Position numbers and translations under genes: made by a program
Shown here: one piece after another, positions 1 through 64,000 of the stretch
Numbering within the stretch: position 1 is the stretch's first letter
Layout: every line of letters begins with the position of its first letter
DNA from: Opitutus sp.
GTDB taxonomy: Bacteria; Verrucomicrobiota; Verrucomicrobiia; Opitutales; Opitutaceae
NCBI GenBank assembly: GCA_024998815.1
Contig: JACEUQ010000002.1
Coordinates: 1,316,501-1,380,500, forward strand
Length of the DNA stretch: 64,000 nt
Reading direction: 5' to 3'
Notes under the pieces: model-generated
What the model saw: the letters and a program-made list of their open reading frames with translations, nothing else
Database searches by the model: none
What the model was told of the DNA's origin: nothing

Positions 1-542
1 AGATCGAAAACGAGATCGTGCGCCCCTCCGTCAACGCCATCGCCGACGAGGGCATCGATTTCCGCGGCACGCTGTTCATCGGCATCATGCTCACCCCGAA
101 CGGGCCGAGCGTACTGGAGTACAACACCCGCTTCGGTGACCCGGAGACGCAGGTCGTGCTCCCGCGCCTGGACACCGACGTGCTCGCCCTGCTCTGGGCC
201 GCCGCCCTGGGCAAACTCGCCGGCATGCCCGTTGCAACCAAACCGGGTCACGCCATCTGCGTGGTCATCGCCGCCAAGGGTTACCCGGATGCTTACGCGA
301 AGGGCGACGCCATCGAATTCCCGGCAAAGCTGCCGGATAACGTGCAGATTATCCACGCCGGCACAGCCAGAAACCCCGCGGGCCAGGTGGTCACCGCCGG
401 CGGCCGGGTGCTCGGCGTCACCGCGCTCGCGCCCACCTTGCGCGCCGCCGCTGATGCGGCGTATGCCGTGTGCGAACAGATCCAGTGCACGAGCAAAGTT
501 TACCGCCGCGACATCGGCGCCAAACAGCTTAACCGCCGATGA
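1..542 (+). CDS. purD: Phosphoribosylamine-glycine ligase (GAR synthetase), C-terminal part
   Basis: Purine biosynthesis enzyme joining glycine to 5-phosphoribosylamine with ATP. The reading frame is already open at base 3, so the gene begins before the window and only about 180 C-terminal residues are present. The PurD signature NTRFGDPETQ lies near residue 43 of the visible part, followed by the C-terminal GARS domain (GHAICVVIAAKGYP). The stop overlaps the next start as ATGA, implying translational coupling to the secreted-protein gene downstream. Family assignment is firm; nothing can be said about the ATP-grasp N-terminus. Confidence 0.93.
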   Translation, partial: IENEIVRPSVNAIADEGIDFRGTLFIGIMLTPNGPSVLEYNTRFGDPETQVVLPRLDTDVLALLWAAALGKLAGMPVATKPGHAICVVIAAKGYPDAYAKGDAIEFPAKLPDNVQIIHAGTARNPAGQVVTAGGRVLGVTALAPTLRAAADAAYAVCEQIQCTSKVYRRDIGAKQLNRR

Positions 543-1195
543 ACCTGCGCTGCGGCAGCCACCCCAAGTTAGCCGCCATCGTCCTGTGCGTGCTCACCCT
601 GTGCGCGCGAGCAACGGCCGCTCCCGAGCTCGCGCCCGGACTGCTCTACCTGCGCCCCACCGCCCAGCTTGAGTCCGCCCCCATCCCTGTGGACACCCCG
701 GCCGTGGTCATCGACCTGCGCCACATCACCCCGGCCGATGCCGACGCGGCCAACGCCCTGCTCACCGCGATTAAGCCCGCTGGCGCCACTTCGCACCGGC
801 TCATCCTCGCGCTCGTCGAACCCGAAACCGCACCCGCGCTGAGAACCCGACTGACGCAATTACCGCGTTGTCTCACGCTTGGCCGCACCGCACCGGACTT
901 CAAAACCGACCTCGGGGTCAACACCACTGCCGAGGCGGCCCAACTCGCCCTCGCCGCGCTAGCCAGCGGCACGACTCCCGAAAAACTCCTCGCCGACCGG
1001 CTCGACAAAAAACGCTACGATGAGAGCGCACTGATGCGCGAACACAGCGGCGAGCCGAGGATGGCGGTGAAGAAATCCCCCAGCGAGCAACCCGGCGACA
1101 AAGTCACCCCGCTCGAACCCGCCGCCGCAACCGATGCGGTGCTTTTACGCGCCGTGCACATCTACCTCGGCTTGGTTGCTTTAAAGAAGCTCTAG
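539..1195 (+). CDS. Secreted protein of unknown function
   Basis: A 218-residue protein with a clear N-terminal signal peptide (hydrophobic stretch about residues 10-25, cleavage probably after ATA). The rest is alanine- and leucine-rich without a catalytic motif I recognise. The middle (residues 45-130) reads like a small alpha/beta domain, with VVIDLRHIT at its start. The C-terminus ends in a hydrophobic VHIYLGLVALKKL. The start overlaps the purD stop by four bases. Probably periplasmic; function unknown. Confidence 0.72.
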   Translation: MNLRCGSHPKLAAIVLCVLTLCARATAAPELAPGLLYLRPTAQLESAPIPVDTPAVVIDLRHITPADADAANALLTAIKPAGATSHRLILALVEPETAPALRTRLTQLPRCLTLGRTAPDFKTDLGVNTTAEAAQLALAALASGTTPEKLLADRLDKKRYDESALMREHSGEPRMAVKKSPSEQPGDKVTPLEPAAATDAVLLRAVHIYLGLVALKKL

Positions 1196-1250
1196 CCAAA
1201 CCGGGGATTGCCTTTCAAACCCAACGCTATCCCCTCAACTCACCTTTCGT

Positions 1251-1739
1251 ATGGCCACCCCCGGAACCATCGTCACCGTTTGCACTGCCAACATCTGCCG
1301 CAGCCCGATGGCCGAGGCGCTCTTGCGCCACGCGCTCAGCGCCCAGCCCGAGCCGCTTAAATCGTGGAAAGTGGTCTCCGCAGGCGTAGCGGCCCGCTCC
1401 GGCGAGCCCGTCTCCACCAACTCCGTGACCGCACTGAAAAAAGTGGGCATGGACATCAAAAACCACCAGAGCCAGCCGCTCACCCGCGAGTTGATCAACG
1501 AGGCCGTGGCGATCCTTTGCATGACCGAAAGCCACCGGGCGATGATCCAAGTCACCATGGATCCAGTACCGAAGAACGTGTATCTTTTCCGCGAATTCAT
1601 GCCGCGCTCCGCCGACAAGGAAATCGGCGATCCGTACGGCGGTAATTTGGCCGAGTACGAAGCCTGTCGCGATGAGATGGTGGAAGCGATCCCCTCGCTG
1701 GTCGAGTTCCTCAAGGGACTCGACGCCAAACAAAAGTAG
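1251..1739 (+). CDS. Low-molecular-weight protein phosphatase (LMW-PTP family)
   Basis: A 162-residue cytoplasmic phosphatase. The P-loop CTANICRSPM (C11 nucleophile, R17 phosphate binding) is at the N-terminus and the general-acid Asp is in GDPYGG near residue 128, as in the family. Overall it resembles YwlE-type proteins (LTRELI, then LCMTESH). The residue two after the P-loop Ala is Ile. In the family Ile at this place goes with phosphotyrosine specificity, whereas Thr marks the arginine phosphatase YwlE, so I infer tyrosine rather than arginine phosphatase activity. It stands alone between a secreted protein and a GGCT-like gene; no partner kinase is visible. Confidence 0.85.
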   Translation: MATPGTIVTVCTANICRSPMAEALLRHALSAQPEPLKSWKVVSAGVAARSGEPVSTNSVTALKKVGMDIKNHQSQPLTRELINEAVAILCMTESHRAMIQVTMDPVPKNVYLFREFMPRSADKEIGDPYGGNLAEYEACRDEMVEAIPSLVEFLKGLDAKQK

Positions 1740-1814
1740 GCGCAAGCCAAGCGCACGTTTAGCCCCAAAGCCGCGCCTAAGGTTGGGAAGCGCCTCGACT
1801 ATCAACCGTCACCG

Positions 1815-2180
1815 ATGCCCGTCCTTTTTGTTTACGGCACTCTCAAGCGCGGGTGCAAAAACCACCACCACATCGCCGATCAACGCTTCCTTGATCAAGC
1901 GCGCACCGTTCCCGGCTACGCACTTTACGATTTGGGCGATTACCCCGGCTTGGTGGCCGACTCCAGCGACACAACTGGCGTGACCGGTGAACTCTGGGAG
2001 GTCGACGAGGCCGCCCTCGCCCGACTGGACGAATTCGAAGGCGTGGCCGAAGGGCTCTATCAGCGGCAACGCGTGGAGTTAATGGATACCGTTAATCCCA
2101 TCCAAGCGCACACCTACCTGTATGCGCGTGACCCCGGCCAGCGCCGGATCGGGACAACGTGGCACGATGCCACCGCTTGA
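1815..2180 (+). CDS. Gamma-glutamylcyclotransferase-like (YtfP/AIG2) protein
   Basis: A 121-residue member of the GGCT-like fold. The substrate-loop motif VYGTLKRG is at residues 5-12 and the catalytic-type Glu lies in RLDEFEGV near residue 78. The family includes gamma-glutamylamine cyclotransferases that release 5-oxoproline; the substrate here is unknown. The stop codon abuts the convergent stop of pgpA with no spacer (TGA followed directly by TCA), so no room remains for a separate terminator. Confidence 0.82.
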   Translation: MPVLFVYGTLKRGCKNHHHIADQRFLDQARTVPGYALYDLGDYPGLVADSSDTTGVTGELWEVDEAALARLDEFEGVAEGLYQRQRVELMDTVNPIQAHTYLYARDPGQRRIGTTWHDATA

Positions 2181-2705
2181 TCACGCCCCGAACTGCACCC
2201 AAGCGCAAAACGCCAGATGCATCGTTGCACAGGCCGCCAGCGCCGCAGCGGTATCGTCCACCGTCACCCCCCAACCACCAGGTAAATCCTGCAGTTTTTT
2301 AATCCCAAACGGCTTGGCGATGTCGTAGAGCCGAAACAGCGCAAATCCTGCCAAAAACACCGCCCAGTTGGGCACCACCTCGGCAAGACGCGTCCAGCCG
2401 AGAAAGCAAAGCGGCATGGCGACAAACTCATCGAGCACGATTTTGCCCGGATCGCGTTCGCCGAGCCGGAACTCGGCCTCGCCGCACAGCGCCACCGAGA
2501 AATAAAATCCGGCCGCGCTCAACACCAGCACGCCGACGTCGCCCATGCGGCCCGCGAACAGCGTGGAAAAATACAACAGACCCGCCACCGAGCCCCACGT
2601 GCCCGGGGCCTTGCGCATGCGCCCAACCGGACCCACCGTCGCGCAGGAAAGCACCCAACTCGTCGGCAGAAACCGCGGCCAGATCGGTTGTTTGAATACG
2701 CTCAT
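2181..2705 (-). CDS. pgpA: Phosphatidylglycerophosphatase A
   Basis: Dephosphorylates phosphatidylglycerol phosphate to phosphatidylglycerol at the inner membrane. The protein has 174 residues with the PgpA blocks KAPGTWGS, DPGKIVLDEFV (metal-binding acidic residues) and RLYDIAKPFGI followed by PGGWGVTVDD. Several hydrophobic segments occur (about 45-80 and 120-140). The start overlaps the pgsA stop by four bases, so the two consecutive enzymes of phosphatidylglycerol synthesis are translationally coupled. Confidence 0.92.
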   Translation of the reverse strand: MSVFKQPIWPRFLPTSWVLSCATVGPVGRMRKAPGTWGSVAGLLYFSTLFAGRMGDVGVLVLSAAGFYFSVALCGEAEFRLGERDPGKIVLDEFVAMPLCFLGWTRLAEVVPNWAVFLAGFALFRLYDIAKPFGIKKLQDLPGGWGVTVDDTAAALAACATMHLAFCAWVQFGA

Positions 2706-3289
2706 GTCCGCTCGTCAAAAATCACCGCGCGGTACTTCACGATATAGTCCCAGCCCGAGCGCACCGTGAAATAAACCCCCAGCACAAACAGCCCGAGCCC
2801 CACATTGTGAATCACCTCGGAATAGGCCGAAAAATCGAACGCCAGCCGGGGAGCGATGTCGTTTTCCAACATCGGTACGAACAACAGAAAACCCACCGCG
2901 ATGAGCTGGGTGAGGGTCTTGGTTTTCCCACCACGCTCGGCGGAGACCACCACGCCCTTGGCGGCGGCCATCATCCGCATCCCTGAAATCAAAAACTCGC
3001 GGCACAGCACGATCAGCACCCAGTAAATCGGCACCGCGCCCTGTTCGACGAAGGCGATCATGATGCCGAGGACAAAAATCTTGTCCGTGAGCGCATCCAT
3101 GAACTTGCCGAAGATTGAGATCAGGTTGCGCTTGCGGGCGATATAGCCGTCCACCCAGTCGCCGATCGCAGCGGCGATGAACAACCAGAAGGTCAGCGTG
3201 GCGGCCCAACTCCACGACTGGTTCATCAGCCAGACCACCAAAAACATCATCGGAATGCGCGAAAGGGTGATGATGTTAGGTAAATTCAT
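2702..3289 (-). CDS. pgsA: CDP-diacylglycerol-glycerol-3-phosphate 3-phosphatidyltransferase
   Basis: Membrane enzyme making phosphatidylglycerol phosphate. I place the start at the ATG at 3289 (MNLPNIITLSRIP), the conserved N-terminus of the family. The frame runs open far upstream but that part overlaps coaD on the other strand and does not look like protein. The protein has 195 residues. The CDP-alcohol phosphotransferase motif is visible as GDWVDGYIAR then FGKFMDALTDK, with the expected aspartates. Four or more membrane segments. First gene of the pgsA-pgpA pair, divergent from coaD. Confidence 0.93.
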   Translation of the reverse strand: MNLPNIITLSRIPMMFLVVWLMNQSWSWAATLTFWLFIAAAIGDWVDGYIARKRNLISIFGKFMDALTDKIFVLGIMIAFVEQGAVPIYWVLIVLCREFLISGMRMMAAAKGVVVSAERGGKTKTLTQLIAVGFLLFVPMLENDIAPRLAFDFSAYSEVIHNVGLGLFVLGVYFTVRSGWDYIVKYRAVIFDERT

Positions 3290-3400
3290 GGCGTGTGAGT
3301 CGGGCCGAAAGACAGGGCTGCCCCAGCCCAAAGGCAACCCCGGAAACGCCTCGATTTGGTTCTCGCCCCTCGCCGCGCCACTTCGATTATCGACGGGCTT

Positions 3401-3886
3401 ATGCGTCACTGCATTTATCCCGGCACCTTCGATCCCCTGACCAACGGCCACCTCGACGTGCTCGACCGCGCGACCCGGCTGTTTGACCGCATCACCGTCG
3501 CGATCGCCCGCAACCCGGGCAAGGGCCCGCTGTTCACCCCTGAACAGCGCCTCGAACTGGTTCAGGCCAACATCGCCCAATACCCGCACGTCACCGCTGT
3601 TCTCTTTGACGGCCTGCTTGTCGAGTTCGCAATCGCCCAGAAGGCCGACGCACTCATTCGTGGCCTGCGCGCGCTCTCCGACTTCGAGTTTGAGTTCAAC
3701 ATGGCGCTGATGAACCGCCACCTGCAGCCCAAGATCGAGACGATCTTCGTCATGCCGCACGAGCAGTACAGCTACACCAGCTCCTCACTTGTGAAACAGG
3801 TGGCTCGCTACGGCGGCGACATCGCCCATTTCGTGCCGGCCAACGTCGCCGCCGCACTCGCCACCGCCTTCCCCCTCCCCGCCTAG
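3401..3886 (+). CDS. coaD: Phosphopantetheine adenylyltransferase
   Basis: Catalyses the penultimate step of coenzyme A synthesis. The start at 3401 gives the usual 161 residues beginning MRHCIYPGTFDPLTNGH, which carries the nucleotidyltransferase TxGH motif. The C-terminal family block YTSSSLVKQVARYGGDI is present. An in-frame upstream start at 3356 would add 15 residues with no family counterpart. The gene is divergent from pgsA and is followed after 45 bases by a perfect palindrome and the efflux operon. Confidence 0.95.
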   Translation: MRHCIYPGTFDPLTNGHLDVLDRATRLFDRITVAIARNPGKGPLFTPEQRLELVQANIAQYPHVTAVLFDGLLVEFAIAQKADALIRGLRALSDFEFEFNMALMNRHLQPKIETIFVMPHEQYSYTSSSLVKQVARYGGDIAHFVPANVAAALATAFPLPA

Positions 3887-3931
3887 CACCCGCCCCGCCA
3901 CCCCGCGTACCCCACCGTGTCACCTGCTACA

Positions 3932-3952
3932 GTGTCACCTAATAGGTGACAC
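3932..3952. repeat. 21-bp palindrome, copy 1 (intergenic)
   Basis: Two perfectly complementary 10-base arms, GTGTCACCTA and TAGGTGACAC, around a single A/T base. The same 21 bases (reverse orientation of the central base) occur at 12244-12264 inside folK-pabB. A partial arm (GTGTCACCT) also lies just upstream at 3917. Could be an operator for the efflux operon starting at 3997 or a mobile palindromic unit; its presence in a coding region favours the latter. Confidence 0.85.
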
Positions 3953-3996
3953 TTGACCTCCCGCCCACGCTGCCCCCCGCCTCACTCGTTATCCTC

Positions 3997-5355
3997 ATGG
4001 CCAAATCCCGTTCACTCAAAATCTGGCTCACCCTCATCGCCGTCGCCGCCATCGCCGGTGGCGCGTACTACTACCTACAGGGGCGCTCCGGCCCGAAACC
4101 CGAGTTCGCCACCGCCAAGATCAGCCGCAGCGAGATCATCCAATCGGTCACCGCCACCGGCACCCTCCAGCCCGTCACCACCGTCGAAATCAGTTCGCAG
4201 ATTTCCGGCCTGATCCAAGAGGTAAAGGTGGATTACAACTCTAAGGTGAAACAGGGCGACCTGCTCGCCCGCATCGACCCCGCCACCTACCAGGTGCGCC
4301 TGAGCTCCGCCAAGGCCGAGCTGGCCAACACCCGCGCCAACTACCAACTGGTCAAACTCAACACCGAGCGCACCCGCGCCTTGCGAGCCCAGGATCTCGT
4401 CTCGCAACAGGAACTCGACCAAGCCGAAGCCCAGCTCACCCAGGCCGAAGCCCAGTTGCAAATCCGCCAGTCCTCCGTGCAAACTACCGAAGTCGACTTG
4501 GCCCGCTGCAATCTTTACGCCCCGATCGACGGCCTCATTTTGGACCGCGTCGCAGAGGTCGGAAAAACCGTCGCCGCCAGCCTCAACGCGCCGCGCCTCT
4601 TCACCCTCGCCGCCGACCTCACCCAGATGCAAATCGAGGCCGCCGTGTCCGAGGGCGACATCGGTACGGTCGAGGTGGGGCAAAGCGTCAACTTCACCGT
4701 AGATGCCTACCCCAACCGCCAATTTCACGGTCAGGTTTCCCAGATCCGCAACGCGCCCATCAACGTGCAAAGCGTGGTCAGTTACATCGCGATCATTCAG
4801 GTCAAAAACGACGACCTGCTGCTCAAGCCGGGCATGACCGCCAACGTCTCGATCATCATTGCGCGCAAGGAAGACACCCTGCGCATCGCCAACAGCGCGC
4901 TGCGCGTGCGCATCCCTGAACAGCTCCTGCCCGACACCCCGGCGGCGGCGCCCGAACCAAGCAAAACCACCCAGCCCGCCTCCCGCGACCAGATCCGCCA
5001 GCTCATGACCGAGGCGGGCGCCGGCAGCAACTCGCGCCGCATGGCCCCCGAGGTGCGCGGCCGCCTGATCCAGTTGGCCAAAGAGCGCGGCCTGGAGCTG
5101 CCCGCCCGCCTGCTGCGCAACAGCGATGACACCGAGTCCAACGGCCCGGTCACGCGCACCGTGTACAAGCTCGGCGGCACCTCCGCCGCCCCTGAAGTGA
5201 TTCCCGTGGTCATCAAAGTCGGCATCACCGACGGCAGCGCCACCGAGGTGATCGCGGGCTTGGAGGAGGGCGACGCGGTCATCACCAGCGCCTACCTGCC
5301 GGCCTCCGGCAACGGCGCGGCCAACCCCTTCGGCGGCTCCTCCCAACGGCGTTAA
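3997..5355 (+). CDS. Periplasmic adaptor (membrane fusion) subunit, MacA-like
   Basis: A 452-residue adaptor of a tripartite efflux pump that links the inner-membrane MacB-type transporter to an outer-membrane channel. I choose ATG 3997 (MAKSRSLKIW), which places a single transmembrane anchor at residues 7-25; an upstream GTG at 3946 lies in the palindrome and is unlikely. The biotinyl-lipoyl domain (ISSQISGLIQEVKVDYNSKV), a long coiled-coil hairpin (residues 100-165) and beta-barrel segments follow. An inserted, basic segment at about 300-385 is unusual for MacA. Next gene starts 14 bases on; no TolC-like gene is nearby. Confidence 0.87.
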   Translation: MAKSRSLKIWLTLIAVAAIAGGAYYYLQGRSGPKPEFATAKISRSEIIQSVTATGTLQPVTTVEISSQISGLIQEVKVDYNSKVKQGDLLARIDPATYQVRLSSAKAELANTRANYQLVKLNTERTRALRAQDLVSQQELDQAEAQLTQAEAQLQIRQSSVQTTEVDLARCNLYAPIDGLILDRVAEVGKTVAASLNAPRLFTLAADLTQMQIEAAVSEGDIGTVEVGQSVNFTVDAYPNRQFHGQVSQIRNAPINVQSVVSYIAIIQVKNDDLLLKPGMTANVSIIIARKEDTLRIANSALRVRIPEQLLPDTPAAAPEPSKTTQPASRDQIRQLMTEAGAGSNSRRMAPEVRGRLIQLAKERGLELPARLLRNSDDTESNGPVTRTVYKLGGTSAAPEVIPVVIKVGITDGSATEVIAGLEEGDAVITSAYLPASGNGAANPFGGSSQRR

Positions 5356-5369
5356 GCGCCCTCTCCGCC

Positions 5370-6139
5370 ATGGACGCCCCCATCGTCAAACTGGATAACA
5401 TCCACAAGATCTACACCAGCGGCGAGGTCGAGGTGCACGCGGTGCGCGGCATTTCCCTGGAGATCCAGAAGGGCGAGTTCATTGCCATCATGGGCTCGTC
5501 GGGCTCAGGCAAGTCCACGCTCATGAACACCCTGGGCTGCCTCGACCGGCCGACGCGCGGCACCTACCAACTCGACGGCATCAACGTCTCCGAACTCGAC
5601 CGCAACCAGCGCGCCGACATCCGCAACCAGAAGCTCGGGTTTGTCTTTCAGGGGTTCAACCTGCTCTCGCGCACCACCGCCCTCGAGAACGTCGAGCTGC
5701 CCATGCTCTACGCCCCGCAGCGCATCTCGGCCGAGGAGATGCGCGAACGCGCGATGCACTCCTTGGAAATCGTAGGCTTGGCCGCGCGCCACGACCACTT
5801 GCCCAACCAGCTCTCGGGCGGCCAACAACAGCGCGTCGCCATTGCCCGCGCCTTGGTTAACCGCCCACAACTGCTCCTCGCCGACGAGCCCACGGGTAAC
5901 CTCGATACCAAAACCTCCGTCGAAGTCATGGGGGTTTTCCAAAAACTCAACGACGCCGGCATCACCATTGTCATGGTCACCCACGAGCTCGACATCGCCC
6001 ACTACTGCAAACGCAACCTGATCGTGCGCGACGGGCTGGTCGTGCGCGACGAGCTGGTCGCAAACCGCTCGATCGCCGCCGAAGAGATGAAAAAACACCT
6101 CGCCGCCGAGGCCGCCGCCAAACTCATTTCCGCCGCACC

Positions 6140-6143
<4 letters not shown>
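5370..6143 (+). CDS. ABC transporter ATP-binding protein, MacB/LolD type
   Basis: A 257-residue ATPase that would power the adjacent permease. Walker A GSSGSGKSTL is near residue 43, the Q-loop FQGFNLL near 95, the signature LSGGQQQRVAIARAL near 150, Walker B LLLADEPTGNLD near 172 and the H-loop VTHE near 207. The LolD/MacB subfamily mark is the N-terminal YTSGEVEVHAVRG and DRPTRG. Start overlaps nothing; its stop overlaps the permease start by four bases. In MacB proper the ATPase is fused to the permease; here they are separate. Confidence 0.93.
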
Positions 6144-7348
<1,205 letters not shown>

Positions 7349-7363
7349 CCCCCCCCCGTCCCG

Positions 7364-8290
7364 ATGCCCTGCCGTATCGTTCTGGTTCCCTTACTCCTCC
7401 TTGTTCTCGCCACGGCAGCGCCGTCCACCGCCCTCCGCGCTGCCGAGCTCCCGGCCTCAGCCAACTCAAGTAAAGCCGACTCCGCCCCGCTCGCCGCCGC
7501 CATCGCCCTGTTTAACGCCAAACGCGTGCCCGAGGCCCGCGACCAACTCGCCCCCATCGTCGCCCGCGAGCCGAAAAACACCCGCGCCCTCTGGTACCTC
7601 GGCCAGTGCGAACTCAAGATGCAGCACCGCAGCGTCGCCGCCGACATCCTTGCCCGCGCCGCAGGACTCGCCCCGACCAACGCCGAAATCCTCGCCGACT
7701 ACGGCAGCGCGAGCTTGTTACGCGCAACCGAACTGGGCCTCACGTTTAGCGCCATCGGCTACGCCCGCCGAGGCCGCACCGCCCTAGAGCAGGCCGTCAA
7801 ACTCGATCCCGACAACATCGATTACCGAGAGGGGCTGGTTCAATTTTACACCCGCGCCCCCGGTTTTGTCGGCGGTGACTTTGCCCGCGCCTACGCCCAC
7901 ATCGCCGGAATCGAAAAACACGATCCGTCACGCGGTGCGGTTATTCGGGCCAACACCCTGTGCAGCGAGAAACGCTACGACGAGGCCCTTGCCGCCTGCG
8001 AAGCCTTCCTGCTGACCCAGCCGGACAACTACCTGGCGCTCTACACCCTGGGCCGCATCGCCTCGGAGACCGGCCGCGGTCTAGAGCGTGGCGAGCAAGC
8101 CCTGCGCCGTTGCCTCCAAATCACCCCGCGTATTCAAGAACCCGATCACGCCGGCGCCTATTACCGGCTGGGTTTGATCGCTGAAAAAGCCAACCGACCC
8201 GCCGATGCCCGCAGCGCGTACCAAGCCGCCCTCAAATTGGAGCCTACCCTCGAAAATGCCTCCACTGCACTCGCCCGCCTGCAGCCATGA
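7364..8290 (+). CDS. Secreted tetratricopeptide-repeat protein
   Basis: A 308-residue protein with an N-terminal signal peptide (hydrophobic residues 5-20, then an Ala-rich cleavage region) and several TPR-like helical pairs, for example ARDQLAPIVAREPKNTRALWYLGQ, shown here only as the pattern A..L.P.N..A...LG, repeated at the C-terminus (DARSAYQAALKLEPTLENA). Probably a periplasmic scaffold. It lies 15 bases after the efflux permease and its stop overlaps the next ABC ATPase by four bases, so it is likely part of the same transcript, but the link to either transporter is not established. Confidence 0.8.
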   Translation: MPCRIVLVPLLLLVLATAAPSTALRAAELPASANSSKADSAPLAAAIALFNAKRVPEARDQLAPIVAREPKNTRALWYLGQCELKMQHRSVAADILARAAGLAPTNAEILADYGSASLLRATELGLTFSAIGYARRGRTALEQAVKLDPDNIDYREGLVQFYTRAPGFVGGDFARAYAHIAGIEKHDPSRGAVIRANTLCSEKRYDEALAACEAFLLTQPDNYLALYTLGRIASETGRGLERGEQALRRCLQITPRIQEPDHAGAYYRLGLIAEKANRPADARSAYQAALKLEPTLENASTALARLQP

Positions 8291-9078
8291 CCGACGTGCC
8301 GACCGCCGCCGCCCCCTTCGTCGAACTCCGCAATGTGACCCAGCAATTCGGTGCCGGCACGCGCCCGCCGGTGCTGGCCGGACTCTCGCTGCGGGTAGAA
8401 CGCGGGGAATTCGTCAGCCTGATCGGGGCCAGCGGCTGCGGTAAATCCACCCTGTTGCGCCTGCTCGCCGGCCTGGCCACGCCGACCTCCGGCCAGGTTT
8501 TGGTTGAGGCGCGCCCCGCCGCCACCGCCACCACGGAACGCGCCTTTATTTTCCAGGATGCGGCGCTGCTTCCCTGGCGCACGGTCCGCGACAACGCCGA
8601 ACTGTTGCTGCAATTGCGCGGCGTGCCCGCCTCGCGCCGCCGCGCAAGCGCCGCCCAAATGCTCGCCCTCGCCCGTATTGCCCACCTCGCTGACCGGCAC
8701 CCGCGCCAACTCTCCGGCGGCGAAAAGATGCGCGTTTCCCTTGCCCGCGCCCTCACCTTCGAACCCGCGCTCCTGCTTCTCGACGAGCCCTTCGGCGCCC
8801 TCGACGAACTCACGCGTGAAGCTTTGGGCGAAGAGCTCCTCACTCTGCGCGAGCGCCAAAAGTGGACCGCCTTTTTCGTTAGCCATTCGGTGGCCGAAGC
8901 AGTGTTTCTTTCAACGCGCATCGTGATCCTTGCCGGCGGTGCGATCGCCCACGACTTAACGATAAACCTGCCGTTTCCCCGCAACGCCGAGACCCGCGAA
9001 TCGCCCGCCTTTCTCCAGCGCGTCGCGGAGGTTTCACGTCTCCTGCGCACCGCCACCGCCCCCACCGCCGCCGCATGA
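8287..9078 (+). CDS. ABC transporter ATP-binding protein, NitT/TauT (SsuB/TauB-like) family
   Basis: A 263-residue ATPase. Walker A GASGCGKSTLLRLLAG is near residue 43, the Q-loop IFQDAALLPWRTV near 93, the signature LSGGEKMRVSLARAL near 140, Walker B LLLLDEPFGALDE near 163 and the H-loop FVSHSVAEAVFL near 198. The LPWRTV and DEPFGALDE wording is that of sulfonate, taurine, nitrate and HMP transporters. Coupled by ATGA overlaps on both sides; partner permease follows and the probable binding protein is at 14139. Confidence 0.92.
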   Translation: MTDVPTAAAPFVELRNVTQQFGAGTRPPVLAGLSLRVERGEFVSLIGASGCGKSTLLRLLAGLATPTSGQVLVEARPAATATTERAFIFQDAALLPWRTVRDNAELLLQLRGVPASRRRASAAQMLALARIAHLADRHPRQLSGGEKMRVSLARALTFEPALLLLDEPFGALDELTREALGEELLTLRERQKWTAFFVSHSVAEAVFLSTRIVILAGGAIAHDLTINLPFPRNAETRESPAFLQRVAEVSRLLRTATAPTAAA

Positions 9079-9869
9079 ACCGCCGCCTGCTTACCTTCGG
9101 TTTACCCGTGTTAACCGGAGCTCTTTTAATCGCGGTGTGGTACGCAGTTCGGCTTTACCTGCTGCCCGTCGAGCAGCGCTTCCTGCTTCCCGCGCCCGAG
9201 GCGGTGCTGGGTTCGTTTTCCACGCACGGTGCGCAACTGTGGGCGGCCACCCTGAGCACGGCGCGCGGGGCGGCTTTGGGCTTCGCGGCGGCCGTGGCCG
9301 GGAGCATCGTGCTGGCGCTGACGCTCTCGCTTTCACCTTTGGTGCGCGCCGGCCTCTACCCGTGGCTAATGGCGCTCCAACTCACGCCCATCATCGTGCT
9401 CGCGCCCATTCTCATCCTGTGGGCCGGCCCCGGGCTGCCGAGCGTCGTCATCATCACGTTTCTGATCAGCTTTTTCCCGCTGGTGGTGAACACCACGCAG
9501 GGACTCGTCGCCACCGACCGCCTGCTCGTTGACCTGTTTCGTATGGGGCGCGCGTCGACTCTCCAGCAGCTTCGCCACCTGCGCATTCCCGCCGCGCTGC
9601 CCTATTTTTTCACCGGCCTGCGCATCGCCGCCACCCTCGCCCCGATCGGGGCCATCGCCGGTGACGCCTATGCGGGCAACTCCGCTGGCGGCCAAGGCGG
9701 TCTCGGTTTCCTCGCCGTGATCTACAGCGCCCAGTTCCAAATCCCCGCCCTCTTCGCCACCGCGCTTGTGAGCTGCCTGCTCGGCTTCGTTTTTGCCGGC
9801 GCAGTCGTGGGTTTGAGTTGGCTCGCCCTCCACCGCTGGCACGACGCCTACGCATCGAACGACGTCTAA
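9075..9869 (+). CDS. ABC transporter permease, NitT/TauT (SsuC/TauC-like) family
   Basis: A 264-residue BPD-type permease with about six membrane segments. The family loop is visible as LRHLRIPAALPYFFTGLRIA then APIGAIAGDAYAG (the EAA-type cytoplasmic loop that docks on the ATPase). Start overlaps the ATPase stop by four bases. The folate gene folP starts 20 bases downstream, so transporter and folate genes probably share a transcript. Confidence 0.91.
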   Translation: MNRRLLTFGLPVLTGALLIAVWYAVRLYLLPVEQRFLLPAPEAVLGSFSTHGAQLWAATLSTARGAALGFAAAVAGSIVLALTLSLSPLVRAGLYPWLMALQLTPIIVLAPILILWAGPGLPSVVIITFLISFFPLVVNTTQGLVATDRLLVDLFRMGRASTLQQLRHLRIPAALPYFFTGLRIAATLAPIGAIAGDAYAGNSAGGQGGLGFLAVIYSAQFQIPALFATALVSCLLGFVFAGAVVGLSWLALHRWHDAYASNDV

Positions 9870-9889
9870 CTCACTCCACCGCCTCCACC

Positions 9890-10747
9890 ATGACCACCAC
9901 CCCAGCTCGGGAAATTCGTTGCCGCGACCGCCGACTGCCGCTCGACCAGGGTCCGCTGATTGTCGGCATCCTCAACCTCACCGACGACTCCTTCTTCGAC
10001 GGCGGTCAGCACAACTCGCTTCCCGCCGCCGTCTCCCACGCCCGCCTGCTCGTCGCCGAGGGTGCTTCGGTCATCGACATCGGCGGCCAATCCACCCGCC
10101 CCGGCTACACCGAAGTCGGCCCTGAGGAGGAAATTCGCCGCGTCGTTCCGGTCATCCGTGAACTGGTGCGCCACGTTGCTGCGCCGCTCTCAATCGACAC
10201 CTATCACCCAGCCGTGGCAGAGGCCGCACTCGCCGCCGGGGCGCACATCGTCAACGACGTGCACGGACTCCAGCGCGATCCAGCCATGGCCGGGGTAATC
10301 GCCCGCTACGGCGCCGCCGCCATCCTCATGCACAACGATCCGGCGCTACGCGATGCCCCTACGGCCGCGCCCGCCCCAACCGACAACGTGCTGGCCCATG
10401 TTAAACGTTTCCTAGGGAGAACTTTGGCGCTGGCGGCGGAGGCGGGCATCGACCCGCGCCACATCATCCTCGATCCCGGCATCGGGTTTGGGAAAACCCA
10501 GGCGCAAAACCTTGAAATCCTCTCCCGGCTGGGCGAGTTGCACGCCCTTGGCCATCCGCTGCTGCTGGGCATTTCACGCAAATCGGTGATCAGCCACGTG
10601 CTCGACCTGCCTGCCGAAGAGCGCCTCGAAGGCACTCTGGCACTGACTGCGCTGGCAGTGGCTCAAGGCGTGCAATTTCACCGCGTTCACGACGTGCGCG
10701 CCAACCACCGCGCCGCCCTTATGGCCGCCGCCGTACGCCGCCCCTGA
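9890..10747 (+). CDS. folP: Dihydropteroate synthase
   Basis: Condenses p-aminobenzoate with hydroxymethyl-dihydropterin diphosphate. I choose ATG 9890 (MTTTPAREIR), giving 285 residues. Motifs: VGILNLTDDSFFDGG (residues 24-38), IDIGGQSTRPGY (about 64) with the pterin-binding pocket, PLSIDTYHP (about 102), HIVNDVHG (about 121), DPGIGFGKT (about 201) and ISRKS (about 229). First of four folate genes in order; also in the run are folB, folK-pabB and pabC. Confidence 0.95.
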   Translation: MTTTPAREIRCRDRRLPLDQGPLIVGILNLTDDSFFDGGQHNSLPAAVSHARLLVAEGASVIDIGGQSTRPGYTEVGPEEEIRRVVPVIRELVRHVAAPLSIDTYHPAVAEAALAAGAHIVNDVHGLQRDPAMAGVIARYGAAAILMHNDPALRDAPTAAPAPTDNVLAHVKRFLGRTLALAAEAGIDPRHIILDPGIGFGKTQAQNLEILSRLGELHALGHPLLLGISRKSVISHVLDLPAEERLEGTLALTALAVAQGVQFHRVHDVRANHRAALMAAAVRRP

Positions 10748-10749
10748 AA

Positions 10750-10788
10750 ATCGTTCTCGTTCTCTTACTCGTTCTCGTTCTCTTTTCG
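10750..10788. repeat. Hexamer-phased pyrimidine repeat (single arm)
   Basis: Between folP and folB lies a run of six-base words in phase (TCGTTC and TCTTAC variants), all pyrimidine-rich. It is one arm of the hexamer hairpin family found complete at 13141, 35587, 42233, 43454 and 44481; no purine arm follows here. Confidence 0.75.
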
Positions 10789-10797
10789 CTGCACACA

Positions 10798-11187
10798 ATG
10801 ACCGGCCGCATCACCCTCTCCACCATGGTATTTTACGGTTACCACGGCGACCTGCCTGAGGAAAAAACCCTCGGCCAACGCTTCGTGATCGATCTGGTGC
10901 TCACGCTCGACATCGCGGCGGCCGCCGCAACCGACGACCTGCAAAAAACCGTCGATTACACCCAAGTTTACCGCATCTGTCGCGAGACGGTCGAAAAGGA
11001 CCGCTTCAAGCTCATCGAGGCGTTGGCCAACCGGGTGATCGACCGAATTCTCGCCGCCTGCCCGATCGTGGACCAAGTGGACATTGTGATTAAAAAGCCC
11101 TCGGTTCCCATCGCGGGCATCCTCGACCATGTCGCCGTCGAAACCAGCAAATCGCGTGCAGACAGCCTATCTCGGACTGGGCAGTAA
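10798..11187 (+). CDS. folB: Dihydroneopterin aldolase
   Basis: A 129-residue FolB: cleaves dihydroneopterin to hydroxymethyl-dihydropterin and glycolaldehyde. The N-terminal FYGYHGDLPEEKTLGQRF carries the conserved Tyr/His-Gly and Glu, and VDYTQVYR and the C-terminal IKKPSVPI (catalytic Lys region) match the family. Its last 59 bases overlap the start of folK-pabB if that gene begins at 11129 (32 bases if it begins at GTG 11156), a longer overlap than usual. Confidence 0.93.
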   Translation: MTGRITLSTMVFYGYHGDLPEEKTLGQRFVIDLVLTLDIAAAAATDDLQKTVDYTQVYRICRETVEKDRFKLIEALANRVIDRILAACPIVDQVDIVIKKPSVPIAGILDHVAVETSKSRADSLSRTGQ

Positions 11188-13129
11188 TCTCGGCGACCGC
11201 CACGCGCACCTTGCCAACGCGCTCGGCCGCCTAGCCGCCGCGCCCGAGGTGCGCATCGCCCGCGTATCGTCCGTTTATGAGACGACGGCCCTGTGTCTGC
11301 CCGGACAGGCTGCGCAGCCCGATTACCTCAACCTCGTGGTGGAGCTGGAGACAACTCTGGAGCCGCACGGGTTACTCGATCTCTGTTTGGCAATCGAAGA
11401 ACAACTCGGACGCGTCCGACGCGAACGCTGGGGTGCGCGCACCATTGACCTCGACGTGCTGCTTTATGGCGCCACGGAGCTTTGCGCCGACGAGCGCCTG
11501 ACGCTCCCGCACCCCCGCTTATGCGAACGCGCCTTCGTACTCGCGCCGCTGGGGGAGCTTGCGCCCGAGCTACGGGTGAGGGGAAAAACGGTATCCGCAC
11601 ACCTGGCACGCGCCGACGCCACCGGCATCGCGGTACGACCCGAGTGGGCGTTGAGTCCGCCGATCCTGCTGGAAGAGGTGAAATTGCCGGGTGCGCCGCA
11701 CGAGTTTTTCGCCCAAGTGGAAAGCATTGATCACGCCTTTTTCTTGGACAGCGGCCGCAGCACGGGCGGGCTTGGGGCGTATTCGTTTATCGGGTTCGCC
11801 CCCTTTTTTATTTACCGCGCCCAAGAAGGCGCCACGGCCCCGCTGAACGAGCTGCGCGAAGTCCTCAAAAAGTATTCCCGCCCAGCGAGGAAAACTAACA
11901 CAACGGGGTATTTTGTAGCTGGGGGCGGGGCTGTAGCTGCGGCTGGATCCGAAGAGGCGAAAGTCGCGCCTATGTTGCCCTTCACCGGCGGGGCGGTGGG
12001 TTTTCTCAGTTACGAACTGTGCGCCCAACTAGAGAAGATTAGCCGCCACCGCCCTGATGACCTGCCGGCGGTGCCCGACTGCGAATTCGGGTTTTACGAC
12101 GGCATCATCGCCCACGAACACGCCACGGACCGCACGTGGCTAGTCGCCAGCCCCGTCCACACTTCGACTGCCTCCTCTATCCTCGCCCGCCTGCGCGCCG
12201 CAATTGAATCGCAGCCAAGTCCCCCATCACAGCCCGAGCCCAAGTGTCACCTATTAGGTGACACTCACGACGACACGGCTGCGGCGCGACCCCCTACAAC
12301 AGCGCCCTCTTTGCCGGTGGCGAATTTCGACTTCGCCGGCTACACGGCCGCCATCGGCCGCATAAAGGCCTACATCGCCTCCGGGGACGTTTATCAGGTT
12401 AACCTGACCCAGCGCTTTGCCACGCCGCTGCCTTGCCCGCCCTACGCGCTTTACCAGCGCCTGCGCGAACGCAGTCCCGCCCCGTTCGCCGCCTACCTGT
12501 CGTTTGGCCCCGTCCAGGTGGTGAGCAGTTCACCCGAACGTTTTCTCACCGTGCGCGGCCGCCACGTTGAAACCCGGCCGATCAAGGGCACTCGCCCGCG
12601 CTCCGCCAATCCGGTCGAAGACGCCCGCCTCGCCGCCGAGCTGCTCGCCAGCGAAAAGGACCGGGCCGAACTTCTCATGATCGTCGACTTGGAGCGCAAC
12701 GATCTCGGCCGCGTCTGCGCCTACGGCTCGGTGCAGGTTGAAAAACTCTGGCAACTCGAGTCGCACCCCACCGTTCACCACCTCGTCGCCACCGTGTCCG
12801 GCACCTTGCGGCCCGAGATCGACGTGATCGACTGCGTGGCCGCCTGCTTCCCCGGCGGCTCGATTACCGGAGCACCGAAAATCCGCGCCATGGAGATCAT
12901 CGACGAACTCGAACCGCACCGCCGACACCTTTACACCGGGGCGATCGGCTACCTCGGCTTCGACGGCAACGCCGACCTCAACATCGCCATTCGCACCCTC
13001 ACCTGCGTGGGAGGCCAAGCGTATTACCATGTTGGTGGGGGAATTGTATGGGATTCAAACCCCAGCGCCGAATACCAGGAAACTCTCGATAAGGGCCGCG
13101 CCATGCACGAGGCTCTGACCCAAGTTTAA
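11129..13129 (+). CDS. Fusion protein: HPPK (FolK) joined to aminodeoxychorismate synthase component I (PabB)
   Basis: A 666-residue bifunctional folate enzyme. Residues 1-170 are 6-hydroxymethyl-7,8-dihydropterin pyrophosphokinase: YLGLGSNLGDR, RWGARTIDLDVLLYG and PHPRLCERAFVLAPL. Residues 175-666 are a chorismate-binding enzyme: SSSPERFL, RPIKGTRPR, DLERNDLGRV, VSGTL, GGSITGAPKIRAME. The Lys in PIKGT is the PabB mark (TrpE has PIAGT), so this half should make aminodeoxychorismate, the pABA precursor. Two low-complexity linkers are inserted in the PabB half (about 250-280 and 365-390), the second containing the 21-bp palindrome. No pabA-like amidotransferase is in the window. Start ATG 11129 or GTG 11156. 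Confidence 0.93.
   Translation: MSPSKPANRVQTAYLGLGSNLGDRHAHLANALGRLAAAPEVRIARVSSVYETTALCLPGQAAQPDYLNLVVELETTLEPHGLLDLCLAIEEQLGRVRRERWGARTIDLDVLLYGATELCADERLTLPHPRLCERAFVLAPLGELAPELRVRGKTVSAHLARADATGIAVRPEWALSPPILLEEVKLPGAPHEFFAQVESIDHAFFLDSGRSTGGLGAYSFIGFAPFFIYRAQEGATAPLNELREVLKKYSRPARKTNTTGYFVAGGGAVAAAGSEEAKVAPMLPFTGGAVGFLSYELCAQLEKISRHRPDDLPAVPDCEFGFYDGIIAHEHATDRTWLVASPVHTSTASSILARLRAAIESQPSPPSQPEPKCHLLGDTHDDTAAARPPTTAPSLPVANFDFAGYTAAIGRIKAYIASGDVYQVNLTQRFATPLPCPPYALYQRLRERSPAPFAAYLSFGPVQVVSSSPERFLTVRGRHVETRPIKGTRPRSANPVEDARLAAELLASEKDRAELLMIVDLERNDLGRVCAYGSVQVEKLWQLESHPTVHHLVATVSGTLRPEIDVIDCVAACFPGGSITGAPKIRAMEIIDELEPHRRHLYTGAIGYLGFDGNADLNIAIRTLTCVGGQAYYHVGGGIVWDSNPSAEYQETLDKGRAMHEALTQV
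12244..12264. repeat. 21-bp palindrome, copy 2 (inside folK-pabB)
   Basis: Identical in sequence to the reverse complement of 3932-3952. It is read in frame as residues 372-378 or so (CHLLGDT) of the fusion protein, in a linker that varies between PabB proteins, so it is tolerated as an in-frame insertion. Confidence 0.85.
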
Positions 13130-13140
13130 CCCTGCTCGCC

Positions 13141-13294
13141 TACCTACTCGTTCTCTTACTCATACTCTTACTCGTTCCGATTCCGCCGCCGATTCCCCGT
13201 CGCCACCCGCTTGTTATCCCGCCGCCGTCCTCCGTCATCCCGAAGCAGATAAACTGAGAGAACGAGTAGGAGTAGGAGAACGAGAACGATTTTC
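13141..13294. repeat. Hexamer-phased inverted repeat between folK-pabB and pabC
   Basis: Pyrimidine arm at 13141-13178 (words such as TACTCG and TTCTCT) and purine arm at 13256-13292 (GAGAAC and GAGTAG words) are inversely complementary, separated by about 77 bases of GC-rich sequence. Whole element could fold as a long hairpin in the operon transcript. Confidence 0.8.
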
Positions 13295-13317
13295 CAACCT
13301 GTCCACCGACGCCCCCA

Positions 13318-14142
13318 ATGAACACCTCCCACTACGTCCTACTCGACAACGTGCTGCAGCCCGGGATCGCCGCCCGGGTCCCCGCGCTCAGCGAGGGTTT
13401 CCTCTACGGCCACGGGGTGTTTGAAACGATAAAAGTCCGCGGCGCCCACCCCGCCTTCCTCGCCGACCATCACGCCCGCCTCACCGCCAGCGCCCGCGCC
13501 CTCGACCTGCCCTACGCGCTCGACCTCGGCACCCTGCGCGACCGCCTGCACCGCGTCATTGTGGCCAACCACCTTGCCGACGGCTCGGCCAAGGTCGTGC
13601 TGTTTCATAACGAAACCGCGCCCACCAGCGAACTGATCTGCACGAGCGAAAAAGTATATCCGGCCGACACCTACGCTCGCGGTTTCCGGCTGCGCACGGT
13701 GTTCAGCGGCGAACGCACCGGCACCCTCTCCGAATATAAAACGCTCAACTACCTGGTTAACATCCGCGCCAAACGCGCCGCGATGGCCGCCGGTTTTGAC
13801 GAACCGCTCTTCATCACCCCCGCAGGCATTGTTATCGAAGGGGCCACCACCAACGTCTTTGCGGTGCGCGGCGGAGTCGCACTCACCCCCGCGCTCGCCT
13901 GCGGACCGCTGCCGGGCACCGCCCGCGCCCGCGTGCTCGCCCTGCTCGGGCCCGAGCGCGTCCGCGAGGGCTTTCTCACCCGCACCGAACTCGACCACGC
14001 CGACGAGATTTTCGTGACCAACGCCCTGCTGGGAGTCATGCCGGTGTGCCGCTGCGACGACCGCGCGCTCGACCTCAAGCGCACGCCTTTTACCAGCGCC
14101 TTGAGCGAAGCCTACCACGCCCTCGAAGCCCAATCCTTATGA
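13318..14142 (+). CDS. pabC: Aminodeoxychorismate lyase / class IV aminotransferase
   Basis: A 274-residue PLP enzyme of fold type IV. GFLYGHGVFETIKV is near residue 28, the PLP lysine lies in EYKTLNYL near 142, and GATTNVFAV plus FVTNALLGVMPV complete the family pattern. Position directly after folK-pabB makes 4-amino-4-deoxychorismate lyase (release of pABA and pyruvate) much more likely than a branched-chain or D-amino-acid aminotransferase. Stop overlaps the following lipoprotein start by four bases. Confidence 0.88.
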   Translation: MNTSHYVLLDNVLQPGIAARVPALSEGFLYGHGVFETIKVRGAHPAFLADHHARLTASARALDLPYALDLGTLRDRLHRVIVANHLADGSAKVVLFHNETAPTSELICTSEKVYPADTYARGFRLRTVFSGERTGTLSEYKTLNYLVNIRAKRAAMAAGFDEPLFITPAGIVIEGATTNVFAVRGGVALTPALACGPLPGTARARVLALLGPERVREGFLTRTELDHADEIFVTNALLGVMPVCRCDDRALDLKRTPFTSALSEAYHALEAQSL

Positions 14143-15191
14143 GCAACCCTTTCGCCCGCCTCGCCCGCCGCCTGTGGCTCGGCTTGGCCGCCTGTCTCGC
14201 CGCGCTCGGCCTGAGCGCCTGCGGTAAAAATTCCGCTCCCACCGGCTCCACCTCCGGCGCGCCGAATCCCGCCGATTCGTCCACAGCCGCCGCGCCGACC
14301 AAGATCATCGTGCAACTGGACTGGGTGGCAGAACCCGAGCATGGCGGGTTTTATCAGGCGCAGGCCAAGGGCTTTTTCAAAGCGGCCGGCCTCGACGTTG
14401 TGCTCATCCCCGGCGGTCCCAACGCCTTCGTCATGCAGAAAATCGCCACCAGCCAGGCCCAGTTCGGCCAGGCCGACAGCACCAACACCCTGCTCGCCCT
14501 CGCCCAGGACCTGCCCGTCACCCAAGTCGCCGCAGTCTTCCAAAACGACCCCTCGGTGCTGATGCTCCACGACGGCAACCCGGTGACCCGCTTCGAGCAA
14601 CTCGACGGCCAAACGATCATGGCCCGGCCCGAGTGGGCGTTTTTGCCGTATCTGCGAAAAAAGTACGGCATCGATTTCAAACTCATTCCCCAAAACTACT
14701 CGGTGGCCAACTTCGTGGCGACCCCGGGGCTGATCCAGCAGGGCTACTTCATCGCCGAACCCTACCACATCACCAAAGCCGGCGGCGGGTTGCCCCGTTT
14801 CCTTTACGCATGGGACGCCGGATTTGACGCCTACGCCGTGCTCGTCGCCAACCGCACCTGGCTGGCCGCCCACCCCGCCCAGGCCCGTGCGTTTATCAAA
14901 GCCTACATCGCTGGTTGGGCCGACTATTTGGCCAACGACCCCGCGCCCGCCCACGCCCTGATGAAGGCGGCCAACGCCCAAAACACCGACGAATTCATGC
15001 TGTTTTCGCGCCAGATGATCATTGAGCAAAAGCTGGTCACCGGCCGCGGCCCCGAGGGTGGCGAGGCCAACATCGGCCGGATCACCCGCGAGCGTTTCCA
15101 GAATCAGATCAACCAACTCGAAGCGTTGGCCATTTTGCCCAAAGGCAAACTCACGGTCGACCAGGTCATGACCACCGACTACCTGCCGTGA
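14139..15191 (+). CDS. ABC transporter substrate-binding lipoprotein, NMT1/THI5-like
   Basis: A 350-residue periplasmic binding protein. Start ATG 14139 gives a lipoprotein signal with lipobox LSAC (Cys near residue 28). The NMT1/THI5-like core follows: VQLDWVAEPEHGGFYQAQAKG, given here only as LDWV.EPEHGGFY, then AQFGQADS and YFIAEPYH. Relatives bind HMP/thiamine precursors, sulfonates or nitrate. It is coupled to pabC and most likely serves the ATPase and permease at 8287-9869, which have no other binding protein nearby. A folate-related or pyrimidine ligand is possible but unproven. Confidence 0.87.
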   Translation: MSNPFARLARRLWLGLAACLAALGLSACGKNSAPTGSTSGAPNPADSSTAAAPTKIIVQLDWVAEPEHGGFYQAQAKGFFKAAGLDVVLIPGGPNAFVMQKIATSQAQFGQADSTNTLLALAQDLPVTQVAAVFQNDPSVLMLHDGNPVTRFEQLDGQTIMARPEWAFLPYLRKKYGIDFKLIPQNYSVANFVATPGLIQQGYFIAEPYHITKAGGGLPRFLYAWDAGFDAYAVLVANRTWLAAHPAQARAFIKAYIAGWADYLANDPAPAHALMKAANAQNTDEFMLFSRQMIIEQKLVTGRGPEGGEANIGRITRERFQNQINQLEALAILPKGKLTVDQVMTTDYLP

Positions 15192-15210
15192 GCACGCGGT
15201 TACCGCTGAG

Positions 15211-15270
15211 AGTAGCGCAGACTTCCCGTCTGCTCAGAATCGAAATGCAGGCTAGAAGCCTGCGCTACTC
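15211..15270. repeat. GTAGCGCAGACTT hairpin element, copy 1
   Basis: Two nested inverted repeats: AGTAGCGCAGACTTCC at the left and AAGCCTGCGCTACT at the right, with a second pair (GCAGACTTCCCGTCTGC and GCAGGCTAGAAGCCTGC) inside. Same family at 26838-26895 and 43516-43591. Lies 19 bases after the stop of the binding-protein gene; without a T-run it is not a standard terminator. Confidence 0.85.
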
Positions 15271-15325
15271 TTCGCGGCCTTTTGCGTCTTAGCGTTAAAA
15301 ATTACCCACTCCATCCCCCCGCCCC

Positions 15326-16576
15326 ATGCCCACTCCCGCCGCCGACGCCCGCCCCCGTTTTCTCGTGCTCCTGCGCTCCGCCGTCGCCGATGGCACGCTG
15401 GTCAAACTCACCTTGGGCAAACCCGCGCGCACCCACGCCGATCCGACCTTGCACAACCTCTTTGTGCGTCCGGTCACGCTCAAGGCCGGCCCTCACCTCT
15501 CGTTGCTCTGGCGCCATGCCACCCGCGACATCACCAAAAACCTCCCGCCCGCCGAGGCCCTCGCGCTGCTCGAACCGCTGATCGGCGGGGACTTTCTCGA
15601 CGCCCACCTGTTCACCCCGGCGCAGACCGCCCAGTTTGAAACCCGCCCCGACGGCCGCGCCCGGCTCACGGTTAAAAACGCCGCCAGCGCCCCCGCACCC
15701 GCGCCCGAAACCCACGACCGGGCCAAGGCCCACCTGATCGCCGGCGACGCCCCCTGGTTGCGCGCCCTCGGCGTGACCAACGACCGCGGCCTGCCCCGCG
15801 AAGGCATGGCCCACAAGTTCCGCCAAATCCAAAAATTCACCGAGCTGCTCGCCCAACTCCTCGCCGAAGCCGACCTGCTCCCGCCCGCCTCCGCCTCCGG
15901 CTCTGAGCTCCCAGCTCCTAGCTCACAGCTTCTAGCTCCCAGCTCCTTACGCATCGCTGACATGGGCTGCGGCAAAGGCTACCTGACCTTCGCCTTGGCC
16001 GCGCACCTGGGGGCGCGCGCGGAGGTCACCGGCATCGAATTCCGCCCGGAGTTGGTTAAACTCTGCAACGACTTGGCGCGCGCGCATCAGTTGGCCCCGC
16101 ACCTGCGCTTTGCCGCCGGCGACATCGCCTCCAGTGTTTTGGAAAACCTCGACGTGCTGGTCGCCCTGCACGCCTGCGACACCGCCACCGACGACGCACT
16201 GGCCAAGGGCCTGGCCGCCGGCGCCCGCCTGCTGGTGGTTTCCCCGTGCTGCCAAAAGGAGCTGCGCGCCCAACTCACCGCGCCCGCCGTGCTCGCCGAC
16301 GCGCTGCGCCACGGGATTTTCCAGGAACGCCAGGCTGAGTTCGCCACCGACTCGCTGCGCGCCCTGCTGCTGGAGTGGGCGGGCTACAAAACCAAGGTTT
16401 TTGAGTTCATCGCCACCGAACACACCGCCAAAAACCTCATGATCACGGCGATCAAAACCGGCCGCGCCCGCGGGTCCGATCCTGCGCTGGCCACGCGAAT
16501 CCGCGCCTTTGCCGCCTTTTACGGGATCCGCGAACAGGCCCTCGCTCGTCACCTGGGGTTCAGCCTCACAGGCTAA
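15326..16576 (+). CDS. SAM-dependent methyltransferase
   Basis: A 416-residue protein. The N-terminal 170 residues are a separate domain (begins PTPAADARPRF, contains HKFRQIQKF near 158). The methyltransferase core starts at about residue 210 with IADMGCGKGYLTFALA (motif I), then VTGIEFRPELVKLC (acidic motif II residue) and LVALHACDTATD, followed by VVSPCCQKEL. This pattern is that of the Methyltransf_32/GSTCD-like group, whose substrates are mostly unknown. Residues 190-207 are encoded by a heptamer-phased repeat inserted in the linker before motif I. Confidence 0.83.
   Translation: MPTPAADARPRFLVLLRSAVADGTLVKLTLGKPARTHADPTLHNLFVRPVTLKAGPHLSLLWRHATRDITKNLPPAEALALLEPLIGGDFLDAHLFTPAQTAQFETRPDGRARLTVKNAASAPAPAPETHDRAKAHLIAGDAPWLRALGVTNDRGLPREGMAHKFRQIQKFTELLAQLLAEADLLPPASASGSELPAPSSQLLAPSSLRIADMGCGKGYLTFALAAHLGARAEVTGIEFRPELVKLCNDLARAHQLAPHLRFAAGDIASSVLENLDVLVALHACDTATDDALAKGLAAGARLLVVSPCCQKELRAQLTAPAVLADALRHGIFQERQAEFATDSLRALLLEWAGYKTKVFEFIATEHTAKNLMITAIKTGRARGSDPALATRIRAFAAFYGIREQALARHLGFSLTG
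15900..15950. repeat. Heptamer-phased repeat in frame in the methyltransferase gene
   Basis: Seven or so consecutive seven-base words beginning AGCT (for example AGCTCCC, AGCTTCT) encode a Ser/Leu/Pro-rich stretch ([13 protein letters not shown]). The same word family occurs in frame in metH at 36600-36641. Confidence 0.85.
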
Positions 16577-16683
16577 AAACCGCCGTTCATACCATTTCTC
16601 ATTCATACGTATAAAAAATCGGTAACAGTTCAGGCTCACCGCACCAGCAACCAAGCAGCCAAACATCAAACAACGGAATTCTT

Positions 16684-16771
16684 AACCGCTAATGAACGCT
16701 AAGATACGCTAATTCAGAAGCCCTTTATCCCTGCTTTTTATTAGCGGCCATTAGCGTTCATTAGCGGTAAA
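16684..16771. repeat. Decamer-phased inverted repeat (CGCTAATGAA family)
   Basis: Left arm at 16686-16715 is three ten-base words beginning CGCTAA; right arm at 16740-16770 has three words beginning ATTAGCG, their complement. It lies in the 231-base gap between the convergent methyltransferase and response-regulator genes, where it could also serve as a bidirectional 3' hairpin. Related copies: 25652-25752, 38431-38470 and part of 61650-61690. Confidence 0.85.
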
Positions 16772-16807
16772 CCGGTTCGTTTGTATTTCTTTGAATGCGA
16801 ACTGATA

Positions 16808-18382
16808 TCACTTCCCGTCCAGGCCTTCGTCGATCCGGTATTCGTTGAGTTTGTTGCGCAGGGTGCGGATCGAAATCCCCAGCAGCTCAGCTGCTTTGGT
16901 TCGATTGCCTTCCGTCGCGACCAATGTGTCCAAAATCGCCTTTTTCTCGATTTCGCCCAGCGAGCGGATCGGTGACTCGGCCAGCGCAACCGGCGCAGCG
17001 GACTCGGCTGGGGCGCTCGCCACCGATTCAACCCGCGCCACCTCGGGCTCAGGCGCAGCGGCGATGAACGGCTCAACCACCGGCGGGGGAACGACCGCCA
17101 TGAGTGGGGCGGGCGCAGGCGGCGGATTTTGCACCGCATAAACAGGTACGGGGGCCGGGGCGGGCTCGGCGGTCAGACCGGAATGCGCCACCGGCCGACC
17201 TGGCTCAATACGCGTGAGCGTTGGTAGGCTGAGCGCGGCGGTGGTTACGGGGCGGTGATCTTCGGACAAGATCACCGCGCGTTCGATGGTGTTTTGGAGT
17301 TCACGCACGTTACCCGGCCAGGGATAGTCGCGCAGTGCGGCGGCCGCGTGGTCGCTAAAGCCGGGCAGGCGCAGGCCGTGCTTGCGGGAGAAACGCCGCA
17401 GGAAGTTTTCCGAAAACACCTCGATGTCCTCCGGTCGCTCGCGCAGGGGCGGCACGGCGATCGGGAACACGTTGAGCCGATAATACAGGTCGGAGCGGAA
17501 TAGACCGCGCTCCATGAAATGCGCCAGATCACGATTGGAGGTGGCGAGAATACGCACGTTGACCTTGATCGTCTTGGTGCCGCCCACGCGCTCAAACTCA
17601 CGCTCCTGTAAAACGCGCAACAGCTTGGATTGCAGGTTCAAGGGCAACTCACTCACCTCGTCGAGCAGGAGCGTGCCGCGGTTGGCCAGCTCGAAGCGGC
17701 CTTCGCGGCGTTCGATCGCCCCGGTGAACGAGCCCTTCTCGTGGCCGAACAACTCGCTCTCGATCAACTGCTCGGAAAGTGCGGCGCAGTTCACCTTGAT
17801 GTACGGCTCGGCGCGCCGCGGCGAATTACGATAAATCTCCTGGGCCACCATTTCTTTACCCGAGCCATTTTCGCCCGTAATGAGCACCGTGGCATCGGTG
17901 GGTGCCACGCGCTCAACCATTTGGCGCACGCGCAACATCGAGGAACTGCGCCCGAGCATCGGTTCGCCATCGCCGCCGCTGCGCTCGCTAAAATAGCGGT
18001 TAACCTTGATCAACTGACTGTAGTTGTCGGCCTTACGCAGGATCATGTCGATCTGCGCGGGTTGAAACGGCTTGATCACGTAGTCGAACGCCCCGGCGCG
18101 CATGCAGCCGACCGCGCTCTCGATGGTACCGTGGCCGGTCATCATGACCACCAGCGGATGGGTCGGCATGGCCATCACCTGCTCGAGGAAACGTTGTCCA
18201 TCTCCATCGGGCAGACGCACATCGAGCATCACCAAATCAAACGTCTCCTTGCCCAAAAGGGCTTCGGCGGCGGCGAGCGTGCCAGCGCTTGAGGTCTGAA
18301 ACCGCCGGCTCTTCAGAATTTCCTCCATGGAGCGCCGCACCAAGGGCTCATCATCGATCACCAGAATTTTCTCAAGGGACAT
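16808..18382 (-). CDS. Sigma-54-dependent response regulator (NtrC family)
   Basis: A 524-residue activator. REC domain at residues 1-125 with phospho-acceptor D54 (VMLDVRLPDGDG) and DD at 10-11. The AAA+ domain (about 145-380) has Walker A GENGSGKE, the sigma-54 contact loop GSFTGA and Walker B LLLDEVSEL. A Fis-type helix-turn-helix is at about 480-515 (NRTKAAELLGISIRTLRNKL). The linker between AAA+ and HTH (about 390-475) is long and Pro/Ala-rich, unlike most NtrC proteins. No cognate histidine kinase is adjacent. Divergent from the small gene at 18520. Confidence 0.94.
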   Translation of the reverse strand: MSLEKILVIDDEPLVRRSMEEILKSRRFQTSSAGTLAAAEALLGKETFDLVMLDVRLPDGDGQRFLEQVMAMPTHPLVVMMTGHGTIESAVGCMRAGAFDYVIKPFQPAQIDMILRKADNYSQLIKVNRYFSERSGGDGEPMLGRSSSMLRVRQMVERVAPTDATVLITGENGSGKEMVAQEIYRNSPRRAEPYIKVNCAALSEQLIESELFGHEKGSFTGAIERREGRFELANRGTLLLDEVSELPLNLQSKLLRVLQEREFERVGGTKTIKVNVRILATSNRDLAHFMERGLFRSDLYYRLNVFPIAVPPLRERPEDIEVFSENFLRRFSRKHGLRLPGFSDHAAAALRDYPWPGNVRELQNTIERAVILSEDHRPVTTAALSLPTLTRIEPGRPVAHSGLTAEPAPAPVPVYAVQNPPPAPAPLMAVVPPPVVEPFIAAAPEPEVARVESVASAPAESAAPVALAESPIRSLGEIEKKAILDTLVATEGNRTKAAELLGISIRTLRNKLNEYRIDEGLDGK

Positions 18383-18519
18383 AGAGGGGCAAAATAAAAG
18401 CTAAGGGCTAAGCTGAACAAGATCGCTGCGATCGGAAAGCGGTAAATTTAAGGGAATTTCACCGAAACGACTAAACCCGCGCCAATTCGGGCCGATATAC
18501 TCTGCACAACCCAAAAACT

Positions 18520-18882
18520 ATGCGCCTGTTCTCATTTTTCAAACAAGTCGAGACCACCCTAGCCATGCTCAAACCTGAATGCTCGGCGGGCTGGAAGCGC
18601 CGTGCTGATTATCAAACAGGAGCAGCAACATATTGGCATGACCAGATCGGACTCGTCCTGAATTTACGTAGCTGCGAACTCGGCGGTGGTCGCTTCAGCC
18701 TGCAAACCCGCTGGACCGGCCCTTCGGGACTGTCGCTTTACGATCACACCTACTTTTGCGGCGCTTCGGCCTTTGACTGGCAAGCCGCCGCCGATTCCGT
18801 CGCTGAAGCTATGCCCGACCCAGCCGATCTCATCGTCCCGCCTGCCGATTCCTCTGACGCGCCGCGTTTCTCCGTCGCCTAA
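18520..18882 (+). CDS. Small protein of unknown function
   Basis: A 120-residue soluble protein without signal peptide or membrane segment. It contains two cysteines, a WKRRADY segment near residue 25 and aromatic beta-type stretches (GGGRFSLQTRW, DHTYFCGASAFDW). It is not a family I recognise. The short gap to cheX suggests it may be co-transcribed with the chemotaxis-type genes. Confidence 0.6.
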   Translation: MRLFSFFKQVETTLAMLKPECSAGWKRRADYQTGAATYWHDQIGLVLNLRSCELGGGRFSLQTRWTGPSGLSLYDHTYFCGASAFDWQAAADSVAEAMPDPADLIVPPADSSDAPRFSVA

Positions 18883-18939
18883 GCGTCCAGTCCCTCAACC
18901 CGCATCATCACTTTCCTTACACCCGCGACCCCCTACCCC

Positions 18940-19455
18940 ATGCCTGCGATCCAAGAAATACCAGAAGCCGTTTTCCAAGAAACGATCACCCGCGCCGTAC
19001 AAGAGGTCTTTAAGACCATGCTGAACCAAAACGTGACCCATGTGCCCATGAATGCCGAAGAGACCAAGGCCTGCCTGGGTCTCGACACGCCTCACGTGGT
19101 CAGCACGGTCGGTTTCATCGGCTCGATCAACGGACTGATTTACCTGTATATGAAGGACTCGTTCGCCGCCCAGTGTGCCGGGACCATGCTCGGCATGGAT
19201 GCAGCGGAGATCAAGGAGGCCGGTGACGAAACGGTTAACGACGCCATCGGTGAAATCACCAACATGACCGTCGGCACGTTTAAAAACCAACTCTCCGACA
19301 AGGGATTCCCCTGCAAACTCACGATCCCTTCGATCATGCGCGGTAGCAACTTCCAGGTCGAATCGATCACCGCGGCCACGCGCCGGACCTACAAATTTGC
19401 GATAGGCGGCAACTCGATCATCGCCGACCTGCTCATGCAGCCCCCTTCCGAATAA
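18940..19455 (+). CDS. cheX: CheX/CheC-type chemotaxis phosphatase
   Basis: A 171-residue CheX-like protein. The CheC/CheX/FliY phosphatase motif appears once as E-x-x-N (GEITNMTVG) near residue 107, with the usual preceding acidic ETVNDAI segment. Such proteins dephosphorylate CheY-type receivers. The following gene, 36 bases downstream, begins with a canonical receiver, a plausible substrate. The assignment to CheX rather than CheC rests on the single motif and size. Confidence 0.85.
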   Translation: MPAIQEIPEAVFQETITRAVQEVFKTMLNQNVTHVPMNAEETKACLGLDTPHVVSTVGFIGSINGLIYLYMKDSFAAQCAGTMLGMDAAEIKEAGDETVNDAIGEITNMTVGTFKNQLSDKGFPCKLTIPSIMRGSNFQVESITAATRRTYKFAIGGNSIIADLLMQPPSE

Positions 19456-19491
19456 ACTCCTTACTTTTTATCCACCCAACTTCCGATCCCC

Positions 19492-20637
19492 ATGCGTTAT
19501 AAAATTCTCTCTGTCGACGACTCCAAAACCGTCCGTATTATCATCAAAAAAGCGTTCAAGCTGTACGACTGCGACATCCTTGAAGGTGCCAACGGCGTCG
19601 AGGGCCTTGCGCTCGCGACCAAAGAAACCCCCGACATCATCCTGCTCGACGTCACCATGCCGGTGATGGACGGCGTGGAAATGCTCACCAAGCTCAAGGC
19701 CGATCCCGCCCTTAAAGGCATTCCGGTAATCATGCTGACAGCCGAGGGCGGCAAGGAGCACGTGCTCAAGATCGCCAAGATCGGCGTGCGCGACTACATC
19801 GTGAAGCCCTTCAAGGAGGAGCTGCTGGTGCAAAAAGTCGGCCGCATCATCGACCTCAAGCCGATCACCGACGCGCCCGCCAAGGCCAAGTCGATTTTCG
19901 ACCCCGCCACGCTGCTCGTCGTCGAGGACAAGCCCGCGATTTTCGCGCAGATCCAGGAGGGTTTGAAACACACGCCGTGGCAGGTGCACGGGGTCGCCAG
20001 CACCGGCGAAGCCATCGATTTCTGCGGGCGCACGGCGGTGGATTTCGTCATGATCTCGCTGTCCCTACCCGACGAGTCCGCCTTCACGCTGTTCCGCGTG
20101 CTGCGCACCAACCTCAAAACCAAGTACACTCCTGTCTTCGGCCTAGCGGTCAAAACCGATGTGGCCGCGCAACAAATGGCGCAGCAGGTCGGCTTCACCG
20201 GCATCGTCACCAAGCCCATCGATATGTCCGAGCTGGAGTCGAAGATCGCCAAGTCGATGAACCTCGATACCTCTCTGCGTTACTTCAAAAACGAAAGCGA
20301 TCTACTCATCATGAGTCTTCCTGAAGTCGTCACACCCACGGTGATCAACGAAGTCACTGGCTACATTAAGGGCAAAGTCGCCGAGGCGGTGGACAGCGGT
20401 ATTAACAAAGCCGTGTTCGACCTCCATGAGGTCAAGCGCCTCGACATGAGCATCATCAAGATGCTCCTGACGGCCATGCAAACCTGCCGCGAAGTTGCGC
20501 TGCAGTACGCGCTGGTCGGCAGCGCCTCCTTGGTGGCGGATTGCAAAGGCTACGAGGACACCCGCAACTGGCAGTTCCACGAGAGCATCGCGGACGCACG
20601 CCAAAGCCTCCAGAAGCTGGTCGGAGCCACAGCCTAA
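19492..20637 (+). CDS. Response regulator: REC, degenerate REC, STAS-like domain
   Basis: A 381-residue protein with three domains. Residues 1-125: canonical receiver with DD at 9-10, phospho-acceptor D53 (ILLDVTMPVMDG), T-A (MLTAEGG) and K (IVKPFKEE). Residues 138-258: a second receiver fold (LLVVEDKP ... GIVTKPIDM) in which the acceptor position reads VDFVMISLSLPD, without Asp, so it cannot be phosphorylated normally. Residues 270-378: STAS-like fold (AVFDLHEVKRLDMSIIKML) as in anti-sigma antagonists. No DNA-binding domain. Likely works with CheX by protein contacts. Confidence 0.86.
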   Translation: MRYKILSVDDSKTVRIIIKKAFKLYDCDILEGANGVEGLALATKETPDIILLDVTMPVMDGVEMLTKLKADPALKGIPVIMLTAEGGKEHVLKIAKIGVRDYIVKPFKEELLVQKVGRIIDLKPITDAPAKAKSIFDPATLLVVEDKPAIFAQIQEGLKHTPWQVHGVASTGEAIDFCGRTAVDFVMISLSLPDESAFTLFRVLRTNLKTKYTPVFGLAVKTDVAAQQMAQQVGFTGIVTKPIDMSELESKIAKSMNLDTSLRYFKNESDLLIMSLPEVVTPTVINEVTGYIKGKVAEAVDSGINKAVFDLHEVKRLDMSIIKMLLTAMQTCREVALQYALVGSASLVADCKGYEDTRNWQFHESIADARQSLQKLVGATA

Positions 20638-20681
20638 ACCGAGCGCTCGCAGCGGACTCAGCCCGATCTTCACCCGCAAAA

Positions 20682-20712
20682 CCGCGCCTCTACCCGAGGC
20701 GCGGTTTTTTTT
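20682..20712 (+). terminator. Rho-independent terminator
   Basis: A GC-rich stem (CCGCGCCTC with GAGGCGCGG) with a five-base loop is followed by eight T residues, 45 bases after the stop of the REC-REC-STAS gene. This is the clearest intrinsic terminator in the window and ends the small gene-cheX-regulator unit. Confidence 0.9.
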
Positions 20713-20718
20713 GCGCAT

Positions 20719-20967
20719 CCTTGAGCAGCTCACGCTCAAGGCGACTCAGCCCAAGCCCCTTGAGCTCACGCTCAAGGCCACGGGTTCCAGAACGCGAAGA
20801 TCCATCTTGTGGAATCCCTCCGCGTGGCCTCCGCGTAGCCTTGCCTCCACGTAGCCTTGCCTCCGTGTGCCCGTGCCTCCGCGTGGCCTTGCGCGTGAGC
20901 GCAGGGGGCGTTTTTAAACGCCCATAAACGCCCACACCGCTCCCCCCACCGTGAGCAGCTCACGCTC
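20719..20967. repeat. Repeat-rich gap: GAGCTCACGCTCA elements and a 16-mer tandem array
   Basis: The 470-base gap before the chemoreceptor 3' end holds two copies of a CTCACGCTCAAGG element (20726-20786, a third partial one at 20954), also present at 39529-39600. Four tandem 16-base units of the type GCCTCCGCGTAGCCTT lie at 20827-20890, each differing by one to five bases. No credible gene is seen here. Confidence 0.8.
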
Positions 20968-21109
20968 GTGCCCCCCCAAAAAAAACGCAAAAGCCTGCTT
21001 GCAGGCGCTGGAGCCGGGCTGGCGTTGGCCACCCCACCCCCTCGCCGACAAGCAGGCCCTAACCTACCGGCAGCGCGCTGGAGACACGCTGCCTTTTACC
21101 TCCCCCGGC

Positions 21110-23149
21110 TTAGTCGCGGAAACTCAGCTTTTCGTTACCCGAATGGCCACCGCTCTGGGCGTGGCTATCGGCATGCGCCACAGCGTGCTTCACCGCGGCG
21201 TGTTTACCCGACTTGCCGCCAGTAGCTCCGCCACCATGCGACTCGTGCGTGGACTCGTGTTTGGCCGGTGCGTGGTGCGATGCGTGGTGAGTGACGTGCG
21301 CGGTCGCATGCGCGGAACCGTGGCTCACGCTGGCGCCGTCCTTCACACCGACCAGTGCGGCCAATTGCGCGGCGGCGTTGCGCAACTCTTCGGACTGGGC
21401 GTTGAGCTCTTCTGCCGCCGAGGCGGTCTCCTCGGCGTTCGCCGCGTTGGACTGCGTGACTTTGTCCATCTGGCTGACGGCGGTGTTGATCTGGGCAATG
21501 CCCTCGCTCTGTTCGTTGGAGGCGGTGGCAACCTCGCTCACCAGGCGGTCGACCTCGCGGCTCTTTTCCAAGATCTGCTGCAGGCCGGAGGCGACTTTTA
21601 ATGAAAGCTCCACGCCCTGAGTGCTGCGGGTGCAGGCGTCGGCGATCTTGTCGGCGGTTTCCTTGGCCGCGAGGGCCGAGCGCTGGGCGAGCGAGCGCAC
21701 CTCGTCGGCCACCACAGCAAACCCGGCGCCGGACTCGCCGGCACGGGCGGCTTCGACCGCCGCGTTGAGCGCTAGGATGTTGGTCTGAAAGGCGATCTCA
21801 TCGATCGTCTTGATGATCTTTGAGATGTCGTTGGACGACTGCTGGATCGCGTTCATCGCCGATTGCATGCGTTCCATTTCGGCGGCACCGGCTTCGGCGG
21901 CGACTCGGGCCTGACCCGAGGAGGTTTTACCCGATTGGGCGTTGTCGGCGTTGCGCTTGGTCATGCTCGCGAGCTCTTCGATCGAGGAACTGATTTCCTC
22001 GAGTGAGGCGGCCTGTTCGCTGGAACCCTCTGCGAGCGACTGGCTGGCGGAGGACACCTGGCCGGCGGCGGCAGCAACTTGCAGTGAACCCTGCGAAAGC
22101 GTTTCGGCGGTGGCAGTGAGGGCGCGGTTGACGCCGCGGATGATGAAAAAGGCGGCCAACAAGCCGAGCACGACCATGACGATTTCACCACCGATCAACA
22201 GTTGCGTGGTGGCACTAAGACCCGAGGCCGAAGTGGAGGCGTACTCCAGGGTGCGCGTGATGGAGCGATGCAGCACGTCCTCGACCACGGCGTCGAACTC
22301 GTCGGCGGCGGCACCGCGGGCCTTCATGATCACTTGGGCCTCGGCGAAGTTTTTCACCAGGGCCTCGATGCCGGCCTTGTAGGAGGCGGCCGTCTGGCCG
22401 ACATCGGCGAGCAGTTTTTTATCAGCATCGTTGCGGGTGATCGGCAGCAGTTTTTGGCGGACGGCCTCTATTTGGGCGAAGAGCGGCACGGCCTTGTCGA
22501 CCAGCTCGGGTTGACGCAGGGCCTGGGCGCGCTGTGTGGCCAAACGGATGGCGCCCCCCAAATCGATAATCTCGTTACCCAACTCCGCCTTTACGCGGCG
22601 CTCCTCGAGTTTATCGGCGGGAGCTGCGGCGGCGATTTCCTCCGCGAGCTTTTTATCCTGGGCCTGGATATAGGCGGTAATAGCAACGACAAACCCGCCG
22701 CCGCTGGAGTCGAGTTGGGCGCGGATTTTATCGAGCGCGTCCAAGTTGGCCTCGGTGGCCTTGAACTGGGTGACATAGGCGGCGAGGGCCTTGTCGGCGG
22801 CGACTATGCCTTCTTTGAGCGCGGTGAGCGAAGGCTGGGCCTCGCCGAGCTTGCGGCAGGCATCCAGGGAGGTGTTGACCTCGCCGAGGTGCTTGAGGGC
22901 GGCCGCGTGAAAAGCCTCGTCGCTGGTCAGCCCGTAGGTGCGGGCGGCCAATTGGGTTTTGGCCGAGGCAGCGGCCAAGGTGCTGGTGACCTCGGCTTGG
23001 GGCGCGACGGCTGCGGCAAGGAAGTGTGCGCCGCTGGCACCGTTGAGCATCTTGATGGCGGCAAAACCACCGAGAGCGGCGCTGATTAAAAGGAGGAAGG
23101 AGAAGCCGAGGGCAACGCGTTTCCCGATGGTGAGTGAGGAGAATTTCAT
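21110..23149 (-). CDS. Methyl-accepting chemotaxis protein with histidine-rich C-terminal tail
   Basis: Start ATG 23149 ([16 protein letters not shown]) gives 679 residues. Membrane helix 1 at about 9-30, periplasmic four-helix sensor region to about 320, helix 2 at about 322-344. The cytoplasmic coiled coil carries the signalling tip [20 protein letters not shown] (about residue 465) and [12 protein letters not shown]. No clear HAMP motif. After the coiled coil a tail of about 70 residues holds 15 histidines (for example [14 protein letters not shown]) and ends NEKLSFRD, which is not a standard CheR pentapeptide. Gene stands alone. Confidence 0.93.
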
Positions 23150-23326
23150 AGCTGGAGGGAAGCGGTCGATAGGTAGGAAGTTCGGCAGGGAGGCCGCAGG
23201 ACCAATGAGGTAACCTTCCATATATCGGCAGCCTGCCGGATAACTTGAGGCGTACAGGCAAATTACCTATGCCTGGAAGGCGTTTCAATGGGGCCTATAC
23301 TTATAGCTTAAACGAACGAGGCTATT

Positions 23327-23428
23327 TTTAACGCAAAGCCGCCGAGACGCTAAGTTCGCAAAGGATTACAAACAAATGAGTTCCTTGCGCTTCTTTGCGT
23401 CCTTGCGCCTTTGCGTTAAAGCCTAAAA
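23327..23428. repeat. Octamer-phased inverted repeat (ACGCAAAG family)
   Basis: Left arm: four eight-base words of the type ACGCAAAG and ACGCTAAG (23330-23365). Right arm: complementary TTTGCGT and CTTGCGC words (23390-23427). A second copy is at 53188-53276. It occupies part of the 393-base gap between the chemoreceptor and the cobalamin genes; the rest shows no gene. Confidence 0.85.
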
Positions 23429-23542
23429 TCGGAACGTGTAGGGCCTAACACCTCCGCTTCGAACTCGCCGCCACTTCACCAGCGGGCAACGGGTAATGGC
23501 AGCAGGGACATGCCGTCCTGCCTAGGCCGTCCCCCACCCGCC

Positions 23543-24148
23543 TTAGAACTCGATTCCGGCCTGCGCCTGCACTCCGGCGGCAAAGGGGTGTTTGATCATC
23601 TTCATCTCCGTCACCAAGTCGGCCAATTCGATGAACTCCGGTCGCGCCCCGCGTCCGGTGACGACCACGTGCTGATCCACGCGCTTCGCCCGCAGCGCCA
23701 CCAGCACTTCGTCGAGCGGCAGGTACTCCAGCTGCAACACCACGTTGAGCTCGTCGAGGAGCACGAAGTCCACCTCAGGGTCGGCGAAATGCTTGAGCGC
23801 CAGCTCCCAGCCCACGCGGCAGCAGGAAATGTCGGCCGCCTTGTCCTGGGTGTCCCAGGTAAAGCCCTCGCCGACGTGGTCCCAGGTGAGTAGCGGCCCG
23901 CGCAGCAGGCTTTCAACGGCATCGTTGCGCGACTTGATGAACTGCACCACCGCGCATTTGTGGCCGTGAGCCAACATACGCGTGAGCATGCCGAAGGCTG
24001 CCGAGGTTTTGCCTTTGCCATCGCCGGTGTGGCAAATGAGCAGCCCGCGCCGCTCTTTGGCCGCCTTCATTTTGGCGCGCATCTCCAGTTGGAGCTCCTT
24101 CATGCGCTCGCGGTGCTCGGCTTCGGTCTCGGTTTTGTAAGTGCTCAT
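23543..24148 (-). CDS. cobO: Cob(I)yrinic acid a,c-diamide adenosyltransferase (CobO/BtuR family)
   Basis: Transfers the adenosyl group of ATP to cob(I)alamin or its precursors. Start ATG 24148 (MSTYKTETEAEH) gives 201 residues; an upstream in-frame start would add 12 residues. The P-loop GDGKGKTSAAFG is near residue 42, then VVQFIKS, SCCRVGWE and LLDELNVVLQ, all family blocks, and the C-terminal KHPFAAGVQAQAGIEF. Last gene of the ten-gene cobalamin operon, four bases after cobC. Confidence 0.94.
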   Translation of the reverse strand: MSTYKTETEAEHRERMKELQLEMRAKMKAAKERRGLLICHTGDGKGKTSAAFGMLTRMLAHGHKCAVVQFIKSRNDAVESLLRGPLLTWDHVGEGFTWDTQDKAADISCCRVGWELALKHFADPEVDFVLLDELNVVLQLEYLPLDEVLVALRAKRVDQHVVVTGRGARPEFIELADLVTEMKMIKHPFAAGVQAQAGIEF

Positions 24149-24152
24149 GGGT

Positions 24153-24872
24153 TTAAAATTTATCGCCTGTGGCCTGACGTCCACACGGATCTATCACGGT
24201 TAAACTGCCATGCGGAACGGGCAAACACATCGCCTCTGCCCAGCCCAACCCGCGCTCCAGCCCCAGCCACGCACGGATCACCCCGGCATGCGTCACCACC
24301 AAGACCGATGCGCCATCCGCACCGCTCGATCCTGTGGCTAACGTGCCCAAAATCTCCCCACGCACCGCCGCCACCCGCGCCCACAACTGCGCGCCGCTTT
24401 CGCCGCCGGGCGGAGCCAGCGACCACGAATCCAGCGCCCACGCTTCGCTCTCCGGACTGCGAAAACTGTCCCACGTGCAGTTCTCCCACGCGCCGAAATT
24501 GAGCTCCTGCAGCCGTGCATCCGTGGGCACGCCAGAGTCCGAAGTGGCATGGGCGTCGCGCCCATGATCCGAGATCGGCGTGGCATGGGCGTCCCGCCCA
24601 TGATCCGGGATCGGCGTGGCATGGGCGGCTCGCCCATGATCCTCAACCCCACGGGCGGGACGCCCGTGCCACTCCCCGATCAGCGCCACCGCCAGCCGTT
24701 GGCAGCGCGCCGCCGGACTGCTCCACACCGCCCCAAAACGCACGCCCGCCAGCCCAGCGCGGATCACCGCCACCTCGTCGGCAAAACTCCCCGCCAGCGC
24801 CACATCGGTGCGCCCGTAACAAAGCCCCTCCGCTCCCGCCAACCGGGTATGCCTGAGCAAAATCACACTCAT
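24153..24872 (-). CDS. cobC: Alpha-ribazole phosphatase-like histidine phosphatase with repeat insertion
   Basis: Histidine-phosphatase family enzyme expected to remove the 5'-phosphate in nucleotide-loop assembly. Start ATG 24872 (MSVILLRHTR) gives 239 residues, with four bases overlapping cobS. Catalytic elements: LLRHT (His nucleophile), SSPAARC (Arg), LNFGAWE (Glu) and VVTHAGV (second His). Residues about 66-109 are a repeat-coded insertion (units HGRDAHAT) between the second and third elements, absent from the family. The active-site residues remain intact, so the enzyme may still work. Confidence 0.88.
   Translation of the reverse strand: MSVILLRHTRLAGAEGLCYGRTDVALAGSFADEVAVIRAGLAGVRFGAVWSSPAARCQRLAVALIGEWHGRPARGVEDHGRAAHATPIPDHGRDAHATPISDHGRDAHATSDSGVPTDARLQELNFGAWENCTWDSFRSPESEAWALDSWSLAPPGGESGAQLWARVAAVRGEILGTLATGSSGADGASVLVVTHAGVIRAWLGLERGLGWAEAMCLPVPHGSLTVIDPCGRQATGDKF
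24546..24677. repeat. GGCATGGGCGTCCCGCCCATG element cluster inside cobC
   Basis: Three or four copies of a short palindromic unit (TGGCATGGGCG and CGCCCATGATC arms) in tandem, closed by an inverted copy (CGGGCGGGACGCCCGTGCC). The frame stays open through it. The same unit forms the 3' end of btuF at 30838-30953. Confidence 0.85.
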
Positions 24873-25633
24873 ATCAGCGCCAATACCCCGAGATAAAAAA
24901 CGACTTCCGTGACCTGCTGCGCCGCGCCGAGACAGTCGCCCGTGTACCCGCCCAGTCGCCGCCGAAACCACGCAGCCAGCACCAGCCACACCGCCAATAC
25001 GCCGACCAACGCCCACGACGCGCTCAGGGGCAACAGCGCCAGCGGGGCCAGTCCACACACCAGCGCGGTCGCGAGTCGTCCGCCACTGAGTTCGGTGGCG
25101 AGCGGTTTGGCTTTGCCCGCTTCCTCGCGCACATACGGCAGCACCGCCATGAGCGACACCGCCGCCGCTCGGCTCACCGTATGCCCCGCAAAAATCACCG
25201 CCGCCCCGACAAAACCCACCAGCGGCAGCGCCGCCACCGTCTGCCATTTTAGCCCCAGCATGACCACCACGCCGATCGCCCCAAATGCACCGACACGCGA
25301 ATCGCGCATGATTTCCAGCACGCGTTCTTTGGTGTAACCGCCGCCAAACCCGTCGCACACATCGGCAAACCCGTCCTCATGAAACGCACCTGTTAACAGC
25401 AGCGTTGCCACGAGGCTCAGCCCGCTCGCAATCGCTGGAGTCCACACCTGCGCCGCCGCCCACCACACGCCCGCCGCGACCGCACCCACCAGCCAGCCGA
25501 CGAGCGGAAACCACGCCGCCGCGCGCTGCAAATCCGCCGGGTCATGGTGCGCCGACGACGGCACCGGCAGTCGGGTGAAAAACATCACCGCTGCCACCAA
25601 CGATCGCAGTTCACAGAGGAGCATTTTCATCAT
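24869..25633 (-). CDS. cobS: Adenosylcobinamide-GDP ribazoletransferase
   Basis: Integral membrane enzyme that joins alpha-ribazole(-phosphate) to adenosylcobinamide-GDP. The protein has 254 residues with multiple hydrophobic helices. Family blocks: FFTRLPVP (about 18), FPLVGWLVGA (about 43), FHEDGFADVCDGFGGG (about 84) and RDSRVGAFG (about 108), with Asp-rich metal-binding residues, and GGYTGDCLGAAQQ (about 228). Start 25633 or ATG 25624. Couples by ATGA overlap to cobC. Confidence 0.94.
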   Translation of the reverse strand: MMKMLLCELRSLVAAVMFFTRLPVPSSAHHDPADLQRAAAWFPLVGWLVGAVAAGVWWAAAQVWTPAIASGLSLVATLLLTGAFHEDGFADVCDGFGGGYTKERVLEIMRDSRVGAFGAIGVVVMLGLKWQTVAALPLVGFVGAAVIFAGHTVSRAAAVSLMAVLPYVREEAGKAKPLATELSGGRLATALVCGLAPLALLPLSASWALVGVLAVWLVLAAWFRRRLGGYTGDCLGAAQQVTEVVFYLGVLALI

Positions 25634-25651
25634 GAGTAATAAACCATCCTC

Positions 25652-25752
25652 TTTAGCCGCGAATGGCCGCCAATGGACGTAAACAATCTCGTCCCAACCT
25701 CGCCCATTCAGTGTTCGGATTAGTGTCCATTAGTGCTCATCAGTGGTTAAAA
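25652..25752. repeat. Decamer-phased inverted repeat between cobT and cobS
   Basis: Left arm words CGCGAATGGC and CGCCAATGGA (25656-25680). Right arm words beginning ATTAGTG or ATCAGTG (25722-25748). Same family as 16684-16771. It sits inside the cobalamin operon, in the 157-base gap. Confidence 0.8.
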
Positions 25753-25790
25753 AACTCCGTGCTTGTCCGGTTCGATTGTTGGGCGGCGGT

Positions 25791-26828
25791 TCACCCATTT
25801 CGGCTCACGCCAGCCGACTCAAAGGTCGCCATCTCGCGCAGAAATCCGCACGCCGCGACCAGCAACGGCCACGCCAGCGCCGCGCCGCTGCCCTCGCCCA
25901 AGCGCAGCCCGAGATCCAGCAGCGGGCGCAGCTCGAGCGCCGCCAACAGCCGCCCGTGCGCCTGCTCCGCCGAACCGTGGGCACACACCACATAATCGAG
26001 CACACACGGATCGATACGTGCCGCGCACAACAGAGCTGAGGTGACAATAAAACCATCGTTCACAATCACCATGCGGTGCGAAGCCGCCGCCAACATTGCA
26101 CCCGTCATCATCGCAATCTCACAGCCGCCAAATGCCGCCAACGCCGCACGTGCGTCGGCTACGTTACCGTGCCGCGCGCGCACCGCCACCAGCGTGGCCC
26201 GCTTACGAGCCAGCCCTTCGTCATCGTGCCCCGCGCCGCGACCGACGCAGTCTTCGATAGGCAGGTCCAGCAACGCGCTCATCAAGAGCGCCGCGGCCGA
26301 GGTGTTACCGATGCCCATTTCGCCCAACAAAACCGCATTCGATCCGTCCCGCGCCAACGCGTCCACGATGTCGCGGCCGCGCATGAGGCAAAGCTCCACC
26401 TCGGCGGCGGTGAGTGCGAGTTCGTGCAACGCGTTTCGCGTGCCGGCGCGCACCTTTGCGGCGATGAGCGCGGGATGCGCAGCCAACACGGCAGCAACAC
26501 CGGCATCGACGACTTTGAGCGCCAGCCCGTTTTGGCGCGCCAGCACGCTAATAGCGGCACCGCCCGCCAAAAAATTGGCAACCATTTGCACCGTCACTTC
26601 GGAGGGAAACGGGCTCACGCCCTCGGCTGCCAGACCGTGGTCACCGGCGAAGACGAGTACGGTGGGCTGACGCAAAACGGGTTCGGTTGTGGCCTGCATG
26701 AGGCCGATACGCAGCGCCAGTTCTTCGAGCCGCCCGAGCGCGCCGAGCGGCTTGGTTTTGTGGTCGATCTTGTGCTGCAGCGCAGCCGACAGGTGCTGGG
26801 CCAAAGGGGGAATCACAGGTAGGTTCAT
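25791..26828 (-). CDS. cobT: Nicotinate-nucleotide-dimethylbenzimidazole phosphoribosyltransferase
   Basis: Activates the lower-ligand base as alpha-ribazole phosphate. The protein has 345 residues, the usual length. Motifs: TKPLGALGRLEELA (about 24), VFAGDHGLAAEGVS (about 58), MGIGNTSAAALL (about 170), VGRGAGHDDEGL (about 194) and the C-terminal catalytic region with GEGSGAALAWPLL (about 309). Part of the nucleotide-loop set with cobU, cobS and cobC. Confidence 0.95.
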   Translation of the reverse strand: MNLPVIPPLAQHLSAALQHKIDHKTKPLGALGRLEELALRIGLMQATTEPVLRQPTVLVFAGDHGLAAEGVSPFPSEVTVQMVANFLAGGAAISVLARQNGLALKVVDAGVAAVLAAHPALIAAKVRAGTRNALHELALTAAEVELCLMRGRDIVDALARDGSNAVLLGEMGIGNTSAAALLMSALLDLPIEDCVGRGAGHDDEGLARKRATLVAVRARHGNVADARAALAAFGGCEIAMMTGAMLAAASHRMVIVNDGFIVTSALLCAARIDPCVLDYVVCAHGSAEQAHGRLLAALELRPLLDLGLRLGEGSGAALAWPLLVAACGFLREMATFESAGVSRNG

Positions 26829-26837
26829 AGAGAAAAA

Positions 26838-26895
26838 AGTAGCGCAGACTTCCAGTCTGCTCCGATTTAAAATGCAGGCTAGAAGCCTGCGCTAC
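26838..26895. repeat. GTAGCGCAGACTT hairpin element, copy 2
   Basis: Fills almost the whole gap between cobT and cobU. Its last bases (GCGCTAC) contain, on the minus strand, the TAG that ends cobU (26892-26894). Same structure as 15211-15270. Confidence 0.88.
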
Positions 26896-27473
26896 GCCGA
26901 GCCCCCTTTCAGCGTCACCGCGCAACCCGCGACATACAGATACGCCGCGTCCGCCGCCGCCGCCGTGCGCTGGCCGAGCGTGCCGGCCAAATCACGAAAC
27001 CGCCGCAGTACCGGATGATCCGGCACCGGCGACCAACCGACTTCGTTGCCCACCACGACACTCGGAAACGGCAGCTCACGCAAACCGGCCATCACCGCAT
27101 CCCACTCGGCCAAAATCTCCGCGTCGGTTAACTCCAAGCGGTCGCTCAACCACAACGTGAGACAATCCAGCACCACACCGGAAGGCGGCGGTTGCAAGGC
27201 AGCGAGCAGGTCGGTCAACGACTCCACGCGTCCCGCATCCACGCATGCCTGGTCCGCAGCTGCCGCCTTCCGTGGCAAGGGGGACAACACCGTGCGCCAG
27301 CTCGGACGCTCGGCTTGGTGGCGGCGCACCCGCTCAGCCATCTCGGCGTCCGCCGGATCGGGGCGATAAGTCGCCACAAACACCACGTCGTCACCCCAAC
27401 TGCGAGCGAGCTCGACAGCGCGACGGCTTTTGCCGCTGCGCACAGGACCGGTTAAAAAAGTGAGGTGAGCCAT
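26892..27473 (-). CDS. cobU: Adenosylcobinamide kinase / adenosylcobinamide-phosphate guanylyltransferase
   Basis: A 193-residue bifunctional enzyme converting adenosylcobinamide to its GDP form. P-loop GPVRSGKSRRAVELA at residues 9-23, then FVATYRPDPADAEMAERV with RHQAERP (guanylate-accepting His region) at about 50, LDCLTLWLSD at about 102 and VVGNEVGWSPVPD at about 140. The stop codon lies in the hairpin element at 26838-26895, so the original C-terminus may have been altered by a residue or two. Confidence 0.94.
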   Translation of the reverse strand: MAHLTFLTGPVRSGKSRRAVELARSWGDDVVFVATYRPDPADAEMAERVRRHQAERPSWRTVLSPLPRKAAAADQACVDAGRVESLTDLLAALQPPPSGVVLDCLTLWLSDRLELTDAEILAEWDAVMAGLRELPFPSVVVGNEVGWSPVPDHPVLRRFRDLAGTLGQRTAAAADAAYLYVAGCAVTLKGGSA

Positions 27474-27523
27474 ACGATTGCGCGGAGGACGTTAACAGAA
27501 CGAAGGGTTCACGTGCATCACGG

Positions 27524-29008
27524 CTACAGCCCGAGGCCACGGCGGATTTTTTCGAGGTCGAGTGTGGCGGCGACGTGGTCGGCCATCGCCGTGTAAACCG
27601 CCTGCCGCCGCTCACGCCACGGCGTCGCCGCAACCCTGTGCTCGGTGAGTCCGCCGAGGCGGGCGATACGGGCACGCAGGCGTGGCGACTCAAACCAGCC
27701 GTGCAGGTAAGTCGCCATGACGTTACCCGCCACATGTCCTTCGGGCCGCGTTTCGCCGTCGGCAGTCCACACGGTGTGCAGCGACTGGGCTACGGCGGCG
27801 GTAAAGTTGGTTTGAATCGGTGCCACCGCCACCGTGCGGCCCATGTGGACTTCGTACGCCGACCAGCGCTCGCCGTCGCATTCGGCGGTCGTCTGGCAAA
27901 CCACTTTCTGCGGGTAAAACGTGGTCGCCACCGGCAGCAGCCCGAGTCCGCGCTCCTCGCCGGCGTCGCCCGCCACGCCGTTCGGATCGCTCAGGCTTTC
28001 GCCCAACATCTGGTAACCGCCACAAATGCCCACGATGAGCGCGCCGCGCTGCGCCGCCGCATGGATCGCGCGGTCCAACCCACGCGCTCGCATCCAGCGC
28101 AGGTCGGCGATGGTGTTTTTGGTGCCGGGTAAAACGATGATTTTTGCCCGCGCCAGTTCGGCCGGTTCCGCCGTCCACAACGTGCGCACACCGGCATCGT
28201 CCCACCACGGCTGGCAATCGGTTAAACACGCAGCATGGGGATAACGTATCCAAACAATCAGGTCGCCCGCGCCGCGGTCTTCGTCAACGGCGGAAAGGCC
28301 GTCCTCCTCCTCGGGTTGCAAGTCGTGGCGGAACGGCACGGTGCCAAGCACGTCGAGACCGGGCGCGTGGGGCGCGAGCCAGCTTTGGGGGTCGGGAAAC
28401 AGGCTTAGATCGCCGCGGAAGCGGTTGACGATCGCGCCAAGCGAGCGCGTCCGGTCGGCCGGATCAAGCAGCGCCCAAGTGCCGGCCAATTGCGCATAAA
28501 TGCCGCCCCGGTCGATGTCGCCCACCAGCACAAATTTACCGTCGAGGTGGCGAATCGGAAAAAGGTTAACCAAGTCGCGGTCGAGCAGGTTAAGCTCCAC
28601 GGGGCTGCCCGCGCCTTCCATGACGAGCACGTCGCAGCGCGAGCGCCAGCCATCGAGCACGTCGGCCACGATTTTGCGGTGACGGTCAAAATTGGCGTAG
28701 TACTCGCGCGCCGAAAAATGCGGCTGCGCCTCGCCGAGCAGGATGAGTTGCGAACCGGTGTCGCTGCACGGTTTTAATAAAATCGGGTTCATCTCCACGC
28801 ACGGCTCCAGCCCGCAGGCTTCGGCCTGCACAGCCTGGGCGCGGGCCATTTCGCCACCGGTGCGGGTGACGAAGGCGTTGTTGGACATGTTCTGGGCCTT
28901 GAACGGGGCGACGCGCACGCCCTCGCGGCGCAGCCAGGCGCAGAGCGCGGTGGTGGTCCAGGTTTTCCCTACGTTGGACGCGGTGCCGAGGACGCCGAGG
29001 GCTTTCAT
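27524..29008 (-). CDS. cobQ: Cobyric acid synthase
   Basis: Glutamine-dependent amidation of corrinoid side chains (adenosylcobyrinate diamide to cobyric acid). The protein has 494 residues. N-terminal P-loop-like GTASNVGKTWTTTALC and FKAQNMSNNAFVT, EMNPILLKP, GDIDRGGIYAQLAG; C-terminal class I amidotransferase with GICGGYQMLGE (nucleophile Cys) near 330 and a late His (YLHGWFE) near 440. Four-base overlap with btuD. It is the only ring-side-chain enzyme in this operon; cobB/cbiA and cbiB/cobD are not in the window. Confidence 0.95.
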   Translation of the reverse strand: MKALGVLGTASNVGKTWTTTALCAWLRREGVRVAPFKAQNMSNNAFVTRTGGEMARAQAVQAEACGLEPCVEMNPILLKPCSDTGSQLILLGEAQPHFSAREYYANFDRHRKIVADVLDGWRSRCDVLVMEGAGSPVELNLLDRDLVNLFPIRHLDGKFVLVGDIDRGGIYAQLAGTWALLDPADRTRSLGAIVNRFRGDLSLFPDPQSWLAPHAPGLDVLGTVPFRHDLQPEEEDGLSAVDEDRGAGDLIVWIRYPHAACLTDCQPWWDDAGVRTLWTAEPAELARAKIIVLPGTKNTIADLRWMRARGLDRAIHAAAQRGALIVGICGGYQMLGESLSDPNGVAGDAGEERGLGLLPVATTFYPQKVVCQTTAECDGERWSAYEVHMGRTVAVAPIQTNFTAAVAQSLHTVWTADGETRPEGHVAGNVMATYLHGWFESPRLRARIARLGGLTEHRVAATPWRERRQAVYTAMADHVAATLDLEKIRRGLGL

Positions 29009-29733
29009 GCGGAGGCGGATGAGGGCAAAGAGAGGATGAGGCCGGGTTCGATACGCACCTGCACACCGAAAACGGCGAGCAACAGCTCGGGCGTGAGCAC
29101 GTCGGCGGGTTTACCTTGAGCGGCTATGCGCCCGGCGTGCAGCACGACGATGTAATCGAAGCAGTGGGCGATGCGCAGATCGTGCAGCGAAAACACCACG
29201 GTGCCGCCGGTGCGCTTGAGGGTATCGGCAAGCACGAGCGCTTGCAGCGCGTGGCGCACATCGAGGGCGGCCAGCGGCTCGTCCCAGAGCTGCAACGGCG
29301 CGGCGGTGGCGAGCGCGCGGGCGAGCAGCACGCGGTGGCGTTCGCCGCCCGAAAGCTGGTTAACCGCCCGCTCAGCTAGGGGCAGCAAATCCATCGCCGC
29401 CAACGCGGTCTCGACCCCAGCGTTGTCGTCACCGTGGGCGAAACGCCCCTGGGCTACCACCGAGCGTACGCTGAACCCAAACTCGAAGCGCGCCTCCTGC
29501 GGCACCCACGCGGTGAGTCGTCCGCGCTCGATAAACGGAATCGCGGCGAGCGCCCGCCCCTGCCACAGCACGCTTCCCGCGCACGGCAACAAACCGGCGG
29601 CGGCTTGCAGCAGCGTGGATTTACCGGAGCCATTGGGGCCGACCAACGCCACGGTCGCGCCGGCGGGCAGATCGAGGCTCACGTCCGTTAACCGCGCGCC
29701 GACACACACGTTTTTTAGACTCAGGGAGGTCAT
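29005..29733 (-). CDS. btuD: Cobalamin-type ABC transporter ATP-binding protein
   Basis: A 242-residue ATPase of the FecCD/BtuCD class. Walker A GPNGSGKSTLLQAAAG (about 33), Q-loop WVPQEARFEF (about 75), signature QLSGGERHRVLLARAL (about 125), Walker B LQLWDEPLAALD (about 149), H-loop FSLHDLRIA (about 183). Function as cobalamin importer is inferred from position between btuC and cobQ. Confidence 0.92.
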   Translation of the reverse strand: MTSLSLKNVCVGARLTDVSLDLPAGATVALVGPNGSGKSTLLQAAAGLLPCAGSVLWQGRALAAIPFIERGRLTAWVPQEARFEFGFSVRSVVAQGRFAHGDDNAGVETALAAMDLLPLAERAVNQLSGGERHRVLLARALATAAPLQLWDEPLAALDVRHALQALVLADTLKRTGGTVVFSLHDLRIAHCFDYIVVLHAGRIAAQGKPADVLTPELLLAVFGVQVRIEPGLILSLPSSASA

Positions 29734-29797
29734 GTGCAGCAGCTCCGATCTTCGCGCTGCTTCGCGTTCTTCGTGGTTAAAAACTCCGTTTTTTTAC

Positions 29798-30775
29798 TCA
29801 TGCAGCCCTCCTTAACAACCACAGGAAATACGGCCCGCCCACCAGCGACGTTACGATGCCCAGTCGCAGCCCGCCGACCGAGCGGCCCAACACATCGCAC
29901 GCCACCACGAAGGCCGCGCCACCGATGAGTGAAAGCGGCACGAGGCGTTTGTGCTCGGGCCCGACCAGCAGCCTCAGCAAATGCGGCACGATCAGTCCGA
30001 CAAAGCCCACCGTGCCCGCCACCGCCGTACCCAGCGCGGTGAGGAGCGTGGATAACACCAAGAGTTGCCGCCGCAACCGGCGCACGTTCACCCCGAGACT
30101 CTGCGCTTCGTCGGCCCCGAGGCTGAGCAGGTCCATCTGTCGCCCCAGCGGCCACAGGCAAATCGCGCCGACCACGATGGGCAACGCCATGACGGCGTGT
30201 TCCCAGGTGCGATCTTCCAGACCACCGAGCAGCCAGAACAAAATCTGGCCGTTGCGCTCAAACGACACGTTGGCCTGCGACAACACATAGCTGGTGACCG
30301 CGCCGAGCAGCGCGTTGAGGGCCACGCCGGCCAGCAGCAGGCGCTCGGTGCTGGCACCTTTGCGCGCAAGGCTGAGCACGGCGGCGGTGGCCAACATCGC
30401 CCCAATGATCGCCGCCACTGGCAGGACCAAAAGCGAAAGCCCCGCCCAACCTGCGGCGATGGCCGTCACTGCGCCGGCCGCCCCGCCGCTGCTCACACCG
30501 AGCAGGCCGGGACTGGCGAGGCTGTTGCGAAAATACGCCTGCATGACCAGCCCGCTCGCCGACAACGCCGCCCCGACCAAAACCGCGACCAAGAGGCGCG
30601 GCAGGCGAATTTGCCAAAGAATGGTGCCTTCCAGCGACTCGCGATTCATCAAACCATGGCCGATGTCGGCGAGCGAAAGCCGCATGTCGCCGACGGCGAG
30701 CGAGAGCAGCGCCAACGCGACCAGCGCCGTCACGGCGAAGGGCAAAGCGAGGCGTTGGCGGGAGGAGTCGGGCAT
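29798..30775 (-). CDS. btuC: Cobalamin-type ABC transporter permease
   Basis: A 325-residue FecCD-family permease. Start ATG 30775 (MPDSSRQRLALPFAV); the frame is open further upstream, but only through the GGCATGGGCG repeat. About ten membrane segments; conserved WQIRLPRLLVAVLVGAALS, NSLASPGLLGVSSGG and the cytoplasmic loop GTVGFVGLIVPHLLRLLVG. Gap of 64 bases to btuD and 43 to btuF. Confidence 0.93.
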   Translation of the reverse strand: MPDSSRQRLALPFAVTALVALALLSLAVGDMRLSLADIGHGLMNRESLEGTILWQIRLPRLLVAVLVGAALSASGLVMQAYFRNSLASPGLLGVSSGGAAGAVTAIAAGWAGLSLLVLPVAAIIGAMLATAAVLSLARKGASTERLLLAGVALNALLGAVTSYVLSQANVSFERNGQILFWLLGGLEDRTWEHAVMALPIVVGAICLWPLGRQMDLLSLGADEAQSLGVNVRRLRRQLLVLSTLLTALGTAVAGTVGFVGLIVPHLLRLLVGPEHKRLVPLSLIGGAAFVVACDVLGRSVGGLRLGIVTSLVGGPYFLWLLRRAA

Positions 30776-30818
30776 GTGAACGGTTGTTCTGGTAGCGGAT
30801 CCGCTCAGTGTAAACGCC

Positions 30819-31838
30819 TCAGCGAAGCATCTGCGCCTGAAGTGGCATGGGCGTCCCGCCCATGGGATTGCTTGCCCGACGTGGCATGGGCGTCCCGCCC
30901 ATGTCGGCGCTCGACTTCGACCCCATGGGCGGGACGCCCATGCCACTTCCATTCACCGTAAACGCCTCGGGGTGAAGCGCGCGCGCCAACTGCTCGTAAC
31001 CATCGATGCGGCGGTGGCTCACGCAGCTGAGTTGATACGACTCGACCCGCACCGCCCGCCCCTCACGCACAGCAGCCAGGTAGGCGTAGGGCGGCAGTTT
31101 TTTAAACACCGCCAGCGCCGCCGACAGGTCGGGGCCGTCGAGCACCACGGCGTCGATTGGCCAGGTGAGCATTTTTTCGCTCGGCGGCGGTGCATGGCCG
31201 TGCAATCCGCCTAGAGTCGCGCCGAGATTGATGGCACCCGCGTAATTGCACAGATCCTGAAACGTGGTGCCGTCTCCCGCCATGACGCCATAAGTCGAAG
31301 GCGCGATCACACGTTTGGGGGTGACGCCGGCGAGCGCGGTTTTGAGGCGCTGAACGCGGGCTTGGCCCTCGGCGATGACGGCCTCGGCGCGTTTTTCGGC
31401 GGCCGGGCCGAGTTCTCGGGCGAGGCGGCGGAGGTTGGCAAAGGCGTCGTCGAGGGTCGCGTAACGATCAAAAATCAAGACCGGCACCCCGGCGCGCTTG
31501 AGCTGGGTGACGAGTTCGGTGCGGCTGTAATCGGCGCAAAGGACGAGGGTGGGCCGGTAACGAAGAATCGATTCGGCATCGCCGGCCGGAGGCAGATGCG
31601 GAAACGCCGCCGCCTGAGCGGCAACGGCGGAGTAGTTGGGATTAACCGCGAGTTCGCTCAGTGCCGCCACCTGCGACGGCTCGGCCAAGGCGAGCAGCAA
31701 CTCATCGGTGCCGACCGTCTGGGAAACGACGCGGGGGGGGGCGGACGGAACCTGGGCGCGCAAAACGCCCAGCGCCAAAAAGGCGCTGAGCGAATACAAT
31801 ATATAGCCGCGTATTAATATCATCAGCCTAAGCGGCAT
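30819..31838 (-). CDS. btuF: Cobalamin-type ABC transporter substrate-binding protein with repeat-derived tail
   Basis: A 339-residue periplasmic binding protein with an N-terminal signal helix (residues 5-28). Class III binding-protein fold: VVSQTVGTDELLLALAEPSQV at the start of the first lobe, PTLVLCADYSRTELV, VPVLIFDRYATLDDAF, and IDAVVLDG in the second lobe. The last 45 or so residues (GMGVPPMG, MGGTPMP units) come from the GGCATGGGCG repeat and are not part of the fold. The start shares one base with the btuB stop (TGATG). Confidence 0.86.
   Translation of the reverse strand: MPLRLMILIRGYILYSLSAFLALGVLRAQVPSAPPRVVSQTVGTDELLLALAEPSQVAALSELAVNPNYSAVAAQAAAFPHLPPAGDAESILRYRPTLVLCADYSRTELVTQLKRAGVPVLIFDRYATLDDAFANLRRLARELGPAAEKRAEAVIAEGQARVQRLKTALAGVTPKRVIAPSTYGVMAGDGTTFQDLCNYAGAINLGATLGGLHGHAPPPSEKMLTWPIDAVVLDGPDLSAALAVFKKLPPYAYLAAVREGRAVRVESYQLSCVSHRRIDGYEQLARALHPEAFTVNGSGMGVPPMGSKSSADMGGTPMPRRASNPMGGTPMPLQAQMLR
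30838..30953. repeat. GGCATGGGCGTCCCGCCCATG element cluster at the btuF 3' end
   Basis: Two direct copies (GTGGCATGGGCGTCCCGCC) and one inverted copy (CCCATGGGCGGGACGCCC) in about 115 bases, read in frame to give MGGTPMP-type peptide repeats at the BtuF C-terminus. Same family as 24546-24677. Confidence 0.88.
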
Positions 31839-33838
31839 CAGAATTTATACGTGCTGCCAAGATAGATGAAACGGCCTTCGTTGGGGTAAATGTCTCCAAA
31901 AAAGTTAGCCGCCATACTTTTTTTATCCGCTATATTATTAACCCCCGAATAAACCGACCAACGAATATTAACATCATAGGTAGCTTTGAAATCGAAGAAA
32001 CTCGCCGCAGGCAATATCCCTGGAGTGGAGGCGCTCGCAGTGGACTCACCGACATACCGATGCGTCAACTCAACCATTAACCCCGTCAGGGGCCGTGAAA
32101 ACACCGTTTCTGTCGTTTGCCACCGAGGAACCATAGGAATCCGACCTTTTTTATTATTCACAGGATCATCAATCACCTGCGCATCGACCACATCCGCCCG
32201 CGCACGAAACCCAACACTACAACGGTCATATACGACGTGCGCCTGAACGCCATTACGCTCAGTTTCAGCAATATTCTCATTAATAAAAGTACTATCATTA
32301 ACAGCTATCTCATCATTGGTAACCATATGATAAGCGGCCCCACCCATAGTCCAAAAACCAATCGAGTAATCCCCGCCCAACTCAATATTATCACTGCTCT
32401 CCGGCATAAGATTCGCATTGAAAAACTTGGCCGAGGAAAACCCTTGATAATAAGCAATTTCATCGGTGGCCGGGAACCGGTAAGTATGGTCATATTTGGC
32501 GTAGAGGCGACTGGCCTTGGTCGGACGATAATTAACCGCCACCTGAAAGGCATCCCCCTCCTCGCTTCGACTCGCCCTCTCCACAAGCGGAGTGGTATTG
32601 ATGCCCTCGACCTTGATTTCAGCGAACTCATGGCGAACCACACCGGAAACCGACCACTTTTCAGCTAAACTCCATTCGCCGCCAATATAGGGCGCCATTA
32701 CCAAACGGCTCACATCACCAAAAGTCCCTCCGGATGTAACTGCATCGAGCTGATCGTAATTAAAATCAGCCCCACTGGTGAGGCGAAAATCGGCCCAATT
32801 AGACAAAATCTTTGGACTGAAAGAGCCCCCCTCAATTTTGCGGTTGTGGAGCGTCGAGCCAAATCGTGTGGCCGTGGCGAACTCAGTCGTCCTAAAATAA
32901 GCCGCATCCGTGAACAACTGCCCCTGGTCCTTGGCCCCCAACTGATTACTGCCGTTAACCCGATAGGTTTTCGACCACCCCTCATCAAAGCCACCGCCAC
33001 TTTGAGATGGGTCCGCATGGTACTGGGCTGCCGTCAAAGGACGCGGCTGCTCGAACTCGGTTGCGATATAAGAAACGCCCACCTGCGTAGCCGAGTTCTT
33101 TTTGTTATCATAGCCAAAACGCAATGCCCCGGAATCCGCCATATAGTCCGAGTGATTACGATACCCCTCGGATTCATCATGCCCCGCAGAAACCGTAGTC
33201 CACGCATTGCCTACAGCCTGCGTGTAACTGCCAGAGGTTTTAACAGTCGCATTAGAACCCACCAATGCGCTGACCCGGCCGCCACTTTTATTCGGCGCTC
33301 CGCGAGTATTAATCTTAATCACCCCGCCCACGGCGTTGTCGCCATAGTACCCGCCCTGCGGGCCTTGAATCACCTCAATACTTTCAATGTCCTGCACCGC
33401 AAATTGCAGCCAGTTAAAGCTGCCCATGTCCGGCCGATTGGCGCGAATGCCGTCGATTAATATAAGAGCGCGCCCGTTATTGTCGCCGTTGCCCGTGCCG
33501 CGCATCGACACTTTGGTGTTGGTCGGGCTGCTCGATAGTGAGGTAAAGCTCAGGTTAGCCTGCGATTTAAGTAGATCGATCAGATTACTCGCGCCGCTTT
33601 TCTCGATCTGCTCACGGGTAATGACATTCGTATAGGCCGGAACATTCAGCGGATGCTCCTCGATGCGGCGCGCGGTGACGACGAGTTCAGGCAACTCCAC
33701 AAGATGGGGATCCGTGGGCTCGGGTGCGTTATTTCCAGCCTCGGCGGCCGTTGTATTAAGAGTCGTCGCTATAATAATAGCGGCGACGGGAACAAACCGG
33801 CGCGCCGAAGCGCTCCGGCAGGGAGTGGAGGTTTTCAT
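31838..33838 (-). CDS. btuB: TonB-dependent outer-membrane receptor, probable cobalamin receptor
   Basis: Start ATG 33838 (MKTSTPCRSASARR) gives 666 residues with a signal peptide (to about residue 33). TonB-box-like ELVVTARRIEEHP, plug domain with NVITREQIEKSGASNLIDLL, IDGIRANRPDM and VIQGPQGGYYGDNAVGGVIKI, and a beta-barrel ending in an aromatic F (YLGSTYKF) as in outer-membrane proteins. Cobalamin as ligand is inferred from the operon. Base composition is clearly more A/T-rich than neighbours, a possible sign of transfer. Confidence 0.9.
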   Translation of the reverse strand: MKTSTPCRSASARRFVPVAAIIIATTLNTTAAEAGNNAPEPTDPHLVELPELVVTARRIEEHPLNVPAYTNVITREQIEKSGASNLIDLLKSQANLSFTSLSSSPTNTKVSMRGTGNGDNNGRALILIDGIRANRPDMGSFNWLQFAVQDIESIEVIQGPQGGYYGDNAVGGVIKINTRGAPNKSGGRVSALVGSNATVKTSGSYTQAVGNAWTTVSAGHDESEGYRNHSDYMADSGALRFGYDNKKNSATQVGVSYIATEFEQPRPLTAAQYHADPSQSGGGFDEGWSKTYRVNGSNQLGAKDQGQLFTDAAYFRTTEFATATRFGSTLHNRKIEGGSFSPKILSNWADFRLTSGADFNYDQLDAVTSGGTFGDVSRLVMAPYIGGEWSLAEKWSVSGVVRHEFAEIKVEGINTTPLVERASRSEEGDAFQVAVNYRPTKASRLYAKYDHTYRFPATDEIAYYQGFSSAKFFNANLMPESSDNIELGGDYSIGFWTMGGAAYHMVTNDEIAVNDSTFINENIAETERNGVQAHVVYDRCSVGFRARADVVDAQVIDDPVNNKKGRIPMVPRWQTTETVFSRPLTGLMVELTHRYVGESTASASTPGILPAASFFDFKATYDVNIRWSVYSGVNNIADKKSMAANFFGDIYPNEGRFIYLGSTYKF

Positions 33839-34508
33839 AGGATCTGTCTGGACGCAGTGCGAGCAGACGAACCTGTTGAAAAACAAAGTCCGCAACCTGC
33901 CCTCACGCTTCATTTTGCGATGAAGATTTCGCGCATGGTAGCCCGCAAAGGTTAGCGACCACCGCGTGAGTATGCCCGGACGGGATATTCGGACTCCGTA
34001 TTTCGTGCGCACGCAGGGCGCAAATCCCAAAGGCTCAAATCTCCAAATCCCAAAAAAAGTGCGGCGGTGGCCGCTGACTCTTTTGGGATTTGGATTTTAA
34101 ACGTTTGGTATTTGCGCGCCTGCGCGCCGCGTCCTCGCCCCTCGCCTTCACCGGATGCGACTCCGATTGGCTTTGCCCCTGCGTTCGTTCGCAAGGTGTG
34201 GGTTTGGTTTGATACGTTACCGCAGCGCAACTGTGGCCGATTCTAACGGCCTTCCCCGCTGCCCGGACAAAAATTTTAAAAGAACAACGAACCGTCTGCT
34301 ACCCTGCCGCCCGCCACCGTCCACTTCAACGCCCAAGCCTGTGCAACCGTTGCCAAAGCTTCCGCGTTTTCTGTAGCCGCAGTCGAACGCCACGTTAACC
34401 GACGCATCTCAACCAACGCATCAACGCATTCGCATGTAAAGATATGTTTCTTGCCTCACTGGCAATTTTACCTTGGTTTGCCGCTTCAACTAGCAACTCT
34501 CACCCGCC
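33839..34508. other. 670-base intergenic region between divergent btuB and metH
   Basis: Contains the promoters of two B12-linked transcription units, but no promoter can be assigned with confidence. A repeat hairpin occupies 34026-34115. I looked on both strands for a cobalamin riboswitch and found only isolated similarities (GCAACTGT at 34226-34233 on the plus strand), not the full set of conserved blocks. No gene is supported. Confidence 0.5.
34026..34115. repeat. Inverted repeat built of AAATCCCAAA words
   Basis: Left arm at 34030-34058 (CAAATCCCAAA twice with a CAAATCTC unit between) and right arm at 34082-34112 (TTTTGGGATTTGG then GGTATTTGCGC) are inversely complementary over most of their length around a GC-rich loop. 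Word length about eight. Confidence 0.75.
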
Positions 34509-35585
34509 ATGTCCGCCGCCGCCACCTTGCCCGAATCCGCCTCTTTTGCCGCCCTTCGCGAGCTGTTCGCCCGCCGCATCGCCGTGCTCGACGGCGCCAT
34601 GGGTTCGATGGTGCAAACCTACAACCTCACCGAGGCCGACTTCCGCGGCACCCAATTTGCCGAATATCCGCACGACTTGAAGGGCAACAACGACCTGCTC
34701 TGCCTCACCAAGCCGTCCGTGATCGAAGAAATCCACGCTGCCTACTTCGCTGCCGGGGCCGATATCGTCGAAACCAACTCGTTTTCCGCCACGACGATCG
34801 GCATGGCCGATTACCACCTCGAAGCGATCGTCACCGAGCTCAACCACGCCGCCGTCGGGTGCGCCCTGCGCGCAGCCCGCGCCGCCGAAGCCGCCACCCC
34901 GGGTCGCCGCTGTTTTGTAGCCGGTGCCATCGGACCGCTTAACCGCACGCTGTCGATGTCACCTGATGTTAACCGCCCCGACTACCGCGCCGTCACCTGG
35001 GCGGGCGTGGTCGAAGCCTATACCCAACAAACCCGCGCCCTCATCGACGCCGGCGTGGACGCCCTGCTGGTCGAGACGATCTTCGACACGCTCAATTCCA
35101 AGGCCGCGCTGTTCGCCATCGAAGGCGTTTTCGAGGAGAAAAACATCCGCCTGCCGGTGATGATTTCGGTGACGATTACCGACGCCTCCGGTCGCACGCT
35201 TTCCGGCCAGACCACCGAGGCCTTCTATAATAGTATCCGCCACGCGAAGCCGTTTTCGGTGGGCATCAACTGTGCTCTCGGTGGCCGCGCCATGCGCCCC
35301 TACATCGAGGAATTGGCGCGCATCGCCGACTGCCACATCACCTGTTACCCGAACGCCGGCCTGCCCAACGCGTTTGGCGGCTACGACGAAGCGCCCGCCG
35401 ACATGGCTGCGATCCAGCGTGAATTCGCCACCGCCGGCCTGGTCAACATGGTCGGCGGCTGCTGCGGCTCCACCCCGCCCCACATCGGTGCCATCGCCGA
35501 CGCCGTGCGCGGACTCCCTCCGCGTAAGCCACCCGTCATCCCCACCGCCCTGCGCCTCAGCGGCCTCGAACCGCTCACCGCTTAA
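34509..35585 (+). CDS. metH: Methionine synthase, homocysteine-binding part (split MetH, first gene)
   Basis: A 358-residue protein equal to the N-terminal module of cobalamin-dependent methionine synthase. [17 protein letters not shown] (about 19), [14 protein letters not shown] (about 84) and the three zinc-ligand cysteines: GINCALGG (about 255) and [14 protein letters not shown] (about 318). It ends in a normal stop; the remaining modules are encoded 104 bases downstream in a separate gene. In most bacteria MetH is a single protein of about 1200 residues, so this is a split enzyme in which the homocysteine and folate/B12 modules must meet in trans. Confidence 0.93.
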
Positions 35586-35586
35586 A

Positions 35587-35677
35587 CTCTTTCTCGTTCC
35601 TCTTAATCGTTCTCGTTCTCTCTTTCCGAAAGTCAGCCGGAAGAAAGAGAAAGATTAAGATAAAGAGGAAAGATAAC
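35587..35677. repeat. Hexamer-phased inverted repeat between the two metH genes
   Basis: Pyrimidine arm at 35587-35627 (CTCGTTCCTC, ATCGTTCTCG) and purine arm at 35641-35675 (AGAAAGAGAAAG, ATTAAGATAAAG) form a long potential hairpin in the 104-base spacer. Same family as 13141, 42233, 43454 and 44481. Confidence 0.88.
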
Positions 35678-35689
35678 TCCGACCTTCCC

Positions 35690-38395
35690 GTGACCCAATC
35701 CGCCGCCTCCTCCTTCCTCGTCGTTGGTGAACGCACCAACATCACCGGCTCGCCCAAGTTCGCCAAGGCCCTCAAGGCCGGCGACTGGGACGCCTGCCTC
35801 GCCATCGCCAAACAACAGGTCGAATCCGGCGCCAACATCATCGACATCAACGTCGACGAGGCGCTCATCGAGGGCGAAACCACCATGGTCAAGTTCCTCA
35901 ACTTGATCGCCGCCGAGCCCGACATCACCCGCGTGCCGGTCATGATCGACTCCTCCAAGTGGTCCGTCCTAGAAGCGGGCCTGCAATGCCTCCAGGGCAA
36001 AGGCATCGTCAATTCCATCTCGCTCAAGGACGGCGAAACCGAGTTCCTGCGCCGCGCCCACCGGCTCATGCGCTACGGCGCCGCCGCCGTGGTGATGGCC
36101 TTCGATGAACAAGGCCAGGCCGCCACCCGCGACGAAAAAGTCCGCATCTGCACCCGCGCCTACCGGCTACTCGTCGACACCCTCGGCTTCCCGCCCGAGG
36201 ACATCATTTTTGACCCCAACATCCTCACCGTCGCCACCGGCATCGAGGAGCACAATAATTACGCGGTCGATTTCATTGAGGCCACGCGGATCATCAAAGC
36301 GACCCTGCCCTACGCCAAAGTTTCCGGCGGTCTTTCCAACGTCTCCTTCAGCTTCCGCGGCAACAATCCGGTGCGCGAAGCCATCCACACCGTGTTCCTC
36401 TACCACGCCATCAAGGCGGGCATGGACATGGCGATCGTCAACGCCGGCATGTTGGGCAACTACGACGAGATCGAGCCCGAGCTGCGTCAGCTCTGCGAGG
36501 ACGTCATCCTCAATCGCCACCCCGACGCCACCGAAAAGCTGATTGTTAAAGCCGACGAAATCAAAGCCCATGAAACGGCTGCCAAAGCGTCGCCTTCCGA
36601 GCTCTCAGCTCTTAGCTCCCAGCTCTCAGCTGCCAGCGCGTGGCGCAATCTCTCCGTCGAGGAGAGATTGAGCCACGCGCTGGTCAAAGGCATCGACACC
36701 TTTGTTGAGCAAGACACCGAGGAGTGCCGCCAAAAATATCCACGTCCCCTCGACATCATCGAAGGCCCGCTCATGGACGGCATGCGCGTGGTCGGCGACC
36801 TGTTCGGCGCCGGCAAAATGTTTCTCCCCCAAGTCGTGAAAAGCGCCCGCGTGATGAAGCGCTCGGTCGCCTACCTCACGCCCTTCATGGAAGCCGAAAA
36901 AGCCCGCGCCGCCGCCGCCGGCGAGGCCACCCGCGCCCAGGGCAAATTCCTCATCGCGACCGTCAAGGGCGACGTTCACGACATCGGCAAAAATATCGTC
37001 GGCGTGGTGCTGGCTTGTAACAACTACGAGGTCGTCGATCTCGGCGTGATGGTGTCGTGCGACAAGATTTTGGCCAAAGCCAAGGAGATCGGCGCCGACG
37101 TGATCGGCCTGTCCGGCCTGATCACCCCGTCGCTCGACGAGATGGTGCACGTCGCCAAGGAAATGAAACGTCTGGGTTTTACGGTTCCGCTTCTCGTCGG
37201 TGGCGCGACCACCTCGCCCGCGCACACCGCGGTCAAAGTCGCCCCCGAATACCCGCACGGCGTTGTGCACGTGCTCGACGCCTCACGTGTGGTCAACGTG
37301 GTCAGCTCGCTGCTCTCGCCCACGCAAAAACCCGCCTTCCTCGCCGAGGTCGTCGCCAAGCAGGAAAAGTCGCGCGAGGAATTCGCCGCGCGCCGCAACA
37401 AACGCCCGCTACTCTCGCTCGATCAGGCGCGCGCCCGCGCTCCGCAGTTCCACTGGGCGACCACCGACCTGCCCAAACCAGCGTTCCTCGGTACCCAAGT
37501 TTACCACGACGCCAGCGTAAAAGAGCTGCTCGAAAAGGAGTTCATCGACTGGGGCCCATTCTTTAGCGCGTGGGAGCTACATGGGCGTTACCCCGAGATC
37601 CTCACCGACGAAGTCGTCGGCGAAGAGGCGACCAAGCTGATGGCGGACGCGCAGGAGATGTTCGCGCGCATCATTCGCGAAAACCGCTTTCAGCCCAAGG
37701 CAGTCCAGACCTTCTGGTCGGCCAACTCGGTCGGCGACTCCGTCGAGATCTACACCGACGAGACGCGTACCCAGGTTTTGCACACGTTCCACTTCCTGCG
37801 CCAGCAGCTGGAAAAGCCCGCCGACCAGTTCAACCACTGCCTCGCCGACTACATTGCGCCCAAGAGCAGCGGACGCGCCGATTACCTCGGCAGTTTTGCT
37901 GTCACGGCGGGCGACGGCGTGGAGAAATTCTCCCACGAATTCAAAGCCGCCGGCGACGACTACAACGCGATCATGGTGCAGGCGCTCGGCGACCGCATAG
38001 CCGAGGCGATGGCGGAGTTTTTCCACAAAAAGACCCGCGACCTGTGCGGCTACGGCCTCACCGAAAACCTGAGCGCCTACGACATCATCCGCGAAAAGTA
38101 CCGCAGTATCCGCCCGGCGCCCGGGTATCCAGCCTGCCCCGACCACCGCCACAAGCCGCAGCTCTGGAACCTGGTTCCGGTGGAGAAGGAAATCGGCATC
38201 GGCCTGACGGAGAGTTGCGCGATGTATCCGGCGAGCAGCGTGAGCGGGTTTTATTTCAACCACCCGGAGTCGAAGTATTTCGCTGTGGGCAAGCTCGGCC
38301 GCGACCAGGTGACCGAGTACGCCGGCCGCAGCGGTTGGACACTCGCCGAGTGCGAAAAATGGCTCGGGCCGTACCTCGACTACGATCCGAGCTGA
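35690..38395 (+). CDS. metH: Methionine synthase, folate/cobalamin/activation modules (split MetH, second gene)
   Basis: A 901-residue protein starting at GTG 35690. Pterin-binding module from the start ([32 protein letters not shown]), then cobalamin cap and B12 domain with the ligand His in [14 protein letters not shown] near 429, GLSGLITPS and LLVGGATTS, and the SAM-binding activation domain ([12 protein letters not shown] near 806; [16 protein letters not shown] near 843). Residues about 303-318 are encoded by heptamer-phased repeat in the linker before the cap. Together with 34509-35585 it forms a complete MetH. Confidence 0.94.
36600..36641. repeat. Heptamer-phased repeat in frame in metH
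   Basis: Six words of the AGCTCTC and AGCTCCC type, encoding a Ser/Leu/Ala stretch ([11 protein letters not shown]) in the linker between the pterin and cap domains. Same word family as 15900-15950. Confidence 0.85.
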
Positions 38396-38430
38396 GCGAC
38401 TGAAAACCCGCAGCAACAAACACCGAAAGG

Positions 38431-38585
38431 CATTTTTTAACCGCTAATGGACGCGAATAGACGCTAATGGCAGCAGGATGGCCGCTTGTTTCATTAGCTC
38501 TGAGGTAGTGCGGTGCTTTAGCCCGCAGGTTTACAACGGATACACTCCTGCAATTGCCGATGCGGGCTAAAGCACCGCACTACTT
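38431..38585. repeat. Decamer arm followed by GTAGTGCGGTGCTTTAGCC hairpin
   Basis: 38433-38470 is one arm of the decamer family (CGCTAATGGA and CGCGAATAGA words). 38505-38585 is a separate long hairpin: GTAGTGCGGTGCTTTAGCC at the left and its exact complement at the right (38562-38585) around a 38-base loop. Together they fill most of the 207 bases between metH and the EamA transporter. Confidence 0.85.
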
Positions 38586-38593
38586 TCGATCTT

Positions 38594-38619
38594 ACACCTT
38601 GAATGTTACTGCCTACTAG
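38594..38619. repeat. Solo terminal repeat of the CTAG-ended element
   Basis: Twenty-five of 26 bases match the right end of the MITE-like element at 61710-61735 (ends GTTACTGCCTACTAG). No matching left end is found upstream. The ATG of the next gene (38603) lies inside it. Confidence 0.85.
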
Positions 38620-39481
38620 GCCAGCGCCCCGCGCCCATTCCACCAGCCTGCTTATGATGCTGGGATCGACCGTGTGCTTTATCGCCAACGTGCTGCTGAT
38701 CCGCGCGCTCGGGCACATGGGCAACGCAAGTGTGTGGGTGGTCACCTCGGCCCGCTTCGTCATCGGGCTGGCGATCGTGACGACGGTTTACCGCCGCGAG
38801 TTTCAGCCCAAGAACCTCTTTAGCCACGGCAAACTGATCGAGCGCGGCCTGCTCGGAGGCCTGTGCACCCTTGGGTTTTATTACACGATTCCGCTGCTGG
38901 GCGCGGGGCGCGCCACGTTTATCAACAACACCTACGTGATTTGGGGCGGGCTGTTCGCGGTGTTGGCGCTGCGCGAACGCCTGCGGCCCATTCTTCTTCT
39001 TGGCGCGGCCGTCACCCTGCTCGGACTCGGGCTGCTCACCAATCCCTTTGCCGGCACGACAGATGGCACGGGGGGTTATGAACTGATTGCGCTGCTCAAT
39101 GCCTTTGGCGCGGCATGGATCGTCGTCACCATTCGCCAACTGCACGCGCGCGAACACAGCTCGACGATCTTCGCCGCCCAATGTGTTTACGGCCTGCTCC
39201 TGTGTCTGGGCCCCGCCCTCGCCAATCTCACGGTCATCAGCCCGGCGGCGTGGGCTATAATTATTGTGGCGAGCGTGTTCGCCAGCGCCGGCCAACTCCT
39301 GATGACCCAGGCCTTCCGCGACCTCTCGGTGGCCGAAGGATCCCTCATGCAAATGCTCGTGCCGCTGGGCATCGCACTGGGTGGAGCTGTGTTTTTCCAG
39401 GAGCACTTCACCGCGCTGGAACTCTGTGGCGGTGCGCTCATCCTAGCCGGCACCGCCGTGACTGCGTTGCGTAAATCCTGA
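38603..39481 (+). CDS. EamA-family (drug/metabolite transporter superfamily) permease
   Basis: About 292 residues with ten predicted membrane helices and two EamA halves; PLLGAGRATFINNTYVIWGG marks the end of the first half. Substrate unknown. The upstream ATG at 38603 falls in a mobile-element terminus, so the first six codons (MLLPTR) derive from it; an alternative start is ATG 38654, just before the first helix (MLGSTVCFIANVLLI). Stands alone on the plus strand. Confidence 0.85.
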   Translation: MLLPTRPAPRAHSTSLLMMLGSTVCFIANVLLIRALGHMGNASVWVVTSARFVIGLAIVTTVYRREFQPKNLFSHGKLIERGLLGGLCTLGFYYTIPLLGAGRATFINNTYVIWGGLFAVLALRERLRPILLLGAAVTLLGLGLLTNPFAGTTDGTGGYELIALLNAFGAAWIVVTIRQLHAREHSSTIFAAQCVYGLLLCLGPALANLTVISPAAWAIIIVASVFASAGQLLMTQAFRDLSVAEGSLMQMLVPLGIALGGAVFFQEHFTALELCGGALILAGTAVTALRKS

Positions 39482-39955
39482 CCGCGCCGATCTAATTCCG
39501 ATTCACGTTCAAGTTGCGGCTTAAGGCATCCTTGAGCTCACGCTCAAGGCCACGGGAAGTGTGCCCACGAAGGGTGTGGCCCTGAGCGTGAGCTCAGTGG
39601 TGTTTGCCCAAAGGCAACCGCTCCCCCAATGAACCGACTTCATTAAGAGCCTCTTGAACGCGAATGGATGTAAGTAAGGCCCACATGACTTGATTCTTCT
39701 GTGTATTCCGAGTGTTCCGTGGGCAACCTCTCTGCCACCGCAGCAACTTCGCGAGACTCTGGATCGTCTTCGCGGTCAAATAGTCCGGCTCCATGCATTC
39801 GCGTTTAGCTAGTCGCAAAAATCGCCCTCGGCCAGTTGCAACGGGTCAAGAACTCTATTCATTGCCTCGCCAACACCTACCTTTTTCGTGCGATTTGACC
39901 CTCCAGTCCCCATTGCGCCCGCTCCGCACGCCCCCCGTGCGGGACGCCTCCGCCC
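39482..39955. other. 474-base intergenic stretch with repeats
   Basis: Contains a GAGCTCACGCTCAAGG inverted repeat (39529-39600, related to 20719-20786) and, at 39695-39725, nine-base words of the TCTGTGTAT and TCCGAGTGT type. No credible gene was found. Confidence 0.6.
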
Positions 39956-40870
39956 ATGAACTCGCGGATCTACGAATGCCGGGTCTTGCACGCGCGCTTT
40001 GTGCCGAAGCCCCACCGCTTCGCCTACCGCCTGTTCATGCTCGCCGTGGACCTCGACGAACTGCCCGCACTCCACCGCCGCCTGCGCCTTTTTTCTGTCA
40101 ACCGCGCCAACTTTTACTCTTTCAGGGAAAACGACTTCCTCCCCACTTCGGAACCGCTCTTTAACCCGTCGCATTCCGCCTGCGCCACCTCACCGACTGC
40201 CAACCTTCCTCCGTCATTGGGCGTCGCCAGCCCCGCCCTCACCGTTGCCCCGCTCAAGGCCCGTGTGCTCGCCTTTTTTGCCTCCCACGGTGTCGATCTC
40301 GGGCCGGGCGGGCGCGTCGTGCTCGTGGCGCTGCCCCGCGTTCTCGGCTACTCGTTTAACCCCGTTTCATTTTACTACGGCTATGACGCCTCCGGCTCCT
40401 GCCTCGGGGCTATCGCCGAGGTCACCAACACCTTCCGCGAAATGAAACCGTACTTCGTGGGCTCTGAAGCTAGCCCAGGGGAGTTCCGCCTGCGCACCCC
40501 GAAGTTCTTTTACGTTTCGCCCTTCTCAGACGTGGATGTTGCCTTCGATTTCCACCTGAGCGCCCCCACGGAAAAACTCGCCGTCCAAATCGACGACTAT
40601 GTCGGCACCCAACGCACCCTCACCAGCTCGCTTCACGGCCCTTCCAGCCCGCTCACCGACGCCCGCCTCGCCTGGTTCACCCTCAAATACCCGCTCCTCA
40701 CCCTGCGTATTATCGGTCTGATCCACTGGCACGCCCTGCGCCTGTTTCTAAAAAAAATCCCCTGGTTCCCCAAAAGCGCCCGCCCGGACGACCAACGTGA
40801 CCTGTACCACCCGCACGCCTCTTTGACCCACGACGACAGCGCATCGCCTGACCGCCATCCGAACGCATGA
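39956..40870 (+). CDS. DUF1365 family protein
   Basis: A 304-residue DUF1365 protein: IYECRVLHARFVPKPHRFAY at the N-terminus, LVALPRVLGYSFNPVSFYY at about 120 and EVTNTFREMKPYFV at about 155. The biochemical role is unknown, but the family is typically linked to cyclopropane-type fatty-acid methyltransferases, as here. Stop overlaps the CFA synthase start by four bases. Confidence 0.88.
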   Translation: MNSRIYECRVLHARFVPKPHRFAYRLFMLAVDLDELPALHRRLRLFSVNRANFYSFRENDFLPTSEPLFNPSHSACATSPTANLPPSLGVASPALTVAPLKARVLAFFASHGVDLGPGGRVVLVALPRVLGYSFNPVSFYYGYDASGSCLGAIAEVTNTFREMKPYFVGSEASPGEFRLRTPKFFYVSPFSDVDVAFDFHLSAPTEKLAVQIDDYVGTQRTLTSSLHGPSSPLTDARLAWFTLKYPLLTLRIIGLIHWHALRLFLKKIPWFPKSARPDDQRDLYHPHASLTHDDSASPDRHPNA

Positions 40871-42183
40871 ACATCAACATCGAATCCGCCGCCGCCGCCC
40901 CCGCTCAAACCTCCGCCGCCCTGCCCGCGTCGGCAACGGGTGCGCGCTCGTTTTATGAGCGCGCGGTGCTCGGCACCTTCGCCGGCATGACGCGCGGCCA
41001 CCTGCACATCGAGTTACCCGACGGCACCTGCCGCACCTTCGGCTCCCCCGCCCCCACCGGCCAAAAACTCCCGCTCGACATCCCCGCCGACGCCACGATC
41101 CGCGTGCGCCGCGCCAAGTTTTTCAAAAAGTGCTTTCTGCACGGCGACATCGGTTTTGCCGAGAGCCACATCGACGGCGACTGGGAAACCCCCGACCTGA
41201 CGGCAGTCATCGCCTGGTTCGTCCACAACATCGACCAAGCCCCGACGCTCTCCGGCTCGAAAAGCGCGCGCTCGTTTGCGCTCAACCTCCTGCGTTTTGC
41301 CGACCGGATTGGCCACCTGCTGCGCCCCAACTCCCAGGAGACCGCCCGACGCAACATCCGCGAGCACTACGACCTGTCCAACGACTTTTTCGAACTCTTC
41401 CTCGATTCCTCGATGATGTATTCGGCGGCCAAGTGGACCACGCCGGATCTCTCGCTGGAGGCGGCCCAGTTTGAGAAAAACGACGCGCTGTGCCGCAGCC
41501 TGCGCCTGTTGCCCACCGACCATGTTCTCGAAATCGGCTCGGGCTGGGGCGGCTGGGCGCTGCACGCCGCGCGCCATTACGGCTGCCGCGTGACCACGAT
41601 CACGTTATCGCAACGCCAGCTCGACTACGCCCGCCAGCGCATCGCCGCAGCCGGCCTTGCCGAACGCATCGAGGTGCGTTTCCAGGACTACCGCGAGCTC
41701 TCCGGGCAGTTCGATAAAATCGTTTCCATCGAGATGATGGAGGCGATCGGCCACGCCTACCTGCCCGATTTCTGCGCGGTGATCGACCGGGTATTAAAAC
41801 CCAACGGGCTGGTCGGGTTGCAATTCATCACCTGCCCGGACGCCCGCTACGACGAGTTCCGCAACGGCGTGGACTTTATCCAAAAGCACATTTTCCCCGG
41901 CTCGCTGCTGCTGTCGCTCAACCGGGTGAACGAACAGCTTTCGTCCCACGGCGATTTTGTGATGCACGGGATCACCGATCTGGGGCAAGACTACGCCCGC
42001 ACCCTGCGCCTCTGGCACGAGACCTTTTCGCGCAAACTCACCGAGGTGCGCAAACTCGGCTTCGACGAGCGGTTTATTCGGAAATGGAGCTATTACCTGT
42101 GCTACTGCGAGGCCGCCTTCGCCCTGCGCAATATCTCGGTCGTGCAGACCCTCCACACCCGCCCCAACAACTTCGCGCTATGA
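40867..42183 (+). CDS. cfa: Cyclopropane-fatty-acyl-phospholipid synthase
   Basis: A 438-residue enzyme adding a methylene from SAM to unsaturated acyl chains of membrane lipids. An N-terminal lipid-binding region precedes EHYDLSNDFFELFLD (about 176), the SAM motif LEIGSGWGGWALHAA (about 222), SIEMMEAIGHAYLPDF (about 279) and the C-terminal CEAAFALRNISVVQ. Coupled to the DUF1365 gene. The first of two CFA-type methyltransferases in the cluster. Confidence 0.92.
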   Translation: MNINIESAAAAPAQTSAALPASATGARSFYERAVLGTFAGMTRGHLHIELPDGTCRTFGSPAPTGQKLPLDIPADATIRVRRAKFFKKCFLHGDIGFAESHIDGDWETPDLTAVIAWFVHNIDQAPTLSGSKSARSFALNLLRFADRIGHLLRPNSQETARRNIREHYDLSNDFFELFLDSSMMYSAAKWTTPDLSLEAAQFEKNDALCRSLRLLPTDHVLEIGSGWGGWALHAARHYGCRVTTITLSQRQLDYARQRIAAAGLAERIEVRFQDYRELSGQFDKIVSIEMMEAIGHAYLPDFCAVIDRVLKPNGLVGLQFITCPDARYDEFRNGVDFIQKHIFPGSLLLSLNRVNEQLSSHGDFVMHGITDLGQDYARTLRLWHETFSRKLTEVRKLGFDERFIRKWSYYLCYCEAAFALRNISVVQTLHTRPNNFAL

Positions 42184-42185
42184 TT

Positions 42186-42500
42186 TTTTTTGAAGTAGCG
42201 AGTAGTGAGTAGCGAGTAAAAGAACCCTCCGCCACTCGTTCTCTTACTCCTACTCTTACCCGTTCCTCTTTATCTTAATCGTTCTCCATCCGAATCCCCC
42301 CCCGCCCCACTCACACCGAAAAGACCGTTCACAATCCCGAGAACGAGTAGGCGTAAGAGAACGAGAAAGATTCCAACCCTCCGCCCCTGACAACGTCCAA
42401 CACTCAACATTGAACGCTCAACCTCCAACCAGCCCCAACCAACATCTGCCGCACTCTGGGTTGAACGTTGGATGTTGAATGTTGGACGTTGAACGTTCCT
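42186..42500. repeat. Composite repeat region: GTAGCGA heptamers, hexamer hairpin and GTTGAAC heptamer hairpin
   Basis: The 327-base gap is almost wholly repeat. 42190-42218: heptamers of GTAGCGA type. 42233-42376: hexamer-phased hairpin (ACTCGT and TCTCTT words; purine arm at 42341-42372). 42388-42497: a second hairpin whose right arm is five exact-phase heptamers (GTTGAAC, GTTGGAT type) and whose left arm has the complementary GTCCAAC type. Three families are juxtaposed without a gene. Confidence 0.88.
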
Positions 42501-42510
42501 CCGCCCCCCC

Positions 42511-42924
42511 ATGCTCCTCTTCCTTCGTCTGCTCTTTTGTGGAATCATCGTCAGCATGCTGGCCGTGACCGGCTGGGCTAGCTCGCAGTGCGCGATCTTC
42601 GCCATCCCGCGCGATGTGTTCACCCACCCGTGGTTCATCGCCACGCTCTTCGACGCCTATTGGGCGTTCATCACGTTCTTTGTCTGGGTCGCGTGGAAAG
42701 AGCGTTCCACCGCAGCCCGCGTCCTGTGGTTTGTCGCCATCATCCTCTGGGGAAACCTGGCCATGGCGACCTACGTCCTCGTCGAACTTTTCCGCATCCA
42801 GCGCAGCGCCCAACTCGGCGAGGTGTTCGCCACCCGCAATCCCGGTAAAATCGCCCTGCCTGCCACCCTCACCCTCGCCGGTGTCGCCGTCTACCTGCTC
42901 GGCGCGAAGACCCTCTTCGCGTGA
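42511..42924 (+). CDS. DUF1475 family membrane protein
   Basis: A 137-residue protein with four hydrophobic helices. The conserved HPWFIATLFDAYWAFITFF and VWVAWKE segments fit DUF1475, a family of unknown function known from bacteria and plants. Overlaps the DUF2062 gene by four bases. Confidence 0.78.
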   Translation: MLLFLRLLFCGIIVSMLAVTGWASSQCAIFAIPRDVFTHPWFIATLFDAYWAFITFFVWVAWKERSTAARVLWFVAIILWGNLAMATYVLVELFRIQRSAQLGEVFATRNPGKIALPATLTLAGVAVYLLGAKTLFA

Positions 42925-43424
42925 CCATGACCGATTCCCCGCCCCCCCGCTCGTTCTGGAAACGCCGCCTCGGCGACCCGGTCCTCGCTCTGCTCTCGCA
43001 AGGGGTCACTCCCGACAAAATCGCCGCCACCCTCGCCGTCGGCACCGCCGTTTCCCTGCTCCCGTTTTTCGGCGTGACCACTCTGGCCAACATCCTTGTT
43101 GGCCTAAAACTACGGATGAACCAGCCGCTCCTCCAAGCGCTCAACTACCTGATCACGCCCGTCCACCTGGTCATGATCTTTGTCTACGTGCGTATCGGCG
43201 AAACCCTCTGGGGCGTGCACGAAGCGCCCTTCAGTATCCGCGAACTGTTCAGCACGTTTACCGAAAAACCCATCGGCGAATTCCTTCAACGCTTTGGCTG
43301 GACCGGCATCCACGCCTTCACCGCCTGGGCGCTGAGCGTGCCGGTGATTATCGGGGTCCTGTATTACACGCTGCGCCCGCTCATGCGAAAACTCGGCAGC
43401 CTGCGCCGGCCCAAGCACACCTGA
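42921..43424 (+). CDS. DUF2062 family membrane protein
   Basis: A 167-residue protein with the DUF2062 pattern: ATLAVGTAVSLLPFFGVTT near 35, LRMNQPLLQALNYLITPVH near 63 and further helices. Unknown function, inner membrane. Start at 42921 or in-frame ATG 42927. Coupled to the DUF1475 gene. Confidence 0.82.
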   Translation: MTMTDSPPPRSFWKRRLGDPVLALLSQGVTPDKIAATLAVGTAVSLLPFFGVTTLANILVGLKLRMNQPLLQALNYLITPVHLVMIFVYVRIGETLWGVHEAPFSIRELFSTFTEKPIGEFLQRFGWTGIHAFTAWALSVPVIIGVLYYTLRPLMRKLGSLRRPKHT

Positions 43425-43453
43425 CTCCAATCGTACTCCGCCCCTATCAATCG

Positions 43454-43670
43454 TTCTCCTACTCTTACTCGTTCTCGACTCCGAAATCCGCAGCAGACGA
43501 AACGGAGTTCATCAAAGTAGCGCAGACTTCCCAGTCTGCTTCGGTGTCGGAACACCCAAGCAACCGAGGCAGACTGGAAGTCTGCGCTACTTTGCGGAGC
43601 TCGGAACGGACGACACGGACGTCGTCCCTCCCCTAAAACACTCAATCCCCAAACGAGAACGATTTTTAAA
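43454..43670. repeat. Hexamer hairpin with a GTAGCGCAGACTT element nested inside
   Basis: Hexamer pyrimidine arm at 43454-43490 (TCGTTCTCC and TACTCTTACTCG) and purine remnant at 43648-43663 (AACGAGAACGA). Between them, at 43516-43591, is a complete copy of the hairpin family seen at 15211 and 26838, with arms GTAGCGCAGACTTCCCAG and its complement. One family appears to have inserted into another. Confidence 0.82.
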
Positions 43671-43678
43671 CTTCCCCC

Positions 43679-44467
43679 ATGACCATCCTCCCCAGCCTCC
43701 TGATCGCCACGACCGCCCTTTGCGGGTTGTTTGCGGCCACGTTTAAGTTCGCCCGTCGCGTGGACAACTACGGGATCGTCGACGTCGTCTGGGCCTACGC
43801 GTTTGGCCTGCTCGCCGCTTTCTACGCCACCACCGGCGCCGGCTGGGGGCCTCGTCGGGGGCTCATGGCCGCGCTGGTCGGCATTTGGAGCGTTCGGCTC
43901 GGCACGCACCTCTACCACCGGGTGCGCAGCCACCACCCCGTCGAGGACGCCCGCTATCAAACGATGCGCGTGCTGTGGTCGGCCGACTTCGGGCGCAAGA
44001 TGGGCATCTTTTTTCAACAGCAGGCCGTCTCGGTCGTTATCCTAGGCCTGCCGTTCCTGCTCATCGCGCGCAACGCGGCCCCGGGGTTGCACCCGTTGGA
44101 AATCGCCGGCGCGGCCCTGTGGCTGGTCGCGCTTGTTGGCGAATCGCTGGCCGACGCCCAACTTGCCGCGTTTAAACAAAATCCCGCCAACGCCGGCCAG
44201 GTGTGCGCGGTGGGCCTGTGGGCGCACAGCCGCCACCCCAACTACTTTTTCGAGTGGTGCGTGTGGCTGGGCTTTTTTGTATTCGCCTGCGCCTCGCCCT
44301 GGGGCTGGACCAGCGTGATCTGCCCGCTCGGTATACTGTATCTGCTGCTCTACGTGACCGGCGTGCCGATGGCCGAGGCCCAATCGTTAAAATCCCGAGG
44401 CGACGCCTACCGCGCCTATCAACAGCGCGTGTCAGCGTTCATTCCTTGGTTTACCAAAAAGAGTTAA
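43679..44467 (+). CDS. DUF1295 / steroid 5-alpha-reductase-like membrane protein
   Basis: A 262-residue membrane protein with about seven helices. The DUF1295 block GLWAHSRHPNYFFEWCVWLG near residue 180 and the C-terminal SRGDAYRAYQQRVSAFIPW identify it. Relatives are thought to reduce double bonds or methylate isoprenoid and acyl chains (the ICMT/5-alpha-reductase fold binds NADPH or SAM). Position between two CFA-type genes suggests a role in acyl-chain modification. Confidence 0.87.
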   Translation: MTILPSLLIATTALCGLFAATFKFARRVDNYGIVDVVWAYAFGLLAAFYATTGAGWGPRRGLMAALVGIWSVRLGTHLYHRVRSHHPVEDARYQTMRVLWSADFGRKMGIFFQQQAVSVVILGLPFLLIARNAAPGLHPLEIAGAALWLVALVGESLADAQLAAFKQNPANAGQVCAVGLWAHSRHPNYFFEWCVWLGFFVFACASPWGWTSVICPLGILYLLLYVTGVPMAEAQSLKSRGDAYRAYQQRVSAFIPWFTKKS

Positions 44468-44480
44468 TCCGCCCGCTGTG

Positions 44481-44640
44481 ACTCTTTCTCGTTCCTCTTT
44501 ATCCTAATCGTTCTCCGTCCGAATCCGACTGCCTACAGCCAAATCCGAGATCCCGACTCCAATCCCGAGAACGAGAAAGATTAAGAGAAAGAGAACGATT
44601 CCAATCCTCCTACTCCGACCTACTCGCTACTTCCCACGCC
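44481..44640. repeat. Hexamer-phased inverted repeat
   Basis: Pyrimidine arm at 44481-44518 (TCTTTCTCGTTCC, CTAATCGTTCTCC) and purine arm at 44567-44606 (CGAGAACGAGAAAG, AGAGAAAGAGAACG), with a loop that shares TCCGAATCC and AATCCCGAGAACG with the copy at 42233-42376. It fills the gap before the second CFA-type gene. Confidence 0.85.
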
Positions 44641-44650
44641 CCCCCCCGTC

Positions 44651-45661
44651 ATGCTCGACACCCTCCTTGAAAAAAACCTTCTCCCTGACTGGCTGCTGCG
44701 CATTGGCATCCGCCGCCTGCTGGCTCAACGCATCGCCGACGAGTCGCCCCGCTACAACGCCGATGCCTACGTCGCCGACCTGAAAACCCGCGCCTTGGCC
44801 GAGCAAACCGCCGCCGCCAATGAGCAACACTACGAGGTACCCACCGACTTCTACCGCTACTGCCTGGGCCCGCGTTTCAAGTACTCCGGTTGCCTTTACC
44901 CGACCGGCAAGGAGACACTTGCCGAAGCCGAGGAGCTCATGCTCGCCGTTTACGCCGAACGCGCCCAACTCACCGACGGCCAAGACATCCTCGAACTCGG
45001 CTGTGGCTGGGGTTCGCTTTGCCTCTACAACGCGCAAAAATTTCCCCGCTCGCGCATCACCGCGATCTCCAATTCGCGCACCCAAAAGGAGCACATCGAC
45101 GCCGAGGCGCGCCACCGCGGGCTGACCAACCTCACGATCATCACCTGCGATATTAACCGCTTCGATATCGCCCCCGCGTCGTTCGACCGCGTGGTGTCGG
45201 TGGAGATGTTCGAGCACCTCAAAAATTACGAGCTGCTCTTTAAAAACATCGCGCGGTGGTTGCGCCCCGGCGGACTGCTTTTCACCCACATTTTCACCCA
45301 CCACCGCTTCAGTTACCACTTTGTGTCCACGGGTCCGAGCGATTGGATGAGCCGCTACTTTTTCACTGGCGGACAAATGCCCGCCCACGACCTGCTGCCG
45401 CGCTTCAACGCCGACCTGGCGCTGGTGCAAGACTGGCAGGTCAACGGCCGCCACTACCAGCAAACCGCCGAGCACTGGCTGCAAAACATGGACGCCCACC
45501 GCGCCGAGATCATGCCGCTTTTGGCGCAAACCTACGGGCCCGAGCAAGCGACCAAGTGGTGGGCGTACTGGCGCGTGTTTTACCTGAGTTGCGCAGAACT
45601 CTGGGGCTACCGGGGCGGCGAGGAATGGCTGGTGAGCCACTATTTATTTCGCAGGTCCTGA
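44651..45661 (+). CDS. CFA synthase-like SAM-dependent methyltransferase
   Basis: A 336-residue member of the cyclopropane/coclaurine methyltransferase group: EQHYEVPTDFYRYCLGP near 59, SAM motif LELGCGWGSLCLYNA near 116, VEMFEHLKNYE near 184 and the late WWAYWRVFYLSCAELWGY. Shorter than the paralogue at 40867 and without its N-terminal lipid domain. Likely methylates an acyl chain or an intermediate made by neighbouring enzymes; substrate unknown. Confidence 0.86.
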   Translation: MLDTLLEKNLLPDWLLRIGIRRLLAQRIADESPRYNADAYVADLKTRALAEQTAAANEQHYEVPTDFYRYCLGPRFKYSGCLYPTGKETLAEAEELMLAVYAERAQLTDGQDILELGCGWGSLCLYNAQKFPRSRITAISNSRTQKEHIDAEARHRGLTNLTIITCDINRFDIAPASFDRVVSVEMFEHLKNYELLFKNIARWLRPGGLLFTHIFTHHRFSYHFVSTGPSDWMSRYFFTGGQMPAHDLLPRFNADLALVQDWQVNGRHYQQTAEHWLQNMDAHRAEIMPLLAQTYGPEQATKWWAYWRVFYLSCAELWGYRGGEEWLVSHYLFRRS

Positions 45662-45727
45662 GCCCTGCCCGGACCGCCTATGTGTGCAACAGTTTTTTGG
45701 GGGGGGTAATGCCCTCGCAGCGCCGAT

Positions 45728-46225
45728 TCATAGCGGGAAGTTTACCGAGGTAAGTGCGCGGAGCGCGCGACGGTCATGATTTTCGGACATGTGGGCGATA
45801 AAGTCGGAGGTATAAAGGTGGCGTTTTTTAGTTCGTTGACCGCGCCAGTGCATGAACAGGCTGTTGGCCCAGCGGTTGAACATGCCGTGGATGCGCACCG
45901 CGTTCGGGCGGCGTAATCGGCAGCGATCATCCTGGCGCGAGGCGTCGAGGCGGGCATGCAAACCGGTCTCGATTCCCCAGTGCGCAATGTTGACCTCCAG
46001 CCATTGGGCGGGAGTCAACTCGGCGGCGGGGCGACTGGTGATCAGCGCCACGGTCTCGGTGGGCTTGCCGTGGCGTTTTCGGCAGATTCTCGCGGCTTGC
46101 GCCACCAGGGGGAAGCAGGCGCTTTCCGCGCTCAACTCGCGCGCCACCAGGGTGCGCGTCACGGGGTGCTTCTTTTCCTGGGTGGTACGTTGCTCGGCAG
46201 CGGGATCTTTTAACGGGTCAAAAAA
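45728..46225 (-). pseudogene. ISAs1-type transposase, C-terminal part in the -1 frame
   Basis: Continues the transposase of 46210-47550 in the -1 frame. From the T-run at 46220-46225 the frame reads FFDPLKDPAAEQ and then QEKKHPVTRTL (ISAs1 EKxHG..ETR region), ALITSRPA, and the catalytic Glu in NIAHWGIETGLHARLD; it ends at 45728. Without the frame change the element has no complete DDE triad. Either a frameshift mutation or programmed -1 frameshifting on T TTT TTG (46225-46219). Confidence 0.8.
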
Positions 46226-47550
46226 GGGGCGCCCGGATCGGGCACTTGCGCTGCTACGATTTTCTGCAAGCCGGGCTGATTGCCTTTGACGGTGAACAGG
46301 TAGTCGCCGCCATGCTCCAGTACGATCGCCCGCGCGGTGTCCGCCTGGGTATGCAGGGCATCAAGGCTCACGAGTTTATCGACCAAATCGAGTCTCTCAC
46401 ACAGGGCGCGGGCGGCGGGAATCTCGTTACTTTTTTCGGCGACGACCTCGCTGCCGAGATAAAACAAGCTCGGCGAGGTAACCGCGGTCACGACGTTTTG
46501 TCCGCCGCTGTGCTTGGGGACTTTGCCGTCGATGACCACGATCTCGGTGGCGGGAGGCTCGCCTCGCACCTGGCGTTGGTGGGCGAGTAAAACCTCCTCG
46601 ATGCGCGCGGCCTGAACGCGGGCGAACAGCCGACTAAAGGTGGGCTGGCTGGGAGCGCCGTATTTGCCGCGGCGGCGGATCACCCCGAGGGCTTGGCGTT
46701 GGACCGGGGAGAGCCGGCGGGCGAAAGCGGCCAGGTCACGTTGGCCGCGGGGTGCTCCGGCCAGATAGGCCGCCGCCGTGATCGCCAGCAGCGCGTGCAA
46801 GGGATAGGCCCCGATGTAGGCGCGGTATTCAGGCACTTGCCGGAAGGCCTCCGCCAGGCTGATTAAATCGGGGGCCTTCAGGGTACTTCGCACCGGAACT
46901 TTCGCCTCCACCGCAGCCAGCGAGGGTTTGATCTGCCCTGCCTGAAGAGCTCTCCGGGCCCGGGGCTCCAGCTCGCGCACAAACAAGCGCTTGGGCTTGG
47001 CGTGGTGCTCGTAGTAATCGCGCGACTTACGCGTGTTGCCCTTGGTCAGGCCCAACTCGGTCCACCCGGATGCCTTGTATACACTTCCCGTAAAACGCTC
47101 GGGGTCGACGAAGGTTTCCACGACGAGCACGGGGTGCTCGTAACGCGACTGCCAGTCGGCACTGAGCCGGCCGAGCACCCGGCTCAAAACCGCCGAGCCC
47201 AAGTTGGGCACCGCCGGCTTGGGCAGCAGCAGGAACCGCACGTTGTTGACCACCAGCGCCAATCGGCGTCGGCGCTGTTCGCCACTCCAGCCAATCCACG
47301 CCTCCCGGCCGCGCAGGTGCAGCGCCGCCGCCGCAAACACCAGCACCGCCACCCAGGTGCCCTGCGCATCGCTCACCGCGTACAGCAGCCGCTCGCCCAC
47401 CGGTTTCACCGCGCCCAGATAGTGATGCTCCTCAAGCAGCCCCTGCGCTCGGGCGTTTAACTCGGGGCTGTCTAGCACCTGCACCTGCAAGTGGCGCAGC
47501 GAAATCACCTCCCCTTGGGGGTTCGACGGGTTCGTTTCGGCCGGCATCAT
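46210..47550 (-). CDS. ISAs1-type transposase with DUF4338 (DruA-like) N-terminal domain, N-terminal part
   Basis: A 446-residue frame. Residues 20-190 resemble DUF4338, the domain of Druantia protein DruA: LLEEHHYLGAVKPVGERLLY, WIGWSGEQRRRRL, VNNVRFLLLP and LVVETFVDPERFTGSVYKAS; each is quoted in pieces. Residues 225-446 are the ISAs1/DDE transposase: YPLHALLAITAAAYLAGA, EIVVIDGKVPKHS (first Asp) and LVSLDALHTQADTARAI (second Asp). It stops at TAA 46210 soon after KGNQPGLQKIV; the third catalytic residue is in the next frame. DruA-like similarity is by eye. Confidence 0.82.
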   Translation of the reverse strand: MMPAETNPSNPQGEVISLRHLQVQVLDSPELNARAQGLLEEHHYLGAVKPVGERLLYAVSDAQGTWVAVLVFAAAALHLRGREAWIGWSGEQRRRRLALVVNNVRFLLLPKPAVPNLGSAVLSRVLGRLSADWQSRYEHPVLVVETFVDPERFTGSVYKASGWTELGLTKGNTRKSRDYYEHHAKPKRLFVRELEPRARRALQAGQIKPSLAAVEAKVPVRSTLKAPDLISLAEAFRQVPEYRAYIGAYPLHALLAITAAAYLAGAPRGQRDLAAFARRLSPVQRQALGVIRRRGKYGAPSQPTFSRLFARVQAARIEEVLLAHQRQVRGEPPATEIVVIDGKVPKHSGGQNVVTAVTSPSLFYLGSEVVAEKSNEIPAARALCERLDLVDKLVSLDALHTQADTARAIVLEHGGDYLFTVKGNQPGLQKIVAAQVPDPGAPFLTR

Positions 47551-47672
47551 TCACCCAGCCAAAATGAATTCCTGGGGCTTGTCCCGCTTATTCCGCTCCT
47601 TTGTTAGTATTCAGGTGTTTAGCTGTTCAATGAATCGGCGGTGTACTAACAAGGAAGGCGCTACGGGGCGCG
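47551..47672. other. Gap between transposase and IS630 remnant
   Basis: Contains an inverted pair TTTGTTAGTA (47600-47609) and TACTAACAA (47643-47651), possibly the end of one of the flanking insertion elements. No gene. Confidence 0.4.
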
Positions 47673-47816
47673 AACTTCAGAAGCGTCGCCGAACTTAGTC
47701 AGGCCATTGACGCTTTCGTCGCCGCCTACCTGCCCAATGCCAAGCCGTTCAAGTGGCGCAAGCGCGAGGTCAAGGGAAGCCAACTCAGAAATACTATCAT
47801 TAATCTACGCAATTAA
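47673..47816 (+). pseudogene. IS630-type transposase C-terminal remnant
   Basis: Forty-seven codons in frame to a TAA: NFRSVAELSQAIDAFVAAYL then NAKPFKWRKREV. This matches the C-terminal end of IS630/Tc1-type transposases (SVxEL..AI..F...YN..AKPF.W). Upstream part of the gene is missing. Its end is the point where the group II intron is cut, so this remnant or the element it came from probably removed the intron's 3' end. Confidence 0.75.
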
Positions 47817-49299
47817 GCACTAGCTCCATCCGCACTTTGTCGCGTAACTTGGCCAGACTTTTCGCACTGGGTTCCACGTGCGGATACCTTCGTTTGCTCT
47901 TCATGCCTTGCCGCCATGCGACGGAAAAACCGAGGAACTCAAAGCCTTCCTTTCGTGTATCCACCAGTCGGGTTTTCTCTTCGTTGAGCTTTAACTTACG
48001 TGCCTCCAGCCACCGTTTCAGTCGCGTTTGCAGCCCCGCCCCTTGACCCGGTTTGCACAGGATCAGGAGGTCGTCGGCGTAACGCACCATCGTCGGCTTT
48101 TGTTCGCACTTCTCATTCACCGCATGATCGAGGTCGTTGAGGTAGAGGTTCGCCAGCAGAGGCGATATAACTCCGCCTTGTGGCGTGCCACACCGGTTCG
48201 CGCTCACCTTGCGGCACCCCGTGTCCCGGTCCTCTTCCACGATGGGTGCGCGCAGCCACGTTTTTATTAAACGCAACACGCTCCCATCGCTCACCCGTTT
48301 GGCCACCAATTGCAGGAGTTCGCGGTGCGGGATCATATCGAAGTAGCTCGATAAATCCGCGTCCACCACCTCCACCTTTCCGCTCAGCAGGGCCTCTTTA
48401 ACTTTGTCCATCGCCTGATGGGTCCGACGTTTCGGCCGGTAGGCGTAGGAATGGTCATGGAAGTCCGCCTCTAGGATTGGCTGCAACACGATCACCGCCG
48501 CGCTTTGCACCACCCGGTCTTTCACCGTAGGGATGCCCAGCGCACGACGTTTGGTCCTGGCCTGATCCTTCCATATATAGACGCGCAGGACCGGACTGGG
48601 TCGGTAGGTTTTCGTTCGCATTTCCTCCGCCAGCGCAAGCAGCCATGCCGCCCGATAGGCTTCGTTCTTTGCGAGCGTTTCCACCTCGAACCCGTCCACT
48701 CCCGGCACGCCGTCATTGGCGATCACCTGATCGAGCGCATCCGACAGAATGTCCTGCCGATACAGCTCTCCATACAAACTATAGAACCGCCAATGCGGCT
48801 CCGCTTTTGCTTTCCGATATAGCACACGTTGCAGCTTCCGAACCTTCGGTGACGTTTTTATCCAGAGTTCATCACCCCAGCCATCGTCGGGTCCTTTGCC
48901 GCTCTGTGATGCGTGGGAACAAGTGCCCTCCCTTCGCTCCCCGGCGGTTTTAATGTCCGCTAGATCATCACTACTATGGAGGTCTCCGACTCCTGCCACG
49001 GCCCGTCCGGCCTTACGAGGTTTTGCCGCGCTTGTGCCGGTGGTTGAGGCATCGCAAGACGCCCCACCGCCGCAGGTCTCACCACTTAACCTAACGACCT
49101 TTCCCACCCCGCCGCCCCCGCTGACTCCGCCGACGTGTTGATCGGAAATCAACGATTTAGGTCCTACGTCTTTGCGAGACTGCCTTTTCCGATCCTTGCA
49201 GTCTTCACCGTTCAGGTAGCGGCTGGACTCGTCGGTTGTTTCGGTAACGGAGCTCATTGGATGGGGTTCACCTTCGTTGCGGCTGACTGGTTCGGGCAC
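47800..49299 (-). CDS. ltrA: Group II intron reverse transcriptase/maturase, C-terminally truncated
   Basis: A 499-residue frame. After a long N-terminal part (about 150 residues, partly intron RNA domain sequence read as protein) the RT domain is clear: RRALGIPTVKDRVVQ, SYAYRPKRRTHQAM, DADLSSYFDMIPH, GTPQGGVISPLLANLYLND and the catalytic MVRYADDLLILC near 417. It stops after AKLRDKVRMEL with six foreign residues (VLNCVD), where intact proteins continue through the maturase (X) and HNH endonuclease domains. Therefore probably inactive in splicing support. Confidence 0.9.
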   Translation of the reverse strand: MPEPVSRNEGEPHPMSSVTETTDESSRYLNGEDCKDRKRQSRKDVGPKSLISDQHVGGVSGGGGVGKVVRLSGETCGGGASCDASTTGTSAAKPRKAGRAVAGVGDLHSSDDLADIKTAGERREGTCSHASQSGKGPDDGWGDELWIKTSPKVRKLQRVLYRKAKAEPHWRFYSLYGELYRQDILSDALDQVIANDGVPGVDGFEVETLAKNEAYRAAWLLALAEEMRTKTYRPSPVLRVYIWKDQARTKRRALGIPTVKDRVVQSAAVIVLQPILEADFHDHSYAYRPKRRTHQAMDKVKEALLSGKVEVVDADLSSYFDMIPHRELLQLVAKRVSDGSVLRLIKTWLRAPIVEEDRDTGCRKVSANRCGTPQGGVISPLLANLYLNDLDHAVNEKCEQKPTMVRYADDLLILCKPGQGAGLQTRLKRWLEARKLKLNEEKTRLVDTRKEGFEFLGFSVAWRQGMKSKRRYPHVEPSAKSLAKLRDKVRMELVLNCVD

Positions 49300-49422
49300 A
49301 CGGTCGTGCTTTCCGGCGAGGCCTCGCGGCCTGCATCCGTGACCGGGCCCTTCGACCGCGAATCATTAAATTCGGCCGAACAGACTTTCACTGTTATGGT
49401 TGTTAGTTTCATGGTCGCACAC
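47817..49422 (-). mobile_element. Group II intron, 3'-truncated
   Basis: On the minus strand the sequence at 49422 begins GTGTGCGACC, matching the group II 5' consensus GUGYG, and leads into the RT gene after about 120 bases. The 3' end (maturase C-terminus, domains V and VI) is absent; sequence changes to the IS630 remnant at about 47817-47820. Only 11 bases separate the inferred 5' boundary from the end of the IS21 element. Confidence 0.75.
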
Positions 49423-49433
49423 CCAAATACCGA

Positions 49434-49475
49434 AGTGTGAGCGGCGGCGCGAACACCGTCTATTTCTGGCGGTTA
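49434..49475. repeat. IS21 terminal inverted repeat, istB side
   Basis: AGTGTGAGCGGCG followed by a divergent 10-base middle and CGTCTATTTCTGGCGGTTA; matches the other terminus in 35 of 42 bases in inverted orientation. Confidence 0.88.
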
Positions 49476-49536
49476 CAAAATCACCTGTCGTAAAAGCCGA
49501 TGACCGGCCCCGCCAGGGGCCGATCATCAGGCCCGG

Positions 49537-50304
49537 TCAGCTTGCAGGTTCGTCGGCCAGGCGGTCTTTCATGCGGTAGGATTTGCCCTCGATGACGACG
49601 GTCTGAGCGCGGTGCAGCAGGCGGTCCAGGATCGCCGCGGTGATGCCAGCGTCGTTGTTAAAGATCCCTGCCCAGTGTTTGTAGGCCTTGTTGGTGGTGA
49701 CGATCAGCGAGCCGCGTTCGTAGCGTTGGCTGACGATCTGGAAGAGCAGGTCGGCCCCCGACTTGTCGAGCGGCAGGTAGCCGACCTCATCGAGCACGAG
49801 CACCGCAGGGGTCATGTAACGCTTCAACTCGGCTTGCAACCGGTGCAGGGACTGGGCGGTGACCAAAGCGTTGATCGCGTCCACCGCCGTCGTAAACAGC
49901 ACCGTGTAACCCGCCTGGCAGGCCGCGTAGCCCAACGCGCTCGCGAGATGTGTCTTCCCAAGCCCCACACCACCGCAAAACACCGCGTTGGTGCGCTCCT
50001 TGACAAAGCCCAGTTCGAAGAGGTGCCGCACCTGCGCTTCGTTCAACTCCTTGGGCCAGTCCCACTGGAACTGGTCGACGGTTTTCTTGACCGGGAAGCG
50101 CGCCGCCTGGATACGCCGCTCCAGCGCCCGGATCTGGCGGTCCTGGGTCTCGGCCTGCACCAGTCGGCGTAAAAATTCGGCGTGCGAACAGCGCGCCTTG
50201 GCCGCCTCGGCGGTCAGTTCGCCGTGGTGACGCAACAGGTAACCGAGTTTCAGATACTTGAGCTGGTCTTTTAATAAATCGGGTTTTTCGGGTTCTGTTT
50301 TCAT
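49537..50304 (-). CDS. istB: IS21 helper ATPase IstB
   Basis: A 255-residue AAA+ transposition helper. Walker A FCGGVGLGKTHLASALG near 112, Walker B VLVLDEVGYLPLDKSGADLL near 172, and the sensor region SLIVTTNKAYKHWAGIF; C-terminal ILDRLLHRAQTVVIEG. The start overlaps the istA stop by four bases, as usual in IS21. Confidence 0.95.
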   Translation of the reverse strand: MKTEPEKPDLLKDQLKYLKLGYLLRHHGELTAEAAKARCSHAEFLRRLVQAETQDRQIRALERRIQAARFPVKKTVDQFQWDWPKELNEAQVRHLFELGFVKERTNAVFCGGVGLGKTHLASALGYAACQAGYTVLFTTAVDAINALVTAQSLHRLQAELKRYMTPAVLVLDEVGYLPLDKSGADLLFQIVSQRYERGSLIVTTNKAYKHWAGIFNNDAGITAAILDRLLHRAQTVVIEGKSYRMKDRLADEPAS

Positions 50305-51767
50305 TGGGTATAGGGGCTTAAATCCGGGGGACGCAGTTCGAGTTCCAGTGCGGCCAACGCGTCGGCGCGGGTGAGGTGGATCGGCCCGGCTTGCGGCAAG
50401 GCCCGCGCGCGTTGTTCGAGCAAGTTGAGGATGTAATCGCTGGAGTAGGCGCCGAGTTCATGGGCGCTTTCGATCGCCCGGCCGACTGCCTCCGTTCCAT
50501 ACAGGGCCACCAAACCCACGATAGTCGCCAGGTGGTGTCCCGCGTTGAGCCGGCGCTCCTCCAGCCCCCGTTGGTAGGCGGGTGCCGCCGGGCTCAGTTC
50601 CAAAAACCGTAGCCGCAGGCGCTGCCGCGCCCCCTGCCGTTTGCGCTCCTCGAGTTCGCGCACATGCTCGGGGTTTTCCACATCGGCGCGGCGGGCAAAA
50701 CTGCGGGCATGCTCGGCCACCAGGGTGCGGTCCGCATAAAACCTCACCTGCGCCCCCTCGATCTGCGCGGTGAGTAGCGCCCCGGCAAACTTCGTGGGCA
50801 CCGAGTAGCGGTTCGTTTCGATACTCACCCGGCACCGCCGCGACGCCCGCACGCTTAAGGTGCGCACCGCCGGACTGGCCACCGGGTTAAGCGGCAGGAG
50901 CGCAGCGCGCTCCTCGGGCAGCCGGTCCACCGGCCGGCCCTGGGTTTCAGCGTGAACGCGCACGTTGGCCACCGTTTCCAGCCACAAGCTGGCGGCCGGC
51001 CCCAGCTCGGTAAACCCGTTCATCTGCCGCCCGCCAAGGAAGCTTTTTTTCACGTAACCCACCGCGTTTTCCACCATGCCCTTGGACTGCGGATGCCCCG
51101 GCCCGCACGCTTTTATCGTAAACCCGTAGTGCCGGGCAAAGTCCAGGTACTGGGCGTTGTACACCGGGTCGGTCCCGGGCACATGCGAGAGGACGGCCGT
51201 CTTGCAGTTGTCCACCATCACCTCGCGCGGCACCCCGCCGAGTTTTTCAAAGGCGCGCCGGTGACAGCCCAGCCACCACTCCTGGCCCTGCCCGAGGGTA
51301 AATTCCACATGCAGGAACCGGCTGTACCCCAAAACCATGACGAAAAAACTTAAAGCCCGCCGGGTGCCGTCCACCTCCACCGCGCCAAAACTGCCCCAGT
51401 CCACCTGCGCGGTCTGGCCGGGGGCAAACTTGAGGGTAAGAAACGCCTCCAGGTTCCTCGGCCGCACCCGCCGCACGTAGTCTTTCAAAATTGAATACCC
51501 GCCCGTGTACCCCCGCTCGCGCACCTTTTGCCAGAGCTGCATGGCGGTGAACGGATGGGCCTCCAGCCACCGCGCGATCGCCGGCTTGTGCACGTCGAGC
51601 TTGCTTGGCCTAGGCACCTGCGCGGCCTGGCTGCGCACGTACTTTTCCTGCGCCTGCCAGCGCCTCACCGTCTGCACGTGCAACTGGAGCGAGCGGGCGA
51701 TTTGCGGCGCACTGTGACCGGCCGCCTCCGCCTGTTTTATCCGGCAATACAGTTCGTAATCGATCAC
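50301..51767 (-). CDS. istA: IS21 transposase IstA
   Basis: A 488-residue transposase: N-terminal helix-turn-helix (HSAPQIARSLQLHVQTVRRW, residues 18-37), then the DDE core with AQVDWGSFGAVEVDG, VMVDNCKTAVL and the Glu in PQSKGMVENAVGYVKK, and a C-terminal beta-barrel region with SIETNRYSVP. Complete and apparently functional. Four-base overlaps with both neighbours. Confidence 0.95.
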   Translation of the reverse strand: MIDYELYCRIKQAEAAGHSAPQIARSLQLHVQTVRRWQAQEKYVRSQAAQVPRPSKLDVHKPAIARWLEAHPFTAMQLWQKVRERGYTGGYSILKDYVRRVRPRNLEAFLTLKFAPGQTAQVDWGSFGAVEVDGTRRALSFFVMVLGYSRFLHVEFTLGQGQEWWLGCHRRAFEKLGGVPREVMVDNCKTAVLSHVPGTDPVYNAQYLDFARHYGFTIKACGPGHPQSKGMVENAVGYVKKSFLGGRQMNGFTELGPAASLWLETVANVRVHAETQGRPVDRLPEERAALLPLNPVASPAVRTLSVRASRRCRVSIETNRYSVPTKFAGALLTAQIEGAQVRFYADRTLVAEHARSFARRADVENPEHVRELEERKRQGARQRLRLRFLELSPAAPAYQRGLEERRLNAGHHLATIVGLVALYGTEAVGRAIESAHELGAYSSDYILNLLEQRARALPQAGPIHLTRADALAALELELRPPDLSPYTQ

Positions 51768-52123
51768 GCGCCCACCTCCCGGCTCGGCGGCGGCGTTGCC
51801 GCCAGCGTGTGCGTTGGCCTGCCCCGGTCCAAGGAGAGCACCTGGTAAAGTGGCGCGGCGTAGGCGATCACCCCGGCCTCGATTAACTGCCGGCGCGCCT
51901 CGACCAGGCCGTCCTCGCTGAGCGTGAGCAGCCGGGCCAGGGTGCGCGTGGCGTAGTAACTCAGCCCGTCGGCGTCGCCCACGGTGACCAGGACCAGATA
52001 GAGGCCCCAGGCGGGGGCACTGGCCCGCCCCAGGTAATTGCCCCGCACCAGCCGGTGGTCCAGCCAGCTAAACTGGGCCGGCGTGCGCCGGAGTTGTTCG
52101 CGATCGATCGGTTGTTTTTGCAT
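51764..52123 (-). CDS. IS21-associated winged-helix-like accessory protein
   Basis: A 119-residue protein whose stop overlaps istA by four bases. The central region (YYATRTLARLLTLSEDGLVE followed by RRQLIEAGVIAY) has the helix-turn-helix plus wing pattern of replication-initiator-like DNA-binding domains: strand, two helices, recognition helix and a hydrophobic beta turn. Not one of the classical IS21 proteins. It lies inside the terminal repeats, so it moves with the element; a DNA-binding or copy-control role is an inference. Confidence 0.7.
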   Translation of the reverse strand: MQKQPIDREQLRRTPAQFSWLDHRLVRGNYLGRASAPAWGLYLVLVTVGDADGLSYYATRTLARLLTLSEDGLVEARRQLIEAGVIAYAAPLYQVLSLDRGRPTHTLAATPPPSREVGA

Positions 52124-52625
52124 AATCGGGCGGCTGGACGTCGATGCCCAGGATCACCCGCCCCCGGGATTGCAGGTGTCGCAGCATGGGTTCGAGGTCC
52201 TCTTGTAACGTCACTCCGGCGAACTGCGCGATAAGCCCCACGAGCACAGGGTTTTGCGACTCCCATCTGTCTTGTAACGGCACGCAGGGATTCGGTAACG
52301 CCACCTCGGCGACCGGCTCGGCTTTAGGCTGGTGCACAACGGATTGCGTAGTTGGGATGTCTTGTAACGCCACCCGCCGTCGCGGCCCCCTCCGCCTTGA
52401 GTACCCCGGATTGGCCTTCCGCCACTCCTGCACCCGTTGGACATTTTCTGGGCCTTTCCAGTGGTCGAGGTTCTCCGGCTTCGCCAACCATTTGGCCTGA
52501 CTGGCCGCCCGGCTCGCCCGTCGGCATCCCGGCTTCCCGCAGTAGCGCTGACGCTCGCGGTTATGCGCGTCGGGCAGAAAGAAATCGACACAGTGCAAAC
52601 ACTTGCGTGAACCGGTTGGATGCAT
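52068..52625 (-). CDS. IS21-associated cysteine-rich accessory protein
   Basis: A 185-residue protein. The N-terminus has a zinc-finger-like arrangement CLHC then YCGKPGCRR and an aromatic segment ending KANPGYSRRRG. The C-terminal half holds repeated V-x-LQD words (VALQDI, VPLQDR, VTLQED) that reflect a 90-base repetition of a TTACAAGA motif in the DNA. Overlaps the winged-helix gene by 56 bases. Function unknown; DNA- or RNA-binding is plausible. Confidence 0.66.
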   Translation of the reverse strand: MHPTGSRKCLHCVDFFLPDAHNRERQRYCGKPGCRRASRAASQAKWLAKPENLDHWKGPENVQRVQEWRKANPGYSRRRGPRRRVALQDIPTTQSVVHQPKAEPVAEVALPNPCVPLQDRWESQNPVLVGLIAQFAGVTLQEDLEPMLRHLQSRGRVILGIDVQPPDYAKTTDRSRTTPAHAGPV

Positions 52626-52777
52626 CGCTGTGCATCCGCCAAGCGTCCCGCCGGTTCAATCTCCACCCATTCGCACCCCTCATATCCCCAGCCGGACAGG
52701 GAAGAAAACCCACCCACGGAAGAAGAGTATTACTCTTTTTAAGGGGAAGAAGATCCACCGAAGAAGAAGTGCATTCC

Positions 52778-52819
52778 TAACCGCCAGAAATAGACGCTTT
52801 CCCGCTCGCCGCTCACACT
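52778..52819. repeat. IS21 terminal inverted repeat, accessory-gene side
   Basis: Inverted partner of 49434-49475; reads TAACCGCCAGAAATAGACG inward end first and finishes CGCCGCTCACACT at the outer edge. Confidence 0.88.
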
Positions 52820-53299
52820 CAATCGCGCGGCGCGGCCAAGAGACGCTTCGAACTGCAATAAAGCCGAACGGAAGGGCGGCCAGCAGCTCAAGTGGCCACA
52901 TTTTCAGATAAAGATAAAACCAAAGGGATATCATGTTCATTTTTTGCCGAACTTTAATGCTCATCGATGAACGCGCTTGGCGCGGTTCATGCGGCTCGAA
53001 GCATGAACCGTGACAAGCGTGGTTATTCGCTGTAGCGCCTGGTTCGGCTGCATTGGATTCTGATTTATTGCGTGAAGTATAGGTGAAGCCTACTTGGTTT
53101 TCGGTTCTGAGTTCCGAATATTTACTTCAAACACCTATATGGAATCATAATCGAGTCCTTATACTCTCAAGTAACCAAACCGAGTCTTTAACGCAAAGTC
53201 GCAGAGGCGCAAAGAAAGTACTCTCTCAAAACGAGTTATCTCATACTTCGCGCCTTAGCGTCCTTGCGTTAAAAGGCCTGAATAGCTGTGTAATGGGTA
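52820..53299. other. 480-base gap between IS21 and the small membrane-protein gene
   Basis: Contains a short hairpin at 52992-53014 (CGGTTCATGC with GCATGAACCG) and, at 53188-53276, an octamer-phased inverted repeat (ACGCAAAG words on the left; CTTGCGTT on the right) of the family at 23327. Base composition is lower in GC than the surrounding DNA. No gene is supported. Confidence 0.7.
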
Positions 53300-53551
53300 T
53301 CACTCACCATACATTCCGTTTACTTTGGCAAACAAAGCAGTACCAATACCAACAACACCGAAGGAAGAAACTAAGCGCCAGAGTGCGTCTTGCTTGGCAA
53401 AATCCCAGATAGCCAAAATACAAACAACAACGCTTGCCACGATACAGAACGAAATAATAATGAATGAAATTGATTTAATGACTTGTGGCGGAAAATAGCC
53501 GCGCGGTTTTTTTGTCGTAACTTCGATTTCTGGATTATTAGTGTCGTTCAT
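53300..53551 (-). CDS. Small membrane protein of unknown function
   Basis: Start ATG 53551 (MNDTNNPEIEV) gives 83 residues with two hydrophobic helices (SISFIIISFCIVASVVVCIL and VSSFGVVGIGTALFA). The frame is open upstream to 53794, which would add 81 residues including one more hydrophobic stretch (MLIFTIIGFSFLLYFVF); which start is used cannot be decided. AT-rich compared with neighbours. Not a recognised family. Confidence 0.5.
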   Translation of the reverse strand: MNDTNNPEIEVTTKKPRGYFPPQVIKSISFIIISFCIVASVVVCILAIWDFAKQDALWRLVSSFGVVGIGTALFAKVNGMYGE

Positions 53552-54042
53552 GGTTTTCGGTGATATTGGATTTTTTGATGCGAAGACAAAATATAAAAGG
53601 AATGAAAATCCTATTATCGTAAAGATTAACATTTGATTGAAAATTGATGGGTGTTCCTGCCGCCTACAAGGATGCCGGTCGTATTCAGGGAGGATCGTTT
53701 GGTTGTTCGCATATGTGGGATAATCAACCGGTGGTGTTGCAGTTGGGTTAAGTGTATATAGTTTATAAATTAGAGCGCTCTGCGGGTTCTTCACGGAATG
53801 CTGTGGGTAGGTTCAGGCAAAATACATCGGATGCTATTAATGGATAATAAGTTAATCGATAAATTACCAGCGCGATGGGCATTTCACCGGATTCTCGCTT
53901 AATTACCTACTTAAAAGCGGTTTGGGGTATTTACGATTGGATTTACCCACAGCAAAACGGGAAGAACCGCTCTGCGGCGTAACAGGTGCCGGGTAGTCAC
54001 CTAAACCGCATCAAATTCGGTTCTTTATAAGTAAAAATACAA

Positions 54043-55044
54043 CTAATCCACGGTAATACTGCTGGTTTTTTCCAAGAAAAACTGTCGTACCTTTACCCGA
54101 TTGGTGGGTGTCATTCCTTGCCAAATGTTAACCAAGGTGCCTTCAGGAATTCCTCGCTTGAACGGCGAAGTGTCCGGTAAGTCACTGGTTGAAAACGGCG
54201 AGGTGTTGCTGATCCCAACGTTTCCCGTTTCATCAATGAATGTATTGCCACTTTTGGACGGCAGCTCAACCCAGAGTTTCTGGCCGGCGGTATTGGTATT
54301 GTTGACGATCAACTGGTACTTAGACTGAATCACTCGTACCACGACCAAGCGCGATGCGTTGGTACGGCCACGGTTCATTTCATTCCAGAGGTCGCGGTTG
54401 GTTGTATTTAGGTTCCATTTATTATTTGGAATCTCGACTTTGGGGTTTTCCCAGGTGGTCGACCAAAAGGAATCAAAAAGGTCACCGTCGGTCACAAGGC
54501 CAGCAGGCATGGGAAATGTCAGATCGAGGTGCGAAGGAACCATCAATGAGACCACCAGATAGCGTTGCTTGAAGGGTTCATTCGTTTCACCAACCAGGAT
54601 CAAGCGCTTGGTGCGGCGTTTGTTAAAAAACAGATCCGAAATGCCCCCGTGGCTTTGGTGATTTAACTCGTCGGTGTCAGCGGGAGCGCGATCGCGGATG
54701 CGCGCCAATTTGAGGAGGGGGTCTTCTTGGTTTTGGTTCTTTTCCCATTTTTTCTTCTTAAGGTCGCCAAATGTGTGCTCCTTCTTTGCTCCTGCGATAC
54801 CGTAACCGCCGTTGAATTGAGCGATGTTGTAATCGGGATCAGGTATACTCCACGACGTGCGGATCTCGTTGGCCAGCGCTTCGCAGGCGGCCCGCTCTTC
54901 GTCGAGGTCACGGCTTTCGATCAAGGCCATGATGCTCGGTGCCGTCACCGAGAGTAAAATCCCCGCAATGGTGAGAGTACCCATCATGGAGATGAGCATG
55001 AAGCCAAAGGGGCGGCGGCGGGAAAACTGCTTCCGGGGTTTCAT
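54043..55044 (-). CDS. Type II secretion pseudopilin lacking Glu5, GspK-like position
   Basis: Start ATG 55044 gives 333 residues. The N-terminus is a prepilin leader with basic residues, then RRPFGFMLISMMGTLTIAG, i.e. Gly-Phe cleavage site and hydrophobic helix, but position +5 is Ser instead of the usual Glu. Absence of Glu5 and large size are features of GspK, the tip pseudopilin, although the rest (GGYGIAGAKKEHTF, VELPSKSGNTFIDETGNVG) shows no clear GspK match. Last gene of the secretion operon, 14 bases after gspF. Confidence 0.78.
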   Translation of the reverse strand: MKPRKQFSRRRPFGFMLISMMGTLTIAGILLSVTAPSIMALIESRDLDEERAACEALANEIRTSWSIPDPDYNIAQFNGGYGIAGAKKEHTFGDLKKKKWEKNQNQEDPLLKLARIRDRAPADTDELNHQSHGGISDLFFNKRRTKRLILVGETNEPFKQRYLVVSLMVPSHLDLTFPMPAGLVTDGDLFDSFWSTTWENPKVEIPNNKWNLNTTNRDLWNEMNRGRTNASRLVVVRVIQSKYQLIVNNTNTAGQKLWVELPSKSGNTFIDETGNVGISNTSPFSTSDLPDTSPFKRGIPEGTLVNIWQGMTPTNRVKVRQFFLEKTSSITVD

Positions 55045-55058
55045 GGGGGGGGGCGGGC

Positions 55059-56267
55059 CTAGCGGGCAGAACTCTGCGCATTGATCAGCGCGATAATGGG
55101 CAGGATGATCGAGAGTGCGGCCAAGAGGACGAAGCCGCCCAGCAACACCACCATGAGCGGCTCGATCGCCGCCACCATGATAGCGATGCGATTTTTTGAC
55201 TCGCGCACGTAGTGGCGGGCCAGTTTTTCGAAAACGCCAGCCAGGTCGTCGGCTCCCATCGCTACGCCGGTACGAAACTCCTCGGGAAAGGTTTTTTCCG
55301 CGAGGAAGGCGTCGGCGATAAGGTTGTTGTTGAGGATGCTCAGGCGCACGCGCGCCACGGCGCGTTCGTAGCCGGGATGACCGACCACCGCGCCGGTCAT
55401 TTCCAAGGTTTCTACGGTTTTGATGCCAGAGCGGGCCAGTGTTGCATACGTCTCGCAGAAACGTGCCAGCGCGCTGGCACTGAGCGCCGGGCCGACCACC
55501 GGCAGCTTGGCGCCGAGCTCGAAGAGCCACAACCTCACGCGCGCGATCTGCATGAGTTGCCAGGCCGCTATCGGCAGCCCGATCACGCCGCCGACGCACA
55601 GCCAGGGGTTCCCCACAACAAAATCCGAAATGCCGAAAAACACTTGGGATAACAGCGAGAGGTCTTCCATAGGGATCATCTCGGTGATGAACTTCTTAAA
55701 CTTGGGCAGCGTATTGCCGAAGATCACTGCCGCTGCGACCACAAAGGCTACCATGCTTACGCCTGGCATCAGGAGTGCCTTTTTCACATCTCCCTGCAGC
55801 TCTGCAAGCCGGTGGTAGTAGGCCGTCACCCGCTGTAACCCCAGCCGCAAGTCACCCTGTTGTTCGTGGTTTCGCAGGATGTAGATCATCGACGGGGAAA
55901 ACACCCGGGGGAACCGGGCGAAGGCCTCTGATATCTTGCCGTTGCGCTCCACTTCACGTGTGGCGCTACCGAGGAACTTGCGCAACTGGGGGTTGCTGGT
56001 GCGGCTAAACGCCGAACGCAGCGATACATCGACCTTGGCGCCTACCTCGAGCATCAGGGTGAGGCCTTCCAGGCAGATGAGCAGGGATTTAATGTTGATC
56101 TTAAGTCGTTTGTCGGCGCGGTCGTCCGCACCGGCGTAGACGAGTTCGATTAACATGCCGCCCTTGCCTTCGATTTTCTCGATGGCCGATACCTCGTCCT
56201 CCGCCTCGATGAGCTGGCGGCGCTCGAAACCCAAGTGGCTGACATAGTGCGCTTTGAAGGTGATCAT
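55059..56267 (-). CDS. gspF: Type II secretion / type IV pilus inner-membrane platform protein
   Basis: A 402-residue GspF/PilC protein. Two T2SSF domains: the first at about 65-190 (LEVGAKVDVSLRSAF; RVFSPSMIYILRNHEQQGDL) and the second at about 265-395 (ARFCETYATLARSGIKTVETL; GADDLAGVFEKLARHYVRE), each with hydrophobic helices; last segment EPLMVVLLGGFVLLAALSII is typical of the family. It organises the pseudopilins at the membrane with the GspE ATPase encoded upstream. Confidence 0.92.
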   Translation of the reverse strand: MITFKAHYVSHLGFERRQLIEAEDEVSAIEKIEGKGGMLIELVYAGADDRADKRLKINIKSLLICLEGLTLMLEVGAKVDVSLRSAFSRTSNPQLRKFLGSATREVERNGKISEAFARFPRVFSPSMIYILRNHEQQGDLRLGLQRVTAYYHRLAELQGDVKKALLMPGVSMVAFVVAAAVIFGNTLPKFKKFITEMIPMEDLSLLSQVFFGISDFVVGNPWLCVGGVIGLPIAAWQLMQIARVRLWLFELGAKLPVVGPALSASALARFCETYATLARSGIKTVETLEMTGAVVGHPGYERAVARVRLSILNNNLIADAFLAEKTFPEEFRTGVAMGADDLAGVFEKLARHYVRESKNRIAIMVAAIEPLMVVLLGGFVLLAALSIILPIIALINAQSSAR

Positions 56268-56280
56268 GACGAGTGGGTGT

Positions 56281-56919
56281 TCACTTGCGGACGGTACGCA
56301 CGGTCACGGGGCGACCTTCCGGCACGGCCAGTTTGAAGGGGCCGTATTGCAGCACGACCTCGCTGGAGCGAATCATCACGATGGCGAACGGCTCGAACTC
56401 CGTGCCGCCGACTTGCACGAACTGGCCGTTGATCAAGGCATGCGCTTCATTGGCGATCAGCACCGACTGCAACTCGAAGGTGCGCAGCTCATAGGTGAGC
56501 TCGGGCTCGATGCGCACCTCCCACGGATTGACCCGCATGGCCTCCGTCAGCACAAACGGGAGTTCGCACGTCACCGTGCCGCCAGCATCGGGCACGAGGG
56601 TTCCAGGAGGGCGGGGTTGCTCCTGCCAGAGGGGAGGCGCTAGGGGCGCTGTCGATGGCAGTGACTGCACCTCGGTGCGCGCCAAAGGGGGTAGGTTAAC
56701 GAAATCCAACAGTTTGGCTGCCGGCGTCGGCGGGGCTGCGGGGACAGCCGTCCGGCTGCTCTTATCGAGAATATCTTTCACCGCATGGACAAGGTCGTGT
56801 TCATCGGAGGCGACTGCGCACGGCGTGCCCATTGTCTGGAAAAACGCAGCTATCGCTAGCCAAGTCGCTCGTTGACTTGAAATAAACCGCAGCGGGGATG
56901 CTGTCTGGACCGATTTCAA
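56281..56919 (-). CDS. PilP/GspB-like periplasmic protein of the secretion operon
   Basis: A 212-residue protein with an N-terminal hydrophobic segment (about 13-30), a Pro/Ala-rich middle and a C-terminal beta domain: LQSVLIANEAHALINGQFVQ then FAIVMIRSSEVVLQYG. The ANEAHALINGxFVxVG pattern is similar to the C-terminal domain of PilP/GspB/GspC proteins that contact the secretin. Position next to PilO- and PilN-like genes supports this; family membership is inferred. Confidence 0.65.
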   Translation of the reverse strand: MKSVQTASPLRFISSQRATWLAIAAFFQTMGTPCAVASDEHDLVHAVKDILDKSSRTAVPAAPPTPAAKLLDFVNLPPLARTEVQSLPSTAPLAPPLWQEQPRPPGTLVPDAGGTVTCELPFVLTEAMRVNPWEVRIEPELTYELRTFELQSVLIANEAHALINGQFVQVGGTEFEPFAIVMIRSSEVVLQYGPFKLAVPEGRPVTVRTVRK

Positions 56920-56924
56920 TGGGC

Positions 56925-57473
56925 TTACTTGCGTGAGGCGGCGGGAGCAACTGCGGCCGGTGCGGGAGCCTGCCGGGCGGGAGCATCCTGGATCGTCTCT
57001 TGGGTTTTCTTCAGATCGACAACTACCAGGTCGATGATCTGGCGGAGCTGGCCCAGCTTGAGGCGCGCCTCCTCACTTTGCACACTGAGCGTACCGATCT
57101 GGGTCTGTAGGCGGAGGATTTCGTTGAGGGAAATCGCCTTCTGCTGCGTCAGCAGCTCGTTCTCCTGGCGCAGGCGCTGAAGATCGCGCACCTGCTCGAA
57201 GCGAGCTTTGAGTTCCACCGATTTGACCGCGTCGTTGCTGATGATCGCGGCGAAGGGCGGGTTGCCCCGACGCATGAGCACATCTTCAGCGGCGGCTCGC
57301 ACCGCCGCGCGCGTTTCCGCATCGGCCTCGGATAGATCGAGCTCCGTTTCGCTCCGGGTGCGGGTGGCCCCGGACGAAAGCGGCTCGACCGCAGCGAGTC
57401 CGGTGGTTTGCGCAGGCAGGCCGGTCACACCAAGCAGAAAAAAAATAACAGGTAAACTAAATGAGGATTTCAC
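56925..57473 (-). CDS. Exported coiled-coil protein
   Basis: A 182-residue protein with a signal peptide (SLPVIFFLLGVTGLPAQ), a charged stretch with many acidic residues (ELDLSEADAETRAAVRAAAE) and a coiled coil at about 95-160 (RLRQENELLTQQKAISLNEI). Unknown function, presumably a periplasmic part of the secretion apparatus. Start overlaps the preceding gene's stop by four bases. Confidence 0.65.
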   Translation of the reverse strand: MKSSFSLPVIFFLLGVTGLPAQTTGLAAVEPLSSGATRTRSETELDLSEADAETRAAVRAAAEDVLMRRGNPPFAAIISNDAVKSVELKARFEQVRDLQRLRQENELLTQQKAISLNEILRLQTQIGTLSVQSEEARLKLGQLRQIIDLVVVDLKKTQETIQDAPARQAPAPAAVAPAASRK

Positions 57474-58024
57474 GGTGTTCGATCAGTGGTTGAGGTTGAA
57501 AAGTCTTGGCCGAAACGGACCCGAAGTTCATCGAAACTTCGTTCCGGATAGGCCTCGTCGGTCTTGAGGCGCACGGCAACTACCCCGCAGCCGGGGCGCA
57601 CCGCCTCCAGGCGTTCGAGCGCGGTCACGATATCCGGCCAGGCGGCCACCGGCAGGAAGGCTCCCCGCAGCTCCAGCAGGCTTTCGCCGCGCCCCTCAGG
57701 GAGCTTGGCGGCGGAGCTTGCCGGCTCCACTTTCCAGGCCGCACCCAGCGCGGTCCTCACTGCGTCAGTTACCTCCACTTTGACCCGCTGCGCGTTGAGC
57801 GCGCCCAGCTCCTTGCCGCGTTTTTCAATCTGGCGGGCGTCGATGCCCTGGCTCACCTGGGCCAGCTCGCCTTGCAGGTTGTTGATCTCCTGCGCCCAGC
57901 GTTGCTGCTCCTGCTCCAAGGTGGTGCGCAGGTGCAGCCCGTACCAGCCCAAGCCAGCCGCCGCCAGCCCGCCTGCCACCATCAAGGCCAGTTTCCAAGG
58001 CGTATAGGTGACCGCTTCGCTCAC
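57470..58024 (-). CDS. PilO/GspM-like membrane protein
   Basis: A 184-residue bitopic protein: short cytoplasmic N-terminus, one membrane helix (LALMVAGGLAAAGLGWYGL, residues 12-30), a coiled coil (about 32-75) and a periplasmic domain. This is the architecture of PilO/GspM, which pairs with PilN/GspL. The four-base overlap with the PilM/N-like gene supports the pairing. Sequence similarity itself is weak. Confidence 0.65.
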   Translation of the reverse strand: MSEAVTYTPWKLALMVAGGLAAAGLGWYGLHLRTTLEQEQQRWAQEINNLQGELAQVSQGIDARQIEKRGKELGALNAQRVKVEVTDAVRTALGAAWKVEPASSAAKLPEGRGESLLELRGAFLPVAAWPDIVTALERLEAVRPGCGVVAVRLKTDEAYPERSFDELRVRFGQDFSTSTTDRTP

Positions 58025-59478
58025 GTTTTTTTCCTTTCGACGAGACTGGCGGAAAAGGGGAGGCGATCACCCCGGCGGGTTTTTGGCTCGGCCACGGGGG
58101 CCCCTGAGGGTTGGGGCGCTGATGCAGCGGAAGGCGGCGGCGCGGGCAGGTCGAGTTGCACATCGTGCAACGCGAGCGCCTCTAGGCTGGTCTTGAGTTG
58201 CCTGGGCGACCCGTTGCTGCCGACTTGCAGGCACGTGCCCCGCACCTCCCCGTCCGCCGTCACGTCCAACTGCGTTAAGGTGAACTCCAGCGGCAGCTTT
58301 TGGCCAAGGTTTTTTAAAAGCGCGATGGCAAGTCGATGCGATGACACAAAGCGGTCCGCCAGCGCCAGGTTCGACTCGATCCGCTTCGATTTTTCGCCGA
58401 GCTGGCGAAAGTTAGCGATCTCCTCGTTGAGGCGGTTGAGTTCGGTTTGCGACTGCGTGTTGAGCAGGGTGATCGCGCCCAGGGTGCTCCACACCAGCCA
58501 GCCCGCCGCCAGGCAGGCCACCACGCTTGCGCCCGCCACTGGGGCGAACAGATCGTCCACATTGAAGGCACGGGGGAATCCGGCCATAAGATTGGCCGGA
58601 TCGGCGGGCCCCTGTTTCCACACCTGGGTGGCAAAGGTCGGCCAACTCATGAAGCTCGCTTGGGTCGTCACCTGCTTCACCCCCATCGGCTCCGGGATCA
58701 TGCGCTTCCAGAAATTGACCAGGCCATCGAGCTCCGGGTAGGGCTCGGCCCAAGTGGGCAGCAAGGCGATGTCGGCCGGGGTGCCCACAATGAGCCAAGA
58801 CGGAGCCTGGGAGGGTACCGAGGAGCTGTTGGCCACCAAGTCTTGGTACAGGCTGGTCAAGTTTTGGGGCAAGCTCACGTCGTAGCCCCGATAACTGGAG
58901 GCGATCCCGGCTTGGCTGCGACCAGGGCAGAACCCGATGTAGTCGGCGGTGACGAAGAGCAGATGATCGAGCGGGCTGGCAATGAGCCGGGCCGCGATCG
59001 CTGGAGCCGGCCAAGCGGCGCGCAGCCGCACACCACAGCCTTCGACTTTTGCCAAAAAGGGCTTGAACGTCGGCACCGACTCCAGGTGTAGCCAACTCTC
59101 CACCTTTTTGGCACCTTGTTTGCGATGTTCCAAGCCCCAGGCGGGACCTTCTTCCAGTGAGGGAAAGTCCCTCCGGATGGCGCTAAGACGCACGAAATTG
59201 CGCCGCGACACCCGGGGCGGGACCTTGACTTGTTCATGCCCCATTCCATCCGGCTCCCAGATCGTCACCACGGCTTTGCCCGCCCACCCATCGAGGAGAT
59301 GCTCATCGAGCGTCTCCGGCACCGGTTGATCGGCAGCGCGCGGTCGCGCGGCCTCGGTGCCTTCGAACTCCAGCCGCGACAAGCCCTCCGCAACCACGGC
59401 GTAGAGATGACGGCCGAATTTCAGCAGGACCGGAGGAGGTGTCGGGTTTTTAGCCACGGTTTTTAAGGCGCGAGCCAA
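58021..59478 (-). CDS. PilM/PilN- or GspL-like assembly protein
   Basis: A 485-residue protein. The N-terminal 290 residues look like a cytoplasmic actin-like domain of the PilM/GspL type (weak: LLFVTADYIGFC, SWLIVGTPADIALLP). A membrane helix is at about 318-338 (GASVVACLAAGWLVWSTLGA), followed by a coiled coil (NRLNEEIANFRQLGEKSKRI) and a small periplasmic ferredoxin-like region (LPLEFTLTQLDVTADGEV), as in PilN. So a GspL-like fused PilM-PilN arrangement. Adjacent to the PilO-like gene. Confidence 0.68.
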   Translation of the reverse strand: MARALKTVAKNPTPPPVLLKFGRHLYAVVAEGLSRLEFEGTEAARPRAADQPVPETLDEHLLDGWAGKAVVTIWEPDGMGHEQVKVPPRVSRRNFVRLSAIRRDFPSLEEGPAWGLEHRKQGAKKVESWLHLESVPTFKPFLAKVEGCGVRLRAAWPAPAIAARLIASPLDHLLFVTADYIGFCPGRSQAGIASSYRGYDVSLPQNLTSLYQDLVANSSSVPSQAPSWLIVGTPADIALLPTWAEPYPELDGLVNFWKRMIPEPMGVKQVTTQASFMSWPTFATQVWKQGPADPANLMAGFPRAFNVDDLFAPVAGASVVACLAAGWLVWSTLGAITLLNTQSQTELNRLNEEIANFRQLGEKSKRIESNLALADRFVSSHRLAIALLKNLGQKLPLEFTLTQLDVTADGEVRGTCLQVGSNGSPRQLKTSLEALALHDVQLDLPAPPPSAASAPQPSGAPVAEPKTRRGDRLPFSASLVERKKT

Positions 59479-59481
59479 CGC

Positions 59482-60300
59482 TTAGAAGTTCGCGAGGTAG
59501 ACATACACGGTTGTCGTCACGGCGTTACCTCGATAAATCACCGGACCCAAGGTTTGATTTTGATTATTAAACGCTCGGCCGTTCATCAGTGAAGGTGAAT
59601 TTAGTTTTCGCGCTAAATCATAGGCAACTGTTAAGGGAACTCCTTCTAAAATCAGGAAAGCACATCGACCGGCTGGTAGCAAGTTCACCCCATCAAGCCG
59701 AAAGTTGATCCCACCAGCGGTGTTGACTGTTGTAGCGAGGTTGAATTCTGCTGCCGTGACGTTCGCACATTCTATGCGACTGCTGTCGCCGAAACCGTCC
59801 GTTTTAGTGTAGTTTCCGGCGGGGAGAATATCTACTTTATATTCTCCTGTTGCGACATCGTAACGCACAGGTGGCCTCACTCGGGTTTTCTCAATAGTTA
59901 TTCCTAACGGACTTCGATAATAATCGTCCATACGCCTATCTTCATTTTTCATGCTCATAAACACGTTATCTAAACCTAAAAGGGCGTTTAAGTTACTTAG
60001 TCTTGCAGCATTATTGGCCCCACCCAAACGCCCATCTAAAAGTCCGTTTGATACTTGATTCATGTTGGTTATCCCCTCGGTCAGTGGCAAAGTGCCGCCC
60101 AGTTTAGACGCTGCATCGCCTGCAATATTGGACAAATTCCTGATATCTGCCGCCGCTGAATTTATCCGAGCGTTGGACAAAGCCTTGGAGGTTAATGGTA
60201 CAAAGACCCCAACCAAGAGGGCGATGATCGTCACCACCACCAAGATTTCGATGAGCGTAAAGGCATGCTTTTTTTTGTTTCTAAATTTAGGTGTTTTCAT
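59482..60300 (-). CDS. Pseudopilin paralogue 4 (Ala at cleavage position)
   Basis: A 272-residue pseudopilin with leader KKKHA then FTLIEILVVVTIIALL. The residue before the cleavage point is Ala rather than Gly. Glu5 is present. It shares the operon's paralogue blocks: LGGTLPLTEG (about 74), a SRIECA segment, INFRLDGVNLLPAGRCAFLI and the C-terminal TVYVYLANF. Less similar to the other three than they are to each other. Immediately upstream of the PilM/N-like gene (three-base gap). Confidence 0.87.
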   Translation of the reverse strand: MKTPKFRNKKKHAFTLIEILVVVTIIALLVGVFVPLTSKALSNARINSAAADIRNLSNIAGDAASKLGGTLPLTEGITNMNQVSNGLLDGRLGGANNAARLSNLNALLGLDNVFMSMKNEDRRMDDYYRSPLGITIEKTRVRPPVRYDVATGEYKVDILPAGNYTKTDGFGDSSRIECANVTAAEFNLATTVNTAGGINFRLDGVNLLPAGRCAFLILEGVPLTVAYDLARKLNSPSLMNGRAFNNQNQTLGPVIYRGNAVTTTVYVYLANF

Positions 60301-60384
60301 GAATTGAGCTTTAATGGGAGGTGATTGATTTGAGTAAAGAACGTTGAAAAATAACTGGTTTTTGGTGTTAAAATACCGCTTACG

Positions 60385-60429
60385 AATTTAAATAAAGTAA
60401 CGAAGGCTTTCTAAGACCGAGGGCCTTCG
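60385..60429 (-). terminator. Possible terminator after pseudopilin paralogue 3
   Basis: On the minus strand a stem (CGAAGGC with GCCTTCG and inner pairs) is followed by TTACTTTATTT, 18 bases after the stop of the gene at 60447. Might attenuate transcription between two pseudopilin genes. Confidence 0.45.
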
Positions 60430-60446
60430 TCGGATAAACGAGTGGC

Positions 60447-61253
60447 TTAGATTACAGCGAGGAAGACGTACACCGTGTTCACACCACCCACGGGCGCGGT
60501 ATAGATCACGCGACCACGGGTTTGAGCCACAGGGACGGAGGGGTCCACATCATCCATCAACGACATGCTGTTTAACTCAATGGCCAGTGAACGGGCGTCG
60601 TTAATAGGCGTTTTGGGGTAGACGACGAAGGCTACCCTGCCGGTGGGCAAGTTGGTGGTGCCGTCGAGCGGGAAGTTGATGCCGGCCACCGGACCGTTCG
60701 CCAAGACGAACGTGGTGTTCACCTTAGCACACTCCATACGGGTGCTGGTGGCTTGGCTTACAGTGGCGGTCCATTTAACAACGTTAACGGGCCTGGTAAC
60801 TGACCAAGTGCCGGTGTTGGAGTCCCACGTGATGCGACCCGAGGTGGCTGGCCAAGGGAGGGTGGTGCCAGGAGCAAATTTTGAGGTGAATAAACCGTCC
60901 AGCACGGGCGGATTCATACTCAGTAACATCTGATCCAAGCGGGCACCACCATTAAAAATGGCCGCGTTTTCAGTTAGATTTCGATCGCCGGCTGTAGCGA
61001 AGTCCGTAGGATGCCAGCCGATATCGTCCGTGGCCCCCTCGGTCAGCGGCAAGGAGGCGCCATTGCGTGCGGCACCTTCGAGGACGGCGGTACGGGCGGA
61101 ATTGATCTCCGCCACGGCGGAGTTGACACGGGCGCGGGACTGCGCTTTGGAAACGGCCGGGATCAGAATGGAGGTGAGGATACCGATGATGACGAGAACC
61201 GTCAGGCTTTCGATCAGCGTGAAAACTCGGGCGTTTTTTTGGTGTGTTTTCAA
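60447..61253 (-). CDS. Pseudopilin paralogue 3 (Val at cleavage position)
   Basis: A 268-residue pseudopilin. The leader reads KNARV then FTLIESLTVLVIIGILTSI: Val replaces the nearly invariant Gly before the cleavage point, so processing by prepilin peptidase is doubtful. Otherwise very like the gene at 61838: NSARTAVLEGAARNGASLPL, ARLDQMLLSMNPPVLDGLFT, RMECAKV, SLMDDVDP and the ending TVYVFLAVI. The similarity extends into the 3' flank, a sign of recent duplication or gene conversion. Confidence 0.88.
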   Translation of the reverse strand: MKTHQKNARVFTLIESLTVLVIIGILTSILIPAVSKAQSRARVNSAVAEINSARTAVLEGAARNGASLPLTEGATDDIGWHPTDFATAGDRNLTENAAIFNGGARLDQMLLSMNPPVLDGLFTSKFAPGTTLPWPATSGRITWDSNTGTWSVTRPVNVVKWTATVSQATSTRMECAKVNTTFVLANGPVAGINFPLDGTTNLPTGRVAFVVYPKTPINDARSLAIELNSMSLMDDVDPSVPVAQTRGRVIYTAPVGGVNTVYVFLAVI

Positions 61254-61310
61254 GTTTAGCGCCCTGGTGGGGAGAAAGTGTAAAAAGGGAAAGGCCGTGT
61301 GGCGGCGCGT

Positions 61311-61364
61311 TTAGACCTGAGCGAAGACTACGTACAGAGCCATAACTGCGCCATGGGGTGCACC
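61311..61364 (-). pseudogene. Remnant of a fifth pseudopilin gene (3' end only)
   Basis: On the minus strand the last 16 codons of a pseudopilin are readable: APHGAVMALYVVFAQV and TAA at 61311-61313. They align with the end of the gene at 62723 (GGVVDVYVFLAQF). The downstream bases GGCGGCGCGTTTAG also match its 3' flank. The upstream side is cut exactly where the CTAG-ended element begins (61365). Confidence 0.78.
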
Positions 61365-61558
61365 CTAGTGGGCTGTAACATTTAAAGTGTCGGATAAAAC
61401 CAACGCAGTTTAGCCGCGAAAGAACGCAAGGAGAGCAAAGAACAAGCACTTTTTTTCTATGCGTTCTTTGCGTTCTTTCGCGGCTAAAAGGGTTTGTTGA
61501 ATGTTGTTGATTCTAAGAAGGCTCAGGATGCGACAAGTTAAATGTTAATGCCTACTAG
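61365..61558. mobile_element. MITE-like element A with CTAG ends
   Basis: About 194 bases, non-coding, with 26-bp imperfect terminal inverted repeats: left begins CTAGTGGGCTGTAACATTT, right end is the complement of CTAGTAGGCATTAACATTT. Inside is a hairpin of ten-base words (CGCGAAAGAA and CGCAAGGAGA; complement GCGTTCTTT at 61466-61480). Shares its right-hand CTAG with element B. Confidence 0.8.
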
Positions 61559-61735
61559 TGGGCTGTAACATTTAAAGTGTCGGATAAAACCAACGCAGTT
61601 TAGCCGCGAAAGAACGCAAGGAGGGCAAAGAACAAGCCCTCTTTTTTCTCTGCGTTCTTTCTCGGCTAATTAGCGGTCATTAGTGGTTAAAAATCTGATT
61701 CCGTATCCAACACTTTGAATGTTACTGCCTACTAG
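61555..61735. mobile_element. MITE-like element B with CTAG ends
   Basis: About 181 bases. Left 75 bases nearly identical to those of element A (61365-61440); right terminus complement begins CTAGTAGGCAGTAACATTC and matches the solo copy at 38594-38619. The interior has a deleted hairpin and, at 61665-61690, decamer words (TTAGCGGTCATTAGTGG). Confidence 0.8.
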
Positions 61736-61792
61736 ATCACCCTCTGGCGACTCTCTTGGGTACGAGGCCTCCCAGCGCTTAATCGTCCACCG

Positions 61793-61819
61793 GAAGGCCC
61801 TCCAAGCCGGAGGGCCTTC
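61793..61819. terminator. Perfect 11-bp hairpin downstream of pseudopilin paralogue 2
   Basis: Arms GAAGGCCCTCC and GGAGGGCCTTC around AAGCC, 18 bases after the stop of the gene at 61838. No T-run follows on the minus strand, so it may be a processing or stability hairpin instead of a terminator. Confidence 0.4.
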
Positions 61820-61837
61820 GTCGGATAAACGAGTGGC

Positions 61838-62653
61838 TTAGAATACAGCGAGGAAGACGTACACCGTGGTCACACCACCGACGGGCGCGGCATAGATCAC
61901 GCGACCACGGGTTTGAGCCACAGGGACGTTGGGGTTCACATCATCCATCAACGACGAGGAGTTCAAATCGTAGGCCAGAGAACGGGCGTCGTTAACAGGC
62001 GTTTTGGGATAGACGACGAAGGCGCACCTGCCGTTGGGAAGGGAGGTGGTGCCGTCGAGCAGGAAGTTGATGCCGTTCGCCGGACCGTTCGCCAAGACGA
62101 ACGCTGCATCTACCACAGAACACTCCATACGGGTGGCGGTGGCTTGGCTTACGGTGGCAGCCCAGTTAGCCACGTTGGTGGGGTTGGTAGTTTGCCAAGT
62201 GCCCGAGATGGAGTTCCACGTGAGGCGACCAGCGGTAGCTGGCCAAGCATTGTTGGTGCCAGGAGCGAATTTTGAGGTGAATACACTATCCAGCACGGCC
62301 GGATTCATACTCAACAACATCTGATCCAAGCGGGCACCAGCATTAAAAGAGGCCGCATCGCCAGTCCTTGTTCTATCGGCGGCTGAAGAGAAGTCCGTAG
62401 CAGCATAGCCGATATCGTTCGTGGTAGCCTCGGTCAGCGGCAAGGTGCCCCCGTTGCGGGCGGCGGCTTCGACAACGGCGGTACGGGCGGAGTTGATCTC
62501 AGCCACGGCGGAGGTGACGCGGGCGCGGGACTGCGCCTTGGAAACGGCCGGGATCAAGATCGAGGTGAGGATACCAATGATGGCGAGGACAGTCAGGATC
62601 TCGATTAGAGTGAAACCCTGAGTAGTATTAGTTTTTTTAACGTATTTTTTCAT
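61838..62653 (-). CDS. Pseudopilin paralogue 2
   Basis: A 271-residue pseudopilin with canonical leader and cleavage site (TTQG then FTLIEILTVLAIIGIL; Gly before cleavage, Glu5 present). Conserved paralogue blocks: GGTLPLTEATTNDIGY, ARLDQMLLSMNPAVLDSVFT, RMEC, INFLLDGTTSLPNGRCAFVV, SSSLMDDVNP and the ending VTTVYVFLAVF. Nearly a duplicate of 60447-61253. Confidence 0.92.
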   Translation of the reverse strand: MKKYVKKTNTTQGFTLIEILTVLAIIGILTSILIPAVSKAQSRARVTSAVAEINSARTAVVEAAARNGGTLPLTEATTNDIGYAATDFSSAADRTRTGDAASFNAGARLDQMLLSMNPAVLDSVFTSKFAPGTNNAWPATAGRLTWNSISGTWQTTNPTNVANWAATVSQATATRMECSVVDAAFVLANGPANGINFLLDGTTSLPNGRCAFVVYPKTPVNDARSLAYDLNSSSLMDDVNPNVPVAQTRGRVIYAAPVGGVTTVYVFLAVF

Positions 62654-62722
62654 GTTTTTTTTGCTCCTGTTTTGGAGAAATTGGAGAAATTGAATAAAGG
62701 GAAAGACTGTGAGGCGGGGCGT

Positions 62723-63613
62723 TTAGAACTGCGCGAGGAACACGTAAACATCCACAACTCCGCCATTGGATGCACCATAGATCACCTTACCGCGACTCTG
62801 CGCTGCGACGCCGCCCGGTGCCGTATCGTCCATCAAAAGATTCCCGTTTAGTTCGCGTGCCAGTGCATAGGCATCCCGTGTAGAGACTCTTTTGTAGACC
62901 ACATAGGCGCAATTGAACGCTTCGGCAATAAAAGCACCGTTACCATCCAAGTCGAAATTGATGCCGTAGGAAGTGACGACATCGGAAAGGAGCGGGTTGG
63001 TGATGTCGAACAAAGTCCGTGAGACCATCCTAGCGCACTCGAGCCGGGATCTGTTGGATGAGTCGTCACCAGCATTTACCCCGACCACAGTGTATTGAGT
63101 TTGGTCAAGGACGGGCCCTCTTTTTTCGAAGCGCCGTAAATCGGGATTGTAGAAAAGTGCCGGCTGAATGAAGGGAGTCAGAGGGCGCCCCCCGCCAAAT
63201 TTGGTTGTCCAAAGACCGTCCATTAGGCTTGGTTTTAAACTAGTCAACACAAGATCGAGCGTAAGTAGCCTACTCGCGTTCTGGCCGACTTGTCGGTTAT
63301 GGGGGATAAGATCCTCCGGAGGTGGTTCAGTGTGACTAGCTGGAAAAAACTTGATTGTTCCTATGACATTGGGTGTGAACTGAAGGCCTTCTGTTAGCGG
63401 TAGCGTACCGCCGAGCTGAGTGGCCGCTTCGCTGACAATCAATGTGAGCGAACGAATTTCGGCCAACGTTGCCGTCAATCGAGTGCGCTCTTGTGCTTTC
63501 GACACTGCGGGGATGAGAATGGCGGTGAGAATGCCGATGATGGCGAGAACGGTGAGTATCTCGATGAGCGTAAAACCCCGCTGAAGGGGGCGGCGACGAA
63601 GTCGGGTGTGCAT
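62723..63613 (-). CDS. Pseudopilin paralogue 1
   Basis: A 296-residue pseudopilin directly after gspE. Leader QRG then FTLIEILTVLAIIGILTAI with Gly and Glu5. Same C-terminal domain as its neighbours (LGGTLPLTEG, SLMDGLWTTKFGGG, SRLECARM, INFDLDGNGAF, GNLLMDDTAPG, VIYGASNGGVVDVYVFLAQF). Longest of the four, with a 25-residue insertion after the LPLTEG block. Candidate major component given its intact leader and first position. Confidence 0.92.
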   Translation of the reverse strand: MHTRLRRRPLQRGFTLIEILTVLAIIGILTAILIPAVSKAQERTRLTATLAEIRSLTLIVSEAATQLGGTLPLTEGLQFTPNVIGTIKFFPASHTEPPPEDLIPHNRQVGQNASRLLTLDLVLTSLKPSLMDGLWTTKFGGGRPLTPFIQPALFYNPDLRRFEKRGPVLDQTQYTVVGVNAGDDSSNRSRLECARMVSRTLFDITNPLLSDVVTSYGINFDLDGNGAFIAEAFNCAYVVYKRVSTRDAYALARELNGNLLMDDTAPGGVAAQSRGKVIYGASNGGVVDVYVFLAQF

Positions 63614-63636
63614 GGTGAAGAGGGTGGAGGTGAAAG

Positions 63637-64000
63637 TTATTCGATACTGGAGGCGGAAAAGACTTCTTCGGGCGTGGTCCAGCCCATGGCGGCCTTAAAC
63701 ATGCCGTCCATGAGCAAGGTGCGGTCGCTCAGACGACCCGCCAAAAATGAATCGACAAAGGTACGCTCGGCCGCCGCGAGGTCGAATTCGTGTTTCTCCT
63801 CACTGATGCGCTTGCGCAGGACGGAGTCGGGCTTGCGCAATTCGAGAATGGCCATGCGCCCGCGAAACCCGGTCTGGTTGCAAGCGGCGCAGCCCGGGCC
63901 GGCTTCAAAAAACCCGAGCGGACCGCGGATGACCTTGGCCGCCTTGGCGCGCTCCAGCGTCTCGCCATGTTCTTCCATCAGCTCGTCCTGGCGAGAATGC
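63637..64000 (-). CDS. gspE: Type II secretion / pilus assembly ATPase, C-terminal part
   Basis: The frame is open to the window edge, so the 5' part of the gene lies beyond it. About 121 C-terminal residues are present: RQDELMEEH, a two-Cys half of the zinc motif GPGCAACNQTGFRGRMAILE, then the helical end. These are the C-terminal features of GspE/PilB hexameric ATPases. It heads the minus-strand operon as far as can be seen; 23 bases to the first pseudopilin. Confidence 0.92.
   Translation of the reverse strand, partial: HSRQDELMEEHGETLERAKAAKVIRGPLGFFEAGPGCAACNQTGFRGRMAILELRKPDSVLRKRISEEKHEFDLAAAERTFVDSFLAGRLSDRTLLMDGMFKAAMGWTTPEEVFSASSIE

Follow-up and report, generated by a model that had tools for sequence, protein, structure and literature searches.

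The window, i.e. the whole 64,000-nt stretch of Opitutus sp. DNA analysed here, carries numerous arrays of short phased words, single or in inverted pairs, lying between ORFs, just upstream of them or, as in the metH ORF, within them (Table 1). Arrays of 6-, 7-, 8- and 10-nt words and of 16-nt units were located where a sequence-only reading had placed them, and most positions are the paired arms that it described; however, the arms at 10750 and 38431 stand alone, and a GTAG-REP dimer nested in the pair at 43454 separates its arms. The four word lengths of that reading are right, but 9-nt words had been overlooked at two places. As for its "coding copies" of the 7-nt words, the AGCTC arrays lie mostly within genes (18 of 25 loci, with a simple ORF caller). 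The 16-nt array is a different kind of repeat. True GTAG-type repeats are also present in the window.

Table 1. Repeats and related features of the window (window coordinates; TIR, terminal inverted repeat)
Feature	Position	Strand	Remarks
Single 6-nt array, TCNTNC words	10751..10780	+	directly upstream of ATG; 7-nt array there in sister species
6-nt array inverted pair	13148..13289	.	arms 13148-13177, 13260-13289; absent from sister species
7-nt AGCTNNN array	15906..15947	.	within ORF 15326-16576; sister copy diverged
MITE-like insertion, 221 nt	16585..16805	.	TIR ATACCATTT...; holds 10-nt (7+3) three-word pair; sister species has the precise empty site
Three-word arm of CGCTAAT words, spacer 3	16687..16713	+	
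Three-word arm, spacer 3	16740..16766	-	inverted partner of 16687..16713
16-nt tandem array	20827..20892	+	within GAGCTCACGCTC-type inverted repeat 20755-20909
TIR4-family MITE-like element, ~153 nt	23296..23447	.	holds 8-nt (7+1) pair; arms 23327-23354, 23393-23420
10-nt three-word units, inverted pair	25652..25751	.	arms 25652-25684, 25719-25751
6-nt array inverted pair	35588..35673	.	between two co-directional ORFs, upstream of metH ORF; 10-nt three-word inverted pair there in sister species
metH ORF (B12-dependent methionine synthase)	35690-38395		
7-nt AGCTNNN array	36600..36634	.	within metH ORF
Single 10-nt three-word arm	38436..38468	+	adjoins GTAG-REP dimer 38496-38592
9-nt words	39697-39721		
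6-nt inverted pair, 138-nt insertion	42237..42374	.	arms 42236-42265, 42338-42370; ~11-14-nt direct duplication (AACCCTCCGCC); sister species has the precise empty site
7-nt GTTGRAY arrays, inverted pair	42391..42491	.	
6-nt array	43451..43474	+	short opposite arm beyond GTAG-REP dimer
GTAG-REP dimer	43505-43602 (43514-43608 in the sister-species comparison)		between array 43451..43474 and its short opposite arm; absent from sister species
6-nt array inverted pair	44482..44598	.	7-nt CTACTCAC-type array there in sister species
8-nt three-word units, inverted pair	53187..53273	.	
Two adjoining MITE-like frames	61366-61557, 61556-61734	.	TIR TAGTRGGCNGTAACATTTAAAGTGTCGGAT; hold 9-nt and 10-nt word arms
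9-nt words	61409-61635		

Both the number of inverted repeats and the periodicity of their arms lie far above the shuffled controls. The genome of the window (1.26 Mb) has 231 inverted repeats against 1 in one dinucleotide shuffle, and that of a sister species (1.12 Mb) 118 against 4; the arms are periodic (p<1e-4) in 72 of the 231 and 46 of the 118, whereas this holds for 2.2% and 0.7% respectively of the column-shuffled arms. Family-specific word length on a common construction is real, and one known transposon does not explain the families. The further proposal, a single generator acting on different seed words, was right about a common design for the words of 8–10 nt, but those of 6 and 7 nt form a separate class, and a generator copying one arm into the other is unsupported.

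The 8-, 9- and 10-nt families are one design: a 7-nt core, CRCNRAN, with a spacer of 1, 2 or 3 nt, the unit having a conserved lead, TTAAC or TTAGC. Exactly three words are found in 102 of the 116 multi-word arms of this class, and this fixed number argues against slippage. CACTAAT triplets give 76 matches at spacer 3 and none at spacers 0–2 or 4–5, CACGGAA triplets 43 matches at spacer 2 only, and shuffles contain 0 triplets of such specific cores at spacers 1–3; generic CRCNRAN triplets number 12, 64 and 59 at spacers 1, 2 and 3, against 2, 1 and 0 in shuffles. In arms chosen by their fit to the core, the conservation is for this reason partly built in. In the de novo list of inverted repeats, the mean column information of core and spacer is 1.37 and 0.38 for the 10-nt family (60 arms), and 1.40/0.74, 1.10/0.55 and 1.73/0.55 for three further sets; core positions 4 and 7 of the CACGGAA/CACAGAT set are conserved no better than its spacer (0.78 vs 0.74). 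Within a genome, words resemble others of their own arm more closely than those of other arms: at core position 7 the agreement is 0.85 within an arm and 0.46 between arms (144 hand-picked arms). Neighbouring arms (within 200 nt) are mostly convergent—63, 38, 20 and 10 cases in the four sets, against 11, 15, 2 and 0 divergent ones. The three-word loci are intergenic in 61 of 62 cases, and their flanking genes, which are co-directional, convergent or divergent in 44, 9 and 8 cases against 441, 139 and 125 in the background, reveal no evident orientation preference on the raw counts; one stretch that contains masked sequence was partly left out of this gene-context analysis.

The 6- and 7-nt families belong to another class, STRR-type tandem-array repeats that can also be arranged in inverted pairs. 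The STRRs of cyanobacteria are heptanucleotide repeats. In the accessible portions of their descriptions, heptanucleotide repeats such as TAACTGA (PMC4679880) and GGGNATC (PMC4692102) are tandem, spacerless and variable in copy number, and they resemble our 7-nt families in having words near gene ends and many copies per genome. The 7-nt families of the window are likewise made of contiguous 7-nt units in variable number; by contrast the 8–10-nt class, with its spacers and its three words, is not a spacerless variable tandem. No common frame was seen for the 6- and 7-nt arrays. Two clean 6-nt insertions have direct duplications of ~11–14 nt; of the 15 insertions examined, they alone scored below the 5% level set by random positions (2% for one, 4% for the other). 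A third, compound insertion of 513 nt with 6-nt arrays has no direct duplication.

The number of words varies in the 6- and 7-nt arrays, and at least one shared 6-nt hairpin, among those listed, has different words in the two species in both arms. Together with the homogenisation of words within an arm and with the phage-contig orthologues, one of which (L392) has four words and five others three, this would suit a single mutational process, in which slippage and intra-strand template switching turn any seed word into phased words and inverted copies. Such an origin may hold for the 6- and 7-nt families, but as a general explanation it is improbable, as it agrees poorly with the constant three words of the 8–10-nt class, with a conserved core beside a freer spacer, with copies lying in frames that have empty sites, and with arms that are not mutual copies in most sets.

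This last point is drawn from comparing arms with their own and with foreign partners. In most sets neither arm behaves as a templated complement of the other, and conservation lies with the word more than with the stem. An initial comparison was replaced, its loci having been picked by arm matching and the senses mixed, i.e. with an ascertainment bias. For the 6- and 7-nt arms, in the four sets with enough pairs, own scores equal the partner-permuted ones (z -0.1, -1.5, 1.0 and -2.2). In the 8–10-nt class two pair tests were made, the first allowing up to 5 mismatches, with some arms in two registers, and the cleaned one up to 3, with one register per arm; the latter has 26 pairs (10-nt), 16 (CACGGAA/CACAGAT) and 8 (8-nt), and too few (4) for CGCAAAG+2. 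In three of four sets, spacers fit a foreign partner as well as their own (equality for own/other locus.378/.364,.600/.598 and.450/.436), the exception being CACGGAA/CACAGAT, with a z of 4.0 that becomes 1.5 in the cleaned set; there the equalities are.468/.441,.609/.513 and.500/.436 (z 0.7, 1.5 and 0.6). The 10-nt cores, unlike their spacers, show a slightly better fit to the own partner than to strangers (first set z 4.1, cleaned set z 4.0), and the 8-nt cores a poorer one (z -2.7, cleaned set). The complementarity in the same register that had been noticed is mainly an effect of common words in both arms, arm-to-arm templating being unsupported in most sets.

Could the hairpins then be functional stem-loops of RNA or DNA, such as terminators, attenuators or stabilisers of mRNA, with the words as a by-product? 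Their inverted layout, short loops and intergenic position, many between co-directional genes, would agree with such a role, and so would the slight own-partner fit of the 10-nt cores. The permutation tests have already weakened it, as spacers and whole 6- and 7-nt arms fit strangers equally in most sets and 8-nt cores fit them better; flanking genes show no evident orientation preference on the raw counts, the partner is missing for 85 of 98 arms of viral contigs (strict test), and an Rfam search of the window gave no match at the repeats. We consider this role highly improbable.

Three-word copies occupy several unrelated MITE-like frames, and the comparison with the sister species revealed precise empty sites. 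In this genus, the unit-carrying frames TIR1, TIR3 and TIR4 have terminal inverted repeats and no coding capacity, as MITEs do, and the frame is tied to the type of word: 10-nt words in 10 of 12 TIR1 pairs of less than 600 nt, 8-nt words in 6 of 6 TIR4 pairs. A TA duplication relative to the empty site was found for one TIR4 copy other than that of the window, and GTTAAA at G000:C2:1460713; none was established for TIR1 and TIR3. The idea that the families do not descend from one sequence must be qualified: within the genus, the 8–10-nt families also spread by descent inside such frames. Four TIR1/TIR2 pairs 1.5–5.3 kb apart were seen, which are candidates for an autonomous parent with the same ends. 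Between convergent same-family arms 400–5000 nt apart no parent element was recognised among the matches listed; over these distances, with overlapping registers counted, the 10-nt arms (60 +-, 49 -+, 89 ++, 27 --) show no convergent excess, and those of CACGGAA/CACAGAT give 66 +-, 40 -+, 33 ++ and 61 --. The comparisons with G012 revealed no case of a bare unit that had moved outside a frame.

At three shared loci the core has changed at 1 of 126 nt, against 31 of 348 in spacer, loop and frame (p=7e-4). Cores kept in place in this way, and a word vocabulary that is specific to each genome, might suggest sites of a host chromosomal protein, either a regulator or a nucleoid protein, with mobility being incidental. 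On the other hand there is turnover between the sister species, the genome of the window being at least 40 nt longer at 27 of 50 comparable loci, 9 of these facing a site of 20 nt or less; units are also present at mosaic phage gene junctions, and no orientation preference was seen. We find such a host function unlikely.

The anchored three-word pattern was found in 54 of 145 Verrucomicrobiota genomes, 34 of 119 genomes of a second phylum and 11 of 50 others, and the reversed pattern had zero matches in all three surveys. Three-word units also occur in viral contigs, where no preference of the arms for a strand or a gene position was seen.

The units might be ends recognised by Y1 tyrosine transposases, in the manner of TIRtrons or RAYTs. 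In the accessible part of their description, TIRtrons/TIRYT have a Y1 transposase gene enclosed by long inverted repeats, some of the repeats also existing as dispersed families (PMC3733652). Singles and inverted dimers recall REPs, one Y1 gene (L255) sits between word arms in inverted orientation, and Y1 matches (PF01797) occur in 53 of 54 carriers of the pattern against 49 of 91 non-carriers, raw counts in which phylogeny, genome size and general transposon load may play a part; for comparison, PF01609 gives 37 of 54 and 39 of 91 (53 and 37 being counted by hand from lists). However, 15 of the 16 Y1 loci of this genus differ from TIRtrons in lacking word arms on both sides, and several are flanked by other inverted repeats. 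Moreover the carriers G078 and G012 have no Y1 match, and at least 5 Y1 genes lie within 3 kb of arms where ~3.6 are expected by density, which is no clear excess (by eye, among the places listed). Recognition by Y1 enzymes is possible, though somewhat unlikely.

Comparison with known systems brings the three-word units close to REP/REPIN repeats. These GTAG- or CGTC-tagged repeats go with RAYT transposases, the REP being a tagged palindrome; as far as the accessible text goes, they share with our units a small size, a dispersed and intergenic location as singles or inverted dimers tens of bases apart, and many sequence families on one layout over a wide phylogenetic range (PMC3733652). Our units indeed occur between genes, either singly or as inverted dimers separated by tens of nt. 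Yet the three-word unit is made of direct words with spacers and not of a short palindrome, its arms are mostly unselected for pairing, and its TTAAC/TTAGC lead comes without a GTAG or CGTC tag. Bacterial MITEs, including BrickBuilt with its internal 23-nt minisatellite, are also similar in the available part of their description: terminal inverted repeats, no coding capacity, insertion beside genes and internal repeats (PMC4596501). Unlike BrickBuilt, the word units, with three 8–10-nt words inside, are found in frames of several unrelated kinds and, in viral contigs, on their own. Twelve literal word strings had no match in the full-text literature, and no description of the three-word unit was found in titles and abstract openings, most subscription journals and all bioRxiv preprints being outside both searches.

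We give about even chances to the view that the 8-, 9- and 10-nt families form one superfamily of REP/REPIN-like dispersed units recognised, via their words, by a candidate protein. The unit consists of TTAA, C, then three CRCNRAN heptamers 1–3 less constrained bases apart, and it is used alone or in inverted dimers. Its words might be direct sites, in double- or single-stranded DNA, for a DNA-binding protein, probably a transposase or recombinase or a host factor borrowed by it. The specificity of this protein would differ between genomes while the three-word layout stays, so that the vocabulary would drift as a set. Copies would spread as REPs and REPINs do, or be carried along by MITEs, and would be retained mainly in intergenic DNA.

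More tentatively, the units might represent a mobile DNA signal shared across phyla, in which an enzyme system reads three heptamers on an elastic lattice of 8–10 nt, word specificity diversifying on a constant layout, and which in phages would form the seams at gene junctions where unrelated genes are swapped. Should the units indeed serve for recognition, one definition would cover a large set of repeats from metagenome-era genomes, and their reader protein could be sought in a concrete way. An inverted repeat in a genome of this kind is not necessarily a hairpin: here the word is preserved more than the stem.

Inverted repeats built of words are present at the positions where the sequence-only reading had placed them; two entries of its hairpin list proved to be single arms only. 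In the 1.26 Mb searched of the own genome (4.24 Mb, holding the window at G000:C2:1316501-1380500), we found 231 inverted repeats versus 1 in one dinucleotide shuffle, and in 1.12 Mb of G012, a sister species of the same genus, 118 versus 4 in the shuffle. Arm periodicity exceeds that of shuffled arms: 72/231 were periodic in the own genome and 46/118 in G012, against 2.2% and 0.7% of column-shuffled arms. The best periods were 6, 7, 8, 9 and 10: the proposed word lengths of 6, 7, 8 and 10 were recovered, and a 9-nt class had been overlooked. By MetH protein, G012 and G007 are the closest relatives, within 94 genomes searched that include 12 further species of the genus; among the matches listed, the MetH of the window—identified by Pfam domains—is closest, at 71–72% identity, to Verrucomicrobiia, Verrucomicrobia and Opitutae records.

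A single layout underlies the 8-, 9- and 10-nt classes: the 7-nt core CRCNRAN plus 1, 2 or 3 freer bases. When three words were searched for core by core (at most 3 mismatches, spacers 0–5), CACTAAT was found with spacer 3 only (76 triplets) and CACGGAA with spacer 2 only (43), while the other cores used several spacers: CGCAAAG 1, 2 and 3 (22, 13 and 4), CACTGAT 2 and 3 (19 and 45), CACAGAT 2 and 3 (33 and 8), CGCTAAT 1 and 3 (1 and 44). Shuffled sequence gave no core-specific triplet at spacers 1–3. Exact generic CRCNRAN triplets numbered 12, 64 and 59 at spacers 1, 2 and 3, versus 2, 1 and 0 in shuffles, but came close to the shuffled counts elsewhere (0, 1, 6, 0, 1, 3 at spacers 0 and 4–8). 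Arms picked by core fit have their column information partly built in. In arms of de novo inverted repeats, mean core and spacer information was 1.37 and 0.38 bits for the 10-nt set (n=60), 1.10 and 0.55 for CGCAAAG with spacer 2 (n=30), 1.73 and 0.55 for the 8-nt set (n=9), and 1.40 and 0.74 for CACGGAA/CACAGAT (n=28), where core positions 4 and 7 were not better than spacer.

Words were counted starting at an anchor, TTAAC or TTAGC, under a one-mismatch rule; an arm qualified if it had two exact words, and 95 more anchors with a single exact word were left out. Exactly three words occur in 102 of the 116 multi-word arms of the 8–10-nt class, two in 1 and four to six in 13, which by estimate is about the chance yield of the one-mismatch rule; the shuffle gave 18 one-word cases and one three-word case. 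In the 6- and 7-nt arrays the number of words varies, with 3 or 4 at the low end and 13 and more at the high end.

Against G012, 50 of 182 word loci were comparable, single loose matches within genes included. The own genome is longer by at least 40 nt at 27 of the 50, with no more than 20 nt facing it in G012 at 9 of these; at 16 the lengths differ by at most 10 nt. The empty sites suggested as a check in relatives do exist: G012 has a precise one for a 221-nt insertion holding a 10-nt pair. Upstream of metH, the same intergenic site bears a 6-nt pair in the own genome and a 10-nt three-word pair in G012. Among MITE-like frames, TIR1 holds 10-nt words in 10/12 pairs under 600 nt and TIR4 8-nt words in 6/6, two of the six belonging to a segment that the genome has in two copies. 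Of the 13 TIR3 pairs, 3 are free of such repeats, and the others carry 9-nt words, 10-nt words, GTAG-type repeats or a combination of them. TA is duplicated at one TIR4 site and GTTAAA at one CACAGAT element. Two clean 6-nt insertions show direct duplications of about 11–14 nt ending at the junction, with comparable scores at 2% and 4% of random positions under a free search window; those of a GTAG-REP dimer and a GAGCTC-type repeat (L087) are shorter and imperfect (14% of random positions each).

Coordinates of word loci and neighbouring features (L numbers, extracted stretches of genomes or viral contigs)
Feature	Sequence	Position	Remark
Insertion with 10-nt pair	window	16585-16805	
6-nt pair upstream of metH	window	35588-35673	
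10-nt three-word pair upstream of metH	L131 (G012)	5376-5449	
Clean 6-nt insertions	window; L100	42237-42374; 2061-2194	
GTAG-tagged REP dimers	window	15203-15277, 26839-26895, 38496-38592, 43505-43602	one between arms of a 6-nt pair
Dimer with imperfect duplication	window	43514-43608	the dimer between 6-nt arms; missing in G012
6-nt hairpin	G000:C1	240195-240261	also numbered C1 220195-220261; common to G012, words differ in both arms
23-nt inverted repeat in metH ORF	window	36633-36683	96% complementary; adjoins AGCTC array
Palindromes ending in AAAGTGTCACCT	L083; L095	16976-17024, 18816-18910, 19340-19388; 1722-1756, 3577-3611	3-nt loop, repeated
Group II intron match (RF00029)	L084 (own genome)	9707-9797	
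GTGGCATGGGCGTCCCGCCCATG inverted repeats	window	24544-24675, 30839-30949	same repeat on both sides of Y1 match G000:C2:276756 (L259)
Phage junction, variable right side	L284, L318, L345, L404 vs L397, L398, L402 vs L396, L399-L401, L403		

The anchored three-word pattern is present in 54/145 Verrucomicrobiota genomes, in 34/119 of the phylum of G247 (Planctomycetota by record title) and in 11/50 further genomes, drawn from a set of 80 and with some Verrucomicrobia among them; the reversed pattern had no match in any genome of these three surveys. Carriers outside Verrucomicrobia include records titled Nitrosomonadales, Hydrogenophilaceae, Lewinella, Segetibacter and Bacteroidetes. In 144 distinct arms hand-picked from ten carrier genomes, the first word matches the second better when both come from one arm than when they come from different arms of one genome (position 2, 0.85 versus 0.59; 4, 0.64 versus 0.43; 5, 0.94 versus 0.73; 7, 0.85 versus 0.46), and the last core letter tracks spacers 1/2/3 (G 27/92/4, T 1/41/68).

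The spacer-2 pattern occurs in at least 120 stretches of viral contigs, and 80 loci were retrieved from these; by a strict test 13/98 arms have a convergent partner and 3 one in the same orientation, a few hairpins being counted twice (both arms, or near-identical contigs). One gene junction of phages has a constant left flank and three continuations: the three-word unit with either of two right-hand sequences, or a third sequence that lacks the unit. Translated by hand, both unit-bearing versions have their reading frame extended by the unit. Another junction has four words in L392 and three in L297, L301, L310, L393 and L394, a difference of one complete 9-nt word, gained or lost.

Y1 transposases (PF01797) match in 53/54 carriers versus 49/91 non-carriers and the DDE family (PF01609) in 37/54 versus 39/91, counts that ignore phylogeny. 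Two carriers, G078 and G012, gave no Y1 match, and proximity of Y1 genes to word arms was not clearly raised. One Y1 gene (L255) has word arms on both sides; another (L259), between GTGGCATGGGCG repeats, fits a RAYT for that repeat family, distinct from the three-word unit. One DDE_Tnp_1 transposase of the own genome has at least 18 places of equal score, with a 534-codon open frame in 17.

Cyanobacterial STRRs, which are heptanucleotide repeats, served as comparison for the word arrays. Full-text searches for word strings, and of titles and abstract beginnings, with most subscription journals and bioRxiv outside their scope, found no description of the three-word unit. In organisation the three-word unit resembles REP/REPIN elements (PMC3733652; comparison literature includes the REPIN paper PMC3116915), but it is not a palindrome. 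The frames holding word units are MITEs, compared here with BrickBuilt (PMC4596501). Unlike the heptamer-repeat families of PMC4679880 and PMC4692102, the unit is not a tandem heptamer array.

In three hairpins common to both species, changes affect 1/126 core, 3/28 spacer and 7/50 loop positions, 21/270 in the 45-nt frames and 38/695 in the farther flanks; in this small sample of three loci, core differs from spacer, loop and frame (p=7e-4), also with the farther flanks added (p=0.005). For pairing, convergent pairs were picked by pattern, independently of complementarity, and each arm was compared with its own partner and with arms of other loci. Spacer agreement was 0.378 at the same locus versus 0.364 at different loci for the 10-nt set (63 pairs), 0.600 versus 0.598 for CGCAAAG with spacer 2 (20) and 0.450 versus 0.436 for the 8-nt set (10). 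The exception was CACGGAA/CACAGAT, 0.615 versus 0.445 (37 pairs, z 4.0). In cleaned sets the values became 0.609 versus 0.513 for CACGGAA/CACAGAT (16 pairs, z 1.5), 0.468 versus 0.441 for the 10-nt set (26) and 0.500 versus 0.436 for the 8-nt set (8). Cores of the cleaned 10-nt set agreed slightly better within the locus (0.885 versus 0.824, z 4.0), those of the cleaned 8-nt set less (z -2.7). In four sets of 6- and 7-nt arrays with enough pairs (17, 7, 6 and 11), the own-arm score equalled the permuted one. Since in most sets the own partner is about equal to a stranger's arm, the complementarity of the arms is mainly an effect of shared words in inverted order, not of a stem.

Follow-up and report, generated by a model that had tools for sequence, protein, structure and literature searches.

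What are two extra genes doing in an insertion sequence of the IS21 family, whose published members are described as having two genes only (PMC10122671)? The question is raised by an element in the window (the whole stretch of 64,000 nucleotides of Opitutus sp. DNA that was analysed). An earlier note, made from the sequence alone, had described an IS21 element with 42-bp terminal repeats that carries a Cys-rich and a winged-helix-like gene in addition to istA and istB, and the protein families, the repeats and the genomic copies bear this out. The more remarkable part of the element had been missed at the time: the Cys-rich gene contains a repeat array, probably a switch controlling when the element moves. 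IS21 is a textbook two-gene family, and a branch in several phyla with two more conserved genes and an embedded array of DNA sites would change that picture.

Anatomy of the element

The whole IS21-type element measures 3382 bp (49436..52817, minus strand), and its genes follow each other on that strand in the order orfA-orfB-istA-istB. Its ends, TGTGAG...CTCACA (termini TGTGAGCGGCG...CGCCGCTCACA), were set from the genomic copies and their flanks: the other copies align only to bases 2-3 and 3384-3385 of the query. The span given earlier (49434-52819) thus did contain the element but included two chance-matching flanking bases on each side. The terminal inverted repeats of 42 bp are located at 49436..49477 (istB side) and 52776..52817 (orfA side); they match in 33 of 42 bases when aligned without gaps, and at 91% in the piece aligned by BLAST.

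The helper ATPase is encoded by istB (49537..50304, minus strand; NF038214 with 261.6 bits against a cut-off of 200, E 6e-78) and the DDE transposase by istA (50301..51767, minus strand, GTG start; NF033546 with 291.8 bits against a cut-off of 160, E 7e-87). Before istA come orfB (51764..52123, minus strand), for a winged-helix DNA-binding-type protein of 119 aa, and orfA (52068..52625, minus strand), for a zinc-finger-like protein of 185 aa. All genes overlap serially: orfA and orfB by 56 nt, orfB and istA by 4 nt, and istA and istB by 4 nt. The claim that the accessory genes overlap each other and istA is therefore correct.

Several features place the element in the IS21 family, namely IstA (NF033546), IstB (NF038214) with a gene overlapping istA, inverted repeats and a short target duplication. 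With IS21, IS5376, IS100 and others it shares the IstA/IstB families, the TG...CA ends, the long imperfect inverted repeats and the istA/istB start-stop overlap. It differs from them by the presence of orfA and orfB before istA, the element-specific site array in orfA and the 7-bp duplication; the usual IS21 target duplication is 4, 5 or 8 bp. A description as 'istA and istB only' does not apply, as orfA and orfB are present in every full-length copy and in the relatives, but such a two-gene content is the usual description of IS21 and not a strict criterion. In the IS66 family, too, the transposase gene is preceded by a pair of small accessory genes. The likeness consists of these two small preceding genes, whereas the transposase is unrelated; neither orfA nor orfB gave an IS66 family match, and we know of no such array in that family.

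Neither orfA nor orfB reaches a Pfam or NCBIfam cut-off. For OrfB, 11 of 38 relatives nonetheless match the HTH_36 family (best E 4e-9), and the predicted structure is a winged helix (pTM 0.75). Its matches to PDB folds are weak (E about 1e-2) and concern wHTH proteins including CAP, CodY and RepA-type initiators (4pql, 5kbj and 4pt7, among many other winged helices); no sequence match to a RepA_N initiator was found. Model and fold matches agree with the predicted winged-helix-like nature of this protein. Structure prediction, which had been recommended for both accessory proteins, is less informative for OrfA: only the first 75 residues are modelled with high confidence, the fold search gave no significant match, and no Pfam or PDB family was above threshold. 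Four Cys of OrfA are conserved: C9, C29 and C34 are invariant and C12 is near-invariant.

A reverse transcriptase gene (RVT_1, E 7e-35; window 47803-49299, minus strand), group II intron-like by sequence, ends approximately 140 bp from the element.

Copies in the Opitutus sp. genome

That the element is real and not a chance arrangement follows from the 47 near-identical copies of orfA in the genome, the 7-bp duplications in most of them and the gene order kept in relatives. Besides these copies there is one divergent homologue. Full-length copies of 3382 bp are present in 39 of the 47 places fetched besides the window (40 including the window); several others are interrupted or changed in length (L068, L069, L070 and L072) and a few places are single ends. 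Both extra genes occur in all full-length copies. The earlier note had named elements with the same termini but without the accessory genes, in the same genome, as the observation that would mark the pair as a chance passenger. No such element was found: the only two istA copies that lack orfA (L023 and L024) are each truncated beside another DDE transposase.

A target duplication of 6-8 bp, most commonly 7 bp, was observed in 29 of 48 fetched places. The window copy has no duplication. Some copies lacking one pair crosswise (L053/L065, L054/L072 and L060/L062), and duplications split in this manner are a sign of recombination between IS copies by which replicons were rearranged. A comparison of the genomic copies and their flanks revealed no strong target-site preference. 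Among the roles that had been suggested for the gene pair, a regulatory role fits best. At one and the same site of a repeated sequence, two copies (L038 and L039) are inserted in opposite directions.

An IS21 subgroup with two additional genes

A search for IS21 elements with the same two genes upstream of istA, as had been proposed, yields relatives in which the gene order is kept at 43-76% IstA identity, although MAG contigs among them may be misassembled. The order orfA-orfB-istA is seen across the host phylum, on Caballeronia plasmids, in one contig of the viral collection and in 52 of 80 genome_contigs loci. The genes had been called translationally linked, and this is in agreement with the conserved overlap between orfB and istA: of 51 relatives, 37 have one of 4 nt and another 13 have one of 8 or 14 nt.

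In the IstA tree, where the nearest named relatives point to Verrucomicrobiota as the host phylum, elements bearing orfA and/or orfB group together. The sole exception is L248, a distant IS21 with orfA, which acquired this gene separately. Gene orfB is dispensable: it is absent from L177, L184, L215 and L228, whose IS21 elements keep orfA, and L184, L215 and L228 form one IstA clade. The farthest members are G083 (38%) and G040, where a divergent Cys-rich gene is still found before orfB. Both genes are absent from all sampled IS21s with an IstA at most 35% identical to that of the window (IS21, ISPsy4, ISPsy20, ISCfr8 and others). Together with the tree this upholds the idea of a distinct IS21 subgroup. 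The branch is widespread and apparently undescribed; we found no paper on the array motif or on IS21 accessory genes.

A repeat array inside orfA

The 3' half of orfA contains three copies of CGTTACAAGA on the minus strand: copy 1 at 52360..52369, copy 2 at 52270..52279 (90 bp from copy 1) and copy 3 at 52201..52210 (69 bp from copy 2). When the orfA of the window was shuffled 20000 times, a threefold 10-mer of any kind arose in 18 cases. The 69-bp spacing of the last two copies recurs in relatives, and three copies are present in 68 of 80 loci. A de novo search recovered an element-specific repeat of 9 or more bases, present three times in the same place, in 27 of 36 elements against 2 of 259 control windows taken from the same elements; in the other 9 of 36 the exact-repeat search gave no array. 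The array is missing from the orfA of one serine-type locus (L093), and degenerate or variant copies are found in L330 and some others. No enrichment of the motif was found outside orfA.

In most elements all copies share one frame and are translated as (A)LQD/E. The codons used are strongly fixed: in 27 orfA genes found by protein similarity alone, the Leu of the motif is TTA in 50 of 56 cases against 25 of 256 for other Leu (p 4e-32), and in the same set the Gln is CAA in 40 of 40 cases against 97 of 203 for other Gln. The codon before the motif is mostly NCG (GCG 29, ACG 5, CCG 3 and TCG 1) though the amino acid varies. Exact inverted copies of the motif are present in L202, L204, L252 and L214 (the latter also in another frame), where about 0.04 would be expected by chance (an estimate from 80 loci x 550 bp / 4^10). 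Copies inside one element share the motif variant of that element, and the motif itself changes between elements. Another element has GTTACGTGA instead of CGTTACAAGA, and L308 and L348 have three copies of a different motif, GATTGTAAAAGTAGAC, the last of which is out of frame at the orfA stop. Elements with a divergent OrfA show still other three-copy motifs in the same place, for example GTGTTACGTGATGAC and TCTTACGGGATA, one in mixed frames (GTTACTCGACAT) and one with a copy inverted (TGTGAGGTGAA).

The fixed synonymous codons, the inverted, out-of-frame and post-stop copies, and the alternative motifs show that the array serves as a DNA signal. Computationally it is shown to be selected as double-stranded DNA, to be element-specific and to move with orfA between unrelated mobility machineries. 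Two other candidates were rejected: an RNA motif, as Rfam gave nothing and the inverted copies argue against single-strand recognition, and a part of the transposase-bound ends, as the termini of relatives lack the array.

Distribution of orfA and the array

The spaced motif pair is present in 9 of 388 genomes of the phylum, against 0 for the reversed control. Scanning genome_contigs (approximately 85,000 species genomes) gave at least 118 stretches that match the spaced motif. Among the matches listed, 79 of 80 fetched are located at an orfA homologue, and the orfA-linked ones span at least nine phyla by record title. The scan was made by DNA pattern, since the OrfA alignment is too divergent, which biases the set towards canonical motifs; a separate orfA set was gathered by protein similarity to offset this bias. 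Matches in viral contigs are mostly due to chance (2 of 25 are real).

OrfA is the only gene common to all contexts of the array. These contexts comprise IS21 elements with orfB or without it (L177, L184, L215 and L228), the unrelated IS21 branch of L248, a serine recombinase with two ParB/RepB-like genes (L025 in the own genome, L242 and L249; for L084 and L087 only the recombinase is within reach), three adjacent overlapping tyrosine recombinases (Phage_integrase) in L226, and, in L229, a long ORF of primase-like appearance that matches no Pfam family. Three overlapping tyrosine recombinase genes in a row, as in L226, are a trait of RIT elements (PMC3414803); the RIT and primase contexts are represented by one clear locus each. 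In the tree of OrfA, the forms linked to serine recombinases make up a single group (SH-aLRT 94) that sits within the IS21 forms.

A proposed control cassette

OrfA is the likeliest binder of the array because it is the only gene shared by all contexts. The distance between the last site and orfB is 85-91 bp (interquartile range), against 101-112 bp to istA where orfB is absent and 141 bp to the recombinase in L025. Since the array precedes the first mobility gene by some 90-140 bp in most contexts, it is most simply read as an operator or activator site; a sigma-70-like promoter was not found between array and orfB. We propose that a control cassette stands ahead of the mobility genes; it would consist of orfA and usually three element-specific sites in the 3' half of this gene. 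OrfA, predicted to bind these sites, would set the transcription of the mobility genes, the first of which starts about 90-140 bp past the last site in most contexts. As to the sign of the effect, a first guess would be autorepression with titration by copy number. OrfB, being coupled to istA translation, may act as a second, dispensable regulator or as a transposition helper. OrfA as the binder, the effect on transcription and its sign are what we infer here, and to the explanation as a whole (OrfA binds the array and controls the downstream mobility genes) we assign a probability of roughly 55%. A more tentative reading, which we hold at a little under even odds, is that orfA and the array form a portable cassette with its own evolving operator, recruited repeatedly by unrelated mobility machineries (two branches of IS21, serine and tyrosine).

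Other explanations of the array have to be weighed against control by OrfA. Phage Mu, a DDE transposon with an IstA-like transposase, also has three internal sites near one end, and the array might be an internal transposition enhancer like O1-O3 of Mu, where OrfA and/or IstA help or block the end-joining complex. The position of the three sites within a few hundred bp from one end, their element-specificity and the Mu-type C-terminal domain of IstA would all suit such an enhancer. The likeness to the Mu operators and internal activation sequence lies in these three sites near one end; here, however, they are inside an unrelated zinc-finger-like gene, and array and orfA are also found with serine and tyrosine recombinases, which have no Mu-like complexes. 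We consider an enhancer unlikely for this reason. It is quite doubtful that OrfB or a host protein reads the array instead of OrfA. OrfB has a winged-helix model and weakly matches the fold of plasmid RepA-type initiators, which can bind iterons inside their own gene, and within IS21 elements the protein that binds the array could alternatively be OrfB or IstA. Nonetheless the array is kept in the absence of orfB (L177, L184, L215, L228 and L248) and in contexts other than IS21, and its sites vary from element to element, as those of a host factor would not.

RepA_N plasmid initiators have repeated binding sites within the repA coding sequence, and iteron-like repeats inside a gene, the weak RepA-type fold match of OrfB and the ParB/RepB-like genes of the serine elements might together suggest that the array governs, in the manner of iterons, the copy number or replication of a circular intermediate formed by excision. 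We give this little credence: no initiator gene or origin features were identified, the array is in orfA and not in the winged-helix gene, OrfB is dispensable, and tight copy control is hard to reconcile with 40 full-length copies in the chromosome. Hardly credible at all is a mere LQD repeat at the protein level, or extra genes that are chance passengers. The copies of most elements do indeed share a frame and code for LQD or LQE, but their fixed synonymous codons do not fit a protein repeat, nor do the non-LQD motifs and the copies that are inverted, out of frame or after the stop; a gene order conserved across phyla does not fit passengers.

If the portable-cassette reading is correct, transposons would be regulated in a new way, by a self-contained, evolving protein/site pair at the head of many of them. 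The branch would offer a natural series of protein/site pairs for studying the evolution of DNA recognition, and makes it possible to examine directly how a transposon with dozens of copies regulates itself.

Related loci

Some loci with an orfA homologue deserve mention by themselves. In the own genome, L025 (C2:1561500-1567500) contains at 1946-5826 a second type of element: an orfA homologue in which the motif occurs twice, followed by the gene of a large serine recombinase and by two genes of ParB/RepB type; cross-talk of this locus with the IS21 copies is possible. Three Desulfobacula-type genomes share a variant orfA (L226 at 63-2960 on the minus strand, L224 and L243). In L097 the contig ends at an orfA fragment, which lies immediately after a gene similar to those of REP-associated tyrosine transposases. 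Finally, in both L229 and L099 the orfA homologue is followed by a long ORF that by eye resembles toprim/primase proteins.
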